From a virus, in IMG/VR virus record IMGVR_UViG_3300010413_000031, positions 1 through 61,999 of that record: a stretch of DNA of 61,999 bases, one strand, 5' to 3'. Each line of letters starts with the position of its first letter. Within the stretch, counting starts at the first letter, position 1. The translations under genes and the position numbers were made by a program. Positions 1 to 61,999 of the stretch are shown here, piece by piece. Under the pieces are notes generated by a model that worked only from the letters and a program-made list of their open reading frames with translations, was not told the origin of the DNA and did not search any database.

Positions 1-3000
1 GTAGGCAAGGTAACGAAGGTCAACCTGGATGAGGCCAAGGCTACCGTCAAGCCAGCCGATGGCGCAAGGGCGCGTCACGTTTCCTTCGACGATATTGAGG
101 CTGTGGGCAACTCCGCTCGCATGAAGAAGGAACTGGAGACGGCGGCTGCCTCTGTGCGCAAGGGCGGAGAAGAGAAGACATCCGCGCCTGCGGCCAAGAC
201 TCGCAAGGTCAACAAGAAGACCGGAGAGGCAGTTATCGTAGAGGAAGAGGCAGAGACAGCCGTCGCAACCCGCAGTCCGCGCTCCGGAAAGAAGACCAGG
301 ACCAAGAAGGACAAGCTGGGTAAGAGTTCCAGGGTGGCCCGGCGCGAGGAGGGAGTATCTGAGCCAGAGGCTGTGGCCGATATGGCAGAGGTCAAGGCCA
401 AGGCCAGGGCCGCTCTGGCCAGGGACGTAGGGAAGGAGATCGAGCCAGAGGTGGCTGCGGCCATGGAGGCTACGGACATTGGCGACTACCTCCAGATCCC
501 CGGCCCTAAGAAGTCCAAGTGGACGGTAGAGCTGCTTGAGTTCGTCGAGGGGGGCAAAGCCAGGGTCCGCGTGGTTAAGGGCAGGGGTGCTCAGAAGGGC
601 GACGTCCTTGAGGTCCCCGCCATGGATCTGGTCAAGTACCGCCCGGAGGTTAGGGAGGCCGCCAAGAAGGCTCTGGCTGAGGCCGAGAGGCAGAAGGCGG
701 CTGTAGAGGGCGCGGTAGCTGATATCCAGACCGAACTGGCCAGGAGGCGTGCTGAGCTGCTGAGGGGCGGAGAGATGCCTTACATGGAGGCAGGTCACAC
801 ACCCGAGCCCGGTAACAATGTAGTGTTCTTCAGCGTCCCTGAGGATCTGGCTATAGAGTTCGAGAACATCGTGCTGCGCCAGAAGGCTGGTATGCCTGTC
901 AATCCTATCACCGTGCTCAAGGACCAGAACATTGGCATGCACGTCCTGCCGCAGCCTGAGGATGGAACTTCAGTTCTGTATGCTATGGAGGCTCCGGGCA
1001 ATCTGATGCCGCAGAAGACTGGCAGGGCCCGTCACTTCATCAACGCGCTGAACGATAAGGAGAAGGCGAGGCCGCTGCCCAACACCTACGACACGCCTAT
1101 TCCACTGCCCGACCCGGAGGTAGCCAATAAGGCGCAGTTCTATCGCGTGCCTACACAGCTGCGCAAGGGTTTGGCTGACGTTCATCAGCTGAACGCCATG
1201 ACCAACCAGGAGAAGATAGACTATCTGAAGGCGGCTCTTGCCATGGACTTCCACCTGCCTGAGGAGGTGGGAGACGCCGCTGCCGAGGTTACGGTAGCCG
1301 CTGCCAAGGCCAAGAGGTCCGCTTCTACCGGCGATCAGGCAGCCGCTGTCGAGTCTGTGCGCGAAGCCGAGGCGGCCAAGGCTGATCTGGCTGTAACCCT
1401 GGCTGAGGAGGCTGACTCTGAGCTGGCGGAGATTCGCAAGAGGGCTATGGCAGCCCTGGCGGCAGAGGAAGGAGCGGACGACGCCCCTATCCAGCCTGTC
1501 ACACAGGGTCATTGGGGTAAGGTCCTGCGTAATCTGGCGGCTGTGGAGCCGAACGAGCTACCCGACACCCGAATTGTCCTGACCCATCCTGAGGGCCGTG
1601 GCATCATGGTCATCACAAGGCGTGAGGTGGATGCGCCTATCCATGTAAGCGAGCCGGGAGAGATCCTGGGTGCCACAGTCAAGCGCGATCCCGCTACCCG
1701 CGCCCCGATCACGACCAAGGATGAGGTCTTCGACGTGACGGTGGTCAACCAGAACGACGAGCAGATCCACTTCACCTTCGAGGGCGATCCGCTAGTTGAG
1801 GGCAGGGCGCGTGCGGTCAACGCCATGGATAGGGTGGTGGAGCGCATTCAGGAGAGCCCGTTCGCCCAGTCCGAAGTGCGTTACCTGGGCAACGCCCACT
1901 ACGTACAGCAGGGCGACCAGAAGATGATGGCCAAGATCACCCGTAAGGCCAAGGGGCAGGAGGGTGTCCAGATCGGCTTCTACGAGAAGATGGATGACGG
2001 TACCTGGAGGACCCTATCCAAGAAGCAGCTCCCATACGAGCGCGACTCCGCGAACTATGAGCTGGCTCAGGATTACCTGCACAAGAAGGGTTACAGGCTG
2101 CTGGGTGATCCGGGTATCCACTACTTTAGTCGTCTCAGGCGTGTGCGCGCGAGCGTGCCCGATCCTTCTACTGCCTCCGCTCTGGAGCTGGAGGGTGTCC
2201 ACAAAGCCCTCAAGGAAAGCGTCATGGACCTGATGCTGGACCAGAAGGGTGTGCTGTCCAAGGACCTGCGTGAGTACCTATCGGCCTTCGGTCGTCGCTG
2301 GGTTGATCTAGGTGCCGAGGGCGTACCTTTCAATCCGAAGATCCGTGACGCGCTGGGCGCTGTGACACTGGAGGACCTGCGTCCTCGCACCTTCTCCAGC
2401 TGGGGACGCTCCCTGGGTGGGGGCAGCGTGAGGGGCGTAAGGGGTGGATTCCAGCGTCCTTCTGGAGCCAACGTGGAGGTTGGAGAGAACTTCTTCGAGC
2501 ATGCCCTCTACAGTGGTATGGGATATGATGGTGTCGAGGGTGCCAGCGGTATCGAAGCGGCTGGCAGCAGCCCTAACCTCTCCGGCCCGTGGCCCGAGGA
2601 GGTGTGGATTCGCAACGACCGCAACGTCATGGACCCCGACAAGATCAGGGAATGGCGCGACCTGTTGTATAGGCAGATCGAAGAGGAGCGGTTCGCGGAC
2701 GTGGACGGCATGATGGAGCCGGAGCCTACGGCCCACACTTCCAACCAAGGCTATGTGGTACTGGAGGACGGTACGACTGCCAGGGTGAAGAGCAGGATGG
2801 AGGGAACTCCGGACCTGCTGGTTGAGACCTTTGGTGGCGAGAGCTTCACTGTCCCTAAGGCTGGCACTAAGATAGAGACCGGCACCAAGCGCGATCTCTT
2901 CTGGGCCAAGGTGAAGCGAGTGGCCGAGGGTGATGAGGCAGGTATCCCTGGGCCATTGCCTGTCGGTGCTGGCACACTAGAGCGTGAGCTGGGTCTGCTG

Positions 3001-6000
3001 GGCGTACAGGACAAGAGGCTCGTCGGAGCCGCCCTGCGCGAGGAGCTGGCCAAGGAGATTGATAAGATCCAGCCTGCGGGCGGCAAGGGTCCGTTCAAGG
3101 GCAAGGTCGGGATCAAGGGTGCCCGTCGCTTCACTGGCAGTCAGGAAGCCTATGATCGTGTAGCTCAGATCTACCGCCGCGCCCTGGAGATTGGAGAGGA
3201 CGTAACACAGGATCTGCCCGAGAACCTCAGGCGCCCATTCAAGTGGGCTGTATACAAGCACATGCAGGGTGAGTACGGAGATCATCCTATCTATGACCTA
3301 GCTGCTCGTGCCCTGCTGGACGAGCTGGATCCAGTGGAGCGCGCAAGGCTCAATGACTGGGCCGGTGAGTTCGGACTCCACGGACAGCCAGCCTACGACC
3401 AGGTGAACGAGCTGATCAAGCGCGGCCAGGTGGACTATCAGGCTGCCAAGCTGGCCTTCGAGGTCAAGAACGACCTGGGTGTGCTGGGCTGGTGGGGTGA
3501 TACAGAAATTCCTGGGCGTGTGGCCTTGAAGAAGTACAGGCGAGTCCAGGACCTGAGGACCTATTGGGGTGGACTGGACTTCCACATTCCTCATAAGGCA
3601 GCCGCTCGACAGCCTACGGCCGAGGGTATGATCCGTGACGCCTATAAGGCGGCTGAGATGGAGGCCCGCAGAAGGGACCGTGTCAACAACTTGCTGCTGG
3701 AGCTGCAGAGCTTCGGCATCAAGGACAAGGACATGGTGACCCTACGTAACATGATCGAGACCCATCCTAACTGGGAGACTGCGGCCAAGGCCAATGTGAA
3801 TGCGCGTTTCCAGCGTCCCTACCAGTTGCTCAAGGACTGGTTCGAGGAGACCAGGTATGAGACGATCTGGCTCAAGATGCAGCGCGGCTACCAGGCCCGC
3901 CCGCTGAGGCGCGACCAGTTTGGCAAGCTGCACTGGGAGGACGAGTACCTGATGCACAAGGCCGATCTCAAGAAGCACTTCCCAGAGGGCGAGATCCCCG
4001 AGGACTTCCTGATCATTGATGACGTCAGGGGTCAGCAGGGTATTATGACCCACGAGGAGATCGACAGGTTCGTCCACTATCTGCAGGATCCGGACATCCC
4101 GGACTCTGCCACACTCAAGGCCAAGGCGCCTGAGGACCCGGCCCTCCACAAGTTCGTGGACCAGTTCGACTTCTGGAAGAACTGGAAGATCGATAACTAC
4201 TGGCCTTACATTCACGAGGGCAACACCATCATCTATGAGGTGCTGCCCGATGGTACGGAGGTGACAAGGGGCTTTACCTACGGGCTGATGGATGCTGTCG
4301 ACCTCATTCGTGAGGGCATCAAGATGGAGAAGCTGAGCGCCAACGGTCGGTATGGTATCCGTGAGATCGCCCCGATGCTGGATGACATCATGCAGCAGAC
4401 CATTCCGGTCAAGAAGTACATACAGATCACCGAGGCCATTGCCAAGGCTGTCAACATGGACCCGGATGAGGTCAGTGCGTTGATCACCGGCAAGTACGGA
4501 GCCCTGGCTCCTGGAGCCGCAGGTAAGCGTGCTCCGTTCTTCGCTAATGCGGAGAGGAGGCTTGCTGGTCTCAAGCCTCTCAAGGAAGACCCTCTGGCTG
4601 AGATCCAGATCTATGCAGCCAGGATCGCCCGTGCCCATTACAAGCATGACATCCTGAAGTCCATCGCCAAGTGGACTGAGCTGGACGAGGCTGTCAGTCG
4701 TGCGGCCAATACCGAGCCACTCAGGATGAGGTTCCACCAGGCCGAGCAGAATGGTCCATGGTCGAAGCTGGCCGCCATGACACGCGACCAGCTGCGTGGC
4801 GCTCTGGGCCTCTACACACAGGCCGACCACATGGCCGACTTCGTTCTGGGCCTCAGGAACTTCGCCGCGAAGGCGCCTAAGAACGTGTACAAGATGGTGG
4901 CCAGCGGCGACAAGATGCTGACCCTGGATGAGATCTTCACATGGGCCAACTACTACCAGCCTTACAGCGCCAGGAAGTACGCGGGTGATATCATCGCCAT
5001 CCAGAGCATGATGAAGCTGGGTGCGAACCCTATGTCTGCCTTCGTCAACCTAACGCAGACCCTGACCAACGTAGCTCCATACGTTGGCACGACACGCACG
5101 CTGAAGGCCATCAATGATGCGGGCAGGTTCATCAATGCCGGTCTTCCTGGAGGCCTTGATGTCAATAGCGCGCGGTACGCTGAGATAAAGGGCCTGGTAG
5201 ACTGGGCTGGTATCGAGTACATGCCAGCCAAGCAGCAGGCGGGTATTGGCTGGGCCGATCAGATCGGCAAGCGCGCCCCGAGGCTGGGACGCTCCGCGCT
5301 GGGTGTCGGCTTCGACTTCGCCAACTACTGGAGCATGCGCATGTTCAACGGTGCTGAGCGCACCAACCGTATCAGCACCATGATCGCTGGCTACGGGCAT
5401 GCGGTTGAGAAGGGCATGAGCCACGAGGCCGCCCGAGAGTTCGCCAAGGATCTTGTGACCAAGACCCAGTTCCTGTACACCACACAGGCCATGCCGATGT
5501 TCATGAAGGGACCTATCGGCCGCGTCCTGTTCCAGTTCAAGCCGTTCCTGGTGAACCAGGTGTCGCTGGAGAAGGACATGGTCATGAAGGTCGTCCGCTC
5601 CGGGTTCAAGGATTCCCAGGCCTGGAAGGAGCTGGGCGTACACATGGGCGCATACACCGCATTCGGCGGGCTGCGCGGCCTTGTGAACCACCCGCTGTTC
5701 ATGGTCTGGAATGGACTGGCGGCCCTGTTCGGCTGGAAGTACGCCGAAGACGCCATGCTGGGCGCCAACCGGCACGCCAAGGACGCTAAGACACGCGGCC
5801 TGTTCAAGGGCAGCGAGTACTTCAGCGCCAGGGATGCCCTGGTGCACGGCATTCCGGGGCTGCTGAGCATCTCTATCGGAGACAGGATCGGAGTCAGTGG
5901 GCAGGAGCTGACCCCGGATGACTTCATTCTGGGACCCCACACTACCCTGCTCAAGGACACTTACAGTGCTTTGTGGGGATACCTGAAGGCCTCGCAGGAG

Positions 6001-6621
6001 GAGGGACGAGCGGGCATGGCTGGCTTTGGTGCGGGAGCTGGTCTGGGTATGGTGGTCTCCAAGGGCCGCCCATACGCACCGCTGTTCGCTGGTTTGATGG
6101 GTGCTCTATACTCCAGCAAGCTGAGCAACAGCCCACTTGAGGACTACTTTAGCACGCGCGAGGGCCGTAAGGCCTGGCGCAGCATGGCGCCCACAGCCAT
6201 GAAGAATGGCGAGCGTACGTGGGAGATCATGCAGGGGATGCAGCCACGCGACATCAACTTCCGTCCGCTGCAGCAGCCGTGGGCCTGGAACTCCACACAG
6301 GGGGCTATCACCAGCCTGCTGGGAGCCCAGACCGTCGACGACACCGAGGCCAGGGCCGTATCCAGGGTGCTGGTATCGAGCGGCGAGAACGTACGGGCGC
6401 AGCGAGGTATGTACGCTGAGCAGATGGCCCATGCCATTGTCAGGGGTGACGTGGTCAAGTATCATCAGATAGCCTCTCGCGCCGCCCGCGAGGGTATAGT
6501 ATATGACTATAGTGACCTTCAGAGCCGCATCGAGCGCATGCGCGTACCGGCCATGGAGAGCGTGAGAAAGGCGCAGCCTGTCCAGGCACGCCTGCCGTTT
6601 ATGAAGGGGAAGATCAAGTAA
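1..6621 (+). CDS. Giant internal virion (ejection) protein, PLxRFG-like, 5' end outside window
   Basis: The frame is open from base 1, so the start lies upstream; 2,206 residues are visible. The N-terminal ~150 residues are low complexity (Lys, Glu, Ala). The last third alternates amphipathic and hydrophobic stretches and contains GPIGRVLFQFKPF near residue 1837, which resembles the PLxRFG signature of giant phage polyvalent or internal virion proteins. Such proteins travel in the capsid and are ejected with the DNA. The position just before the lysis genes fits the end of a late virion module that would continue from the tail genes at the other end of the window if the genome is circular or permuted. 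The exact role is inferred. No peptidase or transglycosylase motif was recognised by eye. Confidence 0.7.
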   Translation, partial: VGKVTKVNLDEAKATVKPADGARARHVSFDDIEAVGNSARMKKELETAAASVRKGGEEKTSAPAAKTRKVNKKTGEAVIVEEEAETAVATRSPRSGKKTRTKKDKLGKSSRVARREEGVSEPEAVADMAEVKAKARAALARDVGKEIEPEVAAAMEATDIGDYLQIPGPKKSKWTVELLEFVEGGKARVRVVKGRGAQKGDVLEVPAMDLVKYRPEVREAAKKALAEAERQKAAVEGAVADIQTELARRRAELLRGGEMPYMEAGHTPEPGNNVVFFSVPEDLAIEFENIVLRQKAGMPVNPITVLKDQNIGMHVLPQPEDGTSVLYAMEAPGNLMPQKTGRARHFINALNDKEKARPLPNTYDTPIPLPDPEVANKAQFYRVPTQLRKGLADVHQLNAMTNQEKIDYLKAALAMDFHLPEEVGDAAAEVTVAAAKAKRSASTGDQAAAVESVREAEAAKADLAVTLAEEADSELAEIRKRAMAALAAEEGADDAPIQPVTQGHWGKVLRNLAAVEPNELPDTRIVLTHPEGRGIMVITRREVDAPIHVSEPGEILGATVKRDPATRAPITTKDEVFDVTVVNQNDEQIHFTFEGDPLVEGRARAVNAMDRVVERIQESPFAQSEVRYLGNAHYVQQGDQKMMAKITRKAKGQEGVQIGFYEKMDDGTWRTLSKKQLPYERDSANYELAQDYLHKKGYRLLGDPGIHYFSRLRRVRASVPDPSTASALELEGVHKALKESVMDLMLDQKGVLSKDLREYLSAFGRRWVDLGAEGVPFNPKIRDALGAVTLEDLRPRTFSSWGRSLGGGSVRGVRGGFQRPSGANVEVGENFFEHALYSGMGYDGVEGASGIEAAGSSPNLSGPWPEEVWIRNDRNVMDPDKIREWRDLLYRQIEEERFADVDGMMEPEPTAHTSNQGYVVLEDGTTARVKSRMEGTPDLLVETFGGESFTVPKAGTKIETGTKRDLFWAKVKRVAEGDEAGIPGPLPVGAGTLERELGLLGVQDKRLVGAALREELAKEIDKIQPAGGKGPFKGKVGIKGARRFTGSQEAYDRVAQIYRRALEIGEDVTQDLPENLRRPFKWAVYKHMQGEYGDHPIYDLAARALLDELDPVERARLNDWAGEFGLHGQPAYDQVNELIKRGQVDYQAAKLAFEVKNDLGVLGWWGDTEIPGRVALKKYRRVQDLRTYWGGLDFHIPHKAAARQPTAEGMIRDAYKAAEMEARRRDRVNNLLLELQSFGIKDKDMVTLRNMIETHPNWETAAKANVNARFQRPYQLLKDWFEETRYETIWLKMQRGYQARPLRRDQFGKLHWEDEYLMHKADLKKHFPEGEIPEDFLIIDDVRGQQGIMTHEEIDRFVHYLQDPDIPDSATLKAKAPEDPALHKFVDQFDFWKNWKIDNYWPYIHEGNTIIYEVLPDGTEVTRGFTYGLMDAVDLIREGIKMEKLSANGRYGIREIAPMLDDIMQQTIPVKKYIQITEAIAKAVNMDPDEVSALITGKYGALAPGAAGKRAPFFANAERRLAGLKPLKEDPLAEIQIYAARIARAHYKHDILKSIAKWTELDEAVSRAANTEPLRMRFHQAEQNGPWSKLAAMTRDQLRGALGLYTQADHMADFVLGLRNFAAKAPKNVYKMVASGDKMLTLDEIFTWANYYQPYSARKYAGDIIAIQSMMKLGANPMSAFVNLTQTLTNVAPYVGTTRTLKAINDAGRFINAGLPGGLDVNSARYAEIKGLVDWAGIEYMPAKQQAGIGWADQIGKRAPRLGRSALGVGFDFANYWSMRMFNGAERTNRISTMIAGYGHAVEKGMSHEAAREFAKDLVTKTQFLYTTQAMPMFMKGPIGRVLFQFKPFLVNQVSLEKDMVMKVVRSGFKDSQAWKELGVHMGAYTAFGGLRGLVNHPLFMVWNGLAALFGWKYAEDAMLGANRHAKDAKTRGLFKGSEYFSARDALVHGIPGLLSISIGDRIGVSGQELTPDDFILGPHTTLLKDTYSALWGYLKASQEEGRAGMAGFGAGAGLGMVVSKGRPYAPLFAGLMGALYSSKLSNSPLEDYFSTREGRKAWRSMAPTAMKNGERTWEIMQGMQPRDINFRPLQQPWAWNSTQGAITSLLGAQTVDDTEARAVSRVLVSSGENVRAQRGMYAEQMAHAIVRGDVVKYHQIASRAAREGIVYDYSDLQSRIERMRVPAMESVRKAQPVQARLPFMKGKIK

Positions 6622-6998
6622 TGCTGCGTGAGATCCTGAGTGTTCTACCGTACCTGGCTACGCTGATAGCGGGAGCGGCCGTAGTGTTCGGGCTGGTCTG
6701 GTCCCTCATCCAGATCAACCGGACTATAGCGTGCCAGTACAAGAACCGTGTCGAGTTCCGGAAGACTGTGTTGGAGGGCATGCGAAGGCTGGAGCAGTGC
6801 TGGGTAGCTCTGCACAACCACATCCCTACCGCGCTCCACCAGCTGGAGCTACGGCAGGAGCGTATGGAGAGTAAGATAGATAGCAACTACCAGCGTATCG
6901 AGCGGGTGGAGCAGGACATCGACTCTACCCTGGATCGTGTCATCACAATACTGGAGAAGGATCATGCAGGAGCTGATCGACAGGACGGCCCAGCGTAA
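6621..6998 (+). CDS. Membrane-anchored coiled-coil protein at head of lysis cassette
   Basis: 125 residues. The ATG shares one base with the TAA of the giant virion protein (TAATG), indicating translational coupling. One hydrophobic segment lies at about residues 9-31. It is followed by a charged helical region with heptad-like spacing (EGMRRLEQCW, then repeated Glu-Arg-Ile/Val pairs) to the C-terminus. This layout is like small phage membrane proteins found beside holins and spanins. It could be a holin partner, an antiholin or a spanin-like protein; the sequence alone does not decide. The end overlaps the next gene by 35 bases. Confidence 0.7.
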   Translation: MLREILSVLPYLATLIAGAAVVFGLVWSLIQINRTIACQYKNRVEFRKTVLEGMRRLEQCWVALHNHIPTALHQLELRQERMESKIDSNYQRIERVEQDIDSTLDRVITILEKDHAGADRQDGPA

Positions 6999-7194
6999 GA
7001 CACCCCAGCTCTGGGAGAAGATCAGGGACAGCATCGTCGGGGTGCTGATCATCGGTGTGGTTGGCTTCCTCAAGTGGAAGGCCGACCTGGGTGATATCTA
7101 CTTCGGCATCGGCATGCTGTTCGGTGGTACGATGGTCTCCAAGTCGCTGGGGATGGACTTCCTGGCTGCCATCAAGGACAAGATCTCGAAGTAG
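6964..7194 (+). CDS. Holin candidate (two short membrane segments)
   Basis: 76 residues. I chose ATG 6964 because a GGAGAAGG Shine-Dalgarno-like run ends a few bases upstream; the GTG at 6937 lacks one. Two hydrophobic segments are visible, about residues 24-39 (SIVGVLIIGVVGFLKW) and 50-64 (IYFGIGMLFGGTMVS), with a basic C-terminus. This fits a class II-type holin. The next gene, 8 bases downstream, encodes an endolysin, the usual partner. Function is inferred from size, topology and neighbours only. Confidence 0.6.
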   Translation: MQELIDRTAQRKTPQLWEKIRDSIVGVLIIGVVGFLKWKADLGDIYFGIGMLFGGTMVSKSLGMDFLAAIKDKISK

Positions 7195-7202
7195 GAGGGG
7201 TT

Positions 7203-7685
7203 ATGCCGAAGTTCGGGGACGAGTCACAGAAGAAGCTGGACACGCTGGATACACGCCTTCAGTGGGTGATGAAGGCCTCCATCATCGGGGGTCCTGACTT
7301 CTCTATCGTGGAGGGCAAGCGCTCCGTCGAGACCCAGCGGGAGTACTACAGGCAGGGCCTGACACGCACCATGAACTCCAAGCACGTCTACCCTCAGCAG
7401 ACCAAGAGTCTGGCTGTGGATGTCGTGCCCTTCGTGGATGGGAAGCAGTTGTGGGTCCAGAAGCCGCAGGGCCTGACCGGGCTCATGTGGTCTGTCGTCC
7501 GTCGCTATACCAAGCGGTGGGCGCAGATGGCCTTCCTGGCTGGCTGGATCATGGCCAAGGCTGATGAGCTGGGCGTGCCACTGCGTTGGGGAGGCGACTG
7601 GGATGGCGACTTCGACTTCTCCGACAACGACTTTGATGACATCTGGCACTTCGAACTGCGGAACACCTCGGGCTCTGAGGGGTAG
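7203..7685 (+). CDS. Endolysin, M15-family L-alanyl-D-glutamate / D-Ala-D-Ala peptidase
   Basis: 160 residues with a good GGAGGGG-type Shine-Dalgarno. The M15 zinc-peptidase signatures are readable: SKH followed by AVDVVP (first zinc His and Asp, residues ~60-77) and WHFEL near residue 148 (second zinc His). The N-terminal region contains SIVEGKRSVETQ, typical of the T5 and A500 endolysin group, which cleaves the peptide stem of peptidoglycan. There is no signal peptide, so export would need the holin encoded just upstream. The length is normal for a single-domain enzyme. This is the most secure member of the lysis cassette. Confidence 0.9.
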   Translation: MPKFGDESQKKLDTLDTRLQWVMKASIIGGPDFSIVEGKRSVETQREYYRQGLTRTMNSKHVYPQQTKSLAVDVVPFVDGKQLWVQKPQGLTGLMWSVVRRYTKRWAQMAFLAGWIMAKADELGVPLRWGGDWDGDFDFSDNDFDDIWHFELRNTSGSEG

Positions 7686-7693
7686 GAGGTACT

Positions 7694-8335
7694 ATGTTGG
7701 GACTACTGAAGGCAGTGCCCTGGCAAGTGTGGGTGGTGTCAGCCCTCGCTCTGGGCTTCCTCGCCTGGCTCAAGGAGCACGACAGGACAGTGAAGCTGAG
7801 GGCGGAGCTTGAGCTGCACCAGCCTGCCATCGACAGCGTCGGGGCCATCGTAGACAGCCTGGAAACCAAGCTGGAGGAAGACAGTGTACGATGGGACGCA
7901 CAGCTCACAGACGCCGCGCGTCGGTTTGAGGAGCTTCAACAGAGAGATGAGGCAAGCGAGGCGGAGCACATATATGCTGCGACTACGGTCGACAGCCTTG
8001 TGGCGCAGGTCAGAAAGCATAGCCCACCAGAACTCGCGCAGGTCGTGGCCGCACTCGATACTGCCATATTGGCAGAGCGCGAGGCTGCGGCTGAGCGGCT
8101 GGCTATCCGAGCTTCACAGGTATCTGTTCTCCAGGGGCAGGTATCGACACTCCAGGAAATGGTAGGCCGGGAGCGCGAGCTTCGCATAGGGCTGCAGCAG
8201 GAAAACGCACTCTTGACAGCACAGCTAGAGCGGGCCTACGATGCCCTAAAGCCAGGGTTCTTCGAGAAGGTGTCCAATCATCCACTGACGAAGCTGGGCC
8301 TGGTTGGCCTGGGGTATGGATTGGGGAAGCTCTAA
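7694..8335 (+). CDS. Spanin-like membrane-anchored coiled-coil protein
   Basis: 213 residues, start preceded by GGAGGTAC. One membrane segment lies at residues ~10-26, then a long charged coiled coil to about residue 180, ending in a Gly-rich tail (VGLGYGLGKL). The position after the endolysin and the N-in single membrane anchor with periplasmic coiled coil match an inner-membrane spanin (Rz-like), which would link inner and outer membranes in the last lysis step. No embedded o-spanin lipoprotein was found in the alternative frame, so the assignment rests on topology. The Gly-rich C-terminus is not typical of Rz. Confidence 0.55.
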   Translation: MLGLLKAVPWQVWVVSALALGFLAWLKEHDRTVKLRAELELHQPAIDSVGAIVDSLETKLEEDSVRWDAQLTDAARRFEELQQRDEASEAEHIYAATTVDSLVAQVRKHSPPELAQVVAALDTAILAEREAAAERLAIRASQVSVLQGQVSTLQEMVGRERELRIGLQQENALLTAQLERAYDALKPGFFEKVSNHPLTKLGLVGLGYGLGKL

Positions 8336-8541
8336 TGATCACGGACGTGCTGGAACAGGTAACAGAACTAAGGAAGTTTGTCACGCGGCTGCTCCCAGGT
8401 GATGAGCCCACAGTCTGGCTCACAGTAGAGGAGTTCGCCGTACTGCAGGAGATAGAGGAGAAGTTGCAGGACTGCGAGTCTCAGCTGCTGGTCCATGTCG
8501 CATCAACTAAGGAGACGGAAGATGAGCCCGGAGATCTATAA
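8335..8541 (+). CDS. Small acidic protein, function unknown
   Basis: 68 residues; its ATG overlaps the preceding stop by one base (TAATG). The product is helical and acidic (DVLEQVTELRKF, EEFAVLQEIEEKLQD), probably a short coiled coil, and ends in an acidic tail. I recognise no family. The coupling suggests co-expression with the lysis cassette. It overlaps the next gene by 20 bases. Confidence 0.6.
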   Translation: MITDVLEQVTELRKFVTRLLPGDEPTVWLTVEEFAVLQEIEEKLQDCESQLLVHVASTKETEDEPGDL

Positions 8542-8971
8542 CCTGCAGGGTGAGCCCATCAGCCTGAGTGACTTTCGCAGCGTCTTCAAGCGCCTGGTTA
8601 GGGGCGGTGAGCCGCAGAGCGACAGGGAGAAGATCATCTCCGACGCCATTCGCGTGGCCAACAACAACGTGGACAGGATAGGTACACCTACCGAGGCCAT
8701 CATGACGGCATGGTTCGCCTTCATGTCCTCTCGCAAGTGGATATCCGAGCACACTACTCCGGAAGGGGCGGCCCTCCTCAGTAAGACAGACGCCATGCTC
8801 ACCATGGTGGTGGTCAACCTGCTGTGGGAGGCGTGGAGTGCGCTGGACGGGGTCGACAAGATCAATGGACAGGGGGAGCTGAATGTCACCGGGGAGGAGA
8901 ATGAGGACAGCGGGGGAGGCAAAGGAGCTATTCCAACAGTACCTAGCCCTGAACCCGGACCTCCAAACTAG
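8522..8971 (+). CDS. Unknown helical protein
   Basis: 149 residues from ATG 8522, which has GGAGA upstream; an in-frame upstream start at 8495 lacks one. The middle is predicted helical (DREKIISDAIRVANNNVDRI, LLSKTDAMLTMVVVNLLWEAW). The C-terminal 30 residues are Gly, Glu and Pro rich and disordered. No known motif is visible. It could be a small DNA- or virion-associated protein, but nothing in the sequence settles this. The disordered tail is partly read in another frame by the next gene, with about 90 bases of overlap. Confidence 0.6.
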   Translation: MSPEIYNLQGEPISLSDFRSVFKRLVRGGEPQSDREKIISDAIRVANNNVDRIGTPTEAIMTAWFAFMSSRKWISEHTTPEGAALLSKTDAMLTMVVVNLLWEAWSALDGVDKINGQGELNVTGEENEDSGGGKGAIPTVPSPEPGPPN

Positions 8972-9686
8972 CACAGCCCACATCATGGCTGCCTTTGCGG
9001 TGGCCCCCTATGTGACGAACGAGACTCTCTACACCCTGCTCGACCGCAAGGCCGGGCAGACCTTTAGGAGGGAGCGGGCGTTCTTCTGGTGGAACGCCTT
9101 TGCTCTATCGGGGTTGGCAAAGGAGTGGAAGTGGTTCGTGAAGCAGAGGAACAGTGGTGTGCCGATGAACAAGCTGCTGTTCAAGCTGCGCCGGAAGCTG
9201 AGCCGTAAGCGCTGGCTCTTGCTGAGTAGGCGACTGGGCAAGGAGGAGCTGAATCCAAGCATCTACAGCAAGCGTAAGGGTGACGGTAACATCTGGACCA
9301 AGGGCGGGACGTGGGCGCGTAGCAGCAACTTCACACGCCTACTGGTTGAGAAGAAGCACCTGCCCAAGCGCCCTAAGTGGGCACCCTGGCACTACAAGCT
9401 GGGGGACGAGGGGGTCGAGCAGATCGAGCGGGAGCTGATGAACGTAGTCGATCCCGACACGATGCTGGCCCCAGAGGCCAGGATATTCGCGTGTGACTAC
9501 GTGCGCGCGCGCGTTCCACAATTAGTAGACGGGTTCAAAGGCGGAAGGACCACGATGCTCAGCCCCTATCACCTGCCCTGGTTCTTTCAGGCCAAGGTCC
9601 CTTACAAAGGGACCATCTACCGGCACAGGCGGAGGCCGAGCAACGAACCTACACCCGGAGGAGATGTGAAGAGATGGGAGTGGTAG
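8883..9686 (+). CDS. Unknown basic protein
   Basis: 267 residues. ATG 8883 has AGGGGGAG about 5 bases upstream; ATG 8901 is an alternative. The protein is strongly basic and rich in Trp and aromatic residues (FFWWNAF, KEWKWFVKQR). A Lys/Arg-rich helix lies around residues 100-125 and a His/Arg/Pro-rich end follows. That composition suggests nucleic acid binding. I do not recognise the fold. It overlaps the next gene by 13 bases and sits at the head of the recombination cluster, so a role in DNA metabolism is possible but unproven. Confidence 0.6.
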   Translation: MSPGRRMRTAGEAKELFQQYLALNPDLQTSTAHIMAAFAVAPYVTNETLYTLLDRKAGQTFRRERAFFWWNAFALSGLAKEWKWFVKQRNSGVPMNKLLFKLRRKLSRKRWLLLSRRLGKEELNPSIYSKRKGDGNIWTKGGTWARSSNFTRLLVEKKHLPKRPKWAPWHYKLGDEGVEQIERELMNVVDPDTMLAPEARIFACDYVRARVPQLVDGFKGGRTTMLSPYHLPWFFQAKVPYKGTIYRHRRRPSNEPTPGGDVKRWEW

Positions 9687-10249
9687 AAGAGATACGCGGA
9701 CTGCTGGCAATATATGGTGCCCACGAACCTCTTCCAGAGATCGGCTGCTTCCGACGCAACGTCTGGACGCAGGGCGACCTGAGCTGGAAGTTAAGGCGCA
9801 GCAACATCTTACTGGCTGCGCTCGGCTATCCGTACCTTGTAACCAGCGTAACTGGTTCCAAGCACACGATTTACATCCTGGGCGGGCACTTGCTCCAGTT
9901 CAGGGGCGGGCCGTGGAAAAACCACTGGAGCGAGGACATCGATCTTCTAAGTGCTTTGGTACGAACGCAGTACGAGATCCTTGGTACCATCCTCTTGTGG
10001 GAAAATGAAGGAGAGATTAGTATTAACGAGTTGCCGCTACCAGAGGGATGGGAGCGAGTGGCGGCAGCGGTGCAGGAGGACGACTGGACCTATGCGGACG
10101 ATAACCCCCCACGTATACGGAAAGACTCGCAGCGAGCGAGTGCGTGCTTCTATTGCCCGGTCAAGAGTCGCTGCGATGCTACGGACCGTCTCTTCACTGA
10201 GTGTGGCGATTGGCCGGAAGGCTACAAAGCTGGCCCGCCTCATAAGTAG
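9674..10249 (+). CDS. CxxCx5C cluster protein, possibly a degenerate Cas4/RecB-like nuclease relative
   Basis: 191 residues. Near the C-terminus, Cys158, Cys161 and Cys167 form CxxCx5C with a further Cys177. The same CxxCx5C spacing is found at the end of the neighbouring PD-(D/E)XK nuclease at 10540-11625. In Cas4, AddB and related phage exonucleases such clusters hold an Fe-S centre. I do not see the PD and ExK residues here, so either the nuclease core is absent or too divergent to read by eye. It overlaps the preceding gene by 13 bases and belongs to the same run as the exonuclease and the Sak4-like ATPase. Confidence 0.55.
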   Translation: MGVVEEIRGLLAIYGAHEPLPEIGCFRRNVWTQGDLSWKLRRSNILLAALGYPYLVTSVTGSKHTIYILGGHLLQFRGGPWKNHWSEDIDLLSALVRTQYEILGTILLWENEGEISINELPLPEGWERVAAAVQEDDWTYADDNPPRIRKDSQRASACFYCPVKSRCDATDRLFTECGDWPEGYKAGPPHK

Positions 10250-10577
10250 ACTGCCCGGAGCGCCCGGACGTTTCATCATCCGGCAGTGGCTCATCGTCAG
10301 GGACGAAGAGGTACAGGGGCGAGAGCAGGAGCTGCAGCGGGTAACCAGCAAGTGGCTGGAGGTACGTCTCCAGCTCCACAAGGAGCGGGCGCTGTGGAAC
10401 CACGAGCGGATGGAACTTCACCAGCAGGTTGGGGTACTAGAAGACCGGCTGCGTACCCTCGACCCAGGCAGTCGCCAGCACATACGCGAGCTGAGAGCCC
10501 GACGTAAGACTATCAACCAGATTAATGAGGCGTACAAGCATGCTCACGGAAAAGATCTACCTAAGCCCTCACTATAA
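10176..10577 (+). CDS. Coiled-coil protein, start uncertain
   Basis: 133 residues if ATG 10176 is used. The frame is open further upstream, but that part lies inside the preceding gene and looks like out-of-frame sequence. The confident part (about residues 40-115) is a charged coiled coil (REQELQRVTSKWLEVRLQLH) followed by a basic segment. There is no clear Shine-Dalgarno, so the true start could be downstream. Its end overlaps the exonuclease gene by 38 bases. Function unknown; a recombination accessory role is only suggested by position. Confidence 0.5.
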   Translation: MLRTVSSLSVAIGRKATKLARLISRLPGAPGRFIIRQWLIVRDEEVQGREQELQRVTSKWLEVRLQLHKERALWNHERMELHQQVGVLEDRLRTLDPGSRQHIRELRARRKTINQINEAYKHAHGKDLPKPSL

Positions 10578-11625
10578 TAGTGTAGAGGAACTGGAGAAGG
10601 ATCTGGAGTGGTACTGGTCGGGCAGCCGCTTCGACAGCTACATGCACTGCTACAGGCGGGGCATGGTACAGTACGACAAGAAGCTTGAGCCCAAGGTGGA
10701 CGATACTCTCAACCTGGACGTCGGCACGGCCCTGCATGCTGCGCTGGCCGTCTACTACGCCTACGGCGGGAAGAAGGGTGGGTCGGTGGGTCGTGACATG
10801 GCGCTGCAAGCCCTGCTCATGACGCTGGAGGAAAGGGGAGGTTTACCCATCCTTCCTCCCGACGACAAGAACGCGCACATCACACCCGGCCACCTGCAGA
10901 TCATCCTCAAGAACTACTTCAAGTGGGCGGAGGCACACGATAGCATCGAGCCGGTCACAGTGACAGAGGACCAGCTCAATCTGGAGAACGTGCTGGGCGC
11001 CAGGTTCAAGTACACCCCCGAGGGGAAGATCGTGCTAGGAGAGAGTGCGATCATCATGCGGCTCACGGTCCAGCCGCCGTGGGAACCGTTCGGCTCCACT
11101 ATTCAGTATACCTATGCAGGCGTTCCTGACCTGCCCGTGACCATGCACGGTAGCGTCTACGTCATGGACCACAAGAGTACTGGTTGGAACCTCAGCTCTT
11201 ACTGGGCCAGCAAGTGGCGAGTGGACAACACGCTACGCGTTTACTGCGTCATGATCAGGGAGCTGCTCAGCCAATTGAACCTCAACATGCGTGGCATCCT
11301 AATCAATGCCATACATACAGGCAAGCAGGCAGCCAGGCCTGGGAGCAAGGCCAAGAAGTTCGAGCGGTACGGCCCGTGGAACTTCGATCCGGGCGCGCTC
11401 AAGGAGGCGCTGTGGAACCACGCGGCTGCTCTCCTCACACGCGAGTACTATCAGACGGCGCTGGGTGGGTACTTTCCACAGAGCACAGGGCTCTACTGTC
11501 CGGGCTGCCCAGCCAAGCACCTCTGTCATCAGGACCCAAAGATGCGTCCGGGTGTAGAAGTAGTCAACTACAGGCCGAAGAAGCACCGACACCTACTGGA
11601 GGTAAAGAATGATTCAGGTGAGTAG
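10540..11625 (+). CDS. PD-(D/E)XK exonuclease with C-terminal Cys cluster (Cas4/RecB-like)
   Basis: 361 residues from ATG 10540 (10525 is an alternative). Motifs: an early Gly-x-His-like segment (VGTALHAALAVYY, residues ~67-79), then GVPDLPV, and VYVMDHKST near residue 210 with the Asp and Lys of the PD-(D/E)XK core. Near the C-terminus is CPGCPAKHLC, a CxxCx5C cluster likely to bind Fe-S. This is the usual architecture of phage Cas4/RecB-like exonucleases. The next gene, overlapping by 17 bases, is a Sak4-like ATPase; the pair is a common phage recombination module in which the nuclease makes single strands and the ATPase anneals or pairs them. Confidence 0.8.
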   Translation: MLTEKIYLSPHYNSVEELEKDLEWYWSGSRFDSYMHCYRRGMVQYDKKLEPKVDDTLNLDVGTALHAALAVYYAYGGKKGGSVGRDMALQALLMTLEERGGLPILPPDDKNAHITPGHLQIILKNYFKWAEAHDSIEPVTVTEDQLNLENVLGARFKYTPEGKIVLGESAIIMRLTVQPPWEPFGSTIQYTYAGVPDLPVTMHGSVYVMDHKSTGWNLSSYWASKWRVDNTLRVYCVMIRELLSQLNLNMRGILINAIHTGKQAARPGSKAKKFERYGPWNFDPGALKEALWNHAAALLTREYYQTALGGYFPQSTGLYCPGCPAKHLCHQDPKMRPGVEVVNYRPKKHRHLLEVKNDSGE

Positions 11626-12538
11626 CGCGCAGGACGCTGGCCCGCATACGGGTGACAGTATAGTAGTCTGCGGTCCTCCCGGCACCGGGAAGAGCTGGTT
11701 CGCTGGCTCAATCCCCGAGGTCGAAGGGGCTGCCCCGGCCCTGCTGATAGCCACGCTCCCGCGTGAGATCAAGAGCAGCAAGTACCAGCAGCACAATCTG
11801 GACTATGTGCTGGTCCACGACCCGCAGTGGGAGCCCAGCAAGGGCAGTGTGAAGGGAGCCGACGGCTTCCTCAAGTTCACCGACCTCATGTCAGAGCTGA
11901 CCGAGGACACCAAGTACAAGACCATCATCATCGACAGCGGCACAGAGCTAGCCGAGATGGCCTGGCACTACGCCATGGTACCGCACAACGTGCCGACACC
12001 GGCCCTGATCGAGGGCGATAAGAACAGGTTCCTGCCCTACGAGACTCTGGGCCTCTACATGACGGAGGCCGTGCTCAAGGCCGTCAACCTGACCCTGCCT
12101 GCGGTTGCCAAGACGCCGAAGAATGTTATCTTCACCTGGCATTCTCGCACGCCACAGGAGGAGCAGCCCATCAAGGGTGGGGGTATGAAGCAGAGTGCCG
12201 ACCAGAAGAAGCAGGACGTGGAATATGAGGGCAAGATCCTGCCCGCCATTCGAGGGCAGTTTCGCACGCGCCTGATGCAGTATGTCAGCTCCTTCATCTG
12301 GTCCGATGCCCAGCTACGGTACGAGGGTGTCAAGGTAGCGGGCGTGGACTACGTGCTACAGGTGCAGAAGGATGCTGAGCGACATACCAAAGTACCTGGG
12401 CCGCAGCCCACAGTGAAGTACATACCCAACAACTTCCTTGCCTTCCGGCAGTTCCTCGACCACCAGAAGGAGCTGGAGAAGAAGATGACGTTGGACGAGA
12501 AGGGGGCAGGAAAGGTGATAGGAGGGCTCAAGCTGTGA
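11609..12538 (+). CDS. Sak4-like RecA-fold ATPase (phage recombination)
   Basis: 309 residues with a textbook GGAGG start signal 6 bases before ATG 11609. Walker A is GPPGTGKSW (residues ~23-31) and Walker B is KTIIIDSGTEL (about 105-115). The remainder matches the layout of phage AAA/RecA-type proteins of the Sak4 group, which promote single-strand annealing together with a phage SSB. It follows the PD-(D/E)XK exonuclease directly, and a candidate SSB is encoded shortly downstream, which supports the assignment. The stop codon overlaps the start of a 34-residue peptide. Confidence 0.75.
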   Translation: MIQVSSAQDAGPHTGDSIVVCGPPGTGKSWFAGSIPEVEGAAPALLIATLPREIKSSKYQQHNLDYVLVHDPQWEPSKGSVKGADGFLKFTDLMSELTEDTKYKTIIIDSGTELAEMAWHYAMVPHNVPTPALIEGDKNRFLPYETLGLYMTEAVLKAVNLTLPAVAKTPKNVIFTWHSRTPQEEQPIKGGGMKQSADQKKQDVEYEGKILPAIRGQFRTRLMQYVSSFIWSDAQLRYEGVKVAGVDYVLQVQKDAERHTKVPGPQPTVKYIPNNFLAFRQFLDHQKELEKKMTLDEKGAGKVIGGLKL

Positions 12539-12639
12539 ACCTAGTGATCGCCATCATCTTCGGCCTGATTGGGGGACTGATCGGGGGCCTGATCGGGGAA
12601 CTCATACGCGCGCACGATCATTTTAACATATTCCCGTAG
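12535..12639 (+). CDS. 34-residue glycine-zipper membrane peptide
   Basis: GTG 12535 overlaps the TGA of the ATPase gene (GTGA), and GGAGGG lies 8 bases upstream. The product is a single hydrophobic helix with a perfect small-residue repeat, GLIGG-LIGG-LIGE, followed by a short charged tail ending FNIFP. Such glycine zippers pack helices in membranes and are seen in pore-forming peptides, small toxins and holin-like peptides. It lies in the spacer before the next gene and is too short for usual gene calling. Translation is inferred from the ribosome site and coupling. Confidence 0.55.
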   Translation: MNLVIAIIFGLIGGLIGGLIGELIRAHDHFNIFP

Positions 12640-12751
12640 GGCGGAACCTTCGGGAGCGTGGGGTGTAGAAAGGGCTGGACACGGCTCCGAAGAGGGCGGG
12701 AGCCCCAGCTAACCACTCGGCCCTCACATTGCAATGTAGGAGGAGTATACC
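12640..12751 (+). promoter_or_regulatory. Leader with hairpin before the SSB-like gene
   Basis: This 112-base untranslated stretch holds a hairpin (GGCTCC at 12684 pairing with GGAGCC at 12699) and ends in the strong AGGAGGAG ribosome site of the next gene. It also contains the palindrome listed separately at 12726. It probably sets expression of the downstream protein independently of the ATPase gene. Confidence 0.4.
12726..12737. promoter_or_regulatory. 12-bp perfect palindrome ACATTGCAATGT before the SSB-like gene
   Basis: The palindrome sits just 5' of the AGGAGGAG ribosome site. Its half-site CACATTG/CAATGT recurs as the 9-bp inverted repeat CACATTGGC...GCCAATGTG in the capsid-gene leader at 50533-50557. 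It could be an operator for a phage regulator or an RNA hairpin covering the ribosome site. Confidence 0.35.
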
Positions 12752-13264
12752 ATGTTGAAGGTACCCAAGGCTGTTGCGGATCAGGACTACCAGCTGTTTC
12801 CTGAGGGAGTGTATGCTGGCACGTTCGTCTTCAACACCGACAACAACAACGGCGAGGCCGGGACTGAGAACTGGCGCTTCAGTCTGCGGGTTGGGTTCAC
12901 CAACCTGAAGCCCGTCGACAACGAGACACCGGACCCGGATGGCCGTCCGTTCTCCAGCGACATTGTCGTTGTGTGGGACGGAGTGAGCCTGACCGCGCTG
13001 GACGACGAGCCGGAGAAGGTCACGGAGTTGCCGTTCCCGGCGGCCAAGGGCCTGTCTCTGCTGTGCCAGCTGGGCGAGGTCATGGGTGCGGCCCAGCGTG
13101 ACGAGGATGGCAATGTCATCTTCGAGAGCCTCGGCACGTTCGTGGACGAGGTTCGCGCCCACAAGTACGACGGCCGCCCGATTGCCGTCCAGGTTTCCCA
13201 CTACACGCCCAAGGGGCAGAAGCAGGCGAGGGACCAGATCGGGGGTCTCGCTTCCATCGACTAG
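12752..13264 (+). CDS. Putative single-strand DNA-binding protein
   Basis: 170 residues. The start has an excellent AGGAGGAG signal. The protein is acidic, beta-rich and carries alternating hydrophobic residues (YAGTFVFNTDNNN, WRFSLRVGF) as in phage OB-fold or DUF669-type SSBs. There is no diagnostic motif. The assignment rests mainly on context: exonuclease, Sak4-like ATPase, then this gene, and Sak4 proteins usually work with a phage SSB. A strong terminator 21 bases downstream and its own leader suggest separate, high expression. Confidence 0.45.
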   Translation: MLKVPKAVADQDYQLFPEGVYAGTFVFNTDNNNGEAGTENWRFSLRVGFTNLKPVDNETPDPDGRPFSSDIVVVWDGVSLTALDDEPEKVTELPFPAAKGLSLLCQLGEVMGAAQRDEDGNVIFESLGTFVDEVRAHKYDGRPIAVQVSHYTPKGQKQARDQIGGLASID

Positions 13265-13285
13265 CCTGTAACGGCCAATTGTGCA

Positions 13286-13316
13286 GAGGGGGTTGACACG
13301 GTCGGCCCCCTCTTTT
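13286..13316 (+). terminator. Rho-independent terminator before the tRNA array
   Basis: GAGGGGG at 13286-13292 pairs with CCCCCTC at 13306-13312, an inner GAC/GTC pair extends the stem, and TTTT follows. It closes the recombination operon. Confidence 0.8.
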
Positions 13317-13361
13317 AGTTTGGGGGTCGTGGGGCAGTAAGCAGTATTCTCACACACTTAT

Positions 13362-13434
13362 GGGCCTGTGGCGCAACTGGGAGCGCAACGCCCTTGCAAG
13401 GCGAAGGTTGAGGGTTCGAGTCCCTCCTGGTCCA
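13362..13434 (+). tRNA. tRNA-Ala(UGC)
   Basis: Cloverleaf with anticodon loop CTTGCAA. Acceptor GGGCCTG/CTGGTCC has one T-T mismatch; the T-loop is normal. CCA is not encoded. First gene of the array. Confidence 0.9.
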
Positions 13435-13438
13435 CTAC

Positions 13439-13521
13439 GTAGCGGCTGGCATGGGCGAGCCAAGCGGGCTGTAACCCCGTGGCCTCTGGTCTTAGTGGTT
13501 CGACTCCACTCTGCTACACCA
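13439..13521 (+). tRNA. tRNA-Tyr(GUA)
   Basis: Acceptor GTAGCGG/CTGCTAC, anticodon loop CTGTAAC and the long variable arm expected for bacterial Tyr. CCA is encoded. Confidence 0.9.
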
Positions 13522-13522
13522 T

Positions 13523-13604
13523 GGTCAGGTGGTGGAACTGGCAGACACGCAGGTCTCAGAAACCTGTGCCCTTGGGCGTGAGGGTTCGACCCCCTCCCTG
13601 ACTA
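13523..13604 (+). tRNA. tRNA-Leu(CAG)
   Basis: Anticodon loop CTCAGAA, long variable arm as in class II Leu, acceptor GGTCAGG/CCTGACT. It reads CUG, a codon abundant in the virion genes. Confidence 0.9.
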
Positions 13605-13608
13605 CTAA

Positions 13609-13680
13609 GCCTCCGAAGCACAGTGGATGTGCAACGGTCTCCTAAACCGAAGGACGCTGGTTCGACTCCAGCCGGAGGCT
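13609..13680 (+). tRNA. tRNA-Arg(CCU)
   Basis: Acceptor GCCTCCG/CGGAGGC, anticodon loop CTCCTAA. It reads AGG, which is used very often in this phage. Confidence 0.9.
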
Positions 13681-13684
13681 CTTT

Positions 13685-13757
13685 AGCCCTGTGGCGCAGT
13701 GGTGAGCGCGTCTGTCTTACAAACAGAGGGTCGTCGGTTCGAATCCGACCGGGGCTA
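13685..13757 (+). tRNA. tRNA-Val(UAC)
   Basis: Acceptor AGCCCTG/CGGGGCT, anticodon stem TCTGT/ACAGA, loop CTTACAA, normal T-arm. Confidence 0.9.
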
Positions 13758-13760
13758 TAT

Positions 13761-13836
13761 GGGGCGGTCGTCTAGTGGCCAAGGATCTCGGGCCCTCAAC
13801 CCGAAGACCGGAGTTCGATCCTCCGTCGCCCTACCA
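13761..13836 (+). tRNA. tRNA-Glu(CUC)
   Basis: Anticodon loop CCCTCAA in stem TCGGG/CCCGA; CCA encoded. It reads GAG only; no UUC counterpart is present. Confidence 0.88.
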
Positions 13837-13837
13837 T

Positions 13838-13910
13838 GCGGCTGTAGCTCAGCTGGCAGAGCGTCACGTTGCCAACGTGAAGGTCGCGGGTTCAATCCCC
13901 GCTAGCCGCT
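13838..13910 (+). tRNA. tRNA-Gly(GCC)
   Basis: Acceptor GCGGCTG/TAGCCGC, anticodon stem TCACG/CGTGA, loop TTGCCAA. Confidence 0.9.
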
Positions 13911-13916
13911 CTTGAT

Positions 13917-13988
13917 GCGCTCGTAGCGTAACAGGAAACGTACCAGCCTTCCAAGCTGGGGTTGCCGGTTCGGTTCCGGCCGGGCGCT
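13917..13988 (+). tRNA. tRNA-Gly(UCC)
   Basis: Acceptor GCGCTCG/CGGGCGC, anticodon stem CCAGC/GCTGG, loop CTTCCAA. Second Gly tRNA; together with GCC it covers all Gly codons. Confidence 0.9.
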
Positions 13989-13992
13989 CTGA

Positions 13993-14066
13993 CCCTCGGT
14001 GACTGAGTGGATAAGCGCAGGTCTGCAAAGCCTGTAACGTGGGTTCGAATCCCACCCGAGGGTCCA
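13993..14066 (+). tRNA. tRNA-Cys(GCA)
   Basis: Acceptor CCCTCGG/CCGAGGG, anticodon loop CTGCAAA, discriminator T and encoded CCA. Confidence 0.88.
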
Positions 14067-14067
14067 T

Positions 14068-14140
14068 GGGGGTATGGCGCAATTGGTAGCGCAGGTGGCT
14101 CTTACCCATCAGGTTGTAGGTTCGATCCCTACTGCCCCCT
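14068..14140 (+). tRNA. tRNA-Lys(CUU)
   Basis: Acceptor GGGGGTA/TGCCCCC, anticodon loop CTCTTAC. It reads AAG. Confidence 0.88.
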
Positions 14141-14141
14141 C

Positions 14142-14216
14142 TGGCGCTTAGCTCAGTGGTAGAGCACTCGGCTTATATCCGAGCGGGCATGGGTTCGAAT
14201 CCCATAGCGCCCACCA
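14142..14216 (+). tRNA. tRNA-Ile(UAU) with a U1-C72 mismatch
   Basis: Anticodon stem CTCGG/CCGAG with loop CTTATAT gives UAU directly, so AUA can be read without lysidine modification of a CAU tRNA. Acceptor TGGCGCT/AGCGCCC has an unpaired 1-72 position. CCA is encoded. Confidence 0.85.
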
Positions 14217-14220
14217 ATAC

Positions 14221-14291
14221 TGGTGCTTGGCATAGTGGCCGTGCAGCCGGTTTTTACCCGGCAGAGAGGGGTTCGATTCCTCTAGCACCAA
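14221..14291 (+). tRNA. tRNA-Lys(UUU)
   Basis: Acceptor TGGTGCT/AGCACCA, anticodon stem GCCGG/CCGGC, loop TTTTTAC. Second Lys tRNA. Confidence 0.88.
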
Positions 14292-14294
14292 TAG

Positions 14295-14366
14295 TGGCGT
14301 GTAGCTCAGCGGTAGAGCGTCCGTCTGATACGCGGGATGCCAGTGGTTCGAATCCACTCACGCCAA
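14295..14366 (+). tRNA. tRNA-Ile(GAU)
   Basis: Acceptor TGGCGTG/CACGCCA, anticodon loop CTGATAC with wobble-rich stem TCCGT/GCGGG. Confidence 0.88.
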
Positions 14367-14369
14367 TAC

Positions 14370-14444
14370 GGCACCTTAGCTCAGCGGTAGAGCGACTGGC
14401 TGTTAACCAGTGGGTCCATGGTTCGAATCCATGAGGTGTCGCCA
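14370..14444 (+). tRNA. tRNA-Asn(GUU)
   Basis: Acceptor GGCACCT/AGGTGTC, anticodon stem ACTGG/CCAGT, loop CTGTTAA, discriminator G, CCA encoded. Confidence 0.9.
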
Positions 14445-14445
14445 T

Positions 14446-14518
14446 GCCTTCGTGGTGTAACTGGCAGCACGCCTGTCTTGTAAACAGGTAGGTCGGGGTT
14501 CGAATCCTCGCGGGGGCT
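14446..14518 (+). tRNA. tRNA-Thr(UGU)
   Basis: Acceptor GCCTTCG/CGGGGGC with G-T wobbles, anticodon stem CCTGT/ACAGG, loop CTTGTAA. Confidence 0.88.
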
Positions 14519-14519
14519 C

Positions 14520-14595
14520 TGCAGGGTGGAGCAATGGTTAGCTCGCCTGGCTCATAACCAGGAGGTTGCGGGTTCGAGTCCCGTCCCTGCTACCA
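14520..14595 (+). tRNA. tRNA-Met(CAU), initiator-like
   Basis: Anticodon loop CTCATAA. The acceptor TGCAGGG/CCCTGCT leaves positions 1 and 72 unpaired (U-U), and the D-stem GAGC/GCTC has the A11-U24 pair; both are hallmarks of bacterial initiator tRNA. Only two of the three conserved G-C pairs of the initiator anticodon stem are present (CCTGG/CCAGG). CCA encoded. Confidence 0.82.
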
Positions 14596-14596
14596 C

Positions 14597-14671
14597 GGTC
14601 TCATAGGGGAGCTGGCCGTCCCCGCTGGCCTGTCACGCCGGAGATCGCGGGTTCGAATCCCGCTGGGACCG
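14597..14671 (+). tRNA. tRNA-Asp(GUC)
   Basis: Acceptor GGTCTCA/TGGGACC, anticodon loop CTGTCAC in stem CTGGC/GCCGG, an unusual GGGG/CCCC D-stem, discriminator G. Confidence 0.88.
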
Positions 14672-14676
14672 CCTAC

Positions 14677-14747
14677 GCAGGGCACGTTGGGGAACGTACC
14701 AGGCTCCAACCCTGGAAGAGTGGGTTCGACTCCTACGCCCTGTGCCA
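14677..14747 (+). tRNA. tRNA-Trp(CCA), atypical D-arm
   Basis: Acceptor GCAGGGC/GCCCTGT, anticodon stem CCAGG/CCTGG, loop CTCCAAC. Position 8 is A rather than U, and the D-arm is short (CGTT/AACG). Discriminator G and CCA encoded. Confidence 0.82.
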
Positions 14748-14748
14748 T

Positions 14749-14820
14749 AGAGGCGTGGTGTAAGGGCAACACGCTTGGCTCTGAACCAAGAGATTGTAGG
14801 TTCGATCCCTACCGCCTCTT
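14749..14820 (+). tRNA. tRNA-Gln(CUG)
   Basis: Acceptor AGAGGCG/CGCCTCT, anticodon stem CTTGG/CCAAG, loop CTCTGAA. It reads CAG only. Confidence 0.9.
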
Positions 14821-14824
14821 CTGT

Positions 14825-14911
14825 GGAAAGCGAGCAGCAAGGTGCGCAATCGGCTTGCTAAGCCGAGAGGGCCGTAAGGCTCGCTGGGTTCGATTCCCAG
14901 GCTTTCCTCCA
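14825..14911 (+). tRNA. tRNA-Ser(GCU)
   Basis: Acceptor GGAAAGC/GCTTTCC, anticodon loop TTGCTAA, long class II variable arm, CCA encoded. Confidence 0.88.
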
Positions 14912-14913
14912 TT

Positions 14914-14986
14914 CGGGAGCTGGCGCAATTGGCAGCGCACCTGGTTTGGGGCCAGGGGGTTCGGGGTTCAAGTCCCCGGTTCCCGA
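14914..14986 (+). tRNA. tRNA-Pro(UGG)
   Basis: Acceptor CGGGAGC/GTTCCCG starting with the C1-G72 pair typical of Pro; anticodon stem CCTGG/CCAGG, loop TTTGGGG. Confidence 0.9.
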
Positions 14987-14988
14987 CT

Positions 14989-15062
14989 GTGGCCATGGTG
15001 TAATGGTAGCCCACCGGGTCGTGACCCCGGAGGCGTGGGATCGAAACCCACTGGTCACCCCA
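14989..15062 (+). tRNA. tRNA-His(GUG), atypical T-loop
   Basis: Acceptor GTGGCCA/TGGTCAC, anticodon stem CCGGG/CCCGG, loop TCGTGAC, discriminator C73 as for His. The T-loop is ATCGAAA, with A in place of the conserved T54, and the base before position 1 is T, so the usual G-1 is not encoded. CCA encoded. Confidence 0.8.
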
Positions 15063-15063
15063 A

Positions 15064-15146
15064 GGAAGGTAGGGCACGGTGGCGTGCAACTGGTCTAGAA
15101 AACCAGCCCGGCCTTACGGCTGAGGGTTCGACTCCTTTACCTTCCT
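15064..15146 (+). tRNA. tRNA-Ser(AGA), A34 anticodon
   Basis: Acceptor GGAAGGT/ACCTTCC, anticodon stem CTGGT/ACCAG with 7-base loop CTAGAAA, giving anticodon AGA, and a class II variable arm. An A at position 34 is rare in bacteria outside Arg(ACG). Confidence 0.82.
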
Positions 15147-15150
15147 CTAT

Positions 15151-15223
15151 GCCCCTATAGCTCAGAGGACTAGAGCGCGTGGCTACGGACCACGGTGCGA
15201 GGGTTCGAATCCTTCTAGGGGCT
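15151..15223 (+). tRNA. tRNA-Arg(ACG)
   Basis: Acceptor GCCCCTA/TAGGGGC, anticodon stem CGTGG/CCACG, loop CTACGGA. It normally needs host TadA to convert A34 to inosine. Confidence 0.9.
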
Positions 15224-15227
15224 CTCT

Positions 15228-15300
15228 GCGAAGGTAGCTCAGCTGGTAGAGCACTGGTCTGAAAAGCCAGGTGTCGGTGGTTCGAATCCACCCCTTCGTA
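15228..15300 (+). tRNA. tRNA-Phe(GAA)
   Basis: Acceptor GCGAAGG/CCTTCGT, anticodon stem CTGGT/GCCAG, loop CTGAAAA. Last gene of the 25-tRNA array. Confidence 0.9.
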
Positions 15301-15357
15301 CTAGGGGCAGGACGATGGGATTGGGGAGCGCGTCCCTTGGGCCCCACCAGCCGATGC

Positions 15358-15813
15358 TCAGCTAGTCGGTTCCGTTGACGCCACGGCTGTCCCTATTATC
15401 TTCTGGAGGTACACGGCGCCTTTGTAGGCCCACTCCGGATTTGCGGGGACATAATGACGGAAGCCACGACTGATCATGCAGTTGATACTGGCCACGTTCT
15501 CCAGCCAGGTGTACGTTACAATGCGCTGGAACCCTTCTTTCTTTGCCCATCTGAGGACTGTGTCCAACAGTCGCTTGCCCAGCCCCAGTCCCTGATATGG
15601 GGGCAACACTCCATATCTATGGAGGTAGAGGGCAGTCCCTTCCTGCATGAAGTCCCAAAGCTCAGTTGGGTAGAGAGAGGCAAAACCTACTGGTTCACCG
15701 CTCGCGTCCTTTACAAGCCAGTGATGACCGCCGTCGGGCATCTCGCTGTGGGGGAATATTAGCTGGTTCAGGGCCAGGATGGTTTGCCTGTCGTCTGTCT
15801 TACGAATCCGCAT
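15358..15813 (-). CDS. GNAT-family N-acetyltransferase
   Basis: 151 residues on the minus strand, one of only two such genes. The acetyl-CoA loop is clear: GVLPPYQGLGLGKRLL (residues ~68-83, Q-x-x-G-x-G/A). It is followed by a helix, a strand (RIVTYTW), and an Asn then SRGFR typical of the GNAT motif B end. The acceptor substrate cannot be told from sequence: protein N-terminus, small molecule, peptide antibiotic or aminoacyl-tRNA are all possible. It converges on the tRNA array, so its transcript would end against tRNA-Phe. No antitoxin-like gene adjoins it, which argues against a simple TacT-type toxin pair. Confidence 0.85.
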   Translation of the reverse strand: MRIRKTDDRQTILALNQLIFPHSEMPDGGHHWLVKDASGEPVGFASLYPTELWDFMQEGTALYLHRYGVLPPYQGLGLGKRLLDTVLRWAKKEGFQRIVTYTWLENVASINCMISRGFRHYVPANPEWAYKGAVYLQKIIGTAVASTEPTS

Positions 15814-15872
15814 GGAACCTCCGGGGGCTTGAGGGGTAGCATGGCCAGAGAAACCTAACCGGAGAGGGAGCG

Positions 15873-16097
15873 ATGTGCAACGAGTGCAAGTGGCAGGATG
15901 TTTCCGACCTTATTGACGCGATGGCCAAGGACCCGGAAGGACGTTGGGCATGGGCCGAGGAGACATTGGAGGGGATCGACGGCTGGCTGGTGGACAATGA
16001 GCACGTCACCCCACGCCAGAGATCCGCAGTCCAGAACATCCACCAGGCAGGACTAAGGGAGAAGCCAGACAAGTGGAAGAAGAAGGGGAAGGCGTAA
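15873..16097 (+). CDS. Small unknown protein
   Basis: 74 residues with GGAGAGGGAG upstream. It starts with a CNEC pair and ends in a Lys-rich tail (KWKKKGKA). The central part is helical and acidic (DLIDAMAKDPEGRWAWAEET). No family recognised. Its TAA overlaps the next ATG (TAATG). It opens the rightward replication operon and is divergent from the acetyltransferase gene. Confidence 0.65.
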   Translation: MCNECKWQDVSDLIDAMAKDPEGRWAWAEETLEGIDGWLVDNEHVTPRQRSAVQNIHQAGLREKPDKWKKKGKA

Positions 16098-16255
16098 TGC
16101 TGGGCTTTATATGTATCCTGCTGATCCGGCTGGGTGTGCTGGTGCCCGAGACGTTGCTCTATGAGCTGAGCATCCCATTTATTACAGCCAGCTGCCTAAT
16201 CGGCCTTGCATGGCTGGGGTGGGCGCTGTCGTTGCTGGGGGACCTCCATGGCTAG
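16097..16255 (+). CDS. Small two-helix membrane protein
   Basis: 52 residues from ATG 16097, coupled to the gene before. Two hydrophobic segments (about residues 2-18 and 26-48) are separated by a short PETLLYEL turn. There is no motif to indicate function. The end overlaps the nuclease-like gene by 8 bases. Small membrane proteins inside phage replication operons are common, and some anchor replication proteins or block superinfection, but nothing here decides that. Confidence 0.6.
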   Translation: MLGFICILLIRLGVLVPETLLYELSIPFITASCLIGLAWLGWALSLLGDLHG

Positions 16256-16661
16256 CGGAGCAGCCAACATCCAGCGTACACTCCGGGAGCTGGAGCGTAG
16301 AGGGTGGGACGCTCAATCCGTCGAGTGTTACATAGCAGCGGCCCGGCGCACCCGAGACCTGTTCGGGTTCGGGGACGTGCTGGCCTTCGAGCGTGGGAAC
16401 ATCTACATCATACAGGTCACATCCTACTCCGGCCTGTCCGCACGTAAGCGGAAGATACTGGAGTCGGAAGTGGCCAGAGCATGGGTGGGGGAGGCGGGCG
16501 GTAGGATACTCCTGCACGGGTGGAGGCGAGGCAAGCCACCTAAGGGCAGGAAGCGAGGTAAGTGGCAGCTTACTGAGAGGGAGATTACGGACGGTGACTT
16601 CTACGAAAGTAGGGCCCGAGCTAAACGCAAGAAGTCCGGGAAGGGTGCTGCTCGTAGGTAG
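16248..16661 (+). CDS. Hjr/VRR-NUC-like PD-(D/E)XK nuclease
   Basis: 137 residues from ATG 16248. The core reads ERRGWDAQSVECYI, then RDLFGFGDVLAFE, then IIQVTS, then RKRK. This is the D...(E/Q)-x-(T/K) arrangement of small phage PD-(D/E)XK enzymes related to archaeal Hjr and VRR-NUC nucleases (Asp in FGD, Gln-Val-Thr in place of Glu-x-Lys). The C-terminus is strongly basic. A Holliday-junction or flap-cleaving role fits its place directly before the polymerase gene, which it overlaps by 17 bases. The Q in place of E is common in this group but leaves activity to be shown. Confidence 0.65.
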   Translation: MASGAANIQRTLRELERRGWDAQSVECYIAAARRTRDLFGFGDVLAFERGNIYIIQVTSYSGLSARKRKILESEVARAWVGEAGGRILLHGWRRGKPPKGRKRGKWQLTEREITDGDFYESRARAKRKKSGKGAARR

Positions 16662-18318
16662 GGACCCAGGAGAAACGGAGGTACGGATAGGCCGTCCCTT
16701 CGTGGGGGAAGCTGGACAAGTGTTGGACAGCGTGCTGCCTGCGTCCGGGCTGCAGCGCACCGACGTGAACATCACCAACGTGGTGCCCTGGAGGCCTAAG
16801 GACAACGAGTTCAAGAACCACGAGCCGTGGCAGATTGAGCGGGGCATGCAGGAGCTGGATGACCTGATCTACGAGCTGCGCCCTCAGATCATAGTGGCGT
16901 TCGGCAACGAGGCGGCATGGGCTACCATACCCAACTGGCCGGGGAATGACATATCCCACGCGCACGGCATCATGGAGAGGCGTGGGTACTTCTTCAAGGG
17001 CAAGCATGGGACATGGGTACTGGCCACCCTGCATCCCGCCAACGTCAAGTACCAGGTCATGCCCAATCTCATGCTGCTGGATCTGGATATGCGACGGTTG
17101 GACCTGTGGCTGCGTGGGAAGCTGCCTAGGGATGAGTGGCCTGAGATCAAGGTTGCGAGGGAGGCTGGGGATCTGGTCAAGCTGATGAAGGATCAGGTAC
17201 TGGCTACGGACATAGAGCTGAAGTGGGGCGGCAGGGAGGTACTGTGTGTCGGGTTCTGCGGGGACGATCTAGAGCCAGTCGTGGTACCGGATAACCTGCT
17301 GCCCCTAGCTTATGAGGTACTGGCCAACGGGAATCCCAAGGTCCTGCATCATGGGCAGTTCGACATCTATATGCTGCAGGAAGAGAAGGGGATACCCATT
17401 CACGGCCAGCTGCACGACACTATGTTCCAGCACTGGGCCCTGTTCCCGGAGCTGGCGTCGAAGGAGGAGACGGGCGGGGAGTACTCGGACCTGAGCAAGG
17501 CCACACGCATGACACGCAAGGGGCTAGCCTTCCTCATGAGCATGTATGGTAACTGGCCGTGGTGGAAGGACTACCCGGACGAGGACCACCCCAAGTTCAG
17601 GGAGCTGATGTTCATTCTCAACGGCAGAGACTGCTATGCCACACGCTGGCTACACTCGCTGCAGATAGCCAAGATCTACGAGGAGGCCGTGGACGAGCAG
17701 TACTACGAGGCCATGCGCATGGTGCCTATCGCCATCAAGATGCAGAGGCGGGGCATGCTGGTGAACGATGAACTGAGGCAGAAGAGGATAGAGATACTGA
17801 CCGAGAGGTTGACAGCCGCAGAAACAGACATAGTATTGGCAGGACTGAGCTATATCTGGGAGCACGAACTAGCCTCCTACAGGAAGATCAGGAGCTGCCC
17901 CTGCTGCCGTGGGTCGCTGCCCGGCAGAAAGCCGAGGCGCAAGACCAGGCAGTGCTGGAGCTGTGCTGGGTACGAAAAGGTGCCAAGCAAGGCTCAGCTG
18001 GTGTGGCAGCTGACTGCGGATGAGGGCGTGCATGTACTAACAGACCTGCCAATGGAGGAGTATCTAGCACGGCGGGAGGCGTGGCATGAGAAAGTGCGCA
18101 AGACCAAGAAGGCCGTGCTTGAGCGCTACATCCTCAAGCCCTGCAACTTCTGTGGCGGTAAGGGGTACATTGGATGGTATGAGTTCAATCCGTTCTCCAA
18201 CCAGCAGCTAGGCACGCTGCTGTACGATGTGATAGGGGTACCCAAGAGCCTGCTGGGGAAGAAGCGGCAGGTGGATGAGAACACCTTGGGCAGGGTCCTG
18301 CATTGGGCCAGGAGCTAA
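16645..18318 (+). CDS. DNA polymerase A, N-terminal half: uracil-DNA glycosylase + 3'-5' exonuclease + Cys-rich insertion
   Basis: 557 residues from GTG 16645; upstream sequence in this frame lies inside the previous gene and is not polymerase-like. Residues 1-165 match family 4 uracil-DNA glycosylase: GRDPGETE, GRPFVGEAGQ, and a late LATLHPAN with the catalytic-loop His-Pro. Next is a DnaQ-like exonuclease: DIE (D189/E191), HHGQFD, and LNGRDCY. The start of the polymerase thumb follows. Inside it are seven cysteines (C418, C420, C421, C437, C440, C500, C503) in two zinc-ribbon-like groups. The frame stops after NTLGRVLHWARS, where family A polymerases continue into motif A. The palm and fingers are encoded 700 bases downstream in a separate gene. 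Confidence 0.85.
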   Translation: MLLVGRDPGETEVRIGRPFVGEAGQVLDSVLPASGLQRTDVNITNVVPWRPKDNEFKNHEPWQIERGMQELDDLIYELRPQIIVAFGNEAAWATIPNWPGNDISHAHGIMERRGYFFKGKHGTWVLATLHPANVKYQVMPNLMLLDLDMRRLDLWLRGKLPRDEWPEIKVAREAGDLVKLMKDQVLATDIELKWGGREVLCVGFCGDDLEPVVVPDNLLPLAYEVLANGNPKVLHHGQFDIYMLQEEKGIPIHGQLHDTMFQHWALFPELASKEETGGEYSDLSKATRMTRKGLAFLMSMYGNWPWWKDYPDEDHPKFRELMFILNGRDCYATRWLHSLQIAKIYEEAVDEQYYEAMRMVPIAIKMQRRGMLVNDELRQKRIEILTERLTAAETDIVLAGLSYIWEHELASYRKIRSCPCCRGSLPGRKPRRKTRQCWSCAGYEKVPSKAQLVWQLTADEGVHVLTDLPMEEYLARREAWHEKVRKTKKAVLERYILKPCNFCGGKGYIGWYEFNPFSNQQLGTLLYDVIGVPKSLLGKKRQVDENTLGRVLHWARS

Positions 18319-18325
18319 CTATGGC
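18312..18325 (+). repeat. Left copy of 14-base repeat flanking the polymerase insert
   Basis: GAGCTAACTATGGC here and GAGTTGACTATGGC at 19009-19022 match at 12 of 14 bases. Both include a GAG ribosome-site core, a 6-base spacer and an ATG. This copy also supplies the stop codon of the N-terminal polymerase half. Confidence 0.75.
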
Positions 18326-18998
18326 TAACTACAACGGCTATAACACTTCGACAGGCTACATACAGTTTGCTAATACTACTACTGCGGGCACTGGTAGTAA
18401 CACTACTACGTGGGGAAACAGCAGTAGTGGCCTGTGGGTGCCCGAGTATCCACTGAATAGCAAGCCCATGAAGTTCGTGGGTGGTGCGCTGCATGGGCAG
18501 ATCAAGAAAGTCCCTGTTGTACATGACAGGATAGACGTGCCTGTTATGCAGCCATTTCCATACACGCTGGAAGACTCGGGCAAGGCCGCCGAGTATGTGT
18601 ATGAGAGCTATGATCTGATACACCACAAGGGCGAGTCATTCTTCGTACTACGTGAGCTATGGGAGGCCGAGCGTCCTGCTGTAGGGTTCTACAAGAACCC
18701 AAATAGGGACGAGTACCACATCATCGTCGTCACTACCAAGCCGGGCATTCTGGGGTTCAGTATCACAAGAAAGATGTATCACGCCCTAATGGAGGGACAG
18801 TTCCTGGAGCAGTTCCATAACGACCTCAAGGAAGTGAAGATGGGTGACCTGAACGAACTCATCTACATGAAGATGGCCGAGCGCTATGTTCCCAAGCCTG
18901 TGTTTCATGACGCAAAGGAGGACGACGAGCCGGTGCCTGAGAAGTGGGAGCTGGACGAGGAAGAGCTGGGTGACCCTGTGATGATCCCGGCGGCTTAA
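18321..18998 (+). CDS. Unknown 225-residue protein inserted between the polymerase halves
   Basis: ATG 18321 lies 6 bases after AGGAG. The N-terminus is unusual: about 35 residues rich in Asn, Thr, Gly and Ser, then an alpha/beta region (EDSGKAAEYVYESYDLIHHK, YHIIVVTTKPGILGFSITRK) and a very acidic end (DEEELGD). It shows no HNH, GIY-YIG, LAGLIDADG or intein splice motif, so it is not a recognisable homing element. It separates family A polymerase regions that are contiguous in other polymerases. It might be a polymerase cofactor or clamp-like subunit, or a neutral insertion. Function unknown. Confidence 0.75.
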   Translation: MANYNGYNTSTGYIQFANTTTAGTGSNTTTWGNSSSGLWVPEYPLNSKPMKFVGGALHGQIKKVPVVHDRIDVPVMQPFPYTLEDSGKAAEYVYESYDLIHHKGESFFVLRELWEAERPAVGFYKNPNRDEYHIIVVTTKPGILGFSITRKMYHALMEGQFLEQFHNDLKEVKMGDLNELIYMKMAERYVPKPVFHDAKEDDEPVPEKWELDEEELGDPVMIPAA

Positions 18999-18999
18999 C

Positions 19000-20037
19000 A
19001 TGCCACACGAGTTGACTATGGCCTGGCATAAAGCGAGGAAGCTGCAGATCCTTGAGATCCTGGAGCCTTACATGGTGGCTAAGCGGGACAGGACCGTGAT
19101 CGGCCACTATGAAAGGATAGAGCCGGGACCTGATGGTAGGGTGAGGACGGAGCCAAACCCCATAGGCACCAGTACGGGCAGGTTCAGCTCAAGCGAGAGC
19201 CCGCTCGATCCGTATTCCACCAACCTGCAGAACCTGAACAAGAAGGTGGCGCAGATCGATCCCGTCTATGCCATACGTGACTGCATCATTCCCGATCCGG
19301 GCTATGTGCTGTGGGCGGCAGACTACGCCGGGGCTGAGGCCCTGCTAGCCGCTGCCTACCAGCAGGACTGGGAGATGTACCAGATGCTGTTGGATGGAAA
19401 GGATGTGCATACATGGCACGCCTCCATCTTCTTCGACATGCCTGAGGAGCAGGTAGGCAAGGGCACGATCTACAGGCAGATAGCCAAGAACATAGGCTAC
19501 GGAGGGCAGTACAAGGCCAGCATATGGAAGCTGACCGAGACCATCAACAGGGAGGCCGAGCACACGGGCGTCAGGGTCACGCAGGCGCAGGTCGAGACGG
19601 CCTACACTCGCTGGTTGCAGCTGCACCCTGTCGAGGAGTGGTGGGAGAACACACGCCAGGAACTGAACACCCCGCCCAAGAACAGCCTGCGTAACTGTTT
19701 CGGGTTCAGGCGCAGGTTCTTCGCCCCCGATCCTGAGAAGCGGTTGAAGGAGGGGCTGGCCTTCTACCCACAAAGCACGGTGGCCTCCTGTATCAAGCGG
19801 GCCATGGTGAGAGTGGATGAGGAGCTGGACGATGGGCAGGAGATCATGCAGATCATGCAGATCCATGACGAGATCTTCGGGCAGGTGAAGGAGAACAAGG
19901 TGGACAAGTACATGCCTGAGATCGTGAAGATTCTGGAAGAGCCGTTCGAGATCCACGGCAAGGAGGTCTGGATTCCTGCCGACGCCAGCCTAGGTATGAG
20001 CTGGGGGAGCATGCGAGCATGGCAAAAGGCAGCCTAA
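19000..20037 (+). CDS. DNA polymerase A, C-terminal half (palm, fingers, thumb end)
   Basis: 345 residues from ATG 19000; ATG 19018 is an alternative with a better ribosome site. The catalytic motifs are intact: GTSTGRFSSS, motif A WAADYAGAEALLA (Asp at ~107), the O-helix RQIAKNIGYGGQY (Arg, Lys and Tyr positions), and motif C MQIHDEIF near residue 287. So the polymerase active site is complete but lies on a different polypeptide from the proofreading domain. The two halves must associate, or be joined by some unseen means, to work as one enzyme. The gene overlaps the next by 19 bases. Confidence 0.88.
   Translation: MPHELTMAWHKARKLQILEILEPYMVAKRDRTVIGHYERIEPGPDGRVRTEPNPIGTSTGRFSSSESPLDPYSTNLQNLNKKVAQIDPVYAIRDCIIPDPGYVLWAADYAGAEALLAAAYQQDWEMYQMLLDGKDVHTWHASIFFDMPEEQVGKGTIYRQIAKNIGYGGQYKASIWKLTETINREAEHTGVRVTQAQVETAYTRWLQLHPVEEWWENTRQELNTPPKNSLRNCFGFRRRFFAPDPEKRLKEGLAFYPQSTVASCIKRAMVRVDEELDDGQEIMQIMQIHDEIFGQVKENKVDKYMPEIVKILEEPFEIHGKEVWIPADASLGMSWGSMRAWQKAA
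19009..19022 (+). repeat. Right copy of 14-base repeat flanking the polymerase insert
   Basis: GAGTTGACTATGGC, 12/14 identical to 18312-18325. In frame it reads ELTMA, the same peptide that the left copy would read one frame over. Confidence 0.75.
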
Positions 20038-20387
20038 TTAACTGGGTACGCGACCAGATATACGCGGTCGAGGATCTCCTGAATGTGAGGCCTGACCTCT
20101 TGCGGATGGGGGAGGCTCTCTGGCGTGAGATCCTGGCGGAGAGCTATACCAGCAGAACATGGCTTGCTCCCCAATTCGGAAGCTATGCATCAGGCGACTG
20201 GTTCAACATGACGTTCGACGGGATACAGGTGGAGCGAATGTATGATGCGCCGGGCAGTATTCCACCATGGGAGCTGCATATTCATGCGGACAGGCGTGTA
20301 TTCAGGTGCGACCCTCATGGCCCTCCACGTATATGTACGGGCGGAGAGAAGCTACGGACAATCTACGACGTGCTGTGCTATGCGTAA
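20019..20387 (+). CDS. Unknown protein downstream of polymerase
   Basis: 122 residues. ATG 20019 lies within the end of the polymerase gene. It has a helical N-terminus (LINWVRDQIYAVEDLLN) and a beta-rich C-terminus with two cysteines and several His/Arg. I recognise no family. Its end overlaps the next small gene by 8 bases, so it is part of the replication operon. Confidence 0.65.
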   Translation: MAKGSLINWVRDQIYAVEDLLNVRPDLLRMGEALWREILAESYTSRTWLAPQFGSYASGDWFNMTFDGIQVERMYDAPGSIPPWELHIHADRRVFRCDPHGPPRICTGGEKLRTIYDVLCYA

Positions 20388-20601
20388 GCAGCAGAGCTAC
20401 CCTAGCCAGTACGAGATCTGGAACGTGTTCACTACCATCGTCTGTAAGGTTCTCAATGCAGATAACAAGGATAGGGTAGGGATAGCCGAGCGGGAGGCAC
20501 GGGCCAGGTTGGGTGAGGTGTACTCCGATCTACCTGAGAGGGTGGCCAACACAGCCCTGAGGCTGGTGGCGTGGATGGAGACGTGGAACAAGCATGGCTA
20601 A
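20380..20601 (+). CDS. Small helical protein
   Basis: 73 residues from ATG 20380, which overlaps the previous gene by 8 bases; the longer upstream frame belongs to that gene's shadow. Entirely helical and basic (EREARARLGEVYSDLPERV). Its end overlaps the RecA-fold ATPase by 8 bases. Possible ATPase partner by position only. Confidence 0.6.
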   Translation: MRKQQSYPSQYEIWNVFTTIVCKVLNADNKDRVGIAEREARARLGEVYSDLPERVANTALRLVAWMETWNKHG

Positions 20602-21601
20602 GTACGATCTGCTCAAGGCACCCATCGCCCATGTGGTCTCCGTCAACTACTACAAGGAGGCGTTGAACGCCTACCTGGGGACGGACGAGATCGAGAAGCT
20701 GGAGTTGAACCATGATTATGTACTTGGTGGCCTTCTGCCGGTGGGCGGATACCTACATCTGTACGGCCGGGAGAAGAGTGGGAAGACGAGGCTGGCGTGG
20801 CAGCTGGCGCGCTCTGTCGGTATCACTGGTCGGCCTTGGATGGGTTTTATCACTAATCGCACTGGCCCTGTGCTATGGCTTGAGCTGGACATGGGAACGG
20901 CTGAGTTCAAGTACGTCCTGGGTTCGGCGCAGGCTGCTGGCATGGGTGGGCATCCGGCCATACTTGGGCCAGGGAAGCATCATTACCTTAACGCACTATC
21001 ACCGCAAGGTCAGGACTTCCTCTACACTCTGGGGGTCATCCACAAGCCCATCCTCACAGTCGTTGACACTTTCACCGACTGCTATGAGGGAGAGCTGGAG
21101 AACGAGGTTATACGACGAGTTGTTGCAAGCTTCCGTTTCGCTCTTGCAGGCTCAAGCTTCGTATTCATTAACCATGAGCGAAGAACTAGCCAAGCTCTCA
21201 TCGCTAAAGACAAGCAGGACACCGATGCTGAGCTGGGAGGGGGCGAACTATCACGCAAGGCAAGCGGAGTACTACGACTTGTGCGTCACTCGGATGCAGC
21301 AGGCATTCTCAGCCTCAAGCGCATCAGGACTCAAAGGCATTGGACTGACCTCGGCCTCCGCATCACAGAGCATGGGTTCTGGCAGATTGACCATGCCCAT
21401 CTCACCGCCCGGATGCTAATCGCCCTGTGGCCTGACATTCCAGGGCTGAGCATGGAGGAGGCGAAGCAGTGCAAGAGCGCAGAGCAGGTGTTGGGCACGC
21501 TGCACAAGTACATGCCCCATCTAGATATGCACAAGCTGAAGGATGCCTACAGTCAAATGCACGGGGAGCTACCGTGGCAGCGCTGGCTGGGGCTACTATA
21601 G
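20594..21601 (+). CDS. RecA-fold ATPase of the RepA/KaiC type (helicase or recombinase)
   Basis: 335 residues. Walker A is GREKSGKT (residues 58-65), Walker B is PILTVVDT (about 151-158), and INHERR follows as a sensor-like segment. The order and the N-terminal GGLLPVGGYLHLYG lead match RepA/AAA_25-type hexameric ATPases used by phages as replicative helicases or helicase loaders. No primase domain is seen, and no other helicase is present in the window, so this is the best candidate replicative helicase. It ends the replication operon; a tandem repeat and hairpin follow at once. Confidence 0.75.
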   Translation: MAKYDLLKAPIAHVVSVNYYKEALNAYLGTDEIEKLELNHDYVLGGLLPVGGYLHLYGREKSGKTRLAWQLARSVGITGRPWMGFITNRTGPVLWLELDMGTAEFKYVLGSAQAAGMGGHPAILGPGKHHYLNALSPQGQDFLYTLGVIHKPILTVVDTFTDCYEGELENEVIRRVVASFRFALAGSSFVFINHERRTSQALIAKDKQDTDAELGGGELSRKASGVLRLVRHSDAAGILSLKRIRTQRHWTDLGLRITEHGFWQIDHAHLTARMLIALWPDIPGLSMEEAKQCKSAEQVLGTLHKYMPHLDMHKLKDAYSQMHGELPWQRWLGLL

Positions 21602-21614
21602 TACTTATAGTACT
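21597..21614. repeat. Tandem 9-base repeat TATAGTACT x2 at end of replication operon
   Basis: Two exact copies, each containing the palindrome AGTACT. The first includes the stop codon of the ATPase gene. The stretch is AT-rich compared with its surroundings. Confidence 0.6.
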
Positions 21615-21635
21615 AACTAATATATTAGCAAGTAT

Positions 21636-21655
21636 TAGGCCAGAGTGCTGGCCTA
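21636..21655 (+). terminator. Hairpin after the replication operon
   Basis: TAGGCCAG pairs with CTGGCCTA around a 4-base loop. There is no long U run, so it may be a weak terminator or an RNA 3'-end stabiliser. Confidence 0.5.
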
Positions 21656-21673
21656 TCTAGTTGGCCTAGTAAA

Positions 21674-21684
21674 GCACCAATTCC
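21674..21684. repeat. CCAATTCC element, copy 1
   Basis: GCACCAATTCC in a non-coding gap, just upstream of the AGGAGG of the next gene. One of six copies between 21.6 and 36.8 kb. Confidence 0.5.
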
Positions 21685-21702
21685 ACCAGGAGGATGAACA
21701 GG

Positions 21703-21918
21703 ATGGGCACCAGGACATACGCAGATGACGTGGCGTGGTTGGTTGAGACCTTCCATGACAGGCTGGAGTTGCTGGCTTCCGACGTGAGTCTGGATGATGG
21801 GAGGCTGTGGCTCACCCGGCGATGGTCAGAGCTTGGGCAGGGGGGTGGCACTATACGCGGCCGGGATATCATAGCGATCTTCGACTCATGGGAGAGCATA
21901 CGTAGGAAGAGCCCCTAG
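21703..21918 (+). CDS. Small unknown protein
   Basis: 71 residues from ATG 21703, 9 bases after AGGAGG; the ATG at 21694 touches the AGGAGG and is unlikely. Acidic and helical with a Gly-rich middle (WSELGQGGGTIRGRD). No known family. Its TAG stop provides the first G of the first copy of the repeated promoter element. Confidence 0.65.
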   Translation: MGTRTYADDVAWLVETFHDRLELLASDVSLDDGRLWLTRRWSELGQGGGTIRGRDIIAIFDSWESIRRKSP

Positions 21919-21949
21919 GGGGGTTGACCCGGAAGTTAACTTAGAGTGG
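21918..21949 (+). promoter_or_regulatory. Repeated 32-bp promoter element, copy 1
   Basis: GGGGGGTTGAC at positions 1-11, TAACTT at 20-25 (-10-like), G at 32 as likely transcription start. It drives the two-helix membrane protein at 21970. Confidence 0.7.
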
Positions 21950-21969
21950 ACCCCAAAGGGAGGTGGCTT

Positions 21970-22167
21970 ATGCCCTTAGAGGCAAAACTTCTGTTGACTG
22001 GCGTGCTGGCTGTGGTGGTTGGCGTGCTGGCTGTAATACCAGTAGTCATGCTGGATGATTGTGGGCTGCACCGTACGGCAGAGGCCTTCGGTGCGATAGC
22101 GTGCGTCCTACTGTGTGTGGGCGCTGCACTCGTCGTAGTGGATGCGCTCATACTGATCTGGCGATAG
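21970..22167 (+). CDS. Two-helix membrane protein
   Basis: 65 residues from ATG 21970, preceded by GGGAGG; an in-frame ATG at 21946 lies before the predicted transcription start and is rejected. Two hydrophobic helices (about residues 8-28 and 41-62) flank a short LDDCGLHRTAE loop. First gene after copy 1 of the promoter element, so probably early. Could act at the host membrane, for example in superinfection exclusion; unproven. Confidence 0.65.
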   Translation: MPLEAKLLLTGVLAVVVGVLAVIPVVMLDDCGLHRTAEAFGAIACVLLCVGAALVVVDALILIWR

Positions 22168-22182
22168 GAGAGGGAGACGACT

Positions 22183-22362
22183 ATGACAGACGATGAGAAG
22201 CAGGAGCTGGTCGATCTGCTCCAGATAGTCAGGTCGGCCCTATCATCCAACGTGAAGGCATTGTGGTCGAAGCCCCAATTCCGTGACATGCAGAAGAAGA
22301 CGGCCCTGTATGCCATAGAGAAGATAGATGCCTACCTAAATGCATTGCGGGAGGGGGGTTGA
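22183..22362 (+). CDS. 59-residue helical protein
   Basis: ATG 22183 follows GGAGAGGGAG. The product is acidic, then amphipathic (TDDEKQELVDLLQIVRSAL ... ALYAIEKIDAYLNAL), and ends Arg-Glu-Gly-Gly. The last codons and TGA stop are made from the next promoter element itself (GGGGGGTTGA). A copy of the CCAATTCC repeat lies inside and is read as KPQFR. Unknown function. Confidence 0.6.
   Translation: MTDDEKQELVDLLQIVRSALSSNVKALWSKPQFRDMQKKTALYAIEKIDAYLNALREGG
22271..22286. repeat. CCAATTCC element, copy 2
   Basis: AGCCCCAATTCCGTGA, here inside a coding region in frame K-P-Q-F-R. Seventeen bases, starting at 22270, are identical to copy 4, which is read in a different frame. Confidence 0.6.
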
Positions 22363-22384
22363 CCGCCGGGTTAAATTAGAATAG
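22353..22384 (+). promoter_or_regulatory. Repeated 32-bp promoter element, copy 2
   Basis: GGGGGGTTGAC, then TAAATT at 20-25, G at position 32 (22384). What follows is about 310 bases of non-coding structured sequence ending in a strong terminator. Confidence 0.75.
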
Positions 22385-22693
22385 GCCGAGGGCGACCGAA
22401 GCTGCGGCTTGAGGGATTAGTAGCACTCGCTGCCCCACGCACGCCTTAGGTCTTGGTGGACGGTATCGACCACGGGACCTGAGGCCATGCAGTCCTCACC
22501 GTTATGAAGAGCCTGAGCGCCCACTCGCCATAGGCACCGCAGAGCCTAGAGTGACGGGGAGCAAACTGTTCCTCGACCAGGTTTGCGCCTGGTCTCAGAA
22601 CATTAAGGCGTGCATCACGCATTAGCACGCTGCGTGGGTGGAGAGAAGGAAGCTAGTAGTGGGAAACTGGCCGGTCGCCCGGCCTTTTCTTTT
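22384..22693 (+). ncRNA. Candidate ~310-nt structured phage RNA
   Basis: No credible gene fits here. The region runs from a predicted start G of promoter copy 2 to an intrinsic terminator. Hairpins readable by eye: AAGC/GCTT; AGGTC...GACCT with inner GGTGG/CCAC; GGGGAGCA/TGTTCCTC; the perfect GACCAGG/CCTGGTC; GCGTG/CACGC and CACGC/GCGTG alternatives; then the terminator stem. I see no tmRNA, RNase P, 6S or tRNA signature. It might act as a regulatory or decoy RNA. Transcription and boundaries are inferred. Confidence 0.5.
22669..22693 (+). terminator. Strong rho-independent terminator of the candidate RNA
   Basis: GGCCGG pairs with CCGGCC across the loop TCGC, followed by TTTTCTTTT. Confidence 0.85.
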
Positions 22694-22711
22694 GCAAGGG
22701 AGGAGGGCATT

Positions 22712-22942
22712 ATGATGGACGCAGGTGGCAGGGAGGTAGTGGTGGGCTCGATAGTGGAGGTACTGGTCGCGCGTAAGGCTTTGGTGCGGGACATTACGTA
22801 TGCCGATCAGGGCGAGCCCATCGCTACACTACAGTGGCAGGACAACCCACACGACACAGCGAGGGTACTATGGAACCACCAAAGGGCAAGGCTACTGTAT
22901 CAGTCAGGCAAGGACAGCGGCTGTGGGCAGCGCTCAAGATAG
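22712..22942 (+). CDS. Small unknown protein
   Basis: 76 residues from ATG 22712 with GGGAGGAGGG upstream. Beta-rich (EVVVGSIVEVLVARKALVRDI) and suggestive of a small barrel such as an SH3 or KOW-like fold, but no family can be asserted. The C-terminal end overlaps the protease gene by 73 bases. Confidence 0.6.
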   Translation: MMDAGGREVVVGSIVEVLVARKALVRDITYADQGEPIATLQWQDNPHDTARVLWNHQRARLLYQSGKDSGCGQRSR

Positions 22943-23415
22943 CCCTTGAACGTGGCAGGAAGATCAAGCCCCAATTCCGCTGGGATACGCTTGGGGTGTA
23001 TGAGTCGCGTATCTTTCCCAAGGACAGCGAAACCATGGCCATACTGGTCTACTCTCCCACTAATGGCCACATCTTCATGAACGGGAGAGCTGCGGACGAG
23101 ATGCTTGCACAGGGTATGCTGATCCCGTGGGCTGTAGACATCCTGCTGCATGAGTTTGCTCATGCCATGGTAGCGGATGAGCACGGACCGAAAGTTCAGC
23201 CGCACGGAGTGGAGTGGCGGAGGCTGGCCCGAGAGCTGGGGTGTGTGCCCCAAGCCAGGGCCACGGATCATGAGCGGCTGCGCAGTTACAGCTGCATGAT
23301 AGTAGAGGAAGGAGGAAAGAAGAATGGCGTACGATTCACACTTAACGGCGATACGTCGGGGAAGAGCAAGCCGTCCGGGAAGAGCGTTGGTCGAGAAGAG
23401 ACTGGTTCCAGCTAA
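22870..23415 (+). CDS. SprT/WLM-like zinc metalloprotease
   Basis: 181 residues from ATG 22870 (GAGGG upstream). HEFAH at residues 94-98 is the zinc and catalytic motif, preceded by VDILL; further His residues at 105 and 112 are candidates for the third ligand. This matches SprT-like and WLM metalloproteases, which in eukaryotes (Spartan, Wss1) cut DNA-protein crosslinks. In a phage it could clear proteins from DNA or act on a host protein. It has no signal peptide, so it acts in the cytoplasm. The last 30 residues overlap the methyltransferase-like gene. Confidence 0.7.
   Translation: MEPPKGKATVSVRQGQRLWAALKIALERGRKIKPQFRWDTLGVYESRIFPKDSETMAILVYSPTNGHIFMNGRAADEMLAQGMLIPWAVDILLHEFAHAMVADEHGPKVQPHGVEWRRLARELGCVPQARATDHERLRSYSCMIVEEGGKKNGVRFTLNGDTSGKSKPSGKSVGREETGSS
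22967..22980. repeat. CCAATTCC element, copy 3
   Basis: AGCCCCAATTCCGC inside the protease gene, read as K-P-Q-F-R. Confidence 0.5.
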
Positions 23416-23926
23416 GGACGGCTGGGCTCGCTTCGTGCTGGACTACGGAGCGGGGTTCGGAGACGACGCACAGGCCCACGGCTGGCATGCCTATGACCCT
23501 AACTTCAGCAACATCAGCGAGTTACCGACGTGGCCAGCCAAGTTCGATTACATTGTATGCATCTACGTTCTCTGTGTGTGTACGCGTGATGAGATCGTGG
23601 ATATCATGGGCGACATACTCAGGCGCCTTCGTCCGGGGGGCGTAGCTTACTTCGCAGTACGCAGGGATGGGGGTCGCCAGCTTGGCGTGATCGAACGAGC
23701 AGGTGGGAAGCGCACCTACCAGAGTGATGTATACCTGGATCTGCCGCGTGTGCTCTCCACCTACGGCTTTGACATCTACGAGTGGAGGAAGGATGCGGGA
23801 CGCACGAACGATATTCATGAAGAGTGTGCGCGAGCCGAAGCTAGTGCCCTCATCAAATTTGTGGGTACTGAAGGCTGTGGCATACAACCAGAAGATGTCG
23901 GGAAGGAAGAGGAAGACGATCAGTAA
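23324..23926 (+). CDS. SAM-dependent methyltransferase-like protein
   Basis: 200 residues with AGGAGG upstream of ATG 23324. Motif I VLDYGAGFGDD (residues ~38-48), an acidic post-I strand end (AYDPN), then FDYIVCIYVLCVC and LRRLRPGGVAYFAVRRD match the class I SAM-methyltransferase order. No target-recognition domain is visible, so the substrate (DNA, RNA, protein or small molecule) is unknown. The C-terminal tail is acidic. It overlaps the next gene by about 110 bases. Confidence 0.65.
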   Translation: MAYDSHLTAIRRGRASRPGRALVEKRLVPAKDGWARFVLDYGAGFGDDAQAHGWHAYDPNFSNISELPTWPAKFDYIVCIYVLCVCTRDEIVDIMGDILRRLRPGGVAYFAVRRDGGRQLGVIERAGGKRTYQSDVYLDLPRVLSTYGFDIYEWRKDAGRTNDIHEECARAEASALIKFVGTEGCGIQPEDVGKEEEDDQ

Positions 23927-24476
23927 GGGCAGATGGAAGGGCATGCCCATGTACAACCTCACTCTGGAAGAGCGAGCCACATGCCCGACTGACTGTCCAC
24001 AGTGGGAGGACTGTTATGGTAACAACATGCCATACGCAGGACGTTATCAAGCTGGGCCAGATCTTGAAGGGGCTATTGCCAGAGATGTCGAGCATCTCAG
24101 TGGGAAGCACCCGGACGGTTTCGTTGTCAGACTCCACGTTCTGGGAGATTTTTACAGCGTGGGCTATGTCAGACTGTGGCTCGGCCTTGTGGAACGATAC
24201 CCTGCTCTTCGTGTATACGGATTCACACACCGGCAGCATGACACAGGTATCGGTGCGGAAGTATCCAGGGGGCAGGGTCCTCATTTTCGTATACTCAGAT
24301 CAGATCCAACAGTACCCGATGATCCACTCCCTGCTGCATGGACTCTTAAAGACGGGGAAGTGGGGGCGAGGCCTGATTCGGTGCTTTGCCCATGGTATAG
24401 CGGCAAGACTGAGAGTTGCCTCACCTGCGGGCTCTGTTGGAACGGAAGCATCAACGTCAGCTTCCCCAGACACTAG
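23817..24476 (+). CDS. Cys-rich protein resembling phage Gp88 family
   Basis: About 219 residues if ATG 23817 is used; ATG 23898 is also possible and neither has a good ribosome site. The sequence holds CPTDCPQWEDC followed by Tyr (residues ~56-67), a conserved-looking RLHVLGDFYS, and a C-terminal CPWYSGKTESCLTCGLC. The early Cys group, the LGDFYS strand and the late Cys group resemble the phage Gp88 family, whose biochemical role is unknown to me. Metal or Fe-S binding is likely from the cysteine spacing. Confidence 0.6.
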   Translation: MKSVREPKLVPSSNLWVLKAVAYNQKMSGRKRKTISKGRWKGMPMYNLTLEERATCPTDCPQWEDCYGNNMPYAGRYQAGPDLEGAIARDVEHLSGKHPDGFVVRLHVLGDFYSVGYVRLWLGLVERYPALRVYGFTHRQHDTGIGAEVSRGQGPHFRILRSDPTVPDDPLPAAWTLKDGEVGARPDSVLCPWYSGKTESCLTCGLCWNGSINVSFPRH

Positions 24477-24484
24477 GAGGTAGC

Positions 24485-24724
24485 ATGAGCGTAGAAATCA
24501 CGGAGGCCCCCAAGCAGTATGGAAGATGGATAATCTGGGGCTGGGCCCTTTTCTCAGGGCCTCAGGCTTATGTCTTCGACACGCAGGCAGAGTTGGATGC
24601 CTTCCTGTTTGGGTGCGAAGAGGCAAATGGATGGATGGAGTATGCAGTCTTCGAGACGAAGGAGGAAGCGATCAACCACATGAAGGAGAGGGGAGCATAT
24701 GAACAAGAAGGAGCAGAGACATAG
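24485..24724 (+). CDS. Small acidic protein
   Basis: 79 residues. ATG 24485 has a perfect AGGAGG upstream. Trp and aromatic rich (YGRWIIWGWALFSG) with an acidic helical end. No family recognised. It overlaps the next gene by 26 bases. Confidence 0.65.
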   Translation: MSVEITEAPKQYGRWIIWGWALFSGPQAYVFDTQAELDAFLFGCEEANGWMEYAVFETKEEAINHMKERGAYEQEGAET

Positions 24725-24977
24725 GCTGGAGCAGATGGTGCTCACAGCCAACACGCTCAAGTGGCGGCTCAAGCAGTCTGCTCTGTGGGCAGAGGAACTG
24801 GAGACATTCCTGCGTGAGCTGTATGAACAAGAAGAGGAAGCACAGGAGTTGGCCGAGAGGATAGAGGGCAACTATGTCGAAGCAAAACCGAGGCCTGCTG
24901 GGGCTGGAGAAGAAGATGCGTCTAGGTCTGACCGTGCCAGACCTGCCTGCATTGGCAGCCAAAAGAGCGAAGGGTAA
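24699..24977 (+). CDS. Small coiled-coil protein
   Basis: 92 residues from ATG 24699 (GAGGGG upstream). Residues 1-60 form a charged coiled coil (KKEQRHRLEQMVLTANTLKW, EELETFLRELYEQEEEAQEL). The last 30 residues look disordered and are also read in another frame by the following gene. Confidence 0.55.
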   Translation: MNKKEQRHRLEQMVLTANTLKWRLKQSALWAEELETFLRELYEQEEEAQELAERIEGNYVEAKPRPAGAGEEDASRSDRARPACIGSQKSEG

Positions 24978-25218
24978 GAAGGCCTGGCGCTTCTACTGGC
25001 CGGACAACTACACACCCGTCAAGCGTGAGGGCTGGCAGTGGGTATCCCAGCCGTTGACCAGCGGCAGGGAACTCAAGCTTCCACGCTACATGCAGGTGGG
25101 CTCGCACGGATACACACGCGTGGTGCCCAACAGACTGGAGAAGGTCATGGGCTGGCTCACCAAGCATGGTTTCACGGTCACATGGGAGGACAAGAATCAT
25201 GGCAAAGAGCAGGACTGA
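24874..25218 (+). CDS. Unknown protein, start uncertain
   Basis: 114 residues from ATG 24874; ATG 24916 is an alternative. The central part (KAWRFYWPDNYTPVKREGW, then a beta-rich stretch and a final helix RLEKVMGWLTKHGF) looks like a compact folded domain. Function unknown. Its start overlaps the coiled-coil gene by about 100 bases, which makes the N-terminus doubtful. Confidence 0.55.
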   Translation: MSKQNRGLLGLEKKMRLGLTVPDLPALAAKRAKGKKAWRFYWPDNYTPVKREGWQWVSQPLTSGRELKLPRYMQVGSHGYTRVVPNRLEKVMGWLTKHGFTVTWEDKNHGKEQD

Positions 25219-25381
25219 GGCTCAGATGGAGCTGTGGGAGGCGATGATCGAGTTCTATCGCTGGGGTGGAGGACAGGGTGAGATCCACCCATGGGTTGAG
25301 GGGGCGTACATCGACTACCGTAACCGGCGTGCAGCCGAGTCGAAGGAGAAGAGGGCCGATGAAAGCACCAGTTCCGAATGA
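25199..25381 (+). CDS. 60-residue unknown protein
   Basis: ATG 25199 follows GGGAGG by 9 bases and overlaps the previous gene by 20. Helical N-terminus with aromatic residues, charged C-terminus (AAESKEKRADE). No family recognised. Confidence 0.55.
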   Translation: MAKSRTEAQMELWEAMIEFYRWGGGQGEIHPWVEGAYIDYRNRRAAESKEKRADESTSSE

Positions 25382-25613
25382 AAGCCCCAATTCCGTGAGG
25401 CAAGGGAACCACGGCCCCAACCGGGCCAAGTCATTCGTGAGGGGCCGGAACAAGAATAAGCGGGCCGGGCGCAAGTATCCTAAGTTATTCAATTACAAGA
25501 GGATACGGCCCCGGTCCAGACATCTGCGACCAGGTATGAGGGTGCAGTCGCCCGACGGCAAGAAGTATGTCGTGGGTGTGCATGGTCAGCTCGTCAGGGT
25601 ATCGAGCTGGTGA
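25359..25613 (+). CDS. Small very basic protein
   Basis: 84 residues from ATG 25359. Very rich in Arg, Lys, Asn and Pro (GPNRAKSFVRGRNKNKRAGR), with a C-terminal beta-like segment (PDGKKYVVGVHGQLVRV) that recalls ribosomal-protein-like or KOW-type RNA-binding folds. Probably binds nucleic acid. It contains CCAATTCC copy 4, here read as S-P-N-S-V. Its stop TGA runs directly into promoter copy 3. Confidence 0.55.
   Translation: MKAPVPNESPNSVRQGNHGPNRAKSFVRGRNKNKRAGRKYPKLFNYKRIRPRSRHLRPGMRVQSPDGKKYVVGVHGQLVRVSSW
25382..25398. repeat. CCAATTCC element, copy 4
   Basis: AAGCCCCAATTCCGTGA, 17 bases identical to the copy at 22270-22286 but in a different reading frame, which points to conservation as DNA or RNA. 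Confidence 0.6.
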
Positions 25614-25645
25614 GGGGGGTTGCGGAGCGGGTTAAATTCAAACTG
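25614..25645 (+). promoter_or_regulatory. Repeated 32-bp promoter element, copy 3
   Basis: GGGGGGTTGCG variant of the first block, TAAATT at 20-25, G at 32. It lies inside a longer open frame, which is why ATG 25685 is taken as the start of the gene after it. Confidence 0.7.
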
Positions 25646-25684
25646 GTCGCGCCGCTCGAACCCCAATACAAACAGGAGGACATC

Positions 25685-26080
25685 ATGAGTGAGGAGAGGA
25701 CGCATACAGGACGGGTGAACCGAACGTGGAAGGAGGTCGTGCGTAGTGAAGCGAAGCTCGCCCGTATCCTACAGTGGAACAACCAAGACCTCAACAGGCA
25801 CCAGACGCAGATCACCAATCTGCAACGGAGAGTGGCCATGCTTGAGGCACGCCTTGATTACATACAGAGCAAGGCGGAGACGGTGACGCTGACAGAGAAG
25901 GCTAAGACAGCCCTATCGCAGCCGGTCGTGTTCATCACTGAGCATACCACCAGGAACCGTGGCGAGTGGGCCAAGCAAGTGAAGGGCGTGCTCGCAAGTC
26001 TGCTGCATGCATGGGACGAAGGTGATATCTACGCGTTCCTGGATGAGAACAACGGTGCGCTCAAGGATCTCCTGACGTAG
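25685..26080 (+). CDS. Coiled-coil protein
   Basis: 131 residues from ATG 25685 (AGGAGG upstream, downstream of promoter copy 3). Residues ~10-70 form a coiled coil (HQTQITNLQRRVAMLEARLD). A second helical part follows (GEWAKQVKGVLASLLHAW). No enzyme motif. Likely an oligomeric early protein; function unknown. Confidence 0.65.
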   Translation: MSEERTHTGRVNRTWKEVVRSEAKLARILQWNNQDLNRHQTQITNLQRRVAMLEARLDYIQSKAETVTLTEKAKTALSQPVVFITEHTTRNRGEWAKQVKGVLASLLHAWDEGDIYAFLDENNGALKDLLT

Positions 26081-26091
26081 GTGTGAGCTGA

Positions 26092-26123
26092 GGGGGGTTG
26101 ACGAGCGGCGCAAATTGGAGTTG
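26092..26123 (+). promoter_or_regulatory. Repeated 32-bp promoter element, copy 4
   Basis: GGGGGGTTGAC, CAAATT at 20-25, G at 32. Upstream of the membrane protein at 26174. Confidence 0.72.
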
Positions 26124-26173
26124 CGCCGGAAGCGGCACGCCACTCACCCATACCGAAGGGAGAGTAACATGTA

Positions 26174-26395
26174 ATGTCAGAGCTAGCTATACGGATCGCC
26201 ATACTCGCGTTCTTGCTGGCGATCTCGGGATTGTTGTTGTTGTTCACACACGTATTTGGCCCGCACCATCGGTCAGCCTCTGATGCATACTCCGAGCGCG
26301 GCTCGGCCAAGGCCTCTCATGCGTCTAACACCGAGCAGCCGGGCCACCAATCTTCTCCGCATGGGGCGGAGAGGGATGCATCCCAAAACCCATAA
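26174..26395 (+). CDS. Small membrane protein with polar tail
   Basis: 73 residues from ATG 26174 (GGGAGAG upstream; an ATG 5 bases earlier is followed at once by TAA). One or two hydrophobic helices cover residues 5-30, then a Ser, His and Gln-rich disordered tail of about 40 residues. Single-pass membrane protein of unknown role, probably early. Confidence 0.6.
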   Translation: MSELAIRIAILAFLLAISGLLLLFTHVFGPHHRSASDAYSERGSAKASHASNTEQPGHQSSPHGAERDASQNP

Positions 26396-26410
26396 GAGGG
26401 AGAGCACATC

Positions 26411-26944
26411 ATGAACGGACTCGACGCTTTCAAACAGAACGGCGGCAGCGCGCTGGCAGCCACTGACTTGATCAAGGTGTCGATCACCGGATCGCGCGGC
26501 GGCAAGGGCGCCGAGAAGATCAGCACCTACTTCGGTCCTGATGGGATCGAGCTAGATGCCGACTTCAATCCCAAGCCGCATGCCATGCCTCTCGATCTGA
26601 GTGGCGTGGCTGGTGCTGGCGGAGAAGCCAAGCAGCCCCCGGCCTTCCCTGAGGCGGAGTACAAGGCCGCCCTCAAGGAGAGCTTGGACAAGGCGCAGGC
26701 GATCCTCAGCGCCCACCAGCAGTCCTTGACGCAGTTCAAGGGTGGTGGCAACACCACTATCGAAGACGGCATCATCGATGCCTGTCTGCGGTACTGCTAC
26801 GACTACCTCAACTTCTCTGAGATCGACGACGCCACGAAGTTCGTCATCACTCGTAAGGACGTGGTCCTTGCGAAGGACTGGCGGAAGGTCAACGGCATCA
26901 ACCGGACCGTGTATGAGGTCAGGCTGGCCAGCCGGTTCGGTTAG
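26411..26944 (+). CDS. Unknown protein ahead of the E1-like locus
   Basis: 177 residues with GAGGGAGAG upstream. The N-terminal half is beta-rich (DLIKVSITGSRGGKG, EKISTYFGPDGIEL), with a Pro/Gly/Ala linker in the middle. The C-terminal half is helical with paired cysteines (DACLRYCYDYLNF) and a final strand region. I do not recognise it. It is separated from the E1-like locus by a strong terminator, so co-transcription with it is unlikely. Confidence 0.65.
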   Translation: MNGLDAFKQNGGSALAATDLIKVSITGSRGGKGAEKISTYFGPDGIELDADFNPKPHAMPLDLSGVAGAGGEAKQPPAFPEAEYKAALKESLDKAQAILSAHQQSLTQFKGGGNTTIEDGIIDACLRYCYDYLNFSEIDDATKFVITRKDVVLAKDWRKVNGINRTVYEVRLASRFG

Positions 26945-27040
26945 TCGTAGCACAGGAGAAGGGTCAGCCTATGGCTTAGCGGTCAGAACAGGCCGATAGA
27001 TCGGATGTGAATCCGCTATGCTACGCATGTAACACCCGCT

Positions 27041-27073
27041 GGGGGCAGGCCCATGTCTGCCCCCTCTCTTTTT
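27041..27073 (+). terminator. Strong rho-independent terminator
   Basis: GGGGGCAG pairs perfectly with CTGCCCCC across an 8-base loop, followed by TCTCTTTTT. It separates the gene at 26411 from the E1-like locus. Confidence 0.88.
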
Positions 27074-27093
27074 CATACGCGCAGGAGGCAACA

Positions 27094-28737
27094 ATGAAGG
27101 TAGCTCAAGAGCCTAAGACGAAGGACGAACAGCAGGCGAAGAACCTGAGACTGAGCAGCTATATCTGCCCCATCTGCCAGAGCTACATGGCTAGGCAGCA
27201 CTACACGAAGCAGGGCACTCGCTATGAGATCGAGTACAATATGTGTGGCTGCCCGCCTGTCTATGGTCTGGTCTGGCGCAACGACAGTCAGCGACAGGGC
27301 AGGTACTACCACAACCGATGGCTGTGGATGCCTAACGGCAAGTCGCAGCTATACCATGGCCAGAGGTCGCCGGGTCGATGGATCAACGTGCATACCGATG
27401 AGCCCGTAGCCAAGCCAGACTGGATGCGATGGCTCAAGGTGCCCATCATCATTGACCGCTCGTCGGGGCGGGAGTTCAAGGCATTGGTGGAGATCGAAGG
27501 TGAACAGCGGCTTGTCGATTGCATCGGCACGAACAGGCCGGGGCTGTACCATGCCTTGTGTGTGAATCCGCCTGTAGACTACTGGGAAGGGCTGCCAGGT
27601 TTAAGTGCGAAGAGACTGGCCATGTATAAGGAAAAGCTGAGGGTTGTGAATAAGCATCTGGTGATCGTGCCCAAGGCACATCGCAAGAGGTATGCTCGCA
27701 CCCCTCATGCCAAGGGGGTCACCCTAACCACGATCCATACCAAGGATCAGGGTCGGGGCAAGTATGAGGAGTTCATCCCCCGCTGGTCAGTCAGGGAGTT
27801 CGGCATAGAGAAGTGGCAGTTCGTCTCCAAGGATGTGATAGAGGACGACGGCAAGAAGCGAGAGACGATCCTCAGATACAAGAAGCCGCACGAGAGCGAT
27901 GCCCTGATTGGTCAGCAGTCAGGCGCAAATGCATGGTGTCATACTCCAATACACCCCTGTGAGTGGGAGACTGACCCACGCCAAGGGTACAAGGCCGTCC
28001 GAGCACACCTTGATGACTACGGCTTCGAGCACTTGCACATAGATTGGATACAGCGCAGGTTCCTGTTCTACACGTCTGACGGGAACCGCAAGACTCAGGT
28101 AGGACAGATCAAGCACCCCGACCCTATGTGGGGCAGCGCCAAGAGAATCCTGTTGTGGGCCGACGAGTGCTGGGCCATGCAGCTCAGTGCTCAGGCAGAT
28201 AATGGGGTGTGGCGCATGGTCACGCCAGGTATGCTGTTCGTGGCTGATGACATGACATTCATCGCCACCTACCAGTGCCTGCGAATAGGTCAGAGCCTGA
28301 CTGAGTATCGAGCGGGCATCAATCTCTATGCCCCTCACGCGGCACCCATGTCATTGGCTGATTTCATCACTGGTCCGCTATCTGATTACTGGGACAGCAA
28401 GGGCAACATCAAGTTGATCCGGCCCCAGATTCAGATGGTCAGGGCCAAGGAAGTGGCTACGACTGGCGACCTACAGAAGGCGCTGCTGGATAAGATACAG
28501 AAGAAGTATGAGGGCTTCCTGCTCATACAGGGCTGGGTCATATCCTATGTCACCTGCCCTCTCTGCGGTTACCATTTGCACCACTTGGTCTATGACAAGG
28601 AGAAGCAGGCCATCAAGGAGTGCAGCAACTGTGGCAAGGCAGGTATCGAGCTGAGTATGGAGGCAACCACCCACTTCATTACATCAGAGGGGCCACTCAA
28701 CAAGGTGCTGTCCAAGAAAGGAGCCAAGATAGCATGA
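27094..28737 (+). CDS. Large protein with zinc-ribbon-like ends, coupled to the E1-like gene
   Basis: 547 residues from ATG 27094 (GGAGG upstream); the upstream open frame runs through a terminator and is rejected. Cys pairs lie at both ends: CPIC and CGC near residues 24-55, and CPLC with CSNC near 490-515, each zinc-ribbon-like. A segment TPGMLFVADDMTFIATYQ leading to GINLY loosely recalls the strand order around the active site of bacterial E2-like proteins, but I see no cysteine at the expected place, so that reading is speculative. Its TGA overlaps the ATG of the ThiF gene (ATGA), so the two are made together. Confidence 0.7.
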   Translation: MKVAQEPKTKDEQQAKNLRLSSYICPICQSYMARQHYTKQGTRYEIEYNMCGCPPVYGLVWRNDSQRQGRYYHNRWLWMPNGKSQLYHGQRSPGRWINVHTDEPVAKPDWMRWLKVPIIIDRSSGREFKALVEIEGEQRLVDCIGTNRPGLYHALCVNPPVDYWEGLPGLSAKRLAMYKEKLRVVNKHLVIVPKAHRKRYARTPHAKGVTLTTIHTKDQGRGKYEEFIPRWSVREFGIEKWQFVSKDVIEDDGKKRETILRYKKPHESDALIGQQSGANAWCHTPIHPCEWETDPRQGYKAVRAHLDDYGFEHLHIDWIQRRFLFYTSDGNRKTQVGQIKHPDPMWGSAKRILLWADECWAMQLSAQADNGVWRMVTPGMLFVADDMTFIATYQCLRIGQSLTEYRAGINLYAPHAAPMSLADFITGPLSDYWDSKGNIKLIRPQIQMVRAKEVATTGDLQKALLDKIQKKYEGFLLIQGWVISYVTCPLCGYHLHHLVYDKEKQAIKECSNCGKAGIELSMEATTHFITSEGPLNKVLSKKGAKIA

Positions 28738-29495
28738 AGATCGCACTCATAGGCTGCGGGTTCCTTGGCTCGATCTGGCTCGAAGAGGTAGCCAAACGCC
28801 TGTTTGCTCTGGAGCGGGAGAATGTACACCTGCTGCTGATAGACAAGGATACCTTCGAGCGTAGGAACGCAGCCAATCAGAATTTCCGGCCACTCGTCCT
28901 GCATGTCTCAGGGAAGATGGAACAGCATACCCCGGCCAAGGCAGAGTACCTGAGCCGCATGGCATGGGACTATGGTATCTCTGCTGAGTGGCAGAAAGCA
29001 GACATCATAGACGATCCAGGCCTACTGTTAGGGGCGCAGCTGATCGTCGATGCTCTCGACAACTTGCCAGCCAGACATGCTGTGTGGAAGCAGGGCATGG
29101 CTCAAGGAACACCGATCCTGCACATGGGTATCAATGAGCATGGGACAGGAGAGGTCGAGTGGACTTGGGCCACGGTACAAGGCTGGCACCTGTCTCCCAT
29201 CAAGCTGGGAGCGCAGTCCATAGATAAACTGGAAGAGCAGCCCAAGCATCCACCCTGCCACTTGGTTCAGATGCGTGGGCTGGGGCTGAACCTTGGGCTG
29301 GCAGCCGCCAAGGCAACCACCCTATTCATTGGGGAGGACATAGAGGAGACGTTCGATGAGGGTCCCCAGCTACCTGGATACGGCCTGCTTACCTATTGGC
29401 TTGCTGATAGGCAGAGTCATTCACTCGACACGGAGAGGATTCATGTCAAAAAAGAAGGGCAAGAACTCCCAGAAGCAGAAGGAGCCGCAGCGTAA
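28734..29495 (+). CDS. E1-like ThiF/MoeB-family adenylating enzyme
   Basis: 253 residues, ATG overlapping the preceding stop. The E1 features are in order: IGCGFLGSIW (nucleotide loop, residues ~5-14), LLIDKDTFERRNAANQNF (Asp for ribose and the Asn/Gln region), a Lys in KAEYL, and IVDALDNLPARHAV with the conserved D-x-x-D-N-x-x-x-R. A Cys in PPCHLVQM could be the thioester residue. Such enzymes activate the C-terminal Gly of a ubiquitin-like or ThiS/MoaD protein. No ThiS or MoaD is seen nearby. It overlaps the next gene by 53 bases. Confidence 0.8.
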   Translation: MKIALIGCGFLGSIWLEEVAKRLFALERENVHLLLIDKDTFERRNAANQNFRPLVLHVSGKMEQHTPAKAEYLSRMAWDYGISAEWQKADIIDDPGLLLGAQLIVDALDNLPARHAVWKQGMAQGTPILHMGINEHGTGEVEWTWATVQGWHLSPIKLGAQSIDKLEEQPKHPPCHLVQMRGLGLNLGLAAAKATTLFIGEDIEETFDEGPQLPGYGLLTYWLADRQSHSLDTERIHVKKEGQELPEAEGAAA

Positions 29496-30795
29496 GGGAG
29501 AGTACAGCCCCGGCACCATACTCGTGCCGTATGGTAAGGAAGTGTTCGGCACTACGCCAGCACATCAGGTCGAGCCGGGTGACTATGAACGCGATGTACA
29601 CGGCGAGATCACCCGCATCTTTGACTGCCGCAGCAGGAGCGGCGTCATCGAGTGGCATGATGTGGTGTTCGACGACGAGAGCGGCGAGTACCTACTGCTG
29701 GATGAAGTGATCGCCAGGTATGAGGAAGAGGAGGATGAAGAGGCGATCAGCAAAGCAGAGGCAGAGCAGCTCGGTCTGCCATGGGCGCCGCCCAAGAAGA
29801 AAGGGGGTACAGTTACCAGACACACGGAGTACCAGCCTAAGGGGGTCCAGTACACAAACAGCAAGGGCAAGAGCAAGTACACGTATCAGCCGACGGACTC
29901 CAAGGGTATCAGGCTGGTGGTCAAGGAGACCAATGAGGTCTACGAGACTAAGCAGTACTGGGTCTGCAAGGACTTCAGGGATAGCGGGATGCCATACACT
30001 ACGGATGACAGTGGTGTGGCTGTGTTCGTGGTGGGCATCAATCAGCTGCGGTTCAAGAAGCTAACACCTACCGTTCAGATGTGTGGGTACGACGCGACTG
30101 CCAAGTATGTCGAGCACATCTGCGGCAAGAAGCTGGACTTCAACGATCAGGACTTCTACCGCAGCCACCCGTGGACTGACCAGCATGGTATTGGACTGGC
30201 TGCCATGCCCACCGTGATCCATCAGTTGGTCGAGCCATACAAGCTGGGTGTCTCACGCATCAGGTTCCCCAAGGGAATCTACCTCAAGTTTGAGGACAGA
30301 GATGCGTGGGTGGCGTCCTTGGGTGAGAACCCCATGCAGGGGGACAACTACGAATTCGCTGAGGCTATGGAGCAGGACCTCAACGAAGTACAGGAACTGT
30401 TCCGCATAGATTATGGAGAGCTTCCCTTTGCCCCATCTGTCTGTGCGTATGACACTAGCATCATGTCAGGGGGTGGTCACGTAAGTTATATCGGGCCAAG
30501 AGGTTCCAGCTACAAGAGCTGGCAAATCTCTGTGTGCATAGCCCCCCTCAATTCCTTCAAGTACAAGGTGCCGTTGGTGTTGACGCCTATCGACAAGGCA
30601 AAGGACGATATGTTGGCACTCGACTGGGATGAGGTGAGAGATGAGCAAGGGAAGCGGGTCAGCAAGGTCTGGAAAGGGTCCACCGGATACACCGGAGCGC
30701 CGTATGGCAGTGGCCGTGGCACTGGTGGTGCTGGTGCTAGGCAGTCTGGCTATAGTCGTCCCGACCCATACGAACACGCTTGGTTGGGTGACTAG
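29443..30795 (+). CDS. Putative papain-like (C39-like) cysteine peptidase linked to the E1-like gene
   Basis: 450 residues from ATG 29443 (GGAGAGG upstream). The N-terminus is Lys-rich, then beta-rich. VQMCGYDATAKYVE at residues 211-224 places Gln212 and Cys214 as in the oxyanion-hole Gln and nucleophile of papain-like and C39 peptidases. SGGGHVSYIG gives His346 in the expected His strand. The last 35 residues are Gly, Ser and Arg rich. If active, it could process or remove the substrate of the E1-like enzyme. The peptidase reading is inference from motif spacing. Confidence 0.55.
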   Translation: MSKKKGKNSQKQKEPQRKGEYSPGTILVPYGKEVFGTTPAHQVEPGDYERDVHGEITRIFDCRSRSGVIEWHDVVFDDESGEYLLLDEVIARYEEEEDEEAISKAEAEQLGLPWAPPKKKGGTVTRHTEYQPKGVQYTNSKGKSKYTYQPTDSKGIRLVVKETNEVYETKQYWVCKDFRDSGMPYTTDDSGVAVFVVGINQLRFKKLTPTVQMCGYDATAKYVEHICGKKLDFNDQDFYRSHPWTDQHGIGLAAMPTVIHQLVEPYKLGVSRIRFPKGIYLKFEDRDAWVASLGENPMQGDNYEFAEAMEQDLNEVQELFRIDYGELPFAPSVCAYDTSIMSGGGHVSYIGPRGSSYKSWQISVCIAPLNSFKYKVPLVLTPIDKAKDDMLALDWDEVRDEQGKRVSKVWKGSTGYTGAPYGSGRGTGGAGARQSGYSRPDPYEHAWLGD

Positions 30796-30877
30796 GCAAG
30801 CAGCGGGCCTTGCCATCCTATCGTTCTTGCTTGCATTATCATTCGTGGCGGCCATGTCAAGGGGTCGTAGACGCTAG
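30704..30877 (+). CDS. Small two-helix membrane protein, overlapping
   Basis: 57 residues from ATG 30704 with GGAG 7 bases upstream. Two hydrophobic helices (residues ~2-20 and 33-50) and a basic end (SRGRRR). It overlaps the Gly-rich end of the peptidase gene by 92 bases in another frame, so it might be a by-product of that skewed composition. Confidence 0.4.
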   Translation: MAVAVALVVLVLGSLAIVVPTHTNTLGWVTRQAAGLAILSFLLALSFVAAMSRGRRR

Positions 30878-31009
30878 GGGAGCTGCACTAGGAGAGGCAT
30901 AGAACCATGGGTGGGAGGTCATAGCCCCTCTTCTGTGCGGCAAGGCTCGGCTTTCAGGCTGTGGCTGAGCCCACCCTTGCATAACCAATTCAGCTAAGGA
31001 GAGAGCACC
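30878..31009 (+). other. 132-base gap with an imperfect hairpin
   Basis: GCAAGG at 30940 can pair with CCTTGC at 30974, with an inner GGCT/AGCC-type stem. It may be a leader or weak terminator. No promoter element of the repeated type is present. The gap ends with the AAGGAGAG ribosome site of the next gene. Confidence 0.35.
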
Positions 31010-31372
31010 ATGTCTTCACAGTGGAACAAGTACACCGCCATCCAGGGTAAGAGCCCGTCCCAGATTCTGGAGCAGGTTCAGGGTCTGGCGGAGCAGGCGG
31101 AGTCACTCCTGCATGCACTGGCTGACGAGCCGGTCATGCGGATCGGACGCCCTGAGTGGCGTGCCGTCCTTGCCATCCGCGATCTGGGTGAGGCGATCAT
31201 CACGGCCTACATGAAAGGCATCTGGCCTGCCATGGGTCTGGATGAGGACGATCTCGAAGCCATCTCTATCCTCAACAGGGCGTTCGGAGAGATGGGCGTG
31301 CCTTGCAAGGCTCCGAGCTACAGTGAGGCGTGCAAGTGGGTGGATGGCCTGCTCGATGAGCTGTGTAACTAG
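31010..31372 (+). CDS. Unknown helical protein
   Basis: 120 residues, AAGGAGAG upstream. Helical throughout (QILEQVQGLAEQAESLLHAL; EDDLEAISILNRAFGEMG). No motif. It is followed by promoter copy 5 and a terminator-like hairpin. Confidence 0.65.
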   Translation: MSSQWNKYTAIQGKSPSQILEQVQGLAEQAESLLHALADEPVMRIGRPEWRAVLAIRDLGEAIITAYMKGIWPAMGLDEDDLEAISILNRAFGEMGVPCKAPSYSEACKWVDGLLDELCN

Positions 31373-31378
31373 CGGCTA

Positions 31379-31410
31379 GGGGGGTTGACACCCGGCTCAA
31401 ATTGGGGACG
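31379..31410 (+). promoter_or_regulatory. Repeated 32-bp promoter element, copy 5
   Basis: GGGGGGTTGAC, CAAATT at 20-25, G at 32. A terminator-like hairpin overlaps its 3' end. Confidence 0.72.
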
Positions 31411-31431
31411 GAGCAGTTGGCCGTCCCCTTT
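31404..31431 (+). terminator. Terminator hairpin overlapping promoter copy 5
   Basis: GGGGACGG (31404-31411) pairs with CCGTCCCC (31421-31428), then TTT. Transcripts arriving from upstream would form the whole stem, while a transcript begun at 31410 lacks its 5' arm, so the site can end one unit and start the next. Confidence 0.6.
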
Positions 31432-31457
31432 CACATCCTAACCGGAAGGAGCACCGT

Positions 31458-31772
31458 ATGTATTACCTATTGGTGGGGATAGCTGGTGCCTTCATTGGTG
31501 CGCTGGTTGTCTCATGGAACACGGGGAGCATGGTGAAGGACATCCTGCAAATGAGTATCAACGTCACCAAGCAGTACGAGACGTTGGTGACTGAGATGCT
31601 TAAGGCATGGAGACACACTCTCACCATGCTTGAAGGGCTTGGCCAAGAGATGGAAGAGCAGGCCGAGCAGATCGAGATGGCTGTGGCTGATCTATGGGAG
31701 GCGATACCCCAAGAGATTGAGGACGACGGACCCATCGGCATGGACGACACTCCGGTAGTGCGGGGAGCGTAA
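31458..31772 (+). CDS. Membrane-anchored coiled-coil protein
   Basis: 104 residues. Hydrophobic segment at residues 3-20, then a long helix with heptads (EMLKAWRHTLTMLEGLGQEM, EEQAEQIEMAVADLWEAI) and an acidic tail. First gene behind promoter copy 5. Function unknown. Confidence 0.62.
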   Translation: MYYLLVGIAGAFIGALVVSWNTGSMVKDILQMSINVTKQYETLVTEMLKAWRHTLTMLEGLGQEMEEQAEQIEMAVADLWEAIPQEIEDDGPIGMDDTPVVRGA

Positions 31773-31775
31773 GCT

Positions 31776-32006
31776 ATGAAGTGGCATAGACTTACGAGAG
31801 AGACAGGTCTGATAGAGTGGGTCTGTGAGCACGGAATCGGGCACCCGGACGCAGACAGCTGCGTTCATGTAGCCCGAGTCATGGCAGAACGCTATCCTGA
31901 CGGGGGACATACAGCAGACGTTTGGTCGGTGCATGGATGCGACGGATGCTGCTGTCGAGATGACTTCCCCGGCTACTTCAAAGGGAATGGCGTCGAGCCT
32001 GAATAG
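31776..32006 (+). CDS. Small His/Cys-rich protein
   Basis: 76 residues with GGGGAG upstream. Several His and Cys (WVCEHGIGHPDADSCVH, CDGCCC) suggest zinc binding. No family recognised. Its stop is followed by the AGGAGG that serves the phosphoesterase gene. Confidence 0.6.
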   Translation: MKWHRLTRETGLIEWVCEHGIGHPDADSCVHVARVMAERYPDGGHTADVWSVHGCDGCCCRDDFPGYFKGNGVEPE

Positions 32007-32016
32007 GAGGTGGACG

Positions 32017-32562
32017 TTGCGAGTAATATTCATAGCCGACCTGCACCTTGGACACAGGACGGTGATGCGCCACACAAGGAAAGTCAAGGGAGCCTATAGA
32101 GGGCAGGTTACAGACTTCATGGTTGACCCCGAAGATCCCAATGAAGTGAAGAGGCACGATGCATGGGTGATAGAGCAGTTGCATAGCATCAAGCCAGACA
32201 AGAGGACGCTGTGGTGGATGTTGGGGGACGTAGCCTTCACTCTTGAGGGATTGCACATGATCCGTAGCCTGCCCGGCAGAAAGAAGCTGGTGCTGGGCAA
32301 CCATGACAAGTTCCATTGGTCGGCGTATACCAAGGTGTTCGAGTCCTTGCACGGCACCGTCAAGCAATACGGTCTGTGGATCAGTCATGTGCCGGTGCAT
32401 GAGACAGAGCTGTACCGGGCACCCAACATTCACGGACATGCCCATCACAATCAACTGCGGGACGACCCACGATACCTGAACGTGTGCATTGAGTGGGTTA
32501 AGCGTCCCCTCTCACTGGAAGAGGTTAGGGAATACTTCAAGCAGGAGGCAGGACATGGGTAA
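32017..32562 (+). CDS. Calcineurin-like metallophosphoesterase (TTG start)
   Basis: 181 residues. TTG 32017 is chosen because AGGAGG lies 6 bases upstream and the first residues then form the expected beta strand and metal motif FIADLHLGH; the ATGs further upstream lie in the previous gene. The remaining motifs are complete: LGDVAF, LGNHD, HVPVH and NIHGHAH. The compact form is typical of phage and YfcE-like phosphodiesterases. The substrate is unknown; cyclic nucleotides, RNA 2',3'-phosphates or defence second messengers are possible. It overlaps the next gene by 8 bases. Confidence 0.85.
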   Translation: MRVIFIADLHLGHRTVMRHTRKVKGAYRGQVTDFMVDPEDPNEVKRHDAWVIEQLHSIKPDKRTLWWMLGDVAFTLEGLHMIRSLPGRKKLVLGNHDKFHWSAYTKVFESLHGTVKQYGLWISHVPVHETELYRAPNIHGHAHHNQLRDDPRYLNVCIEWVKRPLSLEEVREYFKQEAGHG

Positions 32563-33004
32563 TCTAGGCATGGGGTACATGATAGAGATGTTGGGTGGCT
32601 ACAGGGATGCGCTCAAGGCATGGGAGAATGTGCATGGCAAGGAGATCACACGCCTGAGCATGAACCCTGACGCTAATGATGGAGACGGCGCCCTGTACAT
32701 AGAGGTTGAGGGTGGCGTAGCCATTGAAGTGATGGACAAGGCGCGGAGCTGCTGTGAGTCCAGGTATTTGGAGTGTGATGATGATCTGGGCGACTTCATC
32801 GGTGGCGACCTGCTCGACATAGAAGTGAGTGAGCGCCCCTCAACAGAGGATGAGGACGGACATGGCGTGGTCGAGTGTGCGTTCATGGTCGTACGCACAT
32901 CCATCGGTGCGTTCACTGTGTCCTCATACAACAGGCACAATGGGTACTACGGGGGGATATTCATAACCGTTCGGTCTGTCGAACCATACAAGGAGGACAA
33001 TTAG
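32555..33004 (+). CDS. DUF7448-like small phage protein
   Basis: 149 residues from ATG 32555 (GGAGGCAGG upstream). ARSCCES, then DLGDFIGGDLLDIE, then VRTSIGAFTVSSYNRHNGYY match the Cys-Cys-Glu, GDL-x-x-L/F-IG and (S/H)NGYY pattern I associate with DUF7448 phage proteins. The function of that family is unknown to me. Acidic, no membrane segment. Confidence 0.55.
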   Translation: MGNLGMGYMIEMLGGYRDALKAWENVHGKEITRLSMNPDANDGDGALYIEVEGGVAIEVMDKARSCCESRYLECDDDLGDFIGGDLLDIEVSERPSTEDEDGHGVVECAFMVVRTSIGAFTVSSYNRHNGYYGGIFITVRSVEPYKEDN

Positions 33005-33005
33005 C

Positions 33006-33365
33006 ATGGACATCTTGGAGGATGGAAAGACCGTGCAACAGTGTCGTGTCCATCAGCTCACCTTCGCTTGGTGGTGGTTGATAACCCTCAGGTGGAGCAA
33101 GAGTGGCTGGCGTGACTGGTGGTGCTTCAACCTCAGTCCACAGCTTGGGCTCAGCCTGACATTGGACAGGACAGGGATGAACGGAGATCGGCTTCAGGAC
33201 GGGGTGCAGAACATCGAGATCACTCTCAGTCTTGTGTTCGTGACCCTGTCCCTTGACTACTGCTATTATCCGCCCGCTCTCAGGGACAAGCAGATGCGGA
33301 TGTGGCAGGAGATGGGCTACACCGTCGTTGACAAGAAAGGGAGGCCGGTTGATGAGCAGGCGTAG
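33006..33365 (+). CDS. Unknown Trp-rich protein
   Basis: 119 residues, ATG 33006 one base after the previous stop. Trp-rich N-terminus (FAWWWLITLRW, WRDWWCFNL), then beta-rich, then a helix with YTVVDKKGR. It resembles small beta-sheet proteins encoded beside other phage accessory genes, but I can give no family. It overlaps the next gene by 14 bases. Confidence 0.6.
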   Translation: MDILEDGKTVQQCRVHQLTFAWWWLITLRWSKSGWRDWWCFNLSPQLGLSLTLDRTGMNGDRLQDGVQNIEITLSLVFVTLSLDYCYYPPALRDKQMRMWQEMGYTVVDKKGRPVDEQA

Positions 33366-33675
33366 CGTCATATGGCGCAAGAAGTTAGGGCATCGAGAGG
33401 AAGAGCCGGGCAGGAGTGTGAAGCACCATCGCAAGGGGAGTCAGTGTGGTGGTGATCTCGGCAAGCTGGAACAATGCATGCCCAGCAGGGTAGTCAAGTC
33501 AGACGGCAAGACTAGCTTCAAGCACTACACCTATGATCCTCAGACGGGGGAGATCACAGGTGTGACGCTGCACCGTGGACGTGAGAGCAGGGGCGTGGTT
33601 GGCACACGCCCCATGTCTGAGGGCAAGCGTCAGCGTGTGCTGTCCAAGCTGGGCAAGAAAGGTTGGCAAGCATGA
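33352..33675 (+). CDS. Small basic protein
   Basis: 107 residues from ATG 33352 (GGAGG 7 bases upstream). Highly basic with a beta-like centre (KTSFKHYTYDPQTGEITGV) and a Lys/Arg-rich tail, so nucleic acid binding is likely. Function unknown. It overlaps the next gene by 4 bases. Confidence 0.6.
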   Translation: MSRRSVIWRKKLGHREEEPGRSVKHHRKGSQCGGDLGKLEQCMPSRVVKSDGKTSFKHYTYDPQTGEITGVTLHRGRESRGVVGTRPMSEGKRQRVLSKLGKKGWQA

Positions 33676-33902
33676 ACGACGAGAAGCGGTATTATCACAG
33701 CATGATCGTGACGCAGATTGACAAGCCGCCGTCCAATTACACGAAGGTCAGGAACGTGAAGATCATAGATGGGCGCCTCTTCTTCGTGGTGGACGAGAAC
33801 AAGCGGTGCCCAACCTGCGGTCAGCTCCGTGAGCGGGAGCAGGAGCTGTCCTTCGCCCGCGACTGGATAAGTATCTTGCTAACCAACGCAGGGGGAGAAT
33901 AG
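33672..33902 (+). CDS. Small protein with one CxxC knuckle
   Basis: 76 residues from ATG 33672. Beta-rich N-terminal half, a single zinc-knuckle-like CPTCG near residue 46, then a helix. One CxxC alone would need a partner to bind zinc. Function unknown. Confidence 0.6.
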   Translation: MNDEKRYYHSMIVTQIDKPPSNYTKVRNVKIIDGRLFFVVDENKRCPTCGQLREREQELSFARDWISILLTNAGGE

Positions 33903-33903
33903 T

Positions 33904-34071
33904 ATGACTGAGTATGAGCATGTGTGCAGCAACTGCCTGCATACCGTCTATAACATGGACCCCCGCAAGCCCGGCACATGCTCTAAGTGCGGTAGCATGG
34001 ATGTTCGTCACTTTCCGGCAGGTAAGTGCCCCGTGCCGCCGGAAACCAGTACCTCAGGGGAGAGTGTATGA
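33904..34071 (+). CDS. 55-residue zinc-ribbon protein
   Basis: ATG 33904 lies just after the previous stop with GGGGGAG upstream. Two cysteine pairs, CSNC (residues 8-11) and CSKCG (about 28-32), make a short zinc ribbon; the tail is Pro, Thr and Ser rich. Such mini-ribbons bind nucleic acid or RNA polymerase in other phages. That role is inference. Confidence 0.62.
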   Translation: MTEYEHVCSNCLHTVYNMDPRKPGTCSKCGSMDVRHFPAGKCPVPPETSTSGESV

Positions 34072-34121
34072 TTTCTGATGGACCCACGATTCGTCAAGCC
34101 TCACAACCCGGAGAGAATCAC

Positions 34122-34625
34122 ATGTGTAGACTAGTTGGTGTACTCGTTGCGGTAGTACTACTCGCCGCATGCTCGGAGACCCCCACTCAACAGCAGGAAG
34201 GGTTGTCTCTGATCGCTCCTTCCTTTGATTACATCACCTGTGATGGATCAGTTTTCACACAAGCAGAGTGCGACAAGATCGCCGACGCGATTTCCGACCT
34301 CTACGGCTCAGGAGAAGGCGACTGCATCTGGGCTGGAGCTACTGGGTACAACAGGTCGTGGTCGGAGACGAGCTACTTCTCGGAAGGAGGAGATGAAGGA
34401 GCTACGGGCAACTTCTCCTGCTGGGAGTCCGAAGAAGGTTGCATGTACGACCCAGAGGAATATCTAGGTCCTGGAGTCAGCTACATCAGTAGGGACTGGC
34501 ACTTGTGTGGGACTCCTCAATGTCAGAAAGATTTGCGGGGAGCAATCGCGCACAATGAGTGGGGACTCGCAGGAATGGACCTCGAATTTCAGCAGGAAGT
34601 GTTCGAGCTCTGCCGCGAAATCTGA
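34122..34625 (+). CDS. Phage-encoded Cys-rich lipoprotein
   Basis: 167 residues from ATG 34122 (GGAGAG upstream; ATG 34068 is a longer alternative). The signal peptide is short and classic, with hydrophobic VGVLVAVVLLAAC as the lipobox (LAAC), so the mature protein begins at a lipidated Cys followed by Ser-Glu-Thr. The mature part has eight further cysteines, probably disulfide bonded, and is acidic. Lipoproteins in phage early regions often block receptor access or DNA entry of rival phages (for example T5 Llp). That role is inference here. Confidence 0.75.
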   Translation: MCRLVGVLVAVVLLAACSETPTQQQEGLSLIAPSFDYITCDGSVFTQAECDKIADAISDLYGSGEGDCIWAGATGYNRSWSETSYFSEGGDEGATGNFSCWESEEGCMYDPEEYLGPGVSYISRDWHLCGTPQCQKDLRGAIAHNEWGLAGMDLEFQQEVFELCREI

Positions 34626-34766
34626 AGTGGCAGAAGGACAACTGTAGTTACAACGTAACAGTCGTAGGGTCCATCAGAAACATGCGAGAAGGCGAAGCCA
34701 CGCACTAGACATGAACCCTTCACTTATAGGAGGCACGTTGAAGGACAGTTGACCACATCTTGATTC

Positions 34767-34781
34767 AGCACCAATTCCGCG
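34767..34781. repeat. CCAATTCC element, copy 5
   Basis: AGCACCAATTCCGCG in a non-coding gap. Confidence 0.5.
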
Positions 34782-34790
34782 TGGCTCCCA

Positions 34791-34860
34791 GGCCCTGCGT
34801 GTGTATGTCATCCAATGGTGGCGGGCCATTGATGTATACGCGCAGGGCCGCCTTTATTTA
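34791..34860 (+). terminator. Long branched hairpin, possible terminator
   Basis: GGCCCTGCG (34791) pairs perfectly with CGCAGGGCC (34841). Inside, AATGG/CCATT forms a second hairpin. CCTTTATTTA follows. It could end upstream transcripts or be a stable RNA element. Confidence 0.55.
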
Positions 34861-34880
34861 TACGCGCGTGTCTGGGGGTA

Positions 34881-34912
34881 GGGGGGTTGCGCTGTCGCTT
34901 AGATTAGATAAG
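34881..34912 (+). promoter_or_regulatory. Repeated 32-bp promoter element, copy 6
   Basis: GGGGGGTTGCG variant, TAGATT at 20-25, G at 32. Confidence 0.7.
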
Positions 34913-34963
34913 CGCCGGGCCGACGGTCGGCCCCCACCACATACCACACACGGGAGAGAGCCA

Positions 34964-35275
34964 ATGGGACAGAAGGTTATCACACATGAGGCTGCCGCCA
35001 GAATCGCGCTGCTCGTAGGGCATATCCTCTGCGACTTGGCTGGCAATCGCTACCGGGGTTTCGGCATCCACTACACCACATGGCTGGAACAGTGCGGGGT
35101 CGTGCCCGATGAAGAGGGCGAGCTGCCCGAGATCGAGACGATACTCAGTCAGCTTGTCAAGCATTACCGCAACAAGAAGGGGTGCAGTAGTGACCCATGC
35201 GCTGTGTCATGGGTAGTTCGTGAGGCGTTCAAACAGTTGGGCCTAGACCTAGAAGGGGGTGAGCTACTGTGTTGA
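34964..35275 (+). CDS. Unknown protein
   Basis: 103 residues from ATG 34964 (GGGAGAGAG upstream). Helical, with HEAAARIALLVGHILCDLAG and a later CSSDPCAVSW. No family recognised. First gene behind promoter copy 6. Confidence 0.62.
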   Translation: MGQKVITHEAAARIALLVGHILCDLAGNRYRGFGIHYTTWLEQCGVVPDEEGELPEIETILSQLVKHYRNKKGCSSDPCAVSWVVREAFKQLGLDLEGGELLC

Positions 35276-35484
35276 CATCGAGCCTAGTCACCAAGATGCG
35301 GGCGTTGGTGAGCCTGCATGAGGACGGCGGGCCAATGGCTGGGACGGAGCGTGCAGAGGCGGAGCTGGACCTCATGCATGAGATACACACCGAGCTGGAA
35401 GCGGTGCTTATTCCGTCCGGGCTGACGGCCCACCTGGTATTCACACGCGGCATCAAGAAGGGGGGTGAGAGCAAATGTCATTGA
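35269..35484 (+). CDS. Small unknown protein (GTG start likely)
   Basis: 71 residues from GTG 35269, which overlaps the previous stop; ATG 35287 is an alternative. Helical and acidic (GTERAEAELDLMHEIHTELE). It overlaps the next gene by 10 bases. Unknown function. Confidence 0.55.
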   Translation: MLTSSLVTKMRALVSLHEDGGPMAGTERAEAELDLMHEIHTELEAVLIPSGLTAHLVFTRGIKKGGESKCH

Positions 35485-35696
35485 TGTGGCATGACGGACC
35501 CACAGAGCGTGACATCGAGCGATTGAAGCTCATGCAGGACGCGCACAAGCTCCGCAAGGCATGGGTCGGGCACACACATCAGGAGCCGGGCTTGTTCGAG
35601 ACATGGGGTGAGGCTGCCCGCGTAGCTATCCCATGGGTTGCGCTAGGCATTGTGGTGACGGCCACGGTGCTAGGCATCTATGCATTGGTGAAGTAG
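35475..35696 (+). CDS. Tail-anchored membrane protein
   Basis: 73 residues. Charged helix first (ERDIERLKLMQDAHKLRKAW), then one hydrophobic segment at residues ~52-71 (VALGIVVTATVLGIYALV) and a terminal Lys. The stop TAG supplies the first G of promoter copy 7. Confidence 0.62.
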   Translation: MSLMWHDGPTERDIERLKLMQDAHKLRKAWVGHTHQEPGLFETWGEAARVAIPWVALGIVVTATVLGIYALVK

Positions 35697-35727
35697 GGGG
35701 GTTGACTGGCCGCCTAGATTGGGACAG
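35696..35727 (+). promoter_or_regulatory. Repeated 32-bp promoter element, copy 7
   Basis: GGGGGGTTGAC, TAGATT at 20-25, G at 32. Confidence 0.74.
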
Positions 35728-35765
35728 CGAGTCGAGCCAACCACCAACCCCTAGCAGGAGAGTGC

Positions 35766-35981
35766 ATGATGCGTACCATTGATCAGAATGCCCTACAGGA
35801 TGCGGACCACCGCAGGGCATACCGTGAGCTGGCCAAGGACATGGACGATCAACGCTTGTGTGATGTTGTCGGCAAGGTCGCCGCAAACCTTGGCCACCAA
35901 GGCAATACCGGATCGTCTGAGGCTGTGTATGAGTTGCTGCGGCGGTACGGCAAGCTCTATCACATGGAGGGCACCAAATGA
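35766..35981 (+). CDS. Small helical protein
   Basis: 71 residues; ATG 35766 or 35769, with AGGAGAG upstream. All-helical and charged (DHRRAYRELAKDMDDQRLCD). The stop overlaps the next ATG (ATGA). Unknown function. Confidence 0.6.
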   Translation: MMRTIDQNALQDADHRRAYRELAKDMDDQRLCDVVGKVAANLGHQGNTGSSEAVYELLRRYGKLYHMEGTK

Positions 35982-36184
35982 TCCACCGCATACCTGAGCC
36001 TGAGCAAGGCAGCCCCGATCCCCGTGAATGGGTCGACCCCATGGAATTGGTGGACCGGATTGATGAGTGCCCGCAAGTGGCCATCTTGCAGGGGGTTAGC
36101 GACTCCTGCCAAAATGGCATGCCAAGAGAAGTGGGCACAAGGGAAGAGGACCAACCACATCACTTTAACCGGGGCCAGCTATGA
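35978..36184 (+). CDS. Small unknown protein
   Basis: 68 residues, coupled to the previous gene through ATGA. Acidic first half rich in Pro and Asp, then two Cys; polar end. No family recognised. Confidence 0.5.
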   Translation: MIHRIPEPEQGSPDPREWVDPMELVDRIDECPQVAILQGVSDSCQNGMPREVGTREEDQPHHFNRGQL

Positions 36185-36249
36185 TGTTGGCCCTCACATT
36201 CTTAGCGTTGCTCGTAATCGCTTCGGGCACCCATTCCGACTGGCGCTGA
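36181..36249 (+). CDS. 22-residue hydrophobic peptide
   Basis: ATG 36181 overlaps the previous stop (ATGA). The product, MMLALTFLALLVIASG plus a short polar end, is a single hydrophobic helix. Coupling is the only support for translation. Confidence 0.3.
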   Translation: MMLALTFLALLVIASGTHSDWR

Positions 36250-36261
36250 CCCCATACATAG

Positions 36262-36288
36262 GCGCGCACGCGCACGCACGCGCGTATA
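36262..36288. other. 27-base strictly alternating purine-pyrimidine tract
   Basis: GC, CA and GT steps alternate without a break from 36262 to 36288, a sequence type prone to left-handed (Z) DNA under negative supercoiling. It ends 6 bases before promoter copy 8. Confidence 0.6.
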
Positions 36289-36294
36289 GCGGCA

Positions 36295-36326
36295 GGGGGG
36301 TTGACAGCGCCACTACCTTGGAAAAG
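36295..36326 (+). promoter_or_regulatory. Repeated 32-bp promoter element, copy 8
   Basis: GGGGGGTTGAC, TACCTT at 20-25, G at 32. A GCGGC/GCCGC hairpin follows in the leader. Confidence 0.7.
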
Positions 36327-36370
36327 CGGCGACAGTGCCGCGACACTATCACCCATACACGGAGGCGATC

Positions 36371-36625
36371 ATGTTACAGTGGAAAGCGGCAGGCAAATCC
36401 AGTGGCGGGAACCCGAAGTGGGAAGCCGACAACATCACTGACGGCCACGGCACCAAGCTCATCCATTACGGGGACGAGCCGCCCACATCGCTGGAGATTG
36501 GCGCTCCGGCCAAGGCCAAGGCCAAGAAAGGCAAGGCGGACAGCGATGGGGCCGAAACCTTGGCCAAGAACCTGGGAATCTCGGTCGAGAAGGCGCGCCA
36601 GCTCATGACGCGCGATCTGTCATAG
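36371..36625 (+). CDS. Small protein with Lys/Ala linker and C-terminal helix
   Basis: 84 residues from ATG 36371 (GGAGG upstream). Polar N-terminal part, a Lys/Ala-rich linker (APAKAKAKKGKAD), then a UBA- or HTH-sized helical end (AETLAKNLGISVEKARQLM). The end may bind DNA or protein. Function unknown. Confidence 0.6.
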   Translation: MLQWKAAGKSSGGNPKWEADNITDGHGTKLIHYGDEPPTSLEIGAPAKAKAKKGKADSDGAETLAKNLGISVEKARQLMTRDLS

Positions 36626-36651
36626 GGCCAAGGGTCCCATACCTTCCCTCA

Positions 36652-36673
36652 GGGGGGCCTTTGGCCCCCCTTC
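36652..36673 (+). terminator. Terminator hairpin
   Basis: GGGGGGCC pairs with GGCCCCCC across TTT, then TTC. Probably ends the accessory operon. Confidence 0.7.
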
Positions 36674-36724
36674 GGGGGAGCGCGGGAGGGTCCATGCGTA
36701 GTCTGGCCCGAAAAACACGCTCAA

Positions 36725-36737
36725 AACACCAATTCCC
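36725..36737. repeat. CCAATTCC element, copy 6
   Basis: ACACCAATTCCCG in a non-coding gap. Confidence 0.45.
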
Positions 36738-36865
36738 GGAGTCTCGGTCCTGGGTAGGGCACTAAATGGGCTATTTACTGTCTGTATTCTACCTCTCTTG
36801 CGGGGGAACAATCTAGGAGGTAGGGTGTACTATCCCCCAACACTCACCCTTAGGAGCGATTTCGC

Positions 36866-37195
36866 ATGACGAAGGACGAAAATTGGCCCTCCCGTACCCG
36901 AAAATGGAACTGTCCGGAGGGTCAAGTCTACTGGCGCGTCTCAGAGAAGGACGGCAAGCCCTATTTTGTAGAGGGGCACGTAGGAAAGGCGGGAGGAGGA
37001 GCGGTCTACGCGGCTATAAACGCGATTGGGGCCCTCGCAGGAAGGGCTCTAAGGACCGGAACGAGTCCCAGGAAGCTCATAATCTTCCTCAAGGGCATAG
37101 CTGTGTGCTCTCTGGACGACATCGCCCGAGGGGAATTTGACGCACAAAGCGTGCCAGACGCCCTGGCAAGGACGTTGGAAGAGTTCTATCCCTAA
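36866..37195 (+). CDS. Stand-alone TSCPD-like domain protein
   Basis: 109 residues, start preceded by TTAGGAG. The sequence GGGAVYAAINAIGALAGRAL, then GTSPRKLIIFLKGI, then SVPDALARTLEEF follows the TSCPD domain pattern found at the C-terminus of B12-dependent ribonucleotide reductases (helix, L-x-G-I, then sxPDAIAxxL). The cysteine usually before PD is a Val here. No reductase gene lies in the window. Stand-alone copies may bind nucleotides or modulate a host reductase; inferred. Confidence 0.6.
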   Translation: MTKDENWPSRTRKWNCPEGQVYWRVSEKDGKPYFVEGHVGKAGGGAVYAAINAIGALAGRALRTGTSPRKLIIFLKGIAVCSLDDIARGEFDAQSVPDALARTLEEFYP

Positions 37196-37213
37196 CTAAG
37201 CAAATAACTTAGT
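37194..37213. terminator. Short hairpin between convergent genes
   Basis: CTAAG and CTTAG pair around an A-rich loop in the 23-base gap between the convergent ends at 37195 and 37219. Possibly a weak bidirectional terminator. Confidence 0.35.
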
Positions 37214-37218
37214 AAGGT

Positions 37219-37554
37219 TTAGAGCTGTCGGCCACAAGACTGGCAGGTCTCTCCCGGAATTCCTGTTCCTATGATAGGAGTCCATGCTCCACCCACCGGG
37301 ACGTGGCAGTCTTCGCATGGAGCCTCCTTAAAGGGGGTCTCCGGCACGTCTGTACCCAGCACTATACCCCCTATCCTGTTCATCTCTGCCAGGAAGGCGG
37401 GCAACTGGTTGTCGAACACGACCAACCGCTCCCTTCTCTCTCCGGCAGTCCCATTGATTGACAGGTAACCAGCCCCGTTTTTGGCGTGGCCGCGATTGAA
37501 GTAGAACGACTTCCCGTTGAGGCTCAGCGTCCCCAAAGTCTGCAGCTTGGTCAT
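37219..37554 (-). CDS. Minus-strand zinc-ribbon protein, possible nucleic-acid binder
   Basis: 111 residues read leftward. The start is taken at the ATG (M-T-K) 6 bases after GGGGGAG; in-frame codons further upstream are too close to it. The N-terminal part (SFYFNRGHAKNG, YLSING, LVVFDNQLPAFLAEM) is beta-beta-beta-helix like a PC4/PUR-type nucleic-acid-binding unit. The C-terminal part has CEDC and CQSCG, a zinc ribbon. As the only minus-strand gene in this half, divergent from the late operon, it is a candidate regulator of late transcription. That role is inference. Confidence 0.65.
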   Translation of the reverse strand: MTKLQTLGTLSLNGKSFYFNRGHAKNGAGYLSINGTAGERRERLVVFDNQLPAFLAEMNRIGGIVLGTDVPETPFKEAPCEDCHVPVGGAWTPIIGTGIPGETCQSCGRQL

Positions 37555-37587
37555 GCTCATCTCCCCCAACTAGACCTACAGAGTGCC

Positions 37588-37627
37588 TATTATAATAAGG
37601 CACGGTCCGCACCGTGCCATTATAATA
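37588..37627. promoter_or_regulatory. 17-bp inverted repeat with two TATAAT boxes between divergent genes
   Basis: TATTATAAT then GGCACGGT on the left pairs with ACCGTGCC then ATTATAATA on the right (2-base bulge, 4-base loop). TATAAT occurs in each arm and ATTATAAT is self-complementary, so -10-like boxes face both ways. Candidate operator and divergent promoter for the minus-strand gene and the late operon. Confidence 0.6.
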
Positions 37628-37679
37628 CTCAGATTCGGGGGCTTGTCAAGGGTTGGGGGTGGATGGCCCCCAAGGGACC

Positions 37680-37709
37680 TTGCATGCCAATGTGGCAGGT
37701 CTTTATACT
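37680..37709 (+). promoter_or_regulatory. Late promoter candidate containing GCCAATGTGGCAG
   Basis: TTGCAT, an 18-base spacer and TATACT resemble a sigma-70 promoter. The spacer contains GCCAATGTGGCAG (37686-37698), which recurs in the capsid-gene leader at 50549-50561. It precedes the virion operon by about 140 bases. Confidence 0.6.
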
Positions 37710-37848
37710 GGGAGCGTAGGCCGTCCCCGCATTCTCGGCTTACAGCAGGACCTCCTCTAGTTGGTCCGGTGCTCCTCCTTGTGTGCAGGGCTCTGGCGCT
37801 CCCTCCCAGAGTCCTGTACCTTATATGGGTAATAACCACGGGGGAAGC

Positions 37849-38175
37849 ATGAATTTGAACAATATATGGTACTGGGTTCACAACGAGAGCCCACCACTCG
37901 CCAACCTCATCCTCACGGCCGGAACTCATTGCGTCATCACCTTTGCCTGCGGCCTGCTTGGCTGGGCCGACCGTGCCGCGTTCGCCTATATATTCAAGGA
38001 GGGAGGTCCTCTGGTCACAGCCGTCTTCCAGAAGGATCGCCTCGCGTACCTCAAGCGTAAGTACACCCCTTCACCCCAGCAGGTCCAGCGGGGTTGGACT
38101 ACTGCCTGGGTCGTAGCGGACTCTGTCGCGGATGTTTTGGGTCCGTGCCTGGTCTGGTTCTTCATGGGAGGATAG
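37849..38175 (+). CDS. Membrane protein at start of virion module
   Basis: 108 residues from ATG 37849 (GGGGGAAG upstream). Two to three hydrophobic segments (residues ~15-36, 40-52, 86-106). Unknown function. It stands first behind the late promoter candidate, a place where some phages carry a holin-like protein, so a second holin or a membrane assembly factor is possible. Confidence 0.6.
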   Translation: MNLNNIWYWVHNESPPLANLILTAGTHCVITFACGLLGWADRAAFAYIFKEGGPLVTAVFQKDRLAYLKRKYTPSPQQVQRGWTTAWVVADSVADVLGPCLVWFFMGG

Positions 38176-38176
38176 G

Positions 38177-38488
38177 ATGCCGGTTACACCAGAGGATCTA
38201 AAGGCACTCAGTTCTGACAGGCTCTCCTACCTGGCTGATCAGCTCGTGCTGGTCGGCTACGTCCTGGGGCGCCTTGCTCTTATCGAAGTATGCATCGACG
38301 AGGGAGCCACCCCTACGGCTAAAGCTCAGGCAGGCCGTGCCTTGACACAGATTGGTGAGAGTCCCCAAACTATTGTGGACAGGCTCAAGGGAAGCAAGTT
38401 CGCTGACAAGTCCCCGGAGCAGCTGCGCGACTACATCCAGAAGCTGAGGGATGAGGACATGCTGCTCGACACACTCTCGCAGGAGTAA
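38177..38488 (+). CDS. Small helical protein of the virion module
   Basis: 103 residues from ATG 38177, 1 base after the previous stop. Helical, charged C-terminus (SPEQLRDYIQKLRDEDMLLD). No motif. It lies 6 bases before the large repetitive protein and may be its chaperone or a minor structural protein. Confidence 0.6.
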   Translation: MPVTPEDLKALSSDRLSYLADQLVLVGYVLGRLALIEVCIDEGATPTAKAQAGRALTQIGESPQTIVDRLKGSKFADKSPEQLRDYIQKLRDEDMLLDTLSQE

Positions 38489-38494
38489 AGGATA

Positions 38495-40663
38495 ATGGCT
38501 ACGACTCAGGGTCAGATCACCCTCGATGAGGCCGCGACCATTGATAAGCGGCTACACACAGTAACGAGGACATCTGAGACTGTCACCAAGCACAACGAGG
38601 TCATGTGCATCATCGATCCGGATGATGGTGACGACACATCCATAGTTCGTGTCTTGGCGGCAGACCCCAGCGCTAGTGACGAAGGAATGGTCGTAAGGCC
38701 CCTCCAGGCCACGCACGACCTGCTGAATGCGAACGCCAACCTTCAGGTTGGTAACACTGATGTGGGGTCCACTAACCCGGTAGACGTTCAGATAGGTGAT
38801 GGCACCAATCAGGCTACCGTCACGGCAGGAGGTGACCTTCAGGTCACGCTGGACAGCGAAACCATTACTGTCACGGCCACGGATCTCGACATCCGTAACC
38901 TGAGTTCCGGCCAGGACAGTGTGGACACGGAGCTTCCAGCCGCTGCCGCTCTGTCTGACGCCTTCGCCAACCCGACTGCCCCCGCCGTCGGCGCCTTCCT
39001 GATGGGCTATGACGGTGCGACGGATTGGGAGCGGGTCCAGGTTACAGGCGGGGCGGTGCATGTGCATGACGGTGGCGGTACGATCTCGGTGGACGGCACC
39101 GTTACGGCCGATGCGGGCAGTGGCCCGTGGCCGGTCACAGACAACGCTGGCTCTTTGACGGTCGACGCCCCTACGAGCACACCCGTCAATGTGCAGGTGG
39201 GTGACGGTACCAACCAGGCCTCTGTTACAGCGGGTGGAGATCTCCAGATCACACTCGCCGGAGAGTCCGTTACGGTAACCGGCACAGTCACAGCCGATCA
39301 GGGCACCCCCCAGACAGCCGCCAACGGCTGGCCTATCCGGGCCTCTGACGGCTCCAACCTGATCAACGTGGGTGACAACGCCAACTCTGCGGTCAGGGTC
39401 AACATCGTTGCCGGTGCGGCAGGAGGCGTAACCCACACGGACGATGCGGTCTTCACTGGCGCGTCGGACGACATCGTGCCTATGGGAGCCCTCTACGACA
39501 CGACTCCCCCAACCATCACGGACGGTAACGCCGGTATCCCGAGGATGAACTCCTCCCGACAGCTCTATGTTGATATAGCAGCTGCGTCGGCGGGAGCCTT
39601 GGCAGTCAGCGCAACCGACCTCGACATCCGCAACTTGACCCCCGCTACCGACACGGTGCAGATCGGTGATGGTACCGAGACTGCCCTCGTCACAGCTGCG
39701 GGAAGCCTGGCGATAGATATTGCCGAGGCCTCTGCCACAGTAACGGTCTCCGCCACAGACCTGGACATTCGCAACCTCTCCAGCGGTCAGGACAGCGTTG
39801 ATACCGAGTTGCCTGCCGCCGCAGCCTTGACCGATGCGTTCGCTAACCCCACAGCTCCAGCGGTGGGCGCGTTCCTCATGGGCTGGGATGGCTCCACAGA
39901 CTGGGAGCGCCTGCAGAACACATCCGGAGCCCTCCACATCCACGACGGCGGCAACACTATTACAGTAGACGGAACTGTCACAGCCAATGCCGGTTCCGGC
40001 CCATGGCCAGTGACGGATAACGCTGGAAGCCTCACGGTGGACGCGCCTGTGGGTACTCCAGTAAACGTACAGCTCAGCGATGGAACCGATACGGCCATCA
40101 TCAACGGTTCCGGTCACCTGGCCATCGACATCGCCACAGCCACAGCCACGGTTCCTGTCTCTGCCGCCTCTCCTCTTGAGGTGGTGGGAGATGTGGCGGA
40201 TGACGTTGCTGCGGCCGGTAACCCTGTACTGCAGGGTGGTGTGGCCCGTACAACTGACCGTACCGCCGTTGCTGCGGGAGATGCGGTTTACACCAGCCAC
40301 GACATCCTGGGTAAGGTGGTTACCAGCCCGTACACAGCCCCCGACCAGATTGTCTGGGGCAACCTGACGAAGTCTACTACTGGCTATGCCACCCTGGTCT
40401 CCGCTCCGGGCGCTGGCGTCCGTAACTATATCACCAGCGTGAGCATCTCCAACAGCAGTGGTACAGCCACTCTATGCACCCTGCGCGATAGCGTGACGAC
40501 CGCCAACAGCATGTCGTTCTACTGCGCGGCCAGTGGTGGTGGTGCCTCGCACGTAATGCCCGTGCCGTGGAGGCTCACAGCCAACGCGGCTCTGGAGGTC
40601 GATATTGGTGCGGCCCTGTCGTCCCTGTACTTCACAGCTCAGGGCTTCAAGGCTGCCGCCTAA
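38495..40663 (+). CDS. Repetitive beta-rich virion surface protein (fibre-like)
   Basis: 722 residues. Rich in Thr, Ala, Gly, Asp and Val, without cysteines until the C-terminal domain. Two 111-residue repeats (about 129-239 and 421-531) are 86% identical, and shorter units recur: VQ(I/V)GDGTNQA(T/S)VTAGGDLQ and ATDLDIRNL three times. Residues ~640-722 form a different, compact domain (NYITSVSISNSSGTATLC ... ALEVDIGAALSSLYF). This suggests a long beta-structured fibre or decoration with a C-terminal knob. It precedes another surface-like protein and the terminase. Confidence 0.65.
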   Translation: MATTQGQITLDEAATIDKRLHTVTRTSETVTKHNEVMCIIDPDDGDDTSIVRVLAADPSASDEGMVVRPLQATHDLLNANANLQVGNTDVGSTNPVDVQIGDGTNQATVTAGGDLQVTLDSETITVTATDLDIRNLSSGQDSVDTELPAAAALSDAFANPTAPAVGAFLMGYDGATDWERVQVTGGAVHVHDGGGTISVDGTVTADAGSGPWPVTDNAGSLTVDAPTSTPVNVQVGDGTNQASVTAGGDLQITLAGESVTVTGTVTADQGTPQTAANGWPIRASDGSNLINVGDNANSAVRVNIVAGAAGGVTHTDDAVFTGASDDIVPMGALYDTTPPTITDGNAGIPRMNSSRQLYVDIAAASAGALAVSATDLDIRNLTPATDTVQIGDGTETALVTAAGSLAIDIAEASATVTVSATDLDIRNLSSGQDSVDTELPAAAALTDAFANPTAPAVGAFLMGWDGSTDWERLQNTSGALHIHDGGNTITVDGTVTANAGSGPWPVTDNAGSLTVDAPVGTPVNVQLSDGTDTAIINGSGHLAIDIATATATVPVSAASPLEVVGDVADDVAAAGNPVLQGGVARTTDRTAVAAGDAVYTSHDILGKVVTSPYTAPDQIVWGNLTKSTTGYATLVSAPGAGVRNYITSVSISNSSGTATLCTLRDSVTTANSMSFYCAASGGGASHVMPVPWRLTANAALEVDIGAALSSLYFTAQGFKAAA
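38879..39211 (+). repeat. Internal coding repeat, copy A (111 codons)
   Basis: Aligned without gaps to 39755-40087 at an offset of exactly 876 bases. 96 of 111 residues agree, yet in the first 43 codons only 12 codons are identical and 30 differ synonymously. Confidence 0.85.
39755..40087 (+). repeat. Internal coding repeat, copy B (111 codons)
   Basis: Partner of copy A at 38879-39211. Protein nearly the same, synonymous positions extensively changed. Confidence 0.85.
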
Positions 40664-40673
40664 GGAGGAACAT

Positions 40674-40970
40674 ATGCCTTTGATCGCACGCTTGATGGGC
40701 CTGGACGAAGAGGTAAATGGACCCAGGCTCCCGGTCCATCAGTACGTGGCCAGTGTTGCGGAGGTGGCTAGGGGGAACGCTTCGGCCGCCCCGCTGATAG
40801 CCTTCTACAGCCTGGATGCGGAGGAGCAGGCACAGACCCAGACGCTTATCGATGCCGTCGAGGGCGGCCAGCTCACACGCATCGAAGTGCATGATGTACT
40901 CCTAATGGCTGAGTCTGGGGCCCCTCCCTATACCACTGTGATAGCGGTAGAGACCAGGCTAGGACTGTAA
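40674..40970 (+). CDS. Small virion-module protein
   Basis: 98 residues from ATG 40674 with AAGGAGG upstream. Mixed alpha/beta (IAFYSLDAEEQAQTQTLIDA). No family recognised. Its stop abuts the next ATG. Probably a minor virion or assembly protein. Confidence 0.6.
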   Translation: MPLIARLMGLDEEVNGPRLPVHQYVASVAEVARGNASAAPLIAFYSLDAEEQAQTQTLIDAVEGGQLTRIEVHDVLLMAESGAPPYTTVIAVETRLGL

Positions 40971-42761
40971 ATGGCTCTATCCACAAAGGTTACCTCGTTT
41001 GAGTGGACACAGGGGTCGTCTGCGAATATTGATGTCACTTGCGGCTTTCAGCCCAAGTTTGTGATCCTCTGGACGAGCGGTAACGACGGTGCTACTGATG
41101 AAGTCGAGCGTGCGGATCTAGAGGGCTGCATCGGCGTTTTCGCGGATGATGGTACGCGGTGGGTGTATGCCAGCCGGAGCCGGGATTCGGTGGGCACGTC
41201 TTCCGCTGCCTCTGTCTTGAGTGACGCGGCTTGCGTGGCAGAACTGGACAGTGACACACCCGCTATTACAGGCGCATTGGATATTGACGCGAAGGTGAAC
41301 TGGCCCGGTACAGGCTTCCGCCTCAATGTAGACGATACGTCCGACCGGACTAAGCGAGTGTTCGTACTGGCTGTCGGTGGCAGTGACATCAGCAATGCTA
41401 AGGCGGGTGTTACTCTTGCTCCTACAGCAGTGGGCACCCAGAATGTTACCGATCCTGGCTTTGACACTGATGCTGTATTGCTTGCGGTCACACCTCTTTC
41501 TTCCGCTCCTCCGCAGGTATACAATCCCGCTGGTTTCACTCTCGGTATGGGAGCCGTTCAGGGTGGATCGCATCCAGAATTTGTGATGATGGGTGCGTCC
41601 GAGGACAACTCAAGTAGCGGCTCTGCTGTGGGATATTCGTACGGCGGGGAGTGCGGTGCAACTCACACGCTGACACCCAATGATGTATGGCAGCGATGCC
41701 GTCTTGAGGGCACCATCACAAGCGGATTCCAGCTCTACTGGTACGAGGCCGGAACTACCCAGCGATATTTTGCTTGGCTGGCTCTTGCCGGAACCGCCCA
41801 GTTCTGGGTTGACAGCTTCACCCAGGATACGTTGACGGTTGACGACCAGATAGCGCGCACCGGGTATGGCGAGACTCCTGGTGCGGTCCTGGTTGCTACA
41901 CGGTGCCAGCAGCAGGCTACGCAGAATACGATTCAGGCCTGGAACAGGATTAGTGTGGGAGCGGCGACATCCACGACAGAGCGCGCAGCTGCGGCATGGG
42001 TTCAGCAGACCGGCCTCAGTACCACTCGTATAGTAAGGGCCGCTGAATATGATGCTGTGGGTGTGCTCCCAAGCTGGGTTTCACCAGCCACGCAGGGCCC
42101 CGTCACTATTGATTATACGAGCGTCAAGAGCGCCGGTTCGTGGACTAACCTGGCCAATGTCGCGTCCAATGACAGCAACTTTGCTACTGCCAATCCCCCT
42201 GAGGTAGTTACGGGCACCATCGAAGTAGATGACGCGCCTGGAGATTACGGCGGAAGTACGATAGGTGACGTATACTTCGAGATCAATTGGCGGGTACAGG
42301 GCTCCGGCACCCAGAAGCGCGGCAAGTACTGCACGCTCAACTGGCGTAAGGCTGATACCACGCTCATTCATACATACACTACTCCTATAGTGGAAGGTAC
42401 TACCGAGCGCACTGACACCCAAACAGCAGGACCGGCGTCTGGCACATCCAGTCTGACAACGGCCGAGTGGAACAATTCGTACATCGAGCTTATTGCGCAG
42501 GAGGAGGGCGGAGGTCCAGATGACTACTACGTGCAGGTAGACTACCTCAAGATAGAGGTTGAATACCTGGATGACTCGGGCGGAGCTACCACTGACGGAA
42601 AGCTTGACGTCTACAGCTTCGACTCCGACGGAGTCACCTTTGTGAACGATGAGGCGCTCTCCCAAAGTTGGTTTGTGGGCGTCTTCGCCGTCCTGCCGCC
42701 CGGCGAGGCCCCTCTCACGGCCATCAAGATGGAGCCGATGAGGATCAGTAGGGATTGGTAA
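40971..42761 (+). CDS. Beta-rich virion surface protein
   Basis: 596 residues. The ATG abuts the previous stop (TAAATG) and has only a weak ribosome site, so coupling is likely. The first ~300 residues alternate short strands with Gly/Ser/Thr loops (STKVTSFEWTQGSSANIDVT, FVILWTSGNDG) and could be a jelly-roll or carbohydrate-binding fold. Residues ~375-520 form another beta domain. It may decorate the head or form a fibre; no enzymatic motif seen. Confidence 0.6.
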   Translation: MALSTKVTSFEWTQGSSANIDVTCGFQPKFVILWTSGNDGATDEVERADLEGCIGVFADDGTRWVYASRSRDSVGTSSAASVLSDAACVAELDSDTPAITGALDIDAKVNWPGTGFRLNVDDTSDRTKRVFVLAVGGSDISNAKAGVTLAPTAVGTQNVTDPGFDTDAVLLAVTPLSSAPPQVYNPAGFTLGMGAVQGGSHPEFVMMGASEDNSSSGSAVGYSYGGECGATHTLTPNDVWQRCRLEGTITSGFQLYWYEAGTTQRYFAWLALAGTAQFWVDSFTQDTLTVDDQIARTGYGETPGAVLVATRCQQQATQNTIQAWNRISVGAATSTTERAAAAWVQQTGLSTTRIVRAAEYDAVGVLPSWVSPATQGPVTIDYTSVKSAGSWTNLANVASNDSNFATANPPEVVTGTIEVDDAPGDYGGSTIGDVYFEINWRVQGSGTQKRGKYCTLNWRKADTTLIHTYTTPIVEGTTERTDTQTAGPASGTSSLTTAEWNNSYIELIAQEEGGGPDDYYVQVDYLKIEVEYLDDSGGATTDGKLDVYSFDSDGVTFVNDEALSQSWFVGVFAVLPPGEAPLTAIKMEPMRISRDW

Positions 42762-42780
42762 CTACAACGAGGAGGACACA

Positions 42781-43149
42781 ATGGAAGCGGGGAGGAAGTT
42801 GACTATCACGGTGGATGGTCTGTATACTCGTATTGGCAAGCTGGAGGTCGAGAAGAAGCTCCTGACCGATGCCAACGGCGCCCTGGAAAGGGCTGTCAGC
42901 GAGTATAGAGACCTTCTGAGCAAGACGTCCCGAGTAGCGGGAGAGGCCCTAAAGGCCTTGCAAATCCTAGGCTTTGAGGAGATAGCAGATGCGATTCGTA
43001 AGGGTGATCCTTGGAAAGATCCGCGCATGGATGCTGAGGAGGCTGAAGGCGGATCACTACAAGCTGGATCAGTGGCTGGCGCTGGACTCGGTGAAGATGG
43101 TGGAGGAGATCTACCGGAGGCACACACCGGACCTGGTGCGGAGGCATAG
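42781..43149 (+). CDS. Coiled-coil protein with dual-coded tail
   Basis: 122 residues, AGGAGG upstream. Residues 1-75 form a coiled coil (YTRIGKLEVEKKLLTDANGA). The last 45 residues are Gly, Glu, Ala rich and overlap the next gene by 161 bases in another frame. Function unknown. Confidence 0.6.
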   Translation: MEAGRKLTITVDGLYTRIGKLEVEKKLLTDANGALERAVSEYRDLLSKTSRVAGEALKALQILGFEEIADAIRKGDPWKDPRMDAEEAEGGSLQAGSVAGAGLGEDGGGDLPEAHTGPGAEA

Positions 43150-43279
43150 GGACATAGACGAGCGGAAGGCTCTGGAAAATCTGTACCAGGCGTGCCAGAA
43201 GTCTGCCGGTCTGTCTGGATACGAACTGCGGTTCACGCTCTACTACTTCCTGGGGCGCGACCGCCAGCTGTGGAATTAA
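42989..43279 (+). CDS. Small basic helical protein overlapping the previous gene
   Basis: 96 residues from ATG 42989 with GGAG 8 bases upstream. Helical and basic (RAWMLRRLKADHYKLDQWLA, RRHTPDLVRRHRDIDERK), with the look of a folded protein to the last residue. More than half of it is dual-coded with the tail of the gene before. A small terminase-like or DNA-binding role would fit its place upstream of the terminase, but no motif proves it. Confidence 0.6.
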   Translation: MRFVRVILGKIRAWMLRRLKADHYKLDQWLALDSVKMVEEIYRRHTPDLVRRHRDIDERKALENLYQACQKSAGLSGYELRFTLYYFLGRDRQLWN

Positions 43280-43282
43280 GCC

Positions 43283-43432
43283 ATGCCGAGTGCGTGGGCG
43301 CATGAGTACTTCTGGAAGGACCAGGGCGAGGCTCCAGTCGCTGGTCCTTCACTCACAGCCATGGCCCGTATTCTAGGGCCCCCACTGGTAGCCAGCCTGC
43401 TGCTGCTGCTGCTACCGGGAGTGTTGTTCTAA
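43283..43432 (+). CDS. 49-residue membrane peptide, HxYFWxDQ paralogue 1
   Basis: ATG 43283, TAA overlapping the next ATG. N-terminus MPSAWAHEYFWKDQGEAP matches that of the next gene (MPTAALHSYFWLDQEEPP). The second half is one hydrophobic helix with a run of Leu. Too short for usual calling, but the shared N-terminus and coupling make it real. Confidence 0.65.
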   Translation: MPSAWAHEYFWKDQGEAPVAGPSLTAMARILGPPLVASLLLLLLPGVLF

Positions 43433-43629
43433 TGCCAACGGCTGCACTGCACAGTTACTTCTGGCTGGATCAGGAAGAGCCGCCTCCTCCGCCTCCGGCC
43501 TTCAACATTTACAAGCGTGTTCCCAAGAAGCGGGGCTGGCCCGCTCTGCGGTTCCTGTCGGATGCGTATCCGCCACTACCGCCGTTCACTGACGAGTACG
43601 AAGGAGTAAGGTTCGATGACGAAGCGTAA
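43432..43629 (+). CDS. 65-residue Pro-rich protein, HxYFWxDQ paralogue 2
   Basis: ATG overlaps the previous stop by one base. It shares the HxYFWxDQ N-terminal motif with the peptide before it, then has a run of Pro and a Pro/Tyr-rich end. The common motif may be a docking tag for a shared partner. Function unknown. It overlaps the next gene by 14 bases. Confidence 0.65.
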   Translation: MPTAALHSYFWLDQEEPPPPPPAFNIYKRVPKKRGWPALRFLSDAYPPLPPFTDEYEGVRFDDEA

Positions 43630-43957
43630 CAGGCCTCTGTCCAACCGCATGGATGAGGGCATGCTGGCGGCCATCGCAACTGCCGGTCTGCGGATCGTTC
43701 TGCAGGCCAACATCAGCGCGACGGGCTCCGCCAACGTCTCCTACACAGTCCAGGACGCGGCCACTCGACGTGTGATGGTTGTTCACAACGCTGGTGCGGC
43801 GTTTGACATCCGTGTGGAGAGGAATGCTGCGGCCACGGCCACAGACTTCCCGATCATCCCGCAGTTCTACTTCGCCATAGACTGCGAGAAGGATGACACG
43901 ATCCAGTTTTATAACGTGGGTACTACCACTACGGTATACATCCTGGAGCTGGAGTAG
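43616..43957 (+). CDS. Small beta-sandwich-like virion protein
   Basis: 113 residues. The second half alternates strands (RRVMVVHNAGAAFDIRVERN, TIQFYNVGTTTTVYILELE) as in small phage head-decoration or adaptor proteins. Its TAG overlaps the GTG start of the terminase gene by one base. A decoration or stabilisation role is inferred. Confidence 0.6.
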   Translation: MTKRNRPLSNRMDEGMLAAIATAGLRIVLQANISATGSANVSYTVQDAATRRVMVVHNAGAAFDIRVERNAAATATDFPIIPQFYFAIDCEKDDTIQFYNVGTTTTVYILELE

Positions 43958-45516
43958 TGTTTCAGGATCGGGAGCGGCTGCTGCGGCTGGCTGAGGAGGA
44001 ACTAGCCAGGCGCGAGCGTGATGATCCGCTTGCCTATGGCTATACCCCGCACGCGTTCCAGGTACTGGCGCATCAGGATAATCATGACATCTTGATCGTG
44101 CTGGGCGGGAACCGTTCGGGGAAGTCTCATTTTGCCATGGCCGAGGCTCTGGATGTCGTGCTGGAGCGACAGCGCTGGAAGAGGCACCGCTCCGTCAAGC
44201 ACGGCCTGGGCCCCGTGGTGTGGTACATCATGCCCTCGATCCCCACGTTCAAGCGAGCCATCGAGCCCAAGTTCTGGGCCATGGTTCCTCGCAAGTACCT
44301 GCTGGACTGGAACAAGCAGGACAAGGTGGCCACTTTCAGGACGGAGCTGGGACACGTAGGCAAGCTGCACTTCCTGTCCGCTGAGATGCGACAGATCAGG
44401 CTGCAGGGTGCCTCCGTAGACCTGGTGGTCATGGACGAGACTCCCGATGAGGACGTATTCAAGGAGGCCAACATCCGTCTGGTCGACCGTAAGGGCCGCA
44501 TGATCATGGTGTTCAGCCCTATCGACATCCGCTCTTACTGGGTGCGTGACAAGCTGATCATCCCCGCACAGATCGGGGAAAGGAAGGACATAGACATCAA
44601 GGGAATCCCTGTGGCGGATGAGGAAGGGAAGGTCATCGTTCCCCACCTGGACCAGGAGGACGTGGACCGTATGTTCCGTCAGTATCCTGATCCGGCCGAC
44701 AGGGAGGCTCGTATCTACGGTCGCTTCACTTCCAGGCAGGGTCTGGTATTCAAGCAGTTCCGCCCGGAGGTCCACCTGCTGCCGCGCTTCAAGGTTCCTG
44801 AGATGTGGTCCAGGTTCTGGGTGGTGGACCCGCAGTACCATCGCTTTGCCGCCCTGCAGTTCGCCGTGGACGACAAGGGCACCTACTATGTTACGGACGA
44901 GTACTTTTCCCAGGACGAGACCCTGAGCGTTAGGGCCACCCGTATCTGGGCCATTACTGTAGAGATGAACAAGCCAGACAGGTCCCTGCCTGTCTATGTG
45001 GACTCGGCTAACCCGCAGGACATAGCCGAGTTGAACTATCACTTCCGGAAGGTCGGGGCCAAGCTGGGAGCTATCCCTCTGCCCATGCAGAAGCAGATCC
45101 ACAAGATGCTGCTCCGCACGCAGAGTCTCATGGAGCCCGACGACGAGCGGGAGTATCCGCCAGAGGCTGGCCCAGCAACCAAGGGCATCTTCGGCGCTCC
45201 GCGCCTATTCATCTTCGAGGATCTGTTCTCAAGCTGGATGCTAGCGGATCGCCGGATGGCCTCCTCAAGGCTGCTGTGGGAGATGACCCACTTGGCCTGG
45301 GGAGCGCATGACAAGCCGGAGAAGAAGAGCGCGGACGGTGCGGACTGCGCAGACTGCTTCATCTATGGCACCAGCATCCTGTCCAAGGGCTTCATGGAGA
45401 AAGACCCGCTGGCGTGGACCAAGGGCTTGTCCGAGGCCGACCTGATCATTAGGATGGCAGAGAAGAGGATGGAGACACTGGAGAGGTTGAACTGGCCTGG
45501 CTTTGACAGGCTATAG
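43957..45516 (+). CDS. terL: Terminase large subunit
   Basis: 519 residues from GTG 43957. ATPase: Walker A GGNRSGKS at residues 50-57 and Walker B VDLVVMDE at 154-161. Nuclease (RNase H-like): Asp291 in FWVVDP, Asp349 in VYVDSA, and a late acidic cluster ADGADCADC near 475. It packages DNA into the procapsid through the portal encoded just downstream. The length is normal for TerL. No clear small subunit was found; the basic helical protein at 42989 is a candidate. The GTG shares a base with the preceding stop. Confidence 0.93.
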   Translation: MFQDRERLLRLAEEELARRERDDPLAYGYTPHAFQVLAHQDNHDILIVLGGNRSGKSHFAMAEALDVVLERQRWKRHRSVKHGLGPVVWYIMPSIPTFKRAIEPKFWAMVPRKYLLDWNKQDKVATFRTELGHVGKLHFLSAEMRQIRLQGASVDLVVMDETPDEDVFKEANIRLVDRKGRMIMVFSPIDIRSYWVRDKLIIPAQIGERKDIDIKGIPVADEEGKVIVPHLDQEDVDRMFRQYPDPADREARIYGRFTSRQGLVFKQFRPEVHLLPRFKVPEMWSRFWVVDPQYHRFAALQFAVDDKGTYYVTDEYFSQDETLSVRATRIWAITVEMNKPDRSLPVYVDSANPQDIAELNYHFRKVGAKLGAIPLPMQKQIHKMLLRTQSLMEPDDEREYPPEAGPATKGIFGAPRLFIFEDLFSSWMLADRRMASSRLLWEMTHLAWGAHDKPEKKSADGADCADCFIYGTSILSKGFMEKDPLAWTKGLSEADLIIRMAEKRMETLERLNWPGFDRL

Positions 45517-45524
45517 GGGGAACG

Positions 45525-45725
45525 ATGCCTACAGAGGTCATAGTAGCGATCATGCTGTTGTCCCTGGTGGCAGGAGCAGGTGCTGGCTGGATAGCCTGCA
45601 CAGTAGCTCAGGTGCTGCCTATGCAGGAGAAGATCATGCAGATGCGGATCATGGGCTTTGATCCTGTGCGAAGGCCGCCCCCTCCTCCTGAGGAGGACAG
45701 CTTCCCAGAGGTCAACGAAACGTAG
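45525..45725 (+). CDS. Small membrane protein between terminase and portal
   Basis: 66 residues, ATG 45525 after GGGGGA. One hydrophobic segment at residues 5-30 with a Gly/Ala face (LVAGAGAGWIAC), then a short amphipathic helix and a Pro/Glu-rich end. Unknown role. Confidence 0.6.
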   Translation: MPTEVIVAIMLLSLVAGAGAGWIACTVAQVLPMQEKIMQMRIMGFDPVRRPPPPPEEDSFPEVNET

Positions 45726-45735
45726 GAGTCGATAG

Positions 45736-47805
45736 ATGACACGCCTAACTCCAAAGGCCACGCAGGACGATATCACGCGGTTCACAGAGGATGCGTGGCG
45801 TTCCCTGGACCCGCTCTACAACTTCTGGTCCCGCCGTTGGCGCAGGACCATCGAGTTCCTGCGGGACGAGCACTGGAATGTCCTGAAGGATATTAACATA
45901 GACGAGGTGCCGAAGTGGCGCAGGTTCCCGGTTATCAACTACACCCAGCGTATCTTCATGGATATTCTGGGCAAGATGTTGCAGTCCCAGGTACGCTATA
46001 GCGCCGTGCCCGCGTCAGGAGACTTCGCGGACATCTCCTCTGCCAATATGGCAGAGAGCCTTCTCCAGCACGCGTGGGAGATCATGGAGATGGACGAGAA
46101 GAAGTTCGAGCTGTTGGCCTGGCTCATCTCCACAGGCAATGCCTCCCTGCGTAGCTATTGGAACACAGACACCGGGATTATGATCCCTCTGGCCCTGCCC
46201 GATCCGCAGACTGGAAGGCTGCTCCCGATCAATCCGGAGACCATGCAGGTCGATCTCTCCATGCCGGAGCCCATCATGCTGGACAGGGGAGAACTGGGTG
46301 TCGACGTGCTGAATCCCCAGCTAGTACGCTACCCCCGCAACAAGAGCAACGGAGTTCTCGTGGGTATGCTCATGACCCAGGACGAGGTCTCCCAGCGCTA
46401 CGGCGAGGAGTCTGTGGATAAGCTGAGCTTCAGCAAGATCAACCAGCAGTATCTGGTAGACCTGTCGTTCGCCAGCGAGCCCGGCATCGTGATCGGTGGG
46501 GACGAGGTCAAGCGCGCCCTCATCATCGAGCACTACCTGCCGCGCTCCAAGTGGTATCCCAAGGGGCTGTGGTGGACGCTGGCTGCCAACTCCAGTCACT
46601 TCCTGACCGAGCCTTCGGATCTGCCGGGTGGCGTCGTGCCTATCACGCAGTTCCGCTGGGTGCCTATACCTGGAACACGCCTGGGGGCCACACCCCTGTA
46701 CGGCATTACGTTCTCCAACAAGATGTACGACGAGGTCTCCGGAAAGATCCAGGAATGGATGATCAAGGTCGTACCTAAGGTCATCCTCAAGGAGGGTGGC
46801 GGTCTGGAGATGGGCAGCTTTGACGATGAGCCATTCCAGGAGGTCGTGGCTAACGTGGGTGGCGAGCCTGACTTTGCCGTCCCACCTGAGGTTCCGGCCC
46901 ATCTGTTCAAGATGCTGGAGAAGAACGTCAGTGATATGCGCTTCCAGGGCGGCTACGAGTTGAAGGACCAGCCTCAGCAGGCGCGTGGGCAGGTGCAGGG
47001 AACCAACCGCATGCCTGTGCAGGAGAGGCAGCGTGACGAGACCACTTTGCTGGAGATTGCCTCCAAACCGAGCTGGCAGCATTTTGGCCGCGTCACGCTC
47101 GCCTTCATCAAGGAGTACTATACTGAGGGCCGCGTGATTAGCGTGGTCGGACCCGACAAGCTGCACCAGTGGTTCTACTTCAGTCAGGAGGACCTGGCCA
47201 GGCTACCAGAGAGTATCCATGTAGATGAGATACCTCTGTACGCCCACAACCGCCAGAACCTCAGGGACACGGTGATCGGCATGATGAACAGCCCTGCGGC
47301 CCAGGTTATCTTCTCCGAGATCACGGAGGACGGCCAGTTCGTCATTGACAAGGACCGTATCGAGACCGCTATGCAGGCCACGGGCATCGATGTTGGCATC
47401 AGCGATCTGGACCCGGACGTTGCAGAGGCTAGGAATGAGCTGGCCATGCTCATGATCGGTCAGCCCTCTCCCGTCGAGCAGTATCAGAACCACGCTGTTC
47501 ACATAGCGGAACACAAGAGGGCTCTCAAGAGTATGAAGGTTAAGTCTGCGCCTCCCGAGCTGAAGCAGACCCTGATTCAGCACATGGGTGAGCATGAGCA
47601 GATCCTGGCTGACGCCGCACAGGCTCAGGAGCAGGCTGTCATTGCCCGCGAGAAGCAGATGCGCGACATTCGCGAGACTGCGGAGATGCAGGCTAACGTC
47701 AAGGAGATGATCGCTGAGGCGATTGTGGAGGCCGTTGGCGAGGGTATGAAGCAGGCCATGGCCGATATCATGTCCATCAAGGAGGAGCGGGGATCCAATG
47801 AGTAA
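45736..47805 (+). CDS. Portal protein
   Basis: 689 residues. The N-terminal region (SLDPLYNFWSRRWRRTIEFL), the central INYTQRIFMDILGKMLQSQV, a long GNASLRSYW stretch and a C-terminal coiled coil rich in Gln and Glu match large podovirus-type portals. It directly follows terminase and precedes the scaffold and capsid genes. Twelve copies would form the DNA gateway and the base for the tail. It overlaps the next gene by 8 bases. Confidence 0.85.
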   Translation: MTRLTPKATQDDITRFTEDAWRSLDPLYNFWSRRWRRTIEFLRDEHWNVLKDINIDEVPKWRRFPVINYTQRIFMDILGKMLQSQVRYSAVPASGDFADISSANMAESLLQHAWEIMEMDEKKFELLAWLISTGNASLRSYWNTDTGIMIPLALPDPQTGRLLPINPETMQVDLSMPEPIMLDRGELGVDVLNPQLVRYPRNKSNGVLVGMLMTQDEVSQRYGEESVDKLSFSKINQQYLVDLSFASEPGIVIGGDEVKRALIIEHYLPRSKWYPKGLWWTLAANSSHFLTEPSDLPGGVVPITQFRWVPIPGTRLGATPLYGITFSNKMYDEVSGKIQEWMIKVVPKVILKEGGGLEMGSFDDEPFQEVVANVGGEPDFAVPPEVPAHLFKMLEKNVSDMRFQGGYELKDQPQQARGQVQGTNRMPVQERQRDETTLLEIASKPSWQHFGRVTLAFIKEYYTEGRVISVVGPDKLHQWFYFSQEDLARLPESIHVDEIPLYAHNRQNLRDTVIGMMNSPAAQVIFSEITEDGQFVIDKDRIETAMQATGIDVGISDLDPDVAEARNELAMLMIGQPSPVEQYQNHAVHIAEHKRALKSMKVKSAPPELKQTLIQHMGEHEQILADAAQAQEQAVIAREKQMRDIRETAEMQANVKEMIAEAIVEAVGEGMKQAMADIMSIKEERGSNE

Positions 47806-48868
47806 GTTCACTTACGAAGAGGACATGGAGCTACTGGAGAGGTACGGGCATGGAGAGTCGCAGGCAGACATAGCCAAGAAGATGAAGAGGCCCCGCACGT
47901 CCGTCAGGGACCGGGGCTATTTCTATGGGCTGGACTGGAGCGAAGAGAGCCAGCAGAAGCGCTGGCAAGTAGCCGTCCAGCTCAGGGCTGACATCACCCA
48001 GGCGCAGCAGACTACGCCCACTCTCCAGCCCATCAACATCACTGTAGAACCACGCAAGACCAGGGCGCTGATCGATAACCTGCCCTGGGTCGATCTGATC
48101 TATGGCGATCTCCACATCCCATTTCATGACCCGGCAGCCCTGGATGTGCTTTACAAGCTACTAGAGCTTATTAAAGTAGACAGGGTTGTCGACATCGGGG
48201 ACGTGGTGGACAACTGGCAGATCAGCAATTTCCTACCGCCCGACGAGCAGAAGCTTACGGCGGTCCAGAAGGACTTTTCTCAGCAGTTTCAGCTAGCGGC
48301 CGAGCACTTGGGCCAGGTTCGCTCCCTCGCTCCGGAGGCCGAACTTCTCCTGTTGGAGGGCAACCACGAGGAGCGCTGGGACAGGATGCTGCGTCAGGCT
48401 CAGACGGACCATCGCTGGCGTCATATCCTCAATCTGCCCAAGATCCAGGAGGCTATGAAGATGCACTCACTGCTGGGTATCGAGGGCTCTGGGTGGAAGT
48501 ATTACGACTACAAGAACAACGAAGTCATGCTCAATCGGCATGTGCTAGCCACGCACGGGGATCGCTGCACCAAGTGGGTCACCCGCCAAATGCTGGAGCG
48601 GTATGGCAAGAGCGTGATCTTCGGCCACACCCACAGGGTTCAGAACTGGGTCAAGCGCGACCTCAAGGCCACAGAGGCGGCCTGGAGCATCGGCTGCCTG
48701 TGCGATGTGAACCCTCACTATGGCGACTCGCTGGCTGTGGACTGGGCTCAGGGACTGGTGCTGCTCGTTGCGGATGGCCCTCCTGAGGAAGTGAACCACT
48801 TCAACGTGATCCAGCTCCGCATCCATTGGGGCAACTGCACGACACCCTGGGGAACTATCAAGGCGTAG
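47798..48868 (+). CDS. Metallophosphoesterase with N-terminal helix-turn-helix
   Basis: 356 residues. Residues ~1-50 look like an HTH (EEDMELLERYGHGESQADIA, then RPRTSVRDRGYFYGL). The phosphoesterase motifs are complete: GDLHIPFHD, DIGDVVDN, LEGNHEERWDR, ATHGD and FGHTHR. Enzymes of this kind sit in many phage head modules with unknown substrates. Their presence beside portal suggests a role around DNA packaging or ejection, or nucleotide signalling. It is the second phosphoesterase in the window and is clearly different from the small one at 32017. Confidence 0.85.
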   Translation: MSKFTYEEDMELLERYGHGESQADIAKKMKRPRTSVRDRGYFYGLDWSEESQQKRWQVAVQLRADITQAQQTTPTLQPINITVEPRKTRALIDNLPWVDLIYGDLHIPFHDPAALDVLYKLLELIKVDRVVDIGDVVDNWQISNFLPPDEQKLTAVQKDFSQQFQLAAEHLGQVRSLAPEAELLLLEGNHEERWDRMLRQAQTDHRWRHILNLPKIQEAMKMHSLLGIEGSGWKYYDYKNNEVMLNRHVLATHGDRCTKWVTRQMLERYGKSVIFGHTHRVQNWVKRDLKATEAAWSIGCLCDVNPHYGDSLAVDWAQGLVLLVADGPPEEVNHFNVIQLRIHWGNCTTPWGTIKA

Positions 48869-48876
48869 GGGGAGTT

Positions 48877-49095
48877 ATGAGGATGACCAATCCTTACTGC
48901 GAGGGCAGCCCGGAATGGAGGGCATTCGAGGCCGGGCGCCGTGAGGGCAGACAGGAAGCCCTCATGAAGCTGGCAGACGTACACGCAGGCACGTTCTATC
49001 GCTACAAAGAGCTGTGCGCTGCGGCTGGCGTGGATCAATATGGCTACTTCAAGGGGGAGAAAGAGTTGCTTGACATAGGCTCTCCTGAGAGCTAG
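48877..49095 (+). CDS. Small unknown protein
   Basis: 72 residues from ATG 48877 (GGGGGAG upstream). Contains YCEGSPEWRAFEAGRREGRQ, a pattern seen in small phage proteins of unknown role, and two Cys. Virion-module position only. Confidence 0.6.
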   Translation: MRMTNPYCEGSPEWRAFEAGRREGRQEALMKLADVHAGTFYRYKELCAAAGVDQYGYFKGEKELLDIGSPES

Positions 49096-49135
49096 GCTAT
49101 CAGCGTGTACACGAACCATTTCATAGGAGTTAGTC

Positions 49136-49411
49136 ATGGCTAAGATCAAGCGTTACAGCGGTGGGGTGAAGAACAACCTGGGCAGCTCCCAGACCAAGGT
49201 TGCCAAGGTCGCCCCCAACCAGCCGGGCGGAGGGCAGAACCCTACCGTAGCGGCAGGAAGTCTGCAGGGGATCATCTCCGGCAGGTCTAACCGGCCACCC
49301 AGCACGAGCGGGCCGTCCCGTTCCAAGCCTGGAGCGGCCAAGGAGGTCAATAGTGCGGGTCCCAGCGTGAACCCGCCAACAAGCCCTAACATGCCGCCCA
49401 AGGCCAAGTAG
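49136..49411 (+). CDS. Small basic disordered protein
   Basis: 91 residues, AGGAG upstream. Very rich in Pro, Ser, Asn, Gly and Lys with almost no hydrophobic core, so largely disordered. Located before the scaffold. It may be a minor capsid, scaffold-assisting or DNA-binding protein. Confidence 0.6.
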   Translation: MAKIKRYSGGVKNNLGSSQTKVAKVAPNQPGGGQNPTVAAGSLQGIISGRSNRPPSTSGPSRSKPGAAKEVNSAGPSVNPPTSPNMPPKAK

Positions 49412-49434
49412 GGTAACAAGGAGGAGCAACCATT

Positions 49435-50451
49435 ATGAACGATCCAACGGTAGCTTCCCGTATGGAGGCGCTGCCTGAGGTCAAGGGCACGCATGATACG
49501 GGAGAGGCTGCGCGTAGCGCGGCCCAGAGCCTGGTTAAGGGCATGCGGGGCGTCGAGCCCGCTGCCGAGCCAGAGCCTACACAGGGGCTTCCTTACGAGC
49601 GTACAGTACCCGAGCCCGAGCCTGTAGAGGCTGGGGGAGAGCCTGCTGTCGAGCCTGCCGTAGAGCCTGCGGTAGAGGATGATGGCTGGTCTGAGTTCCA
49701 GGCAGACAATACACTGCTGGACACTCTGGCCGAGATGGGTGTGGAGCTGGGCGTAGATCCGGAGACCATTCCTGCGGAACTGATGCCTCAGTTCAACGCT
49801 CTTGCCAGGGCCGCTGTGATGATGGCCGACCAGGTTATTGAGAAGGATGTGGAGGCCGAGTCCCTCCGACTTCAGCAGCAGGAACTCTCGAAGCAGATCT
49901 CGGAGGATCCCACTAAGTTCTTGCTGGCCATGATGTTGACGTACCCAGATCAGTTCAAGAGCGTCATCGAGGTGGCCCAGCAGGCAGAAGTAGATGATGC
50001 TGTGAAGGAGCGCGTCTATAAGGAGCTGGAGGCCGAGGCCAAGCTCCGAGAGGCAAACCGCAAGGAACAGCTCTATACACACCGGGAGAAGCTACAGCGA
50101 GCGCGCCAGCTCACATACCTGACTCGTCAGGCAGCCAAGCGTTACGGTGTAGATGCGAGTCTGGCTGAGCAGACTGTGGCCACTCATATCAAGGCGCAGG
50201 GCGGAAACCTGTCTCTAGAGGCCGTGGACCAGATCGTTCGCGGCATTCGCGGCGGGCAGGGCAGCCGTCGTGCCGCCTTCCAGCCCCATGTAAAGCCGGG
50301 CCAGGCCAAGTCTCAGCAGACGGCTCCCGGCCCTACACCCGGTCAGGATGCCCCACCAGGAACGGCGCCAGCCACCCCAAGGCGGGGGCTGCAGTCGCCC
50401 ATCCGCAAGATCATTGGCGATTCCTTCCGGAAGGCCGTGACCGGAGGCTAG
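49435..50451 (+). CDS. Scaffolding protein
   Basis: 338 residues, AAGGAGGAG upstream. Acidic disordered N-terminus with repeated Glu-Pro-Ala-Val units (residues ~40-82), a long helical middle (AESLRLQQQELSKQI; KERVYKELEAEAKLREANRK), and a Pro/Gln-rich then basic C-terminus. This is the usual composition of scaffolds, whose basic tail binds the capsid floor. It lies directly before the major capsid gene. No protease motif seen. Confidence 0.78.
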   Translation: MNDPTVASRMEALPEVKGTHDTGEAARSAAQSLVKGMRGVEPAAEPEPTQGLPYERTVPEPEPVEAGGEPAVEPAVEPAVEDDGWSEFQADNTLLDTLAEMGVELGVDPETIPAELMPQFNALARAAVMMADQVIEKDVEAESLRLQQQELSKQISEDPTKFLLAMMLTYPDQFKSVIEVAQQAEVDDAVKERVYKELEAEAKLREANRKEQLYTHREKLQRARQLTYLTRQAAKRYGVDASLAEQTVATHIKAQGGNLSLEAVDQIVRGIRGGQGSRRAAFQPHVKPGQAKSQQTAPGPTPGQDAPPGTAPATPRRGLQSPIRKIIGDSFRKAVTGG

Positions 50452-50483
50452 TACTCCCACTGCTCTTTCGAGGGTAGTGCGCA

Positions 50484-50505
50484 GGGGGCCTACGGGCCCC
50501 CTTGC
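50484..50505 (+). terminator. Hairpin between scaffold and capsid genes
   Basis: GGGGGCC pairs with GGCCCCC across TACG, then TTGCT. No long U run; may attenuate read-through or stabilise an RNA end. Confidence 0.55.
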
Positions 50506-50532
50506 TACTTGACAAGGCCCATTGCCGTACTG

Positions 50533-50561
50533 CACATTGGCTATGCACGCCAATGTGGCAG
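50533..50561 (+). promoter_or_regulatory. Inverted repeat and GCCAATGTGGCAG element in capsid-gene leader
   Basis: CACATTGGC (50533-50541) is the exact inverse of GCCAATGTG (50549-50557), and the right arm extends into the 13-bp GCCAATGTGGCAG also found at 37686. A TTGACA lies upstream near 50509. Likely a separate capsid promoter or operator. Confidence 0.55.
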
Positions 50562-50650
50562 ACGCGCAACTGCTAGCATGGCATTGGAAACAGCAGTACC
50601 GGAACCACCAGACAACCAACTTCGACTCATAAGCTGAAGGAGAAATACCA

Positions 50651-51940
50651 ATGGCTGTTGTACAGGCTGACCTCACCCGCCTGGATGCCGTCCTGAAGGA
50701 CAGGCCTCTGGTTGATGCGGTGCAGGAGGCACTGAACAAGGCCACGCCTTTCGCTGAGCAGATCACGCAGGAGCTAACACTCTCCGGCCGTAAGGGCATT
50801 TTCCCTGCCCAGTTCGGCGTGAACGAGGGTGTGTACATGCGTGGTGATGGTGGTAGCTTCGGTGATGCCAAGGCTAACCAGCCACAGCTGGCGGAGGTAA
50901 CGGCCAAGTTCATGTATGCCCTGTTCGAGATCACGGGCCCAATCATGTCCGCGTCTCGTGACAACCCTGGTGCCTTCGAGGACGGACTCGCTCTGTCCAT
51001 CGAGAACACCATCGACGGACTCAAGCTGGACGCTGCCCGTCAGTACATCGGCTTCGGTAAGGGCCTCATCGGCGTTGTTGACTCGCGTACGAACGCAACC
51101 ACTCTGGTGCTGCGTGACCTACACGGTGTTGGCTACACGCTGGCTGCTGCCGCTCAGACCGATACCGATTACATGGGCGATGTCCCTGTTAAGAACATTC
51201 TGCGTGTGGACATGGCGTTCGACTGCATCGACGAGAACGACGGTAGCACCGTCAACATCTCGAACGGTACAGTGACGTCCATTACTCACACCGACACCCT
51301 GACAACCATCGTCCACGACGGTACCGAGTCCGCTACACCAGCGGCTGGCGACTGGATCGTGCGAGCAGGCAACCTGGACAAGGAGATCCAGGGCTTCCTG
51401 GAGGGCGTGGAGGAGACGGGTACCTACCTGGGTATCTCGCGTACTGGCCGCCCCGGCTGGCAGGGTGTAATCGTTGACGCTACGGACGGCGGCAGTGTGG
51501 CCGTTCCGCTCGACCCCAACGACCTGCGTGACACCATCGACTTGATCGTTGAGACTAGTGGCCAGGAGCCACAGTTCATCGTCGGTAACTTCAAGCAGCG
51601 TCGTAACGTGTACAACCTGAGTGCCCCTCAGATCCGTTACGCGCCGAAGACTGCCGATCAGGGACTCGTGTCTAGTGGTCCTATGGACATGACGGTCACG
51701 TTCGACGGCATGCGCTTCATCACTGAGCGCTTCTTCCCGCCACAGCATCTGGGCTTCGTCAACACGAAGTTCTGGTACCACGCTATCGACAAGGACGTGG
51801 AGTGGATCCAGGGTAACAACGGAACCGTTCTGCACTTCCTGCTGACTAGCGATACGTACCGCGCTGTGATGAGGACGTACCGCAACCTCGCATGCCTGTA
51901 TCCAGCGGCCAACGGCCTGCTGTACGGGCTAGAGGAGTAA
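50651..51940 (+). CDS. Major capsid protein (HK97 fold)
   Basis: 429 residues, AAGGAGA upstream and an own leader with promoter-like elements. The position after the scaffold, the long N-terminal helix (LVDAVQEALNKATPFAEQIT), the beta-rich P-domain-like middle with an inserted Thr/Asp-rich beta segment (residues ~200-250), and the C-terminal LRDTIDLIVETSGQEPQFIV region support the assignment. Hundreds of copies would form the head shell. Codon use is strongly biased, as expected for the most abundant protein. No catalytic crosslinking residues can be stated. Confidence 0.85.
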   Translation: MAVVQADLTRLDAVLKDRPLVDAVQEALNKATPFAEQITQELTLSGRKGIFPAQFGVNEGVYMRGDGGSFGDAKANQPQLAEVTAKFMYALFEITGPIMSASRDNPGAFEDGLALSIENTIDGLKLDAARQYIGFGKGLIGVVDSRTNATTLVLRDLHGVGYTLAAAAQTDTDYMGDVPVKNILRVDMAFDCIDENDGSTVNISNGTVTSITHTDTLTTIVHDGTESATPAAGDWIVRAGNLDKEIQGFLEGVEETGTYLGISRTGRPGWQGVIVDATDGGSVAVPLDPNDLRDTIDLIVETSGQEPQFIVGNFKQRRNVYNLSAPQIRYAPKTADQGLVSSGPMDMTVTFDGMRFITERFFPPQHLGFVNTKFWYHAIDKDVEWIQGNNGTVLHFLLTSDTYRAVMRTYRNLACLYPAANGLLYGLEE

Positions 51941-51964
51941 CCTGGGGCCTAAGGAGGTAAAACC

Positions 51965-52381
51965 ATGGCTGCAACAAAGCGCAAGGGGCATGCCTCCCTA
52001 GTGAGCCCTGACGTAGTGTCTTGGCGTGACTTGGTGGTGACTACTACGGTCCTGACTACAACGGGCCGTAGTGTCCCCGTTCTGTACTGCCCGTACGATC
52101 TCCGCGTGAAGAGGGTAACCTTCGTGCAGGAGGCCGACGCGGCGGGTACGGCCATGACCGTCAAGGTACGCAACGAGACCCAGTCTACCGACATCACTAG
52201 CACCCTGGACATTGCTGCCCTGGGTGCGCTGGCGGGCGGAGTTGTGCCTGTTACGGCAGCCGGTGCGGCCCTGCGCTGCGCGGCTGGCGACGTGCTGTCT
52301 CTGGTGCATGCTGTAACGTCTGGTACGACAGCACCTGATGAGTGCCAGGTAGTCCTGGATATCGAGCGTCTCGACACATAG
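51965..52381 (+). CDS. Head decoration-like protein, paralogue 1 of 3
   Basis: 138 residues, AAGGAGG upstream. It begins KRKGHASLVSPDVVSWRD and ends VVLDIERLDT; the next two genes share both ends. Between them is a beta-rich domain. The tandem placement right after the capsid gene suggests head decoration or fibre proteins. Function is inferred from place, size and beta content. Confidence 0.65.
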   Translation: MAATKRKGHASLVSPDVVSWRDLVVTTTVLTTTGRSVPVLYCPYDLRVKRVTFVQEADAAGTAMTVKVRNETQSTDITSTLDIAALGALAGGVVPVTAAGAALRCAAGDVLSLVHAVTSGTTAPDECQVVLDIERLDT

Positions 52382-52391
52382 GGGGTAAGGC

Positions 52392-52808
52392 GTGAGTGCG
52401 ATTAAACCTAAAGCGCACACCGTCCTTGTCCACCCACGAGTGGTCTCTTGGCGCGAGTACGCTCAAGCCATAGTAGACCTGGATGGAAGCACTACGCGGA
52501 CGGTGGCCATATTCGCGGCCCCGTTCGCGGGTGCTATTTGCGATGCTGCCTACACCCAGGAGAAGGATGCGGACGGAGACAAGACCGTCAAACTGCGCAA
52601 CCTGACGAAGGGAGTAGACATAACACAGGAACTGGATGTCGATGCGCTGGGCGCAAACGGCTCCTCAACCTTCACCATTATCAGGGCTGCGGCCGAGTTC
52701 GAGGAACTGGATGTAGTCGGCCTGGTCTATACGGTGAATACGGCCGGTACGGTAAATCCGGAGCAAATTAGCATCTCCATGGATCTTGAGAGGCTAGACA
52801 GTGAGTAG
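52392..52808 (+). CDS. Head decoration-like protein, paralogue 2 of 3
   Basis: 138 residues from GTG 52392 (GGGGG upstream). It begins KPKAHTVLVHPRVVSWRE and ends SMDLERLDSE, aligning with its neighbours in length and at both ends. It overlaps the third copy by 8 bases. Confidence 0.65.
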   Translation: MSAIKPKAHTVLVHPRVVSWREYAQAIVDLDGSTTRTVAIFAAPFAGAICDAAYTQEKDADGDKTVKLRNLTKGVDITQELDVDALGANGSSTFTIIRAAAEFEELDVVGLVYTVNTAGTVNPEQISISMDLERLDSE

Positions 52809-53223
52809 GAGGAAGCCCAAGGTCTTCGGCTCCCTTGTCAGCCTGGGAGATGTAGAGTGGCGTCAGCTACTACTACTGAGTTTTGAAAAGGATGCCAGCC
52901 TGGGCCAGGATGTCGCTATCTACCGTACAGTGGCTCCGATGCGGATCAAGCGCATGATCCTGACACGCGAGACAGCAGCAGGCGACTTCTTTTTCAGGGT
53001 GAAGGTGTGGCTGCCCTCCAGCGTGCAGTACTTCAGTAACTATATTGGTGCTGCCAGTGCGCCCGCTGCGAATGAGGCTCTTGATATGCCGCTCTCTGCT
53101 GCCAATAAGGCTCGCACGATCCCTGTTGGTAGCTGGATCGAGGCTGAGTGGGCTTTCGCCGCTGGCGGAGAGTGGAACCACTGCAGCCTCACACTGGAAG
53201 TAGAACGACTAGATACGGAGTAA
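52801..53223 (+). CDS. Head decoration-like protein, paralogue 3 of 3
   Basis: 140 residues from GTG 52801, overlapping the previous gene. It begins KPKVFGSLVSLGDVEWRQ and ends LEVERLDTE. It is the most divergent of the three in the middle, suggesting specialised roles rather than recent duplication. Confidence 0.65.
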   Translation: MSRRKPKVFGSLVSLGDVEWRQLLLLSFEKDASLGQDVAIYRTVAPMRIKRMILTRETAAGDFFFRVKVWLPSSVQYFSNYIGAASAPAANEALDMPLSAANKARTIPVGSWIEAEWAFAAGGEWNHCSLTLEVERLDTE

Positions 53224-53227
53224 GAAG

Positions 53228-53521
53228 ATGCCGATCAACACTCCCATCGATAAGGGTATGGGATCCAACACCATTGCCAACGCTCTTGGAGCCAGGATGA
53301 TGCAGGGCGCCAACCCCCAGGGGCTACCGGCCAATGATGGTTCCACGCCCGAGGGGCTATTGAAGATGCTGGCTAGCGGCCAGATCGGAGCTGAGCAGCT
53401 GATTCAGCTGCTGACCATGCTCAGCGGTCTTGGCCCTCAGGGCCTGCAGGCAGGGCCCCCAGCTCCGGGCCCGACAGAAGAGGAGATCGCTGGTCCCATT
53501 GGCCAGGCCATGATGGGCTAG
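53228..53521 (+). CDS. Small Gly/Pro-rich virion-module protein
   Basis: 97 residues, 4 bases after the previous stop. Gly, Met, Pro and Gln rich with a helical centre (LLKMLASGQIGAEQLIQLLT). No motif. Probably minor structural. Confidence 0.6.
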   Translation: MPINTPIDKGMGSNTIANALGARMMQGANPQGLPANDGSTPEGLLKMLASGQIGAEQLIQLLTMLSGLGPQGLQAGPPAPGPTEEEIAGPIGQAMMG

Positions 53522-53531
53522 GGAGGTTCCC

Positions 53532-54131
53532 ATGCCTGATTGGCCACCAAAGGTCTACCCAGACCACTTCTATTGGAGCTGGGACACGGCGAAGCGCAGG
53601 ATCAACGAGGAGATCGTTGGGCCTGCCCGTCGACTGCTGTCCCGAGGTTCTACCAGCCCGTCTATTCAGGAGGCACTGGCTAATCCCAGCCCGGCAGTCT
53701 CTACGGCAGTGGGCAATCAGCCCGGCTCCAACTACGAACTGTACCGCAGGCAGGCTCCAAGTGATATAGAGGCTATCGGAGGTATGGTCGGTCGGGAGGT
53801 TGTCCGACCTGCCAGTGATATCCTGGGCAAGCTGTGGCGCGGAGACCCCGTTCTCCCGAGGAGGGAGCCGGGAACCCAGCCCACTAGCGGGCAGATTATG
53901 TGGCATGCTCTCAAGACACGTCCGGTGCAGATGGGATCCAAATTGATGGTGGCTGGCACACCCTTTAGGAACACGGTCATTCCTATCCCTCTAGGCGGAG
54001 GGGTGGTTAGTCGCAAGACGCCTATCCAGCGTGTCATGACTGAAATGGACATTGCTGAAGAGAACATGACGGCTAGGGAGAAGGAAGCGGAGTTGCTCAG
54101 GCAGTTCCGCGCGCGGCAGGAGAGGATGTAA
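53532..54131 (+). CDS. Unknown virion-module protein
   Basis: 199 residues, GGGAGG upstream. Mixed composition; the C-terminus is a charged helix (EKEAELLRQFRARQERM). I recognise no motif. Its stop overlaps the next ATG by one base, so it is made together with the HExxH protein. Confidence 0.6.
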   Translation: MPDWPPKVYPDHFYWSWDTAKRRINEEIVGPARRLLSRGSTSPSIQEALANPSPAVSTAVGNQPGSNYELYRRQAPSDIEAIGGMVGREVVRPASDILGKLWRGDPVLPRREPGTQPTSGQIMWHALKTRPVQMGSKLMVAGTPFRNTVIPIPLGGGVVSRKTPIQRVMTEMDIAEENMTAREKEAELLRQFRARQERM

Positions 54132-54688
54132 TGTCCAACGGCAAGCCACAGGATCCGATCAGGGCTGCCATGGAGGTCCCTATCGCAACCCTCCGTGAGA
54201 TGAAGCATAAGCCCAAGCCCGAACTGGCGGATTCGCTGCGCGTCCCCTTCGTGCGCGATACACTGGAGATGCTGGTAGGGAAGCCCCAGGCCTACGTGAT
54301 GCTACCTGATGACGTGGGCACAGTTGATCCTGAGACCGGCAATGCCTATCAGATCTACGGTCGTTACTACTATCCTCAGAACCCGGAGGGGCTGCAGGAC
54401 ATTATTGCGATTTCTTCCAGCACGATCCCCCCTGAGGGCCGGTTCTCGTTCCGTAACACTATCGCCCACGAGTTCGGCCACAAGTTTCTGGGCGACAGTG
54501 AGGACATGGCAGAAGAGTTCAGTCACATCATGAACGCGCTGAGTGCTACGCAGGACTTCACGCCGAAGCAGGCGCAGGGTATCTACAGGGCGCTACGGAA
54601 GCGTGGTAGCACCAGCCGCCATATTCTGGACGCAGTGCTGGCCAATGACTTCTACGCAGAACACCCGATGAGGAAGGGGAACAAGTAA
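54131..54688 (+). CDS. Zinc metallopeptidase-like (HExxH) virion-module protein
   Basis: 185 residues. TIAHEFGHKFLGDSEDMAEE (residues ~115-134) contains the HExxH zinc site with a downstream Glu-Glu that could supply the third ligand, as in gluzincins. It lies between capsid and connector genes. It could be a prohead-type or structural peptidase, or a virion-borne enzyme acting on the cell envelope; the usual phage prohead proteases are serine enzymes, so this is uncommon. Both neighbours overlap by one base. Confidence 0.65.
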   Translation: MSNGKPQDPIRAAMEVPIATLREMKHKPKPELADSLRVPFVRDTLEMLVGKPQAYVMLPDDVGTVDPETGNAYQIYGRYYYPQNPEGLQDIIAISSSTIPPEGRFSFRNTIAHEFGHKFLGDSEDMAEEFSHIMNALSATQDFTPKQAQGIYRALRKRGSTSRHILDAVLANDFYAEHPMRKGNK

Positions 54689-55122
54689 TGAACGAACTGC
54701 TGATTGTAGCTATAGCTGCGATGATCTTTGTTGGGCTGCTGTACTGGTACGTACGTACGCACCCTCTCTATACTGAAGACGATTGCCCCGACATCTCTTT
54801 CCCTGACGATGTCTGGGAGGACGTGCCGGAGGAGCCGGAAGAGGTAGAGCCTGAGAAGGAGCGCGGGAAGTCGGAGCCCAAGGGTAAGGCCCTGGGCCAC
54901 GAGAAGATGCCTCCAGGCCAGGAGAAGAAGGAGGATGAGGATATGCCCATCAGGAAGGTAAAGGGTGGCTACAAGTGGGGTGGCCATGGCAAGGTCTATA
55001 AGTCCCGGAAGGGCGCGGAGAAGCAGGCGGCAGCTGCTCATGCCTCCGGCTATAAGAGCGATGGAAGCAAGAGTCACAGTCGGAAGGGCAAGGCCAAGGC
55101 ACCCAAGAAGAAGGGCAAGTAG
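54688..55122 (+). CDS. Membrane-anchored protein with basic C-terminal domain
   Basis: 144 residues. Hydrophobic segment at residues 4-22, an acidic Pro/Glu stretch (35-75), then a very basic Gly/Lys/Ser domain from about 86 (MPIRKVKGGYKWGGHGKVYK). The last part resembles small basic phage proteins encoded alone elsewhere, so this may be a fusion. Confidence 0.6.
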   Translation: MNELLIVAIAAMIFVGLLYWYVRTHPLYTEDDCPDISFPDDVWEDVPEEPEEVEPEKERGKSEPKGKALGHEKMPPGQEKKEDEDMPIRKVKGGYKWGGHGKVYKSRKGAEKQAAAAHASGYKSDGSKSHSRKGKAKAPKKKGK

Positions 55123-55124
55123 CG

Positions 55125-55220
55125 ATGAAGACTATCTTGATGGCGGTAGTCACGGTCCTCCTCCTGCTAGGCTGGGTAGCTTTCAGGGTGATCCAGTGGA
55201 TCAAGAGGACTAAGGACTAG
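55125..55220 (+). CDS. 31-residue membrane peptide
   Basis: ATG 55125 lies 2 bases after the previous stop. The product is one hydrophobic helix (ILMAVVTVLLLLGWVAF) with a basic end (IQWIKRTKD). Support is the tight spacing and clean topology; the ribosome site is weak. Confidence 0.45.
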   Translation: MKTILMAVVTVLLLLGWVAFRVIQWIKRTKD

Positions 55221-55224
55221 GGCG

Positions 55225-56376
55225 ATGCCCAACGGCAAGAAGAAGGAAGAGGATCCTATCAAGGAGGCGCTGAGGAATGCGGCTCCAGCTGATGTAGCGG
55301 TAGCTTACCTGCCGGTGCAGCGGGAGAGGACTATCCTTCAGCCGTTCACTCCAGAGCGCCGGGCTTCCATTCGTTCTCTGTCTGAGGCAGAGGCTGCTAA
55401 GCTCGGACTCGGCCAGAGGAATCTGGCGGAGGTGGTCTATGGGCTGAAGCCGGGGCAGGCACCGCCCCACCCAATTGTTGAGGCCCTTGCTAGCATAGAC
55501 CCAATCGAGTTTGTAGATGCTCCTGTAGCAGCCGGGGTTGCCGCGTTCCGCCGAGGAAGGAAGGTCAAGAGCCTGGTCAAGGAGTATGCTGACGATGTTT
55601 CTAATCAGATCGCATCAGCTCGTCATGTTAGAAACGCCGGTTACTCTCCTACGCCCCAGCAGGTTGAGAATCCTATCCGTCTGGCCATCCTTCAGCAGGC
55701 GCGTAGGGAGGCTGAGCCACTGATTCGGCGTCAGTACAGGCGCGAGAACAGGGGTGAGTACCTAAGGCGTCTGTTCCTTAGGAAAGATAGGCCTGCTGAC
55801 TACAGCGGTTGGAGGGATCCTGTAGTTCCGTGGGATTACATGGATCGGAAGCAGGAAGAGATAGCCAGGGCGCTTACAGAAGCAATGGATGCAGGTGACC
55901 CTCGCGTCTTGGGCAGGTACCTTGAAGGATCACAGCATATAGAGGACTTTCCTGCTTACTACGATAGATGGGCTAAGGATCTAGATCTTGATGCGTGGCG
56001 GTCTGCGGAGAGGCAGAAGATTATTAAGCAGGCCCTTGGCGCACAGACGCCACACGGCACGCCGAATAGAGCAGACCTCAGGTGGGCTACGGAGACAGCG
56101 GATGAGTTGCTGGTTCCTCTAGAGCGCCTGAGCATAATACGGGGGAAGAGCTACCGTAAGGTTGGGGGAGCTGCGTTTGCCAACATGGTACCCGACCTTA
56201 TGACTGAGGACGAGGTGTATAAGATAAAAAGGGCCTTGACAGCTCGTGTGCAGGGTCAGGGCAGGAACGGGCCTGTAAATCCGGAGATGCCCTGGGATCA
56301 GTTCATTAAGAAGGTAGGCAGCAGTCAGCTAGATAAGCTGGCACGAGCAGCAGCTATGGTACGACTAGGAGGATAG
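55225..56376 (+). CDS. Unknown virion-module protein
   Basis: 383 residues. N-terminus polar and basic, a short hydrophobic patch near 93-108 (VDAPVAAGVAAFRRGRK), then a long Arg-rich helical region and a final helical domain. Base composition is less GC-rich at third positions than in the capsid genes. No family recognised; may be an internal or connector protein. Confidence 0.62.
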   Translation: MPNGKKKEEDPIKEALRNAAPADVAVAYLPVQRERTILQPFTPERRASIRSLSEAEAAKLGLGQRNLAEVVYGLKPGQAPPHPIVEALASIDPIEFVDAPVAAGVAAFRRGRKVKSLVKEYADDVSNQIASARHVRNAGYSPTPQQVENPIRLAILQQARREAEPLIRRQYRRENRGEYLRRLFLRKDRPADYSGWRDPVVPWDYMDRKQEEIARALTEAMDAGDPRVLGRYLEGSQHIEDFPAYYDRWAKDLDLDAWRSAERQKIIKQALGAQTPHGTPNRADLRWATETADELLVPLERLSIIRGKSYRKVGGAAFANMVPDLMTEDEVYKIKRALTARVQGQGRNGPVNPEMPWDQFIKKVGSSQLDKLARAAAMVRLGG

Positions 56377-56377
56377 A

Positions 56378-56956
56378 ATGCGGATCACATTCGGACACGA
56401 CGGGTGCAGGAGGGAGATCCCACCCGCGTTCAAGCACAGGTTGGAAGAGTTTAACAGGCACAGGCGCCACCCCGTCTACCTGATCTGGAATCCCAGGGCC
56501 AAAACTATAGTCCCCCACGCGTGGGTCAAGGCTACAGGCCAGTTCCAGAGGGGCGAGTACGAGGGCCGCTGGGAGGTATGGGTAGGGCATGACGAATCCC
56601 GGCATCCTGGCCGCACTCGCATACGCGATAAGGACAGGCGTCTGCTCCCTGGGGGTATAGAGGCCATCAAACTGATGGACTACGAGTGGTCTGATGGCTC
56701 CTATGCCGACCCCTTTAATGAGAACTTCCTGCGCGTCATGCACCTGGCCGACAGCTGGACATCCGAGTCCAGGCACTCCGGCCCGCAGGCACAGCTCAAC
56801 GACCTCATGCTGTATGAGGCCATGCAAGATGATGCCTTGAAGAAGGATATGCTGGCCATTGCTTCAGGCACCATGGAGTATTATCGTCGGTATGACAACC
56901 CGGTAGTCGGACCAGGATCTAAGGGAGATTGGCGCTGGCGGCTACCCCACAGGTAA
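56378..56956 (+). CDS. Unknown virion-module protein
   Basis: 192 residues, AGGAGG upstream. Contains HPVYLIWNPRAKTIV and EGRWEVWVGHDES as strands, then a helical second half (LNDLMLYEAMQDDALKKDML). Seems a folded alpha/beta protein. Function unknown. Confidence 0.62.
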   Translation: MRITFGHDGCRREIPPAFKHRLEEFNRHRRHPVYLIWNPRAKTIVPHAWVKATGQFQRGEYEGRWEVWVGHDESRHPGRTRIRDKDRRLLPGGIEAIKLMDYEWSDGSYADPFNENFLRVMHLADSWTSESRHSGPQAQLNDLMLYEAMQDDALKKDMLAIASGTMEYYRRYDNPVVGPGSKGDWRWRLPHR

Positions 56957-56968
56957 GGAGAGAGCATC

Positions 56969-57262
56969 ATGGTTAAGTACGCCATCAAGCGGGACAAGGA
57001 CGGCAGGCGTATAGGGATAGGCGCGGCAGACAAACCGATGGGCAAGCCTGTAGAGGTGAAGAAGCCCAACGGTCCCACGCTTCCCGGCGCCCAGCAGGTA
57101 GTGTTTCAGTGTGTTGCGTGCGAGGTCGATGGTAAGAACACGGCACCCCGGTTCAAGCTGAAGGCTATCCTCGCCAACCACTTCAAGAAGGTCCACCAGA
57201 GTCTCTATCTGGATAGGGACACCTGGAAGAACTACGTACGGGAGATCGTACTAGAGGACTAA
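56969..57262 (+). CDS. Small protein with C2H2-like zinc finger
   Basis: 97 residues, AAGGAGAG upstream. CVAC near residues 50-53 and HFKKVH near 71-76 form a C2H2-type finger spaced by about 17 residues. The N-terminus is basic. Probably a DNA- or protein-binding assembly factor. Confidence 0.65.
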   Translation: MVKYAIKRDKDGRRIGIGAADKPMGKPVEVKKPNGPTLPGAQQVVFQCVACEVDGKNTAPRFKLKAILANHFKKVHQSLYLDRDTWKNYVREIVLED

Positions 57263-57265
57263 GTC

Positions 57266-57973
57266 ATGGCAATCACAGCTTCGGACGTTCTAGACACCGC
57301 TAAGCTCCTGGCTCATCCCTATGCCCAGGGGCCCTACCCGGTCGCCACTATGCAGCTGGTGAGTCAGCTCTCCAGCCTGGACCGGGAGATCGCAATGGAC
57401 ATAGCGAAGGTAGCCCCTGAGTTGCTGGCACAGAACGCCAGCGCCGACATCACGATAGTCAAGAGCAGCAATGCGGCTGGCTATTCCCTAGAGAGTGGGG
57501 CCATGCGCTACTTCGACTTCACTTACGTGGCGGATGACAGCGAGTACCATAGGAACATTAGAATGGTTCCGTTGGGCCAGTTTGATCAGGCCCCCGGTCA
57601 CCCGGCCGCCACGGTGCAAGGCGACAAGTTCTATCCGTGCGATCCATTGAATAGGCGATGGAGCGGGCAGGACGACCGAACCTTCTTCAACGGGGACGGG
57701 GAGGTCGTGCGCTATCGCTTTGTCGCTGTTCCGGCGGCACTTACTGGCCCCACATCCAGTCTGACGAGCCCCGACTTCGCCCGTCCTTACTTCGAGCAGG
57801 CGCTGGTGGTGACGCTGTTGATGCTGAACAGCGCTCCGGCACCGATGCTCCAGACGGCTATGCTGCGTGAGCAGATTCTGCGCAGGCAGCTGGGCCTGAA
57901 CATCTACAACTACGCCCAGAAGAACTCCTCTTGGGGACAGTCTGGTGAGATGGATTACTGGAGGTATTACTAA
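57266..57973 (+). CDS. Head-tail connector candidate 1
   Basis: 235 residues, 3 bases after the previous gene. Helical start (SDVLDTAKLLAHPYAQG), a beta-rich middle and a final helix with LREQILRRQLGL. Position between head genes and the nozzle-like protein suggests a connector or tail-tube component. Its stop overlaps the next start by one base. Confidence 0.55.
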   Translation: MAITASDVLDTAKLLAHPYAQGPYPVATMQLVSQLSSLDREIAMDIAKVAPELLAQNASADITIVKSSNAAGYSLESGAMRYFDFTYVADDSEYHRNIRMVPLGQFDQAPGHPAATVQGDKFYPCDPLNRRWSGQDDRTFFNGDGEVVRYRFVAVPAALTGPTSSLTSPDFARPYFEQALVVTLLMLNSAPAPMLQTAMLREQILRRQLGLNIYNYAQKNSSWGQSGEMDYWRYY

Positions 57974-58671
57974 TGGCTACCACGCAGGATATCATTGACC
58001 GCGCTATGGCTCGTAGTGAGCAGAATGAGAGCGGTCTGATCTCCACTGCCGACATGGTGGACATCGTTAGTGATGCCCAGAAGACAGTGTACATGCTGGC
58101 GGCTCAGGAGGCTCCCAACTTCTTCGGCCAGGACGGCAGCACTTCCGTGCGCAGCACCTACACGGCCGACTGGGATATCAGTAACCTGAGGGCGGGCGTG
58201 ATCACGCGTGTGGAGATCAAGACCATTACGGGGGCTGTTACCGGCCTAGCCGCAGGTGACAAGATCAACCTGATTGACTTGCGGTTCCCCGAGCTGGAGG
58301 TTGCTCCTCGCGCGCATATCCGCAACCAGAAGATCAAGGGGTACGGTACGGACCTGGGAGCCGCAGACGCGAACATGGTCACACAGTTGACTATCTACTA
58401 TAGCTACGTTCCGGGCAGCCTGACAGATGAGAACTCCATCATTTCCCTGCCCGAGCGGTGGATCGAGATGCTCGTTCTGCCTCTGGCCAGGAAGCTTGCT
58501 GTAGCTGACGGCGGCCGACAGCCTGAGGTCCAGGCTTACGAGGCTGAAATGGCCACGGAGACAGCCAGGTTCATCGCAGCCATCAGCACTTACGATTACA
58601 CGGCCGTACGCCCGGCTACAGCGCGCAGCCCGCTCCAGATACTGGGCATTCCGAAGCCGGAGGGTGAGTAA
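57973..58671 (+). CDS. Head-tail connector candidate 2
   Basis: 232 residues. N-terminal helices (TQDIIDRAMARSEQNESGLI, MVDIVSDAQKTVYML), a beta domain, then a C-terminal helix (AYEAEMATETARFIAAI). Helix-sheet-helix layout is common in adaptor proteins that dock under the portal. It shares one base with each neighbour. Assignment by position. Confidence 0.55.
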   Translation: MATTQDIIDRAMARSEQNESGLISTADMVDIVSDAQKTVYMLAAQEAPNFFGQDGSTSVRSTYTADWDISNLRAGVITRVEIKTITGAVTGLAAGDKINLIDLRFPELEVAPRAHIRNQKIKGYGTDLGAADANMVTQLTIYYSYVPGSLTDENSIISLPERWIEMLVLPLARKLAVADGGRQPEVQAYEAEMATETARFIAAISTYDYTAVRPATARSPLQILGIPKPEGE

Positions 58672-60848
58672 TGGTAAACCCTGTCTGGCAGAGCTTCCCG
58701 GTGGCTATCGCGCCTGGAGGCCTATCGCAGTCGAGGGCTATCCCCGAGCCTGGGGATATGATCGACCTGCACAACTTCGTCAACTTTAGGGGCCGCTGGG
58801 GTCTGAGGCCCGGAGCTGAGGACGAGGGCATCACGCTCACAACTAACGGTTCCACGGCAGTGGACCAGGTTCTGGACATCATAGACTTCAACGGAGAGTT
58901 CTGGATCGCTACCTTCGAAACCAGCGCTGGGACTCAGCTCCAGCGGTACACCAAGGCGGGCGTGCTCAGGGAGCGCGTGACGGTCTGGTCCGATAGTGCG
59001 GCTCCTCTCATCCAGATGGAGGTGATGGCGGCCAGTGATGGTACAGAGGTGGATACCAGCGAGCAGAGGCTCTATGTCACGGACTACCTGCAGAGTCAGA
59101 ACCATTGGAGCCGGTATGTGGTACCCGATCAGACAGACCCGTACGCCAGCACGATCACAGACCTACTCCTGGATCTGGATCTGGACAACGCAAGTCAGGC
59201 CCAGGAGCGGTGCTTCTTCCGTACGTTCAAGCAGTATCAGTACCACATGTGGGGGACTGGCTTCCACTATAGGAAGGCTACGGCGGGGGACATCATCCTC
59301 AGGGGTGAGATGCTTAGGTTCTCCCAGCCCGGTCTCCTGCCTGGTGTGGACGAGGACGAAGGCGATTACAGCCTCACACAGGACTGGTGGAAGACTGATT
59401 GGCGAGGTGTAGGCGCCAGGTACGACGACGTGATAGCTCTCAGCCAGAGCGCTGGAGGCATGGTCGTCGGCAAGAAGCGCGAGCTGTATGTCATATCTGG
59501 CTTCGACAGGGACAGCTGGGCTCTGGAGCAGCTCTCTCGCAAGGTGGGCATCATCGGTCCTAACGCGGCCGACTACACGGACGAGGGACTGTGCTTCTTC
59601 TGGTCCGAGAAGGGACCTTTGATGACGGATGCTCAGAGGGTCGTGGACCTGGGAGAGGACATCCGGGAGTACGTCAACCTGACCAGCACTGATGAAGCCT
59701 ACAGTGTGCAATACAGTCCGGATGATGGCCTGGTGTACTTCATAACGAGCGTGGCTGGCTCTACCGGCCCGGATCGCTTCTTCACTTTCGATGTGCAGCG
59801 TCAGAAGTGGGCCAGGGGCGAGTGGTGGCTGGGTTCCAGCACGCGTGTATTGGTGAACGTAATCAGAAGTGTGGGTGTGGATACGCTGCCCGGTCCCGCT
59901 AGCGCGCCAAGCAGCTTGGCTGTGCAGTCCAAGACCTACAACAGCGTGTTCCTGGAGTGGACGAACGGTGACACGGCCATCGGCACGACCACAGAGATCT
60001 GGGGCAAGCTGAACAGCGCTACCAGCGGTAACTGTGGTACGGTGCCTACAGGCTGGGCTATGATCGATAGCGTGGTCGCGGGTGTGGACGAGTACAATGC
60101 TACGGGTCTCAACAGCCGTAACTATCACTGCTTTGCCGTGCGCCACCTGCGTAACGGTCAGTACAGCAGCTGGTCCAACCAGCTCAGTGACACGCAGACG
60201 GATCTGGCTCCGCCTAACTCTCTGGCCTGCGAGGCCAAGAGTGATGGCATCACGCTCAACTGGGTCAATGTAGAGAGTACGGGCAACGTGCAGATCCAGA
60301 GGCGGGCTCTACCTAGTGGCAGCTTTGGTGACCTGGACAACCCCGCTAATGGTGGTGCGGGAGCCCAGCAGTACAATGATACGACCTGCACATGCAGCAC
60401 CGAGTATGAGTATAGGGTCAGGGCTGAGGAGGCCAGCTGGGATGACAGCGACTGGTCCAATACGGACAGCAAGGAGTGCTGCCTAAGCCCGATCAGCATC
60501 AGTCTGTGCGAGCACGATCTGACTGCTCTCACAGCCTACTGCCCAGATCCGAATAACGTGCAGATCGACTTTACGATCAGCGGTGCGCAGCCAGGCGATA
60601 CATACAAGGTGTGGCGCTCGCTAGAGGCAAGTTCTGGGAGTCCGAGCTACGATGACCAGCGTGACTATGGTTCCGCCTCGAACGGCAGCAACACTGTCTA
60701 TGATACGTTCGGTGCTATCACAGGCAGCGACACCCGCTACCTCCAGTACAAGATCGAGGTCTATGATGGAGGGGTCACGCTGGTAGACAGCTGCGAGACT
60801 ACGGAAGAGACCATAAGTATCGACAGTACGGCCAACTGCCCGGAGTAA
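58671..60848 (+). CDS. Tail nozzle-like protein with fibronectin type III-like domains
   Basis: 725 residues. The first ~400 residues (QSRAIPEPGDMIDLHNFVNF, GLRPGAEDEG, repeated W-x-x-D and Y-V-I/T strands) look like the beta-propeller of podovirus nozzle or gp10-type proteins. From ~400 there are two or three FnIII-like units (PSSLAVQSKTYNSVFLEWT ... YHCFAVRHLRNGQYSSWSN; PPNSLACEAKSDGITLNWVN). The C-terminal part is Cys-rich (ECC, CEHD, YCPD, SCETTEE, NCPE). This would close the tail and help it bind the cell. Confidence 0.65.
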   Translation: MVNPVWQSFPVAIAPGGLSQSRAIPEPGDMIDLHNFVNFRGRWGLRPGAEDEGITLTTNGSTAVDQVLDIIDFNGEFWIATFETSAGTQLQRYTKAGVLRERVTVWSDSAAPLIQMEVMAASDGTEVDTSEQRLYVTDYLQSQNHWSRYVVPDQTDPYASTITDLLLDLDLDNASQAQERCFFRTFKQYQYHMWGTGFHYRKATAGDIILRGEMLRFSQPGLLPGVDEDEGDYSLTQDWWKTDWRGVGARYDDVIALSQSAGGMVVGKKRELYVISGFDRDSWALEQLSRKVGIIGPNAADYTDEGLCFFWSEKGPLMTDAQRVVDLGEDIREYVNLTSTDEAYSVQYSPDDGLVYFITSVAGSTGPDRFFTFDVQRQKWARGEWWLGSSTRVLVNVIRSVGVDTLPGPASAPSSLAVQSKTYNSVFLEWTNGDTAIGTTTEIWGKLNSATSGNCGTVPTGWAMIDSVVAGVDEYNATGLNSRNYHCFAVRHLRNGQYSSWSNQLSDTQTDLAPPNSLACEAKSDGITLNWVNVESTGNVQIQRRALPSGSFGDLDNPANGGAGAQQYNDTTCTCSTEYEYRVRAEEASWDDSDWSNTDSKECCLSPISISLCEHDLTALTAYCPDPNNVQIDFTISGAQPGDTYKVWRSLEASSGSPSYDDQRDYGSASNGSNTVYDTFGAITGSDTRYLQYKIEVYDGGVTLVDSCETTEETISIDSTANCPE

Positions 60849-60851
60849 GCT

Positions 60852-61319
60852 ATGCCGAACCCACTGTACATCTGCCCATCGAACACGAACAAGATCTTCC
60901 GTGTGGGAAGGATCGGGTTCGATACGGCTACCCAGGACCCCAACTCCACCGACTTCACCGGAGAGCTGACGACGGAGAGGCAGAGCCCCGCTGGTGAGAC
61001 GGGAGAGGTCCTGTACAGGGGAGCCGTACTGCGTGTTCTGCTAAGTGGAAGCTATACCTTCGTGGTACGCTTCTACGTGGACGGGGTGCAGACCGTGGAC
61101 GGCGAGGGGGACGACCAGAGCATTTCCTTCACAGGCTCGGGGAAGCCCCTGGGCGAGTACCTCTTCGAGTGCGCTTTTCGGGCTAAGGGAACCTACGTCC
61201 AGCTGGAGATAGAGTTGACGGCCAGCGACGTGGATGGGGTATTCCTCCCCGAGAGTGCTCAGGTCTTCTACATGCCGCTGAGTACCGCTAAGAGGACACC
61301 CACAGTTGAGGTGGCCTAA
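60852..61319 (+). CDS. Beta-rich tail protein
   Basis: 155 residues. Two long beta-rich stretches (VLYRGAVLRVLLSGSYTFVV; GTYVQLEIELTASDVDGVF). Lies between the nozzle-like protein and the fibre start. Likely part of the tail tip or a fibre adaptor. The TAA overlaps the next ATG. Confidence 0.6.
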   Translation: MPNPLYICPSNTNKIFRVGRIGFDTATQDPNSTDFTGELTTERQSPAGETGEVLYRGAVLRVLLSGSYTFVVRFYVDGVQTVDGEGDDQSISFTGSGKPLGEYLFECAFRAKGTYVQLEIELTASDVDGVFLPESAQVFYMPLSTAKRTPTVEVA

Positions 61320-61999
61320 TGGGTACCTCCAGGTTTCCTGTATGGCCTAGGGGCATAGCCCACCCGCAGCTCCAGCGCTTCTTCGAGACCCTGCGCAAGA
61401 GGGTCTTCGAGCTGGAAGAGACTGTGCTGGCTGGCGGGGTCCCCTGGACTAGCCTCACGAACAACTATCTTCCCAAGTATGATAGTGGTGGGGACGAGCT
61501 GGTTGATTCCGTAGCCTATGAGGATACTGGTTGGATCACTACCCAGCAGATGCGGGTTGGCGGGGCAGTCCCTCGACTGGAGATATACGACTCTGACTAC
61601 AGCTTTTCTGATGCCAGGCGCTGGCGCTTCTACCAGACCGGAGCGCAGCTGCGCTGGGCGGCTGTCACCGAGGACCAGGCTACAGTCAGGGACTTCATGT
61701 CCATTGTCAGGCTGAGCGGCGATTACAGCTACCCCACACAGATCAAGTGGTACCCGACCAACTTCGCGTCCAGGACTGTACAGTTTACTATCGGTTCCAC
61801 CGGCCACCAGACTAGTGCCTTGCTGGAGGTTAACACTAACGGCAATAATGCTGGATTCGCCGTCTATAACAGCCATATCTACCTGCACAATGCTGGGTCC
61901 CCAACTGCTGCTAACATAATCCAGTGGGGTACGAGCACGGTCTTCGGCAAGATCGTTGGCAACTACCTGTCTGGTAACGGCCGTATGGAGTACTTCTCC
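61319..61999 (+). CDS. Tail fibre or spike protein, 3' end outside window
   Basis: ATG 61319 overlaps the previous stop by one base. 227 residues are visible with no stop. The start (FPVWPRGIAHPQLQRFFETL) holds a short amphipathic helix that may be the virion-binding part. Then beta-rich sequence with ARRWRFYQTGAQLRW, a pattern often seen in fibre shafts and receptor-binding proteins. Probably the host-recognition protein. Confidence 0.6.
   Translation, partial: MGTSRFPVWPRGIAHPQLQRFFETLRKRVFELEETVLAGGVPWTSLTNNYLPKYDSGGDELVDSVAYEDTGWITTQQMRVGGAVPRLEIYDSDYSFSDARRWRFYQTGAQLRWAAVTEDQATVRDFMSIVRLSGDYSYPTQIKWYPTNFASRTVQFTIGSTGHQTSALLEVNTNGNNAGFAVYNSHIYLHNAGSPTAANIIQWGTSTVFGKIVGNYLSGNGRMEYFS

Follow-up and report, generated by a model that had tools for sequence, protein, structure and literature searches.

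A stretch of viral DNA of 61,999 nucleotides, referred to here as the window, carries a compact array of 25 tRNA genes in which 20 of 20 amino acids are nominally represented, but which is not a stand-alone decoding set. Computation shows that most Leu codons, GAA, CAA and AGA depend on host tRNAs, and the reading of internal AUG most likely does as well. Judged from the genes of the phage, the array is probably a broad set of tRNAs that supplements the host's own.

Results

Extent and support of the tRNA gene array

ARAGORN identified 25 tRNA genes on the + strand between positions 13362 and 15301, identical in isotypes and anticodons to the set listed in an earlier note on this DNA. The genes are arranged head to tail, in the same direction as the main coding strand, and occupy 1,890 of the 1,940 bases of the array (25 genes per 1.94 kb), with spacers of 0–5 bases by ARAGORN coordinates rather than the 0–8 bases given previously. 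Twenty-two of the genes exceed the gathering score of Rfam RF00005 (35.8–73 bits), Ser(AGA) is a 23rd match under the cut-off at 25.8 bits, and Tyr and Ser(GCU), each with a long variable arm, are absent from the Rfam output and form full cloverleaves on parsing. Dinucleotide shuffles of the array segment gave no ARAGORN match (n = 300). The genes are therefore genuine cloverleaves, and chance or pseudogenes as the origin of the array are ruled out by ARAGORN, Rfam and the shuffle control. Viral tRNA gene clusters have been defined as containing at least 15 tRNA genes at a density of at least 2 per kb (PMC6409571), a definition which includes the window array by both count and density.

Each member was called by ARAGORN and parsed as a cloverleaf. 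The array begins with tRNA-Ala(UGC), which has G3:U70 (13362..13435), tRNA-Tyr(GUA) with its long variable arm (13439..13521) and tRNA-Leu(CAG), the sole Leu tRNA, which by the codon table reads CUG (13523..13605). These are followed by tRNA-Arg(CCU), reading AGG, the top Arg codon of the late genes (13609..13681), tRNA-Val(UAC) (13684..13758), tRNA-Glu(CUC), in which C33 replaces U33 (13761..13836), tRNA-Gly(GCC) (13838..13911), tRNA-Gly(UCC) (13917..13989), tRNA-Cys(GCA) (13993..14066), tRNA-Lys(CUU) (14068..14141), tRNA-Ile(UAU), with a U1/C72 mismatch (14142..14216), tRNA-Lys(UUU), with the anticodon loop UUUUUAC (14221..14291), tRNA-Ile(GAU) (14295..14366), tRNA-Asn(GUU) (14370..14444) and tRNA-Thr(UGU) (14446..14519). 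The second half of the array contains tRNA-Met(CAU) (14520..14595), tRNA-Asp(GUC) (14597..14673), tRNA-Trp(CCA), which has the lowest Rfam score above the cut-off, 35.8 bits (14677..14747), tRNA-Gln(CUG), the sole Gln tRNA, reading CAG (14749..14821), tRNA-Ser(GCU) (14825..14911), tRNA-Pro(UGG) (14914..14987), tRNA-His(GUG), with C33 and no encoded G-1 (14989..15062), tRNA-Ser(AGA), with A34 (15064..15147), tRNA-Arg(ACG), also with A34, for which formation of inosine would presumably need the host TadA (15151..15224), and tRNA-Phe(GAA) (15228..15301). The odd bases in several of these genes (C33, U73, missing G-1) could make their products poor substrates.

A candidate terminator hairpin on the + strand (13285..13313), with 13 pairs followed by TTTAGTTTGG, separates the array from the gene upstream; it is a consensus match, of a kind for which the scan yielded fewer sites than its shuffles. 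The GNAT gene adjoining the array was considered as an AtaT-like tRNA-acetylating toxin, a proposal left unsupported by its matches, which are to generic acetyltransferases only.

The only CAU tRNA of the array has initiator-type features

The Met tRNA is the only CAU tRNA of the array. It has a U1/U72 mismatch, G2:C71, C3:G70, A11:U24, A73 and an encoded CCA, and its anticodon stem contains two of the three initiator G:C pairs (30:40 and 31:39), with U:A at 29:41. A CcrBL9 gene annotated as tRNA-fMet likewise combines U29:A41 with two G:C pairs. Among 91 tRNAs compared, A11:U24 was found in seven and in no known elongator, the carriers being the window Met tRNA, three annotated E. coli initiators, one annotated tRNA-fMet and two phage tRNA-Met of unspecified type. 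The initiator features of the window gene agree with those of E. coli metZWV and CcrBL9 tRNA-fMet and set it apart from E. coli metT and metU. We assign it to the initiator type because of this full feature set; the 1x72 mismatch alone was rejected as proof, since Ile(UAU) in the same array and Ile(GAU) of Beephvirinae phages also have one. Its most likely role, judging from these structural features, would be to support translation initiation.

No elongator Met tRNA is encoded in the window or in the part seen beyond its end. As the sole CAU tRNA is initiator-type, the available sequence provides no Met tRNA for elongation, and the claim that no amino acid is missing stands by isotype but not for this function.

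Codon usage and reading capacity

In the late genes CUG makes up 57% of Leu codons, GAG 88% of Glu, CAG 96% of Gln and AAG 94% of Lys, and the codon table matches each of these to a C34 tRNA of the array. The proposed fit between anticodons and G-ending codons was therefore borne out for Leu, Glu and Gln, and extends to Lys, but it is selective: for Ala, Val, Pro and Thr the exact cognates are the rarest codons or nearly so (GCA 12%, GUA 19%, CCA 14% and ACA 19%). AGG, at 31% the most frequent Arg codon in the late genes, matches Arg(CCU), and AUA, which accounts for 13–20% of Ile codons in a genome of 58% G+C, matches Ile(UAU).

Under strict wobble, with Met counted as an initiator, the array reads 38 of 61 sense codons and 72.5% of late-gene codons (about 72–74% of codons). 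If each U34 is taken to read its whole four-codon family box, Met again being an initiator, 50 of 61 sense codons are read (91.4%) and none of the 59 called ORFs is decodable. The most generous rule, in which both U34 and A34 read all four codons and Met serves in both roles, raises this to 53 of 61 sense codons, or about 94–95% of codons, and to one decodable ORF of 59; four wobble rules gave none. Between 8 and 23 sense codons are left unread, according to the wobble rule chosen and the role given to Met (initiator only or both), and those unread even under the most generous rule comprise most Leu codons, GAA, CAA and AGA. Unread codons and internal AUG occur in each of the ORFs called in the late region (43,957 onwards), among them terminase, portal and capsid. 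Defined as one that reads all codons of the phage genes, a self-sufficient decoding set is not what the array provides.

Genome extent and relatives

The window covers part of a genome that measures 69 kb or more. Its last 18.5 kb match, with at least 99.9% identity, a contig that extends 7,362 bases past the end of the window without returning to the window's start, which led us to reject a complete genome of 62 kb. The genome has at least 7.4 kb beyond the window, with no tRNA genes in the part seen, and unseen parts could hold an elongator Met tRNA or an additional Leu tRNA. No close relative was found among the phage records searched, and the source is a divergent uncultured phage. Viral contigs scanned with the polymerase, Sak4, exonuclease and terminase yielded nothing beyond this phage itself and two weak Sak4 matches lacking tRNAs. 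Scans with tRNA patterns gave no second array, and a search for the host with the terminase in bacterial genomes gave no match.

Discussion

The array as a probable supplementary tRNA pool

The intact cloverleaves, the codon match of the C34 tRNAs and Arg(CCU), the incomplete coverage and the initiator-type Met, together with the near-identical anticodon repertoires of Beephvirinae phages, are the reasons for which we favour a supplementary pool. The array would probably be transcribed as one precursor, which host RNases may cut and to which host enzymes may add any CCA that the genes lack. The mature tRNAs would reinforce those of the host at codons preferred by the phage (CUG, GAG, CAG, AAG and AGG), and may make up in part for host tRNAs lost late in infection or to tRNA-cutting enzymes. 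It had been suggested that the phage can support its own decoding when defence nucleases cut host tRNAs; a supplementary role under such defence is plausible, but the single decodable ORF, at best, and the initiator-type Met speak against self-sufficiency.

Self-sufficient translation after destruction of host tRNAs is accordingly strongly disfavoured and, in our view, scarcely credible. Anticodons for all 20 isotypes are encoded and several suit the commonest codons, but in addition to the decoding failures the proteins scanned included no recognised product of a gene for tRNA processing, maturation or repair, such as a tRNA ligase, a CCA-adding enzyme or TadA. A related possibility is that weakened initiator features (U1/U72, and U29:A41 where G:C is expected of an initiator) allow the CAU tRNA to act in both initiation and elongation, so that Met would be covered, as formylation-compromised initiator tRNAs can fill both roles in E. 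coli (PMC7949028). We consider this improbable, given that all formylation determinants checked are present (the 1x72 mismatch, G2:C71, C3:G70 and A11:U24) and that CcrBL9 tRNA-fMet shows the same U1/U72 and U29:A41 alongside a separate elongator-type CAU tRNA. Equally improbable is a near-complete translation kit of one initiator and 24 elongators, which would sustain initiation after cleavage of host tRNA-fMet (by VapC-type toxins, for example) or would use one tRNA in both roles.

Two further explanations concern why such tRNAs are carried. Compensation for codons used more by the phage than by its host is a tentative possibility, in line with the AGG and AUA shares, heavy for a genome of 58% G+C, and with a similar trend in XacN1 (PMC5852040); however, the G34 tRNAs for Phe, Tyr, Asp, Asn, His and Cys duplicate the set of any bacterium, and the judgement is made from phage codon usage. 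Somewhat unlikely is the hypothesis, published for mycobacteriophages (van den Berg et al. 2023, PMC10264068), that changes in the anticodon loop, at the sites where host anticodon nucleases cut, make phage tRNAs resistant to these nucleases and let them outlast the cut host tRNAs. Odd loops do occur, namely C33 in Glu(CUC) and His(GUG) and UUUUUAC in Lys(UUU), but the majority of loops look ordinary. Moreover, the same study describes a tendency of enterobacterial phages to do without tRNA-fMet and of mycobacteriophages to do without Ser(AGA) (PMC10264068), and both an initiator-type Met and Ser(AGA) are present here.

Comparison with known tRNA arrays and phage initiators

Phage arrays with all 20 isotypes have already been published, and the window array is another example. 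Morgado and Vicente (2019, PMC6409571) reported 228 viral genomes with clusters of 15–37 tRNAs, eight of which have all 20 isotypes; these clusters equal the window array in density and size class, whereas the latter sits in a divergent uncultured phage. The Xanthomonas jumbo phage XacN1, with 56 tRNAs for all 20 amino acids in a genome of 384,670 bp (PMC5852040), shares the nominal coverage but carries tRNA-processing genes, none of which was recognised in the window.

The 46-kb genomes of the Beephvirinae Streptomyces phages Stella (OP751154.1) and RosePharie (OP021678.1) each carry 21 closely packed tRNA genes in head-to-tail order. Nineteen of the 21 anticodons also occur in the window, among them Ser(AGA), Glu(CUC), Gln(CUG), Lys(CUU) and Arg(ACG), and the Stella array likewise represents all 20 isotypes. 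Their His tRNA lacks an encoded G-1, as does that of the window, and their Met tRNA has the 1x72 mismatch but U11:A24; their Leu and Thr anticodons are UAG and AGU, against CAG and UGU here. Common descent of these arrays with that of the window is unsupported: the arrays differ in gene order and the phages have unrelated proteins, no homology having been found between the window and RosePharie save one weak metallophosphoesterase match.

Genes resembling the window Met tRNA, with A11:U24 and a 1x72 mismatch, are found in Caulobacter phage CcrBL9 (tRNA-fMet), Pseudomonas phage D3 and Sphingomonas phage PAU (both tRNA-Met), the mismatch being U/U in CcrBL9 and PAU, as in the window. In the stretches read, these three genes lie outside any 25-gene all-isotype array, and CcrBL9 and PAU carry additional CAU tRNAs, whereas the window array has one. 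The array described here thus joins the known list as a compact all-isotype example from a divergent uncultured phage, and illustrates how isotype counts overstate the capacity of an array, since, with Met of the initiator type and single C34 tRNAs, the reading of essential codons falls to the host. Other arrays reported to cover all 20 amino acids deserve the same check, first of initiator against elongator features and then of codon coverage.

The tRNA array and its surroundings

The array is a real feature and belongs to a known kind. ARAGORN, run on the whole window, found exactly 25 tRNA genes, all of them on the + strand within 13362-15301, and gave no hit in 300 dinucleotide shuffles of the array segment. 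The Rfam tRNA model placed 22 of the 25 above its cut-off, with Ser-AGA slightly under it (25.8 vs 29 bits); the Tyr and Ser-GCU genes, which have long variable arms, were unreported by this model, yet fold as complete cloverleaves when parsed. The isotypes and anticodons read by eye in the earlier note agree with those of ARAGORN for every gene, although the intergenic spacers, described there as 0-8 bases, measure 0-5 bases.

The IMG/VR record, a viral contig, is 61,999 bases long and has been classed as linear. A second contig of the same phage (25,834 bases) is 99.9-100% identical to window positions 43528-61999 and extends beyond the end of the window by 7,362 bases without coming back to the window's start, which puts the genome size at ~69.4 kb or more and makes the window a fragment. 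No tRNA gene was found in the extra part of this contig. Products encoded in the window include an endolysin, a PD-(D/E)XK exonuclease, a Sak4-like annealing protein, parts of a DNA polymerase, a large terminase, a portal and a major capsid protein. For terminase, capsid and polymerase, a set of 50,697 phage records contained distant relatives only (~20-30% identity), and for the portal it contained no relative.

Directly after the array, on the opposite strand, lies a GNAT acetyltransferase gene (15358-15813, -), whose product gave generic acetyltransferase matches only and no match to an AtaT-type tRNA-acetylating toxin. DNA polymerase A appears to be split at 16393-20037, where an ORF with a uracil-DNA glycosylase domain (Pfam UDG, residues 84-220) and a match to a polymerase PHROG is followed by an unassigned 231-aa ORF and then by a separate polymerase ORF. 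Elsewhere, a ThiF/E1-like gene (28620-29495), with weak matches to E1-type enzymes, one of the PRTRC ThiF family, is flanked by two large unassigned ORFs (27007-30795), and 103-6621 encodes a 2,172-aa protein weakly matching very large phage proteins, one annotated as DarB-like antirestriction.

The Met tRNA is very probably an initiator

Bacterial initiators carry a 1x72 mismatch, G2:C71, C3:G70, A11:U24 and three G:C pairs at 29-31:39-41 (PMC7949028), and the formyltransferase recognises the 1-72 mismatch and R11:Y24 (PMC9976931). The tRNA-Met of the array (14520-14595) has U1/U72, G2:C71, C3:G70, A11:U24, U29:A41, G30:C40 and G31:C39. A11:U24 occurs in seven of 91 tRNAs parsed alike: this gene, the annotated E. 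coli initiators metZ, metW and metV, the gene of Caulobacter phage CcrBL9 that is annotated as tRNA-fMet, and one tRNA-Met from each of Sphingomonas phage PAU and Pseudomonas phage D3. The CcrBL9 gene also shares U1/U72 and U29:A41, whereas metT and metU, which are elongators of E. coli, carry G1:C72 and C11:G24. Judging from these bases, the tRNA-Met is very probably an initiator, in which case the array would lack an elongator Met.

Codon coverage and possible function

Coverage was calculated for 59 ORFs picked mechanically (+ strand, length-greedy), which are not a curated gene set; they total 16,154 codons, to which the late region (43.9 kb onwards) contributes 5,388. Under strict wobble, with Met as initiator only, the array reads 38 of 61 sense codons, which make up 71.7% of the codons overall and 72.5% in the late region; these values rise to 75.3% and 76.3% with inosine and to 90.1% and 91.4% if every U34 reads all four codons of its box. 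None of these rules makes any ORF readable throughout, with AUG allowed or not. The most generous rule (U34 and A34 reading four codons, Met in a dual role) gives 53 sense codons, 94.1% of all and 95.4% of late codons, and one readable ORF out of 59; Leu CUC, CUU, CUA, UUG and UUA, Glu GAA, Gln CAA and Arg AGA are unread even then. The proposed match of anticodons to G-ending codons holds for CUG, GAG, CAG and AAG, but not for the U34 tRNAs of Ala, Val, Pro and Thr, whose exact match is a rare codon.

The earlier note had suggested that the phage could support its own decoding if host tRNAs are cut by defence nucleases. The best supported reading is that the array is a supplementary pool, serving phage-preferred codons and buffering loss of host tRNAs. 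Evasion of nucleases by the array tRNAs is possible; however, initiator Met and Ser(AGA), which are reported to be avoided in other phages (van den Berg et al., PMC10264068), are both present here, which does not favour it. For Shigella phage Sf14, with 26 tRNAs for 19 amino acids, nuclease evasion was judged unlikely (PMC12482277).

Comparison with known tRNAs and arrays

U33 is nearly universal in tRNA, but C33 replaces it in the anticodon loops of tRNA-Glu-CUC (13761-13836) and tRNA-His-GUG (14989-15062); a few tRNAs of Streptomyces phage RosePharie and of D3 are also non-U33. G-1, which serves as an identity element in bacteria (PMC9976931), is not encoded in the tRNA-His gene, nor is it in the His tRNAs of the Beephvirinae, and U73 is found in both Arg, Lys-CUU, Thr, Gln and both Ser tRNAs. 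Such bases may lower charging, or may reflect the synthetases of the host.

tRNA clusters have been reported in 228 viral genomes, eight with all 20 isotypes (Morgado and Vicente 2019, PMC6409571), and the 56 tRNAs of XacN1 between them cover all 20 amino acids (PMC5852040). With a genome of 46.5 kb, Streptomyces phage Stella encodes 21 tRNAs of all 20 isotypes, so that a small phage with such an array was already in public records, and 19 of its 21 anticodons, including the unusual Ser(AGA), are the same as in the array described here.

Follow-up and report, generated by a model that had tools for sequence, protein, structure and literature searches.

A few activators of actinobacteria are known to work by sigma adaptation. 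The promoters controlled by PafBC, also referred to as RecA-NDp promoters, carry the motif tTGTCRgtg, which is separated by 8 nt from a TAnnnT hexamer (PMC5656591); PafB binds this -26 motif while PafC binds domain 4 of the sigma factor (PMC11804915). Another WYL activator, SiwR, also needs the -26 region (PMC10693628). SARP boxes end 8 bp from the -10 box (PMC10936776), and in phage T4 the MotA boxes take the place of the -35 box, their distance to the -10 box being fixed (PMC2988021). Cluster A mycobacteriophages contain stoperators, which are repeated asymmetric sites (PMC9283540).

Eight copies of a promoter-like element

The DNA analysed here, called the window in the following, is a virus record of 62 kb without end repeats. 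It contains eight copies of an element, all on the + strand, which can be aligned without gaps as AGGGGGG-TTG(AC)-N8-(T/C)AnnTT-N6-G. Positions 1-9, GGGGGGTTG, are invariant in all eight copies, as are A21, T24, T25 and G32, with (T/C)A at positions 20-21 and TT at 24-25, and the spacing between the G-run/TTG box, the -10-like box and G32 is rigid throughout. An earlier note on this DNA had listed the copies, these bases and their fixed spacing, all of which proved exact when the sequence was re-checked. Absent from that note was the A at position 0, directly 5' of the G-run, which is also invariant (8/8). Positions 10-11 read AC in six of the eight copies, E3 and E6 being TTGCG variants; T20 is likewise present in six copies and replaced by C in E4 and E5 (CAnnTT). 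Agreement is 6/8 at positions 10, 11, 17, 20, 23 and 28, and 7/8 at position 27.

A weight matrix gave the eight copies 34.7-46.2 bits and the next-best place in the window, on either strand, 8.8 bits, the matrix having been trained on the same copies that it scores. The fairer test is that of the columns conditioned on the G-run: given the eight AGGGGGGTTG sites, four invariant columns were found in positions 10-60 versus 0.007 expected (p ~8e-11). In 40 dinucleotide shuffles of the sequence the full pattern never occurred, and the highest matrix score obtained was 23.8.

The 3' half of the element has the standard sigma-70/sigma-A feature of a TAnnnT hexamer followed by G32, 7 bp after the last T (A21, T25 and G32 in 8/8, which would be -11, -7 and +1). 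A TTGACA-like -35 box at 16-18 bp from the -10 box was not seen, and upstream, from -60 to -1, no single column is identical in all eight aligned copies, in agreement with the earlier note, in which the lack of a -35 box at 17 bp had been pointed out. Instead, the conserved upstream box lies at -31 to -21, within the normal spacer region. As a side observation, for which no explanation is offered, TTGAC is one helical turn nearer to the -10 box than a canonical -35 box, at 7 bp rather than the 17 bp of TTGACA-N17.

Each copy heads a transcription unit. E1 (21917-21949; -10 box TAACTT at 21937-21942, predicted start G21949) precedes the genes at 21970-22167 and 22183-22362, and E2 (22352-22384; TAAATT at 22372-22377, predicted start G22384) precedes a structured RNA at 22384-22692 and possibly also heads the genes from 22712 on. 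The TTGCG variant E3 (25613-25645; TAAATT at 25633-25638, predicted start G25645) heads the gene at 25685-26080, while E4 (26091-26123; CAAATT at 26111-26116, predicted start G26123) heads those at 26174-26395 and 26411-26944, downstream of which a terminator is located (27041-27064). A longer run of genes (31458-34625) follows E5 (31378-31410; CAAATT at 31398-31403, predicted start G31410). The second TTGCG variant, E6 (34880-34912; TAGATT at 34900-34905, predicted start G34912), heads genes at 34964-35696; E7 (35695-35727; TAGATT at 35715-35720, predicted start G35727) heads genes at 35766-36184, and E8 (36294-36326; TACCTT at 36314-36319, predicted start G36326) the gene at 36371-36625.

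All copies are on the coding strand of the accessory region (21.7-36.6 kb), often abutting the preceding stop codon. Seven are non-coding wholly or in all but one base, and the eighth shares 10 bases with the end of the gene before it; a placement of this kind for every copy has a chance of ~3e-8. In the seven copies that precede a gene, a start codon with a Shine-Dalgarno ribosome-binding site follows 46-77 bases past the TTG, which is 21-52 bases past G32. The earlier claim that every copy stands before a small gene or an RNA thus holds, with seven genes and one RNA. Spacing and placement together support its reading of positions 20-25 as a -10 box, of G32 as the putative transcription start and of the whole as a probable promoter.

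The RNA, or leader, predicted to begin at G32 of E2 (+ strand) is non-coding, about 309 nt long, and ends in an intrinsic terminator consisting of a hairpin (22669-22684) and a T-rich tail. Its folding z-score, for a sequence that was cut at G32, is -4.9 relative to shuffles; a match in Rfam was not obtained. The first bases of the RNA, GGCCGAGGGCGACC, would be able to pair with 22673-22684, replacing the terminator hairpin. This modelled pairing of the 5' bases with the terminator end supports, without proving, a start at G32.

The same core in Acidimicrobiia and in a second phage

When 257 Gb of genomes were scanned with the pattern of the TTGAC copies, 12 matches were obtained, all of them single. 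The two with the highest matrix scores, 34.0 and 28.3 bits, come from two genomes of Acidimicrobiia and are orthologous. Both are located directly 5' of one small gene, itself followed by a gene that, from reading its protein, we take to be SURF1-like (L173 and L180). The small conserved gene (MAWLWSDDLARLL...) was sought in 138 Acidimicrobiia genomes and was present in 34; 30 upstream regions could be read, 26 of which have TTGAC within reach. In all 26, TTGAC is followed by TA at +13 and by T at +18; G is found at +25 in 24. These counts were not conditioned on the bases after TTGAC. These bases correspond to phage positions 20-21, 25 and 32, while most flanking bases vary, and the start codons lie 42-81 bases downstream. 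Of the 26 orthologues, only the two that the pattern scan had found have the full G-run. The site was thus found with the phage pattern and the conservation among the orthologues falls outside that selection, but the orthologues share ancestry.

The phage copies have the layout of this core, with TTG, A21, T25 and G32 in 8/8 and T20, A10 and C11 in 6/8; the two copies with TTGCG instead of TTGAC count against the shared-core reading. As judged from the sequences, TTGAC-N8-TAnnnT-N6-G is a functional unit with a promoter layout in bacteria. The 32-bp unit of the earlier note stood as an exact element, but its boundaries were slightly off: the transferable core, as far as the comparison of sequences can tell, runs from TTGAC to G32, and the G-run is the phage's own extension. 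That it is specific to the phage was at best partly borne out: 26 Acidimicrobiia genomes have the core conserved 5' of a single chromosomal gene, and an unrelated phage has it enriched at this spacing alone. TTGAC-N8-TAnnnT was also considered as a general promoter of the Acidimicrobiia and rejected, as the strict form, looked for in 59 genomes, was mostly found before the small gene. In 364 kb of Acidimicrobiia sequence only two copies of the layout were present, both before this gene. Such near-confinement to one gene is odd for a factor on which a phage would rely.

The layout is also enriched in an unrelated phage, the IMG/VR contig G186 (63.6 kb, 63% GC), which was fetched with looser patterns and in which, of the 53 proteins of the window, only the phosphoesterase has a match. 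It carries 12 copies of TTGAC-N8-TAnnnT, whereas other spacings from 3 to 25 give 0-3 copies, as do shuffles. In the scan, 8 of the 12 are followed 46-120 bases on by a start codon that has a ribosome-binding site, and 8 of the 12 have the G. A similar trend was seen in contig L406. Among other viral loci fetched with the pattern, an excess at spacing 8 was not found once the selecting match had been removed (25 versus ~28); for loci fetched with the G186 form, 31 matches at spacing 8 versus ~20 remained after the same correction. In a scan of IMG/VR for the exact element, the strict pattern gave no match and a looser one 49 single matches, with no multiples.

Close relatives of the phage were not found in phage records or in IMG/VR. 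Contig G001, which bears the IMG number 3300010412, is 99.97% identical over the last 18.5 kb of the window and extends it by 7.4 kb, in which no further copy of the element is present. The DNA polymerase, terminase and capsid have 20-30% identity to podovirus proteins, for example from Arthrobacter phage Jasmine and from ctEqG8, and each of these two phages encodes WhiB-like proteins. In distant kin collected by terminase, the number of matches to the element equalled that of the reversed control, and when five of these records were searched for repeated gapped words, nothing similar emerged. An excess at spacing 8 in the terminase kin was discarded as weak (57 versus an average of ~33, yet 68 at spacing 17 and 51 at spacing 11). 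The likeness to these podoviruses hints at, but does not prove, an actinobacterial host; the host is probably an actinobacterium and perhaps a member of the Acidimicrobiia. The core gives a clue to the host of a phage without close relatives in the collections searched.

Possible readers of the element

The eight elements are probably promoters of a sigma-adaptation-like kind, used by the host RNA polymerase with the help of an activator bound to the -26 box. The polymerase, carrying a housekeeping-type (main) sigma factor, would recognise positions 20-25 (TAnnTT) as its -10 box and start at G32. The activator would bind the box at -31 to -21 (AGGGGGG-TTGAC), the core TTGAC of which ends 8 bp before the -10 box, and would replace or reposition sigma region 4, which is the geometry of sigma adaptation. 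Promoter opening would depend on the activator, because there is no usable -35 box. The layout is likely host-derived, since the same core is present in a conserved Acidimicrobiia promoter; the phage would have multiplied a layout already present in its host and added the invariant G-run. As the outcome, the accessory gene set and one structured RNA would be fired together. The suggestion of the earlier note that an additional factor is needed, one recognising the upstream box at a constant distance, is supported by these data. The activator could come from the host or be a phage protein that escaped recognition; we favour the host, as the core is common to bacteria and an unrelated phage.

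That the same kind of promoter is served by a small DNA-binding protein of the phage itself, as MotA does with AsiA, the host promoter merely resembling it, is a less probable reading. In its favour, the phage copies all have the G-run, which is missing from 24 of the 26 host orthologues, many small phage proteins belong to no known family, and a MotA box, too, substitutes for the -35 box while keeping a set distance to the -10 box (PMC2988021). However, bacteria and an unrelated phage have the TTGAC core, the gap of 8 bp and the G at +1 in common, and the scanned phage proteins include no helix-turn-helix or activator family, apart from one weak sigma-region-4-like match inside the phosphoesterase of the virion gene block. 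A WYL domain (PF13280) was not matched in the phage, the same search being positive in seven control genomes, and a WhiB gene was not found in it; these negatives weigh against the preferred reading too. The C-terminal domain of WhiA reportedly resembles sigma region 4. WhiA was rejected as reader of the element, its site motif GACAC (PMC3781837) being present in only one of the eight copies (E5).

The high information content, the fixed spacing and the lack of a -35 box would also suit a phage-specific sigma factor or a single-subunit RNA polymerase reading the whole 32-bp element, as the earlier note had proposed. We consider this very unlikely: the -10 box is ordinary, the core occurs in bacteria, and the searches, which covered the 62-kb window out of the ~69 kb of the genome seen so far, revealed no sigma region above the cut-off and no match to the single-subunit polymerase family PF00940, although the latter gave zero matches in the control genomes as well and so had no positive control. 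An N4-type virion polymerase in the giant protein was also considered and dropped, as its matches in the PDB were not convincing. Operators or stoperators for a phage repressor, scattered over the accessory region, have a precedent in the repeated asymmetric stoperators of Cluster A mycobacteriophages (PMC9283540), but the single orientation of the eight copies directly 5' of genes, the constant distance between their -10-like box and the G, the absence of a repressor or integrase among the scanned proteins, and a host counterpart consisting of a single site before one gene make such a role highly improbable. There is least to be said for an element acting as RNA (antitermination, processing or a conserved hairpin) instead of as a DNA signal. 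Some copies do have inverted repeats, and downstream C-runs can pair with the G-run slightly, and weakly, above chance; yet no consensus structure is shared among the copies, half-swaps between copies gave p values from 0.02 to 0.5, and the conserved bases are interrupted by unconserved ones.

Starting from the reading as activator-dependent promoters of the host polymerase, we tentatively advance a wider proposal, which is quite possible: these promoters could form an undescribed activator-dependent class in actinobacteria and phages, with TTGAC exactly one helical turn nearer to the -10 box than a normal -35 box. The sigma-adaptation factor reading them would be put to use by two or more unrelated phages, one with 8 copies and one with 12. 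Eight such promoters in one phage and twelve in an unrelated one would show viral use of sigma adaptation. The data suggest that these viruses exploit a little-known route for switching on bacterial RNA polymerase, and the shared core offers tangible bait for finding the factor, namely 30 bp of sequence plus one conserved gene.

Comparison with described promoters

The promoter of the Acidimicrobiia small gene, of which a published description was not found, resembles the phage elements in its TTGAC-N8-TAnnnT-N6-G layout and similar leader lengths; it differs in that the G-run is rare, the -10 box is often TAYGGT-like and there is one copy per genome. The SARP (AfsR) boxes of Streptomyces have their 3' repeat 8 bp from the -10 box, as has the element, and sigma region 4 sits on the activator. 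They are, however, direct repeats 11 or 22 bp apart; a second repeat 11 bp upstream is absent from the element, in which nothing is conserved upstream of position 0. In the middle promoters of T4, where MotA and AsiA bring about sigma appropriation, a box also replaces the -35 and several copies head genes, but the MotA box, (a/t)(a/t)(a/t)TGCTTtA, lies 12 +/- 1 bp from the -10 box, whereas the conserved box of the element is GGGGGGTTGAC, its core ends 8 bp away and its layout is also bacterial.

PafBC promoters differ from the elements in box sequence, tTGTCRgtg versus GGGGTTGAC; matches to the former in the window are below chance and none is located at an element, and a PafBC-like protein was not found in the phage. 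PafBC promoters are also tied to DNA damage. Because the PafBC box sequence is not present at them, the elements are not members of that class. What they have in common with it is a -26 box ending 8 nt before TAnnnT, a housekeeping -10 box and the lack of a functional -35 box, with TTGAC-N8-(T/C)AnnTT in six of the eight copies and one register in all eight.

A structured RNA behind one copy of the element

The second copy of the 32-bp promoter-like element (E2, 22352-22384, +) heads a structured RNA at 22384-22692, which has a folding z of -4.9 and gave no match in an Rfam search. The 5' end of this RNA is able to pair with the loop and the 3' arm of the terminator, so that it may serve the genes from 22712 as an attenuator-like leader.

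Look-alikes, ordinary promoters and a second repeat

One further occurrence of AGGGGGTTGAC, with five G, is found in the window at 13285-13323, directly upstream of a cluster of 25 tRNAs. There it belongs to an intrinsic terminator, whose left arm it forms, and is not a copy of the element. At 37592-37649 on the minus strand, ahead of the minus-strand gene 37219-37560, an inverted repeat is surrounded by TTGACA-16-TATTAT, which is close to consensus, and a further TATTAT. Judged by their sequence, these are predicted promoters of the ordinary class, within the same genome as the element.

The accessory region in which E1-E8 stand also carries a second short repeat, AAGCMCCAATTCCG, at 21672, 22270, 22966, 25363, 25382, 34766 and 36724 (all +). 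Three exact 14-mers were found in addition to near copies; the reading frame varies among them, and intergenic copies occur too.

Other genes of the window

The DNA polymerase region (16393-20037) is spread over three frames: a uracil-DNA-glycosylase domain with the exonuclease and first polymerase matches (16393-18318), a 231-aa ORF between two polymerase-matching parts (18303-18998), and the remainder of the polymerase (19000-20037). A ThiF-like adenylyltransferase (28620-29495) is flanked by proteins of 547 and 479 aa.

Repeats in other viral contigs

In the podovirus L062 (MW202795), the 9-mer CCTACAGGG is present ten times, distributed along the + strand, approximately 96-fold above the expectation from base composition. 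Copies of TTGAC-N8-TAnnnT, the core spacing of the element, were found in the 13-kb viral contig locus L406 (four) and in the unrelated phage contig G186 (12, loci L358-L361), where their common form is TTGACGnnnGCGATAnnCTG.
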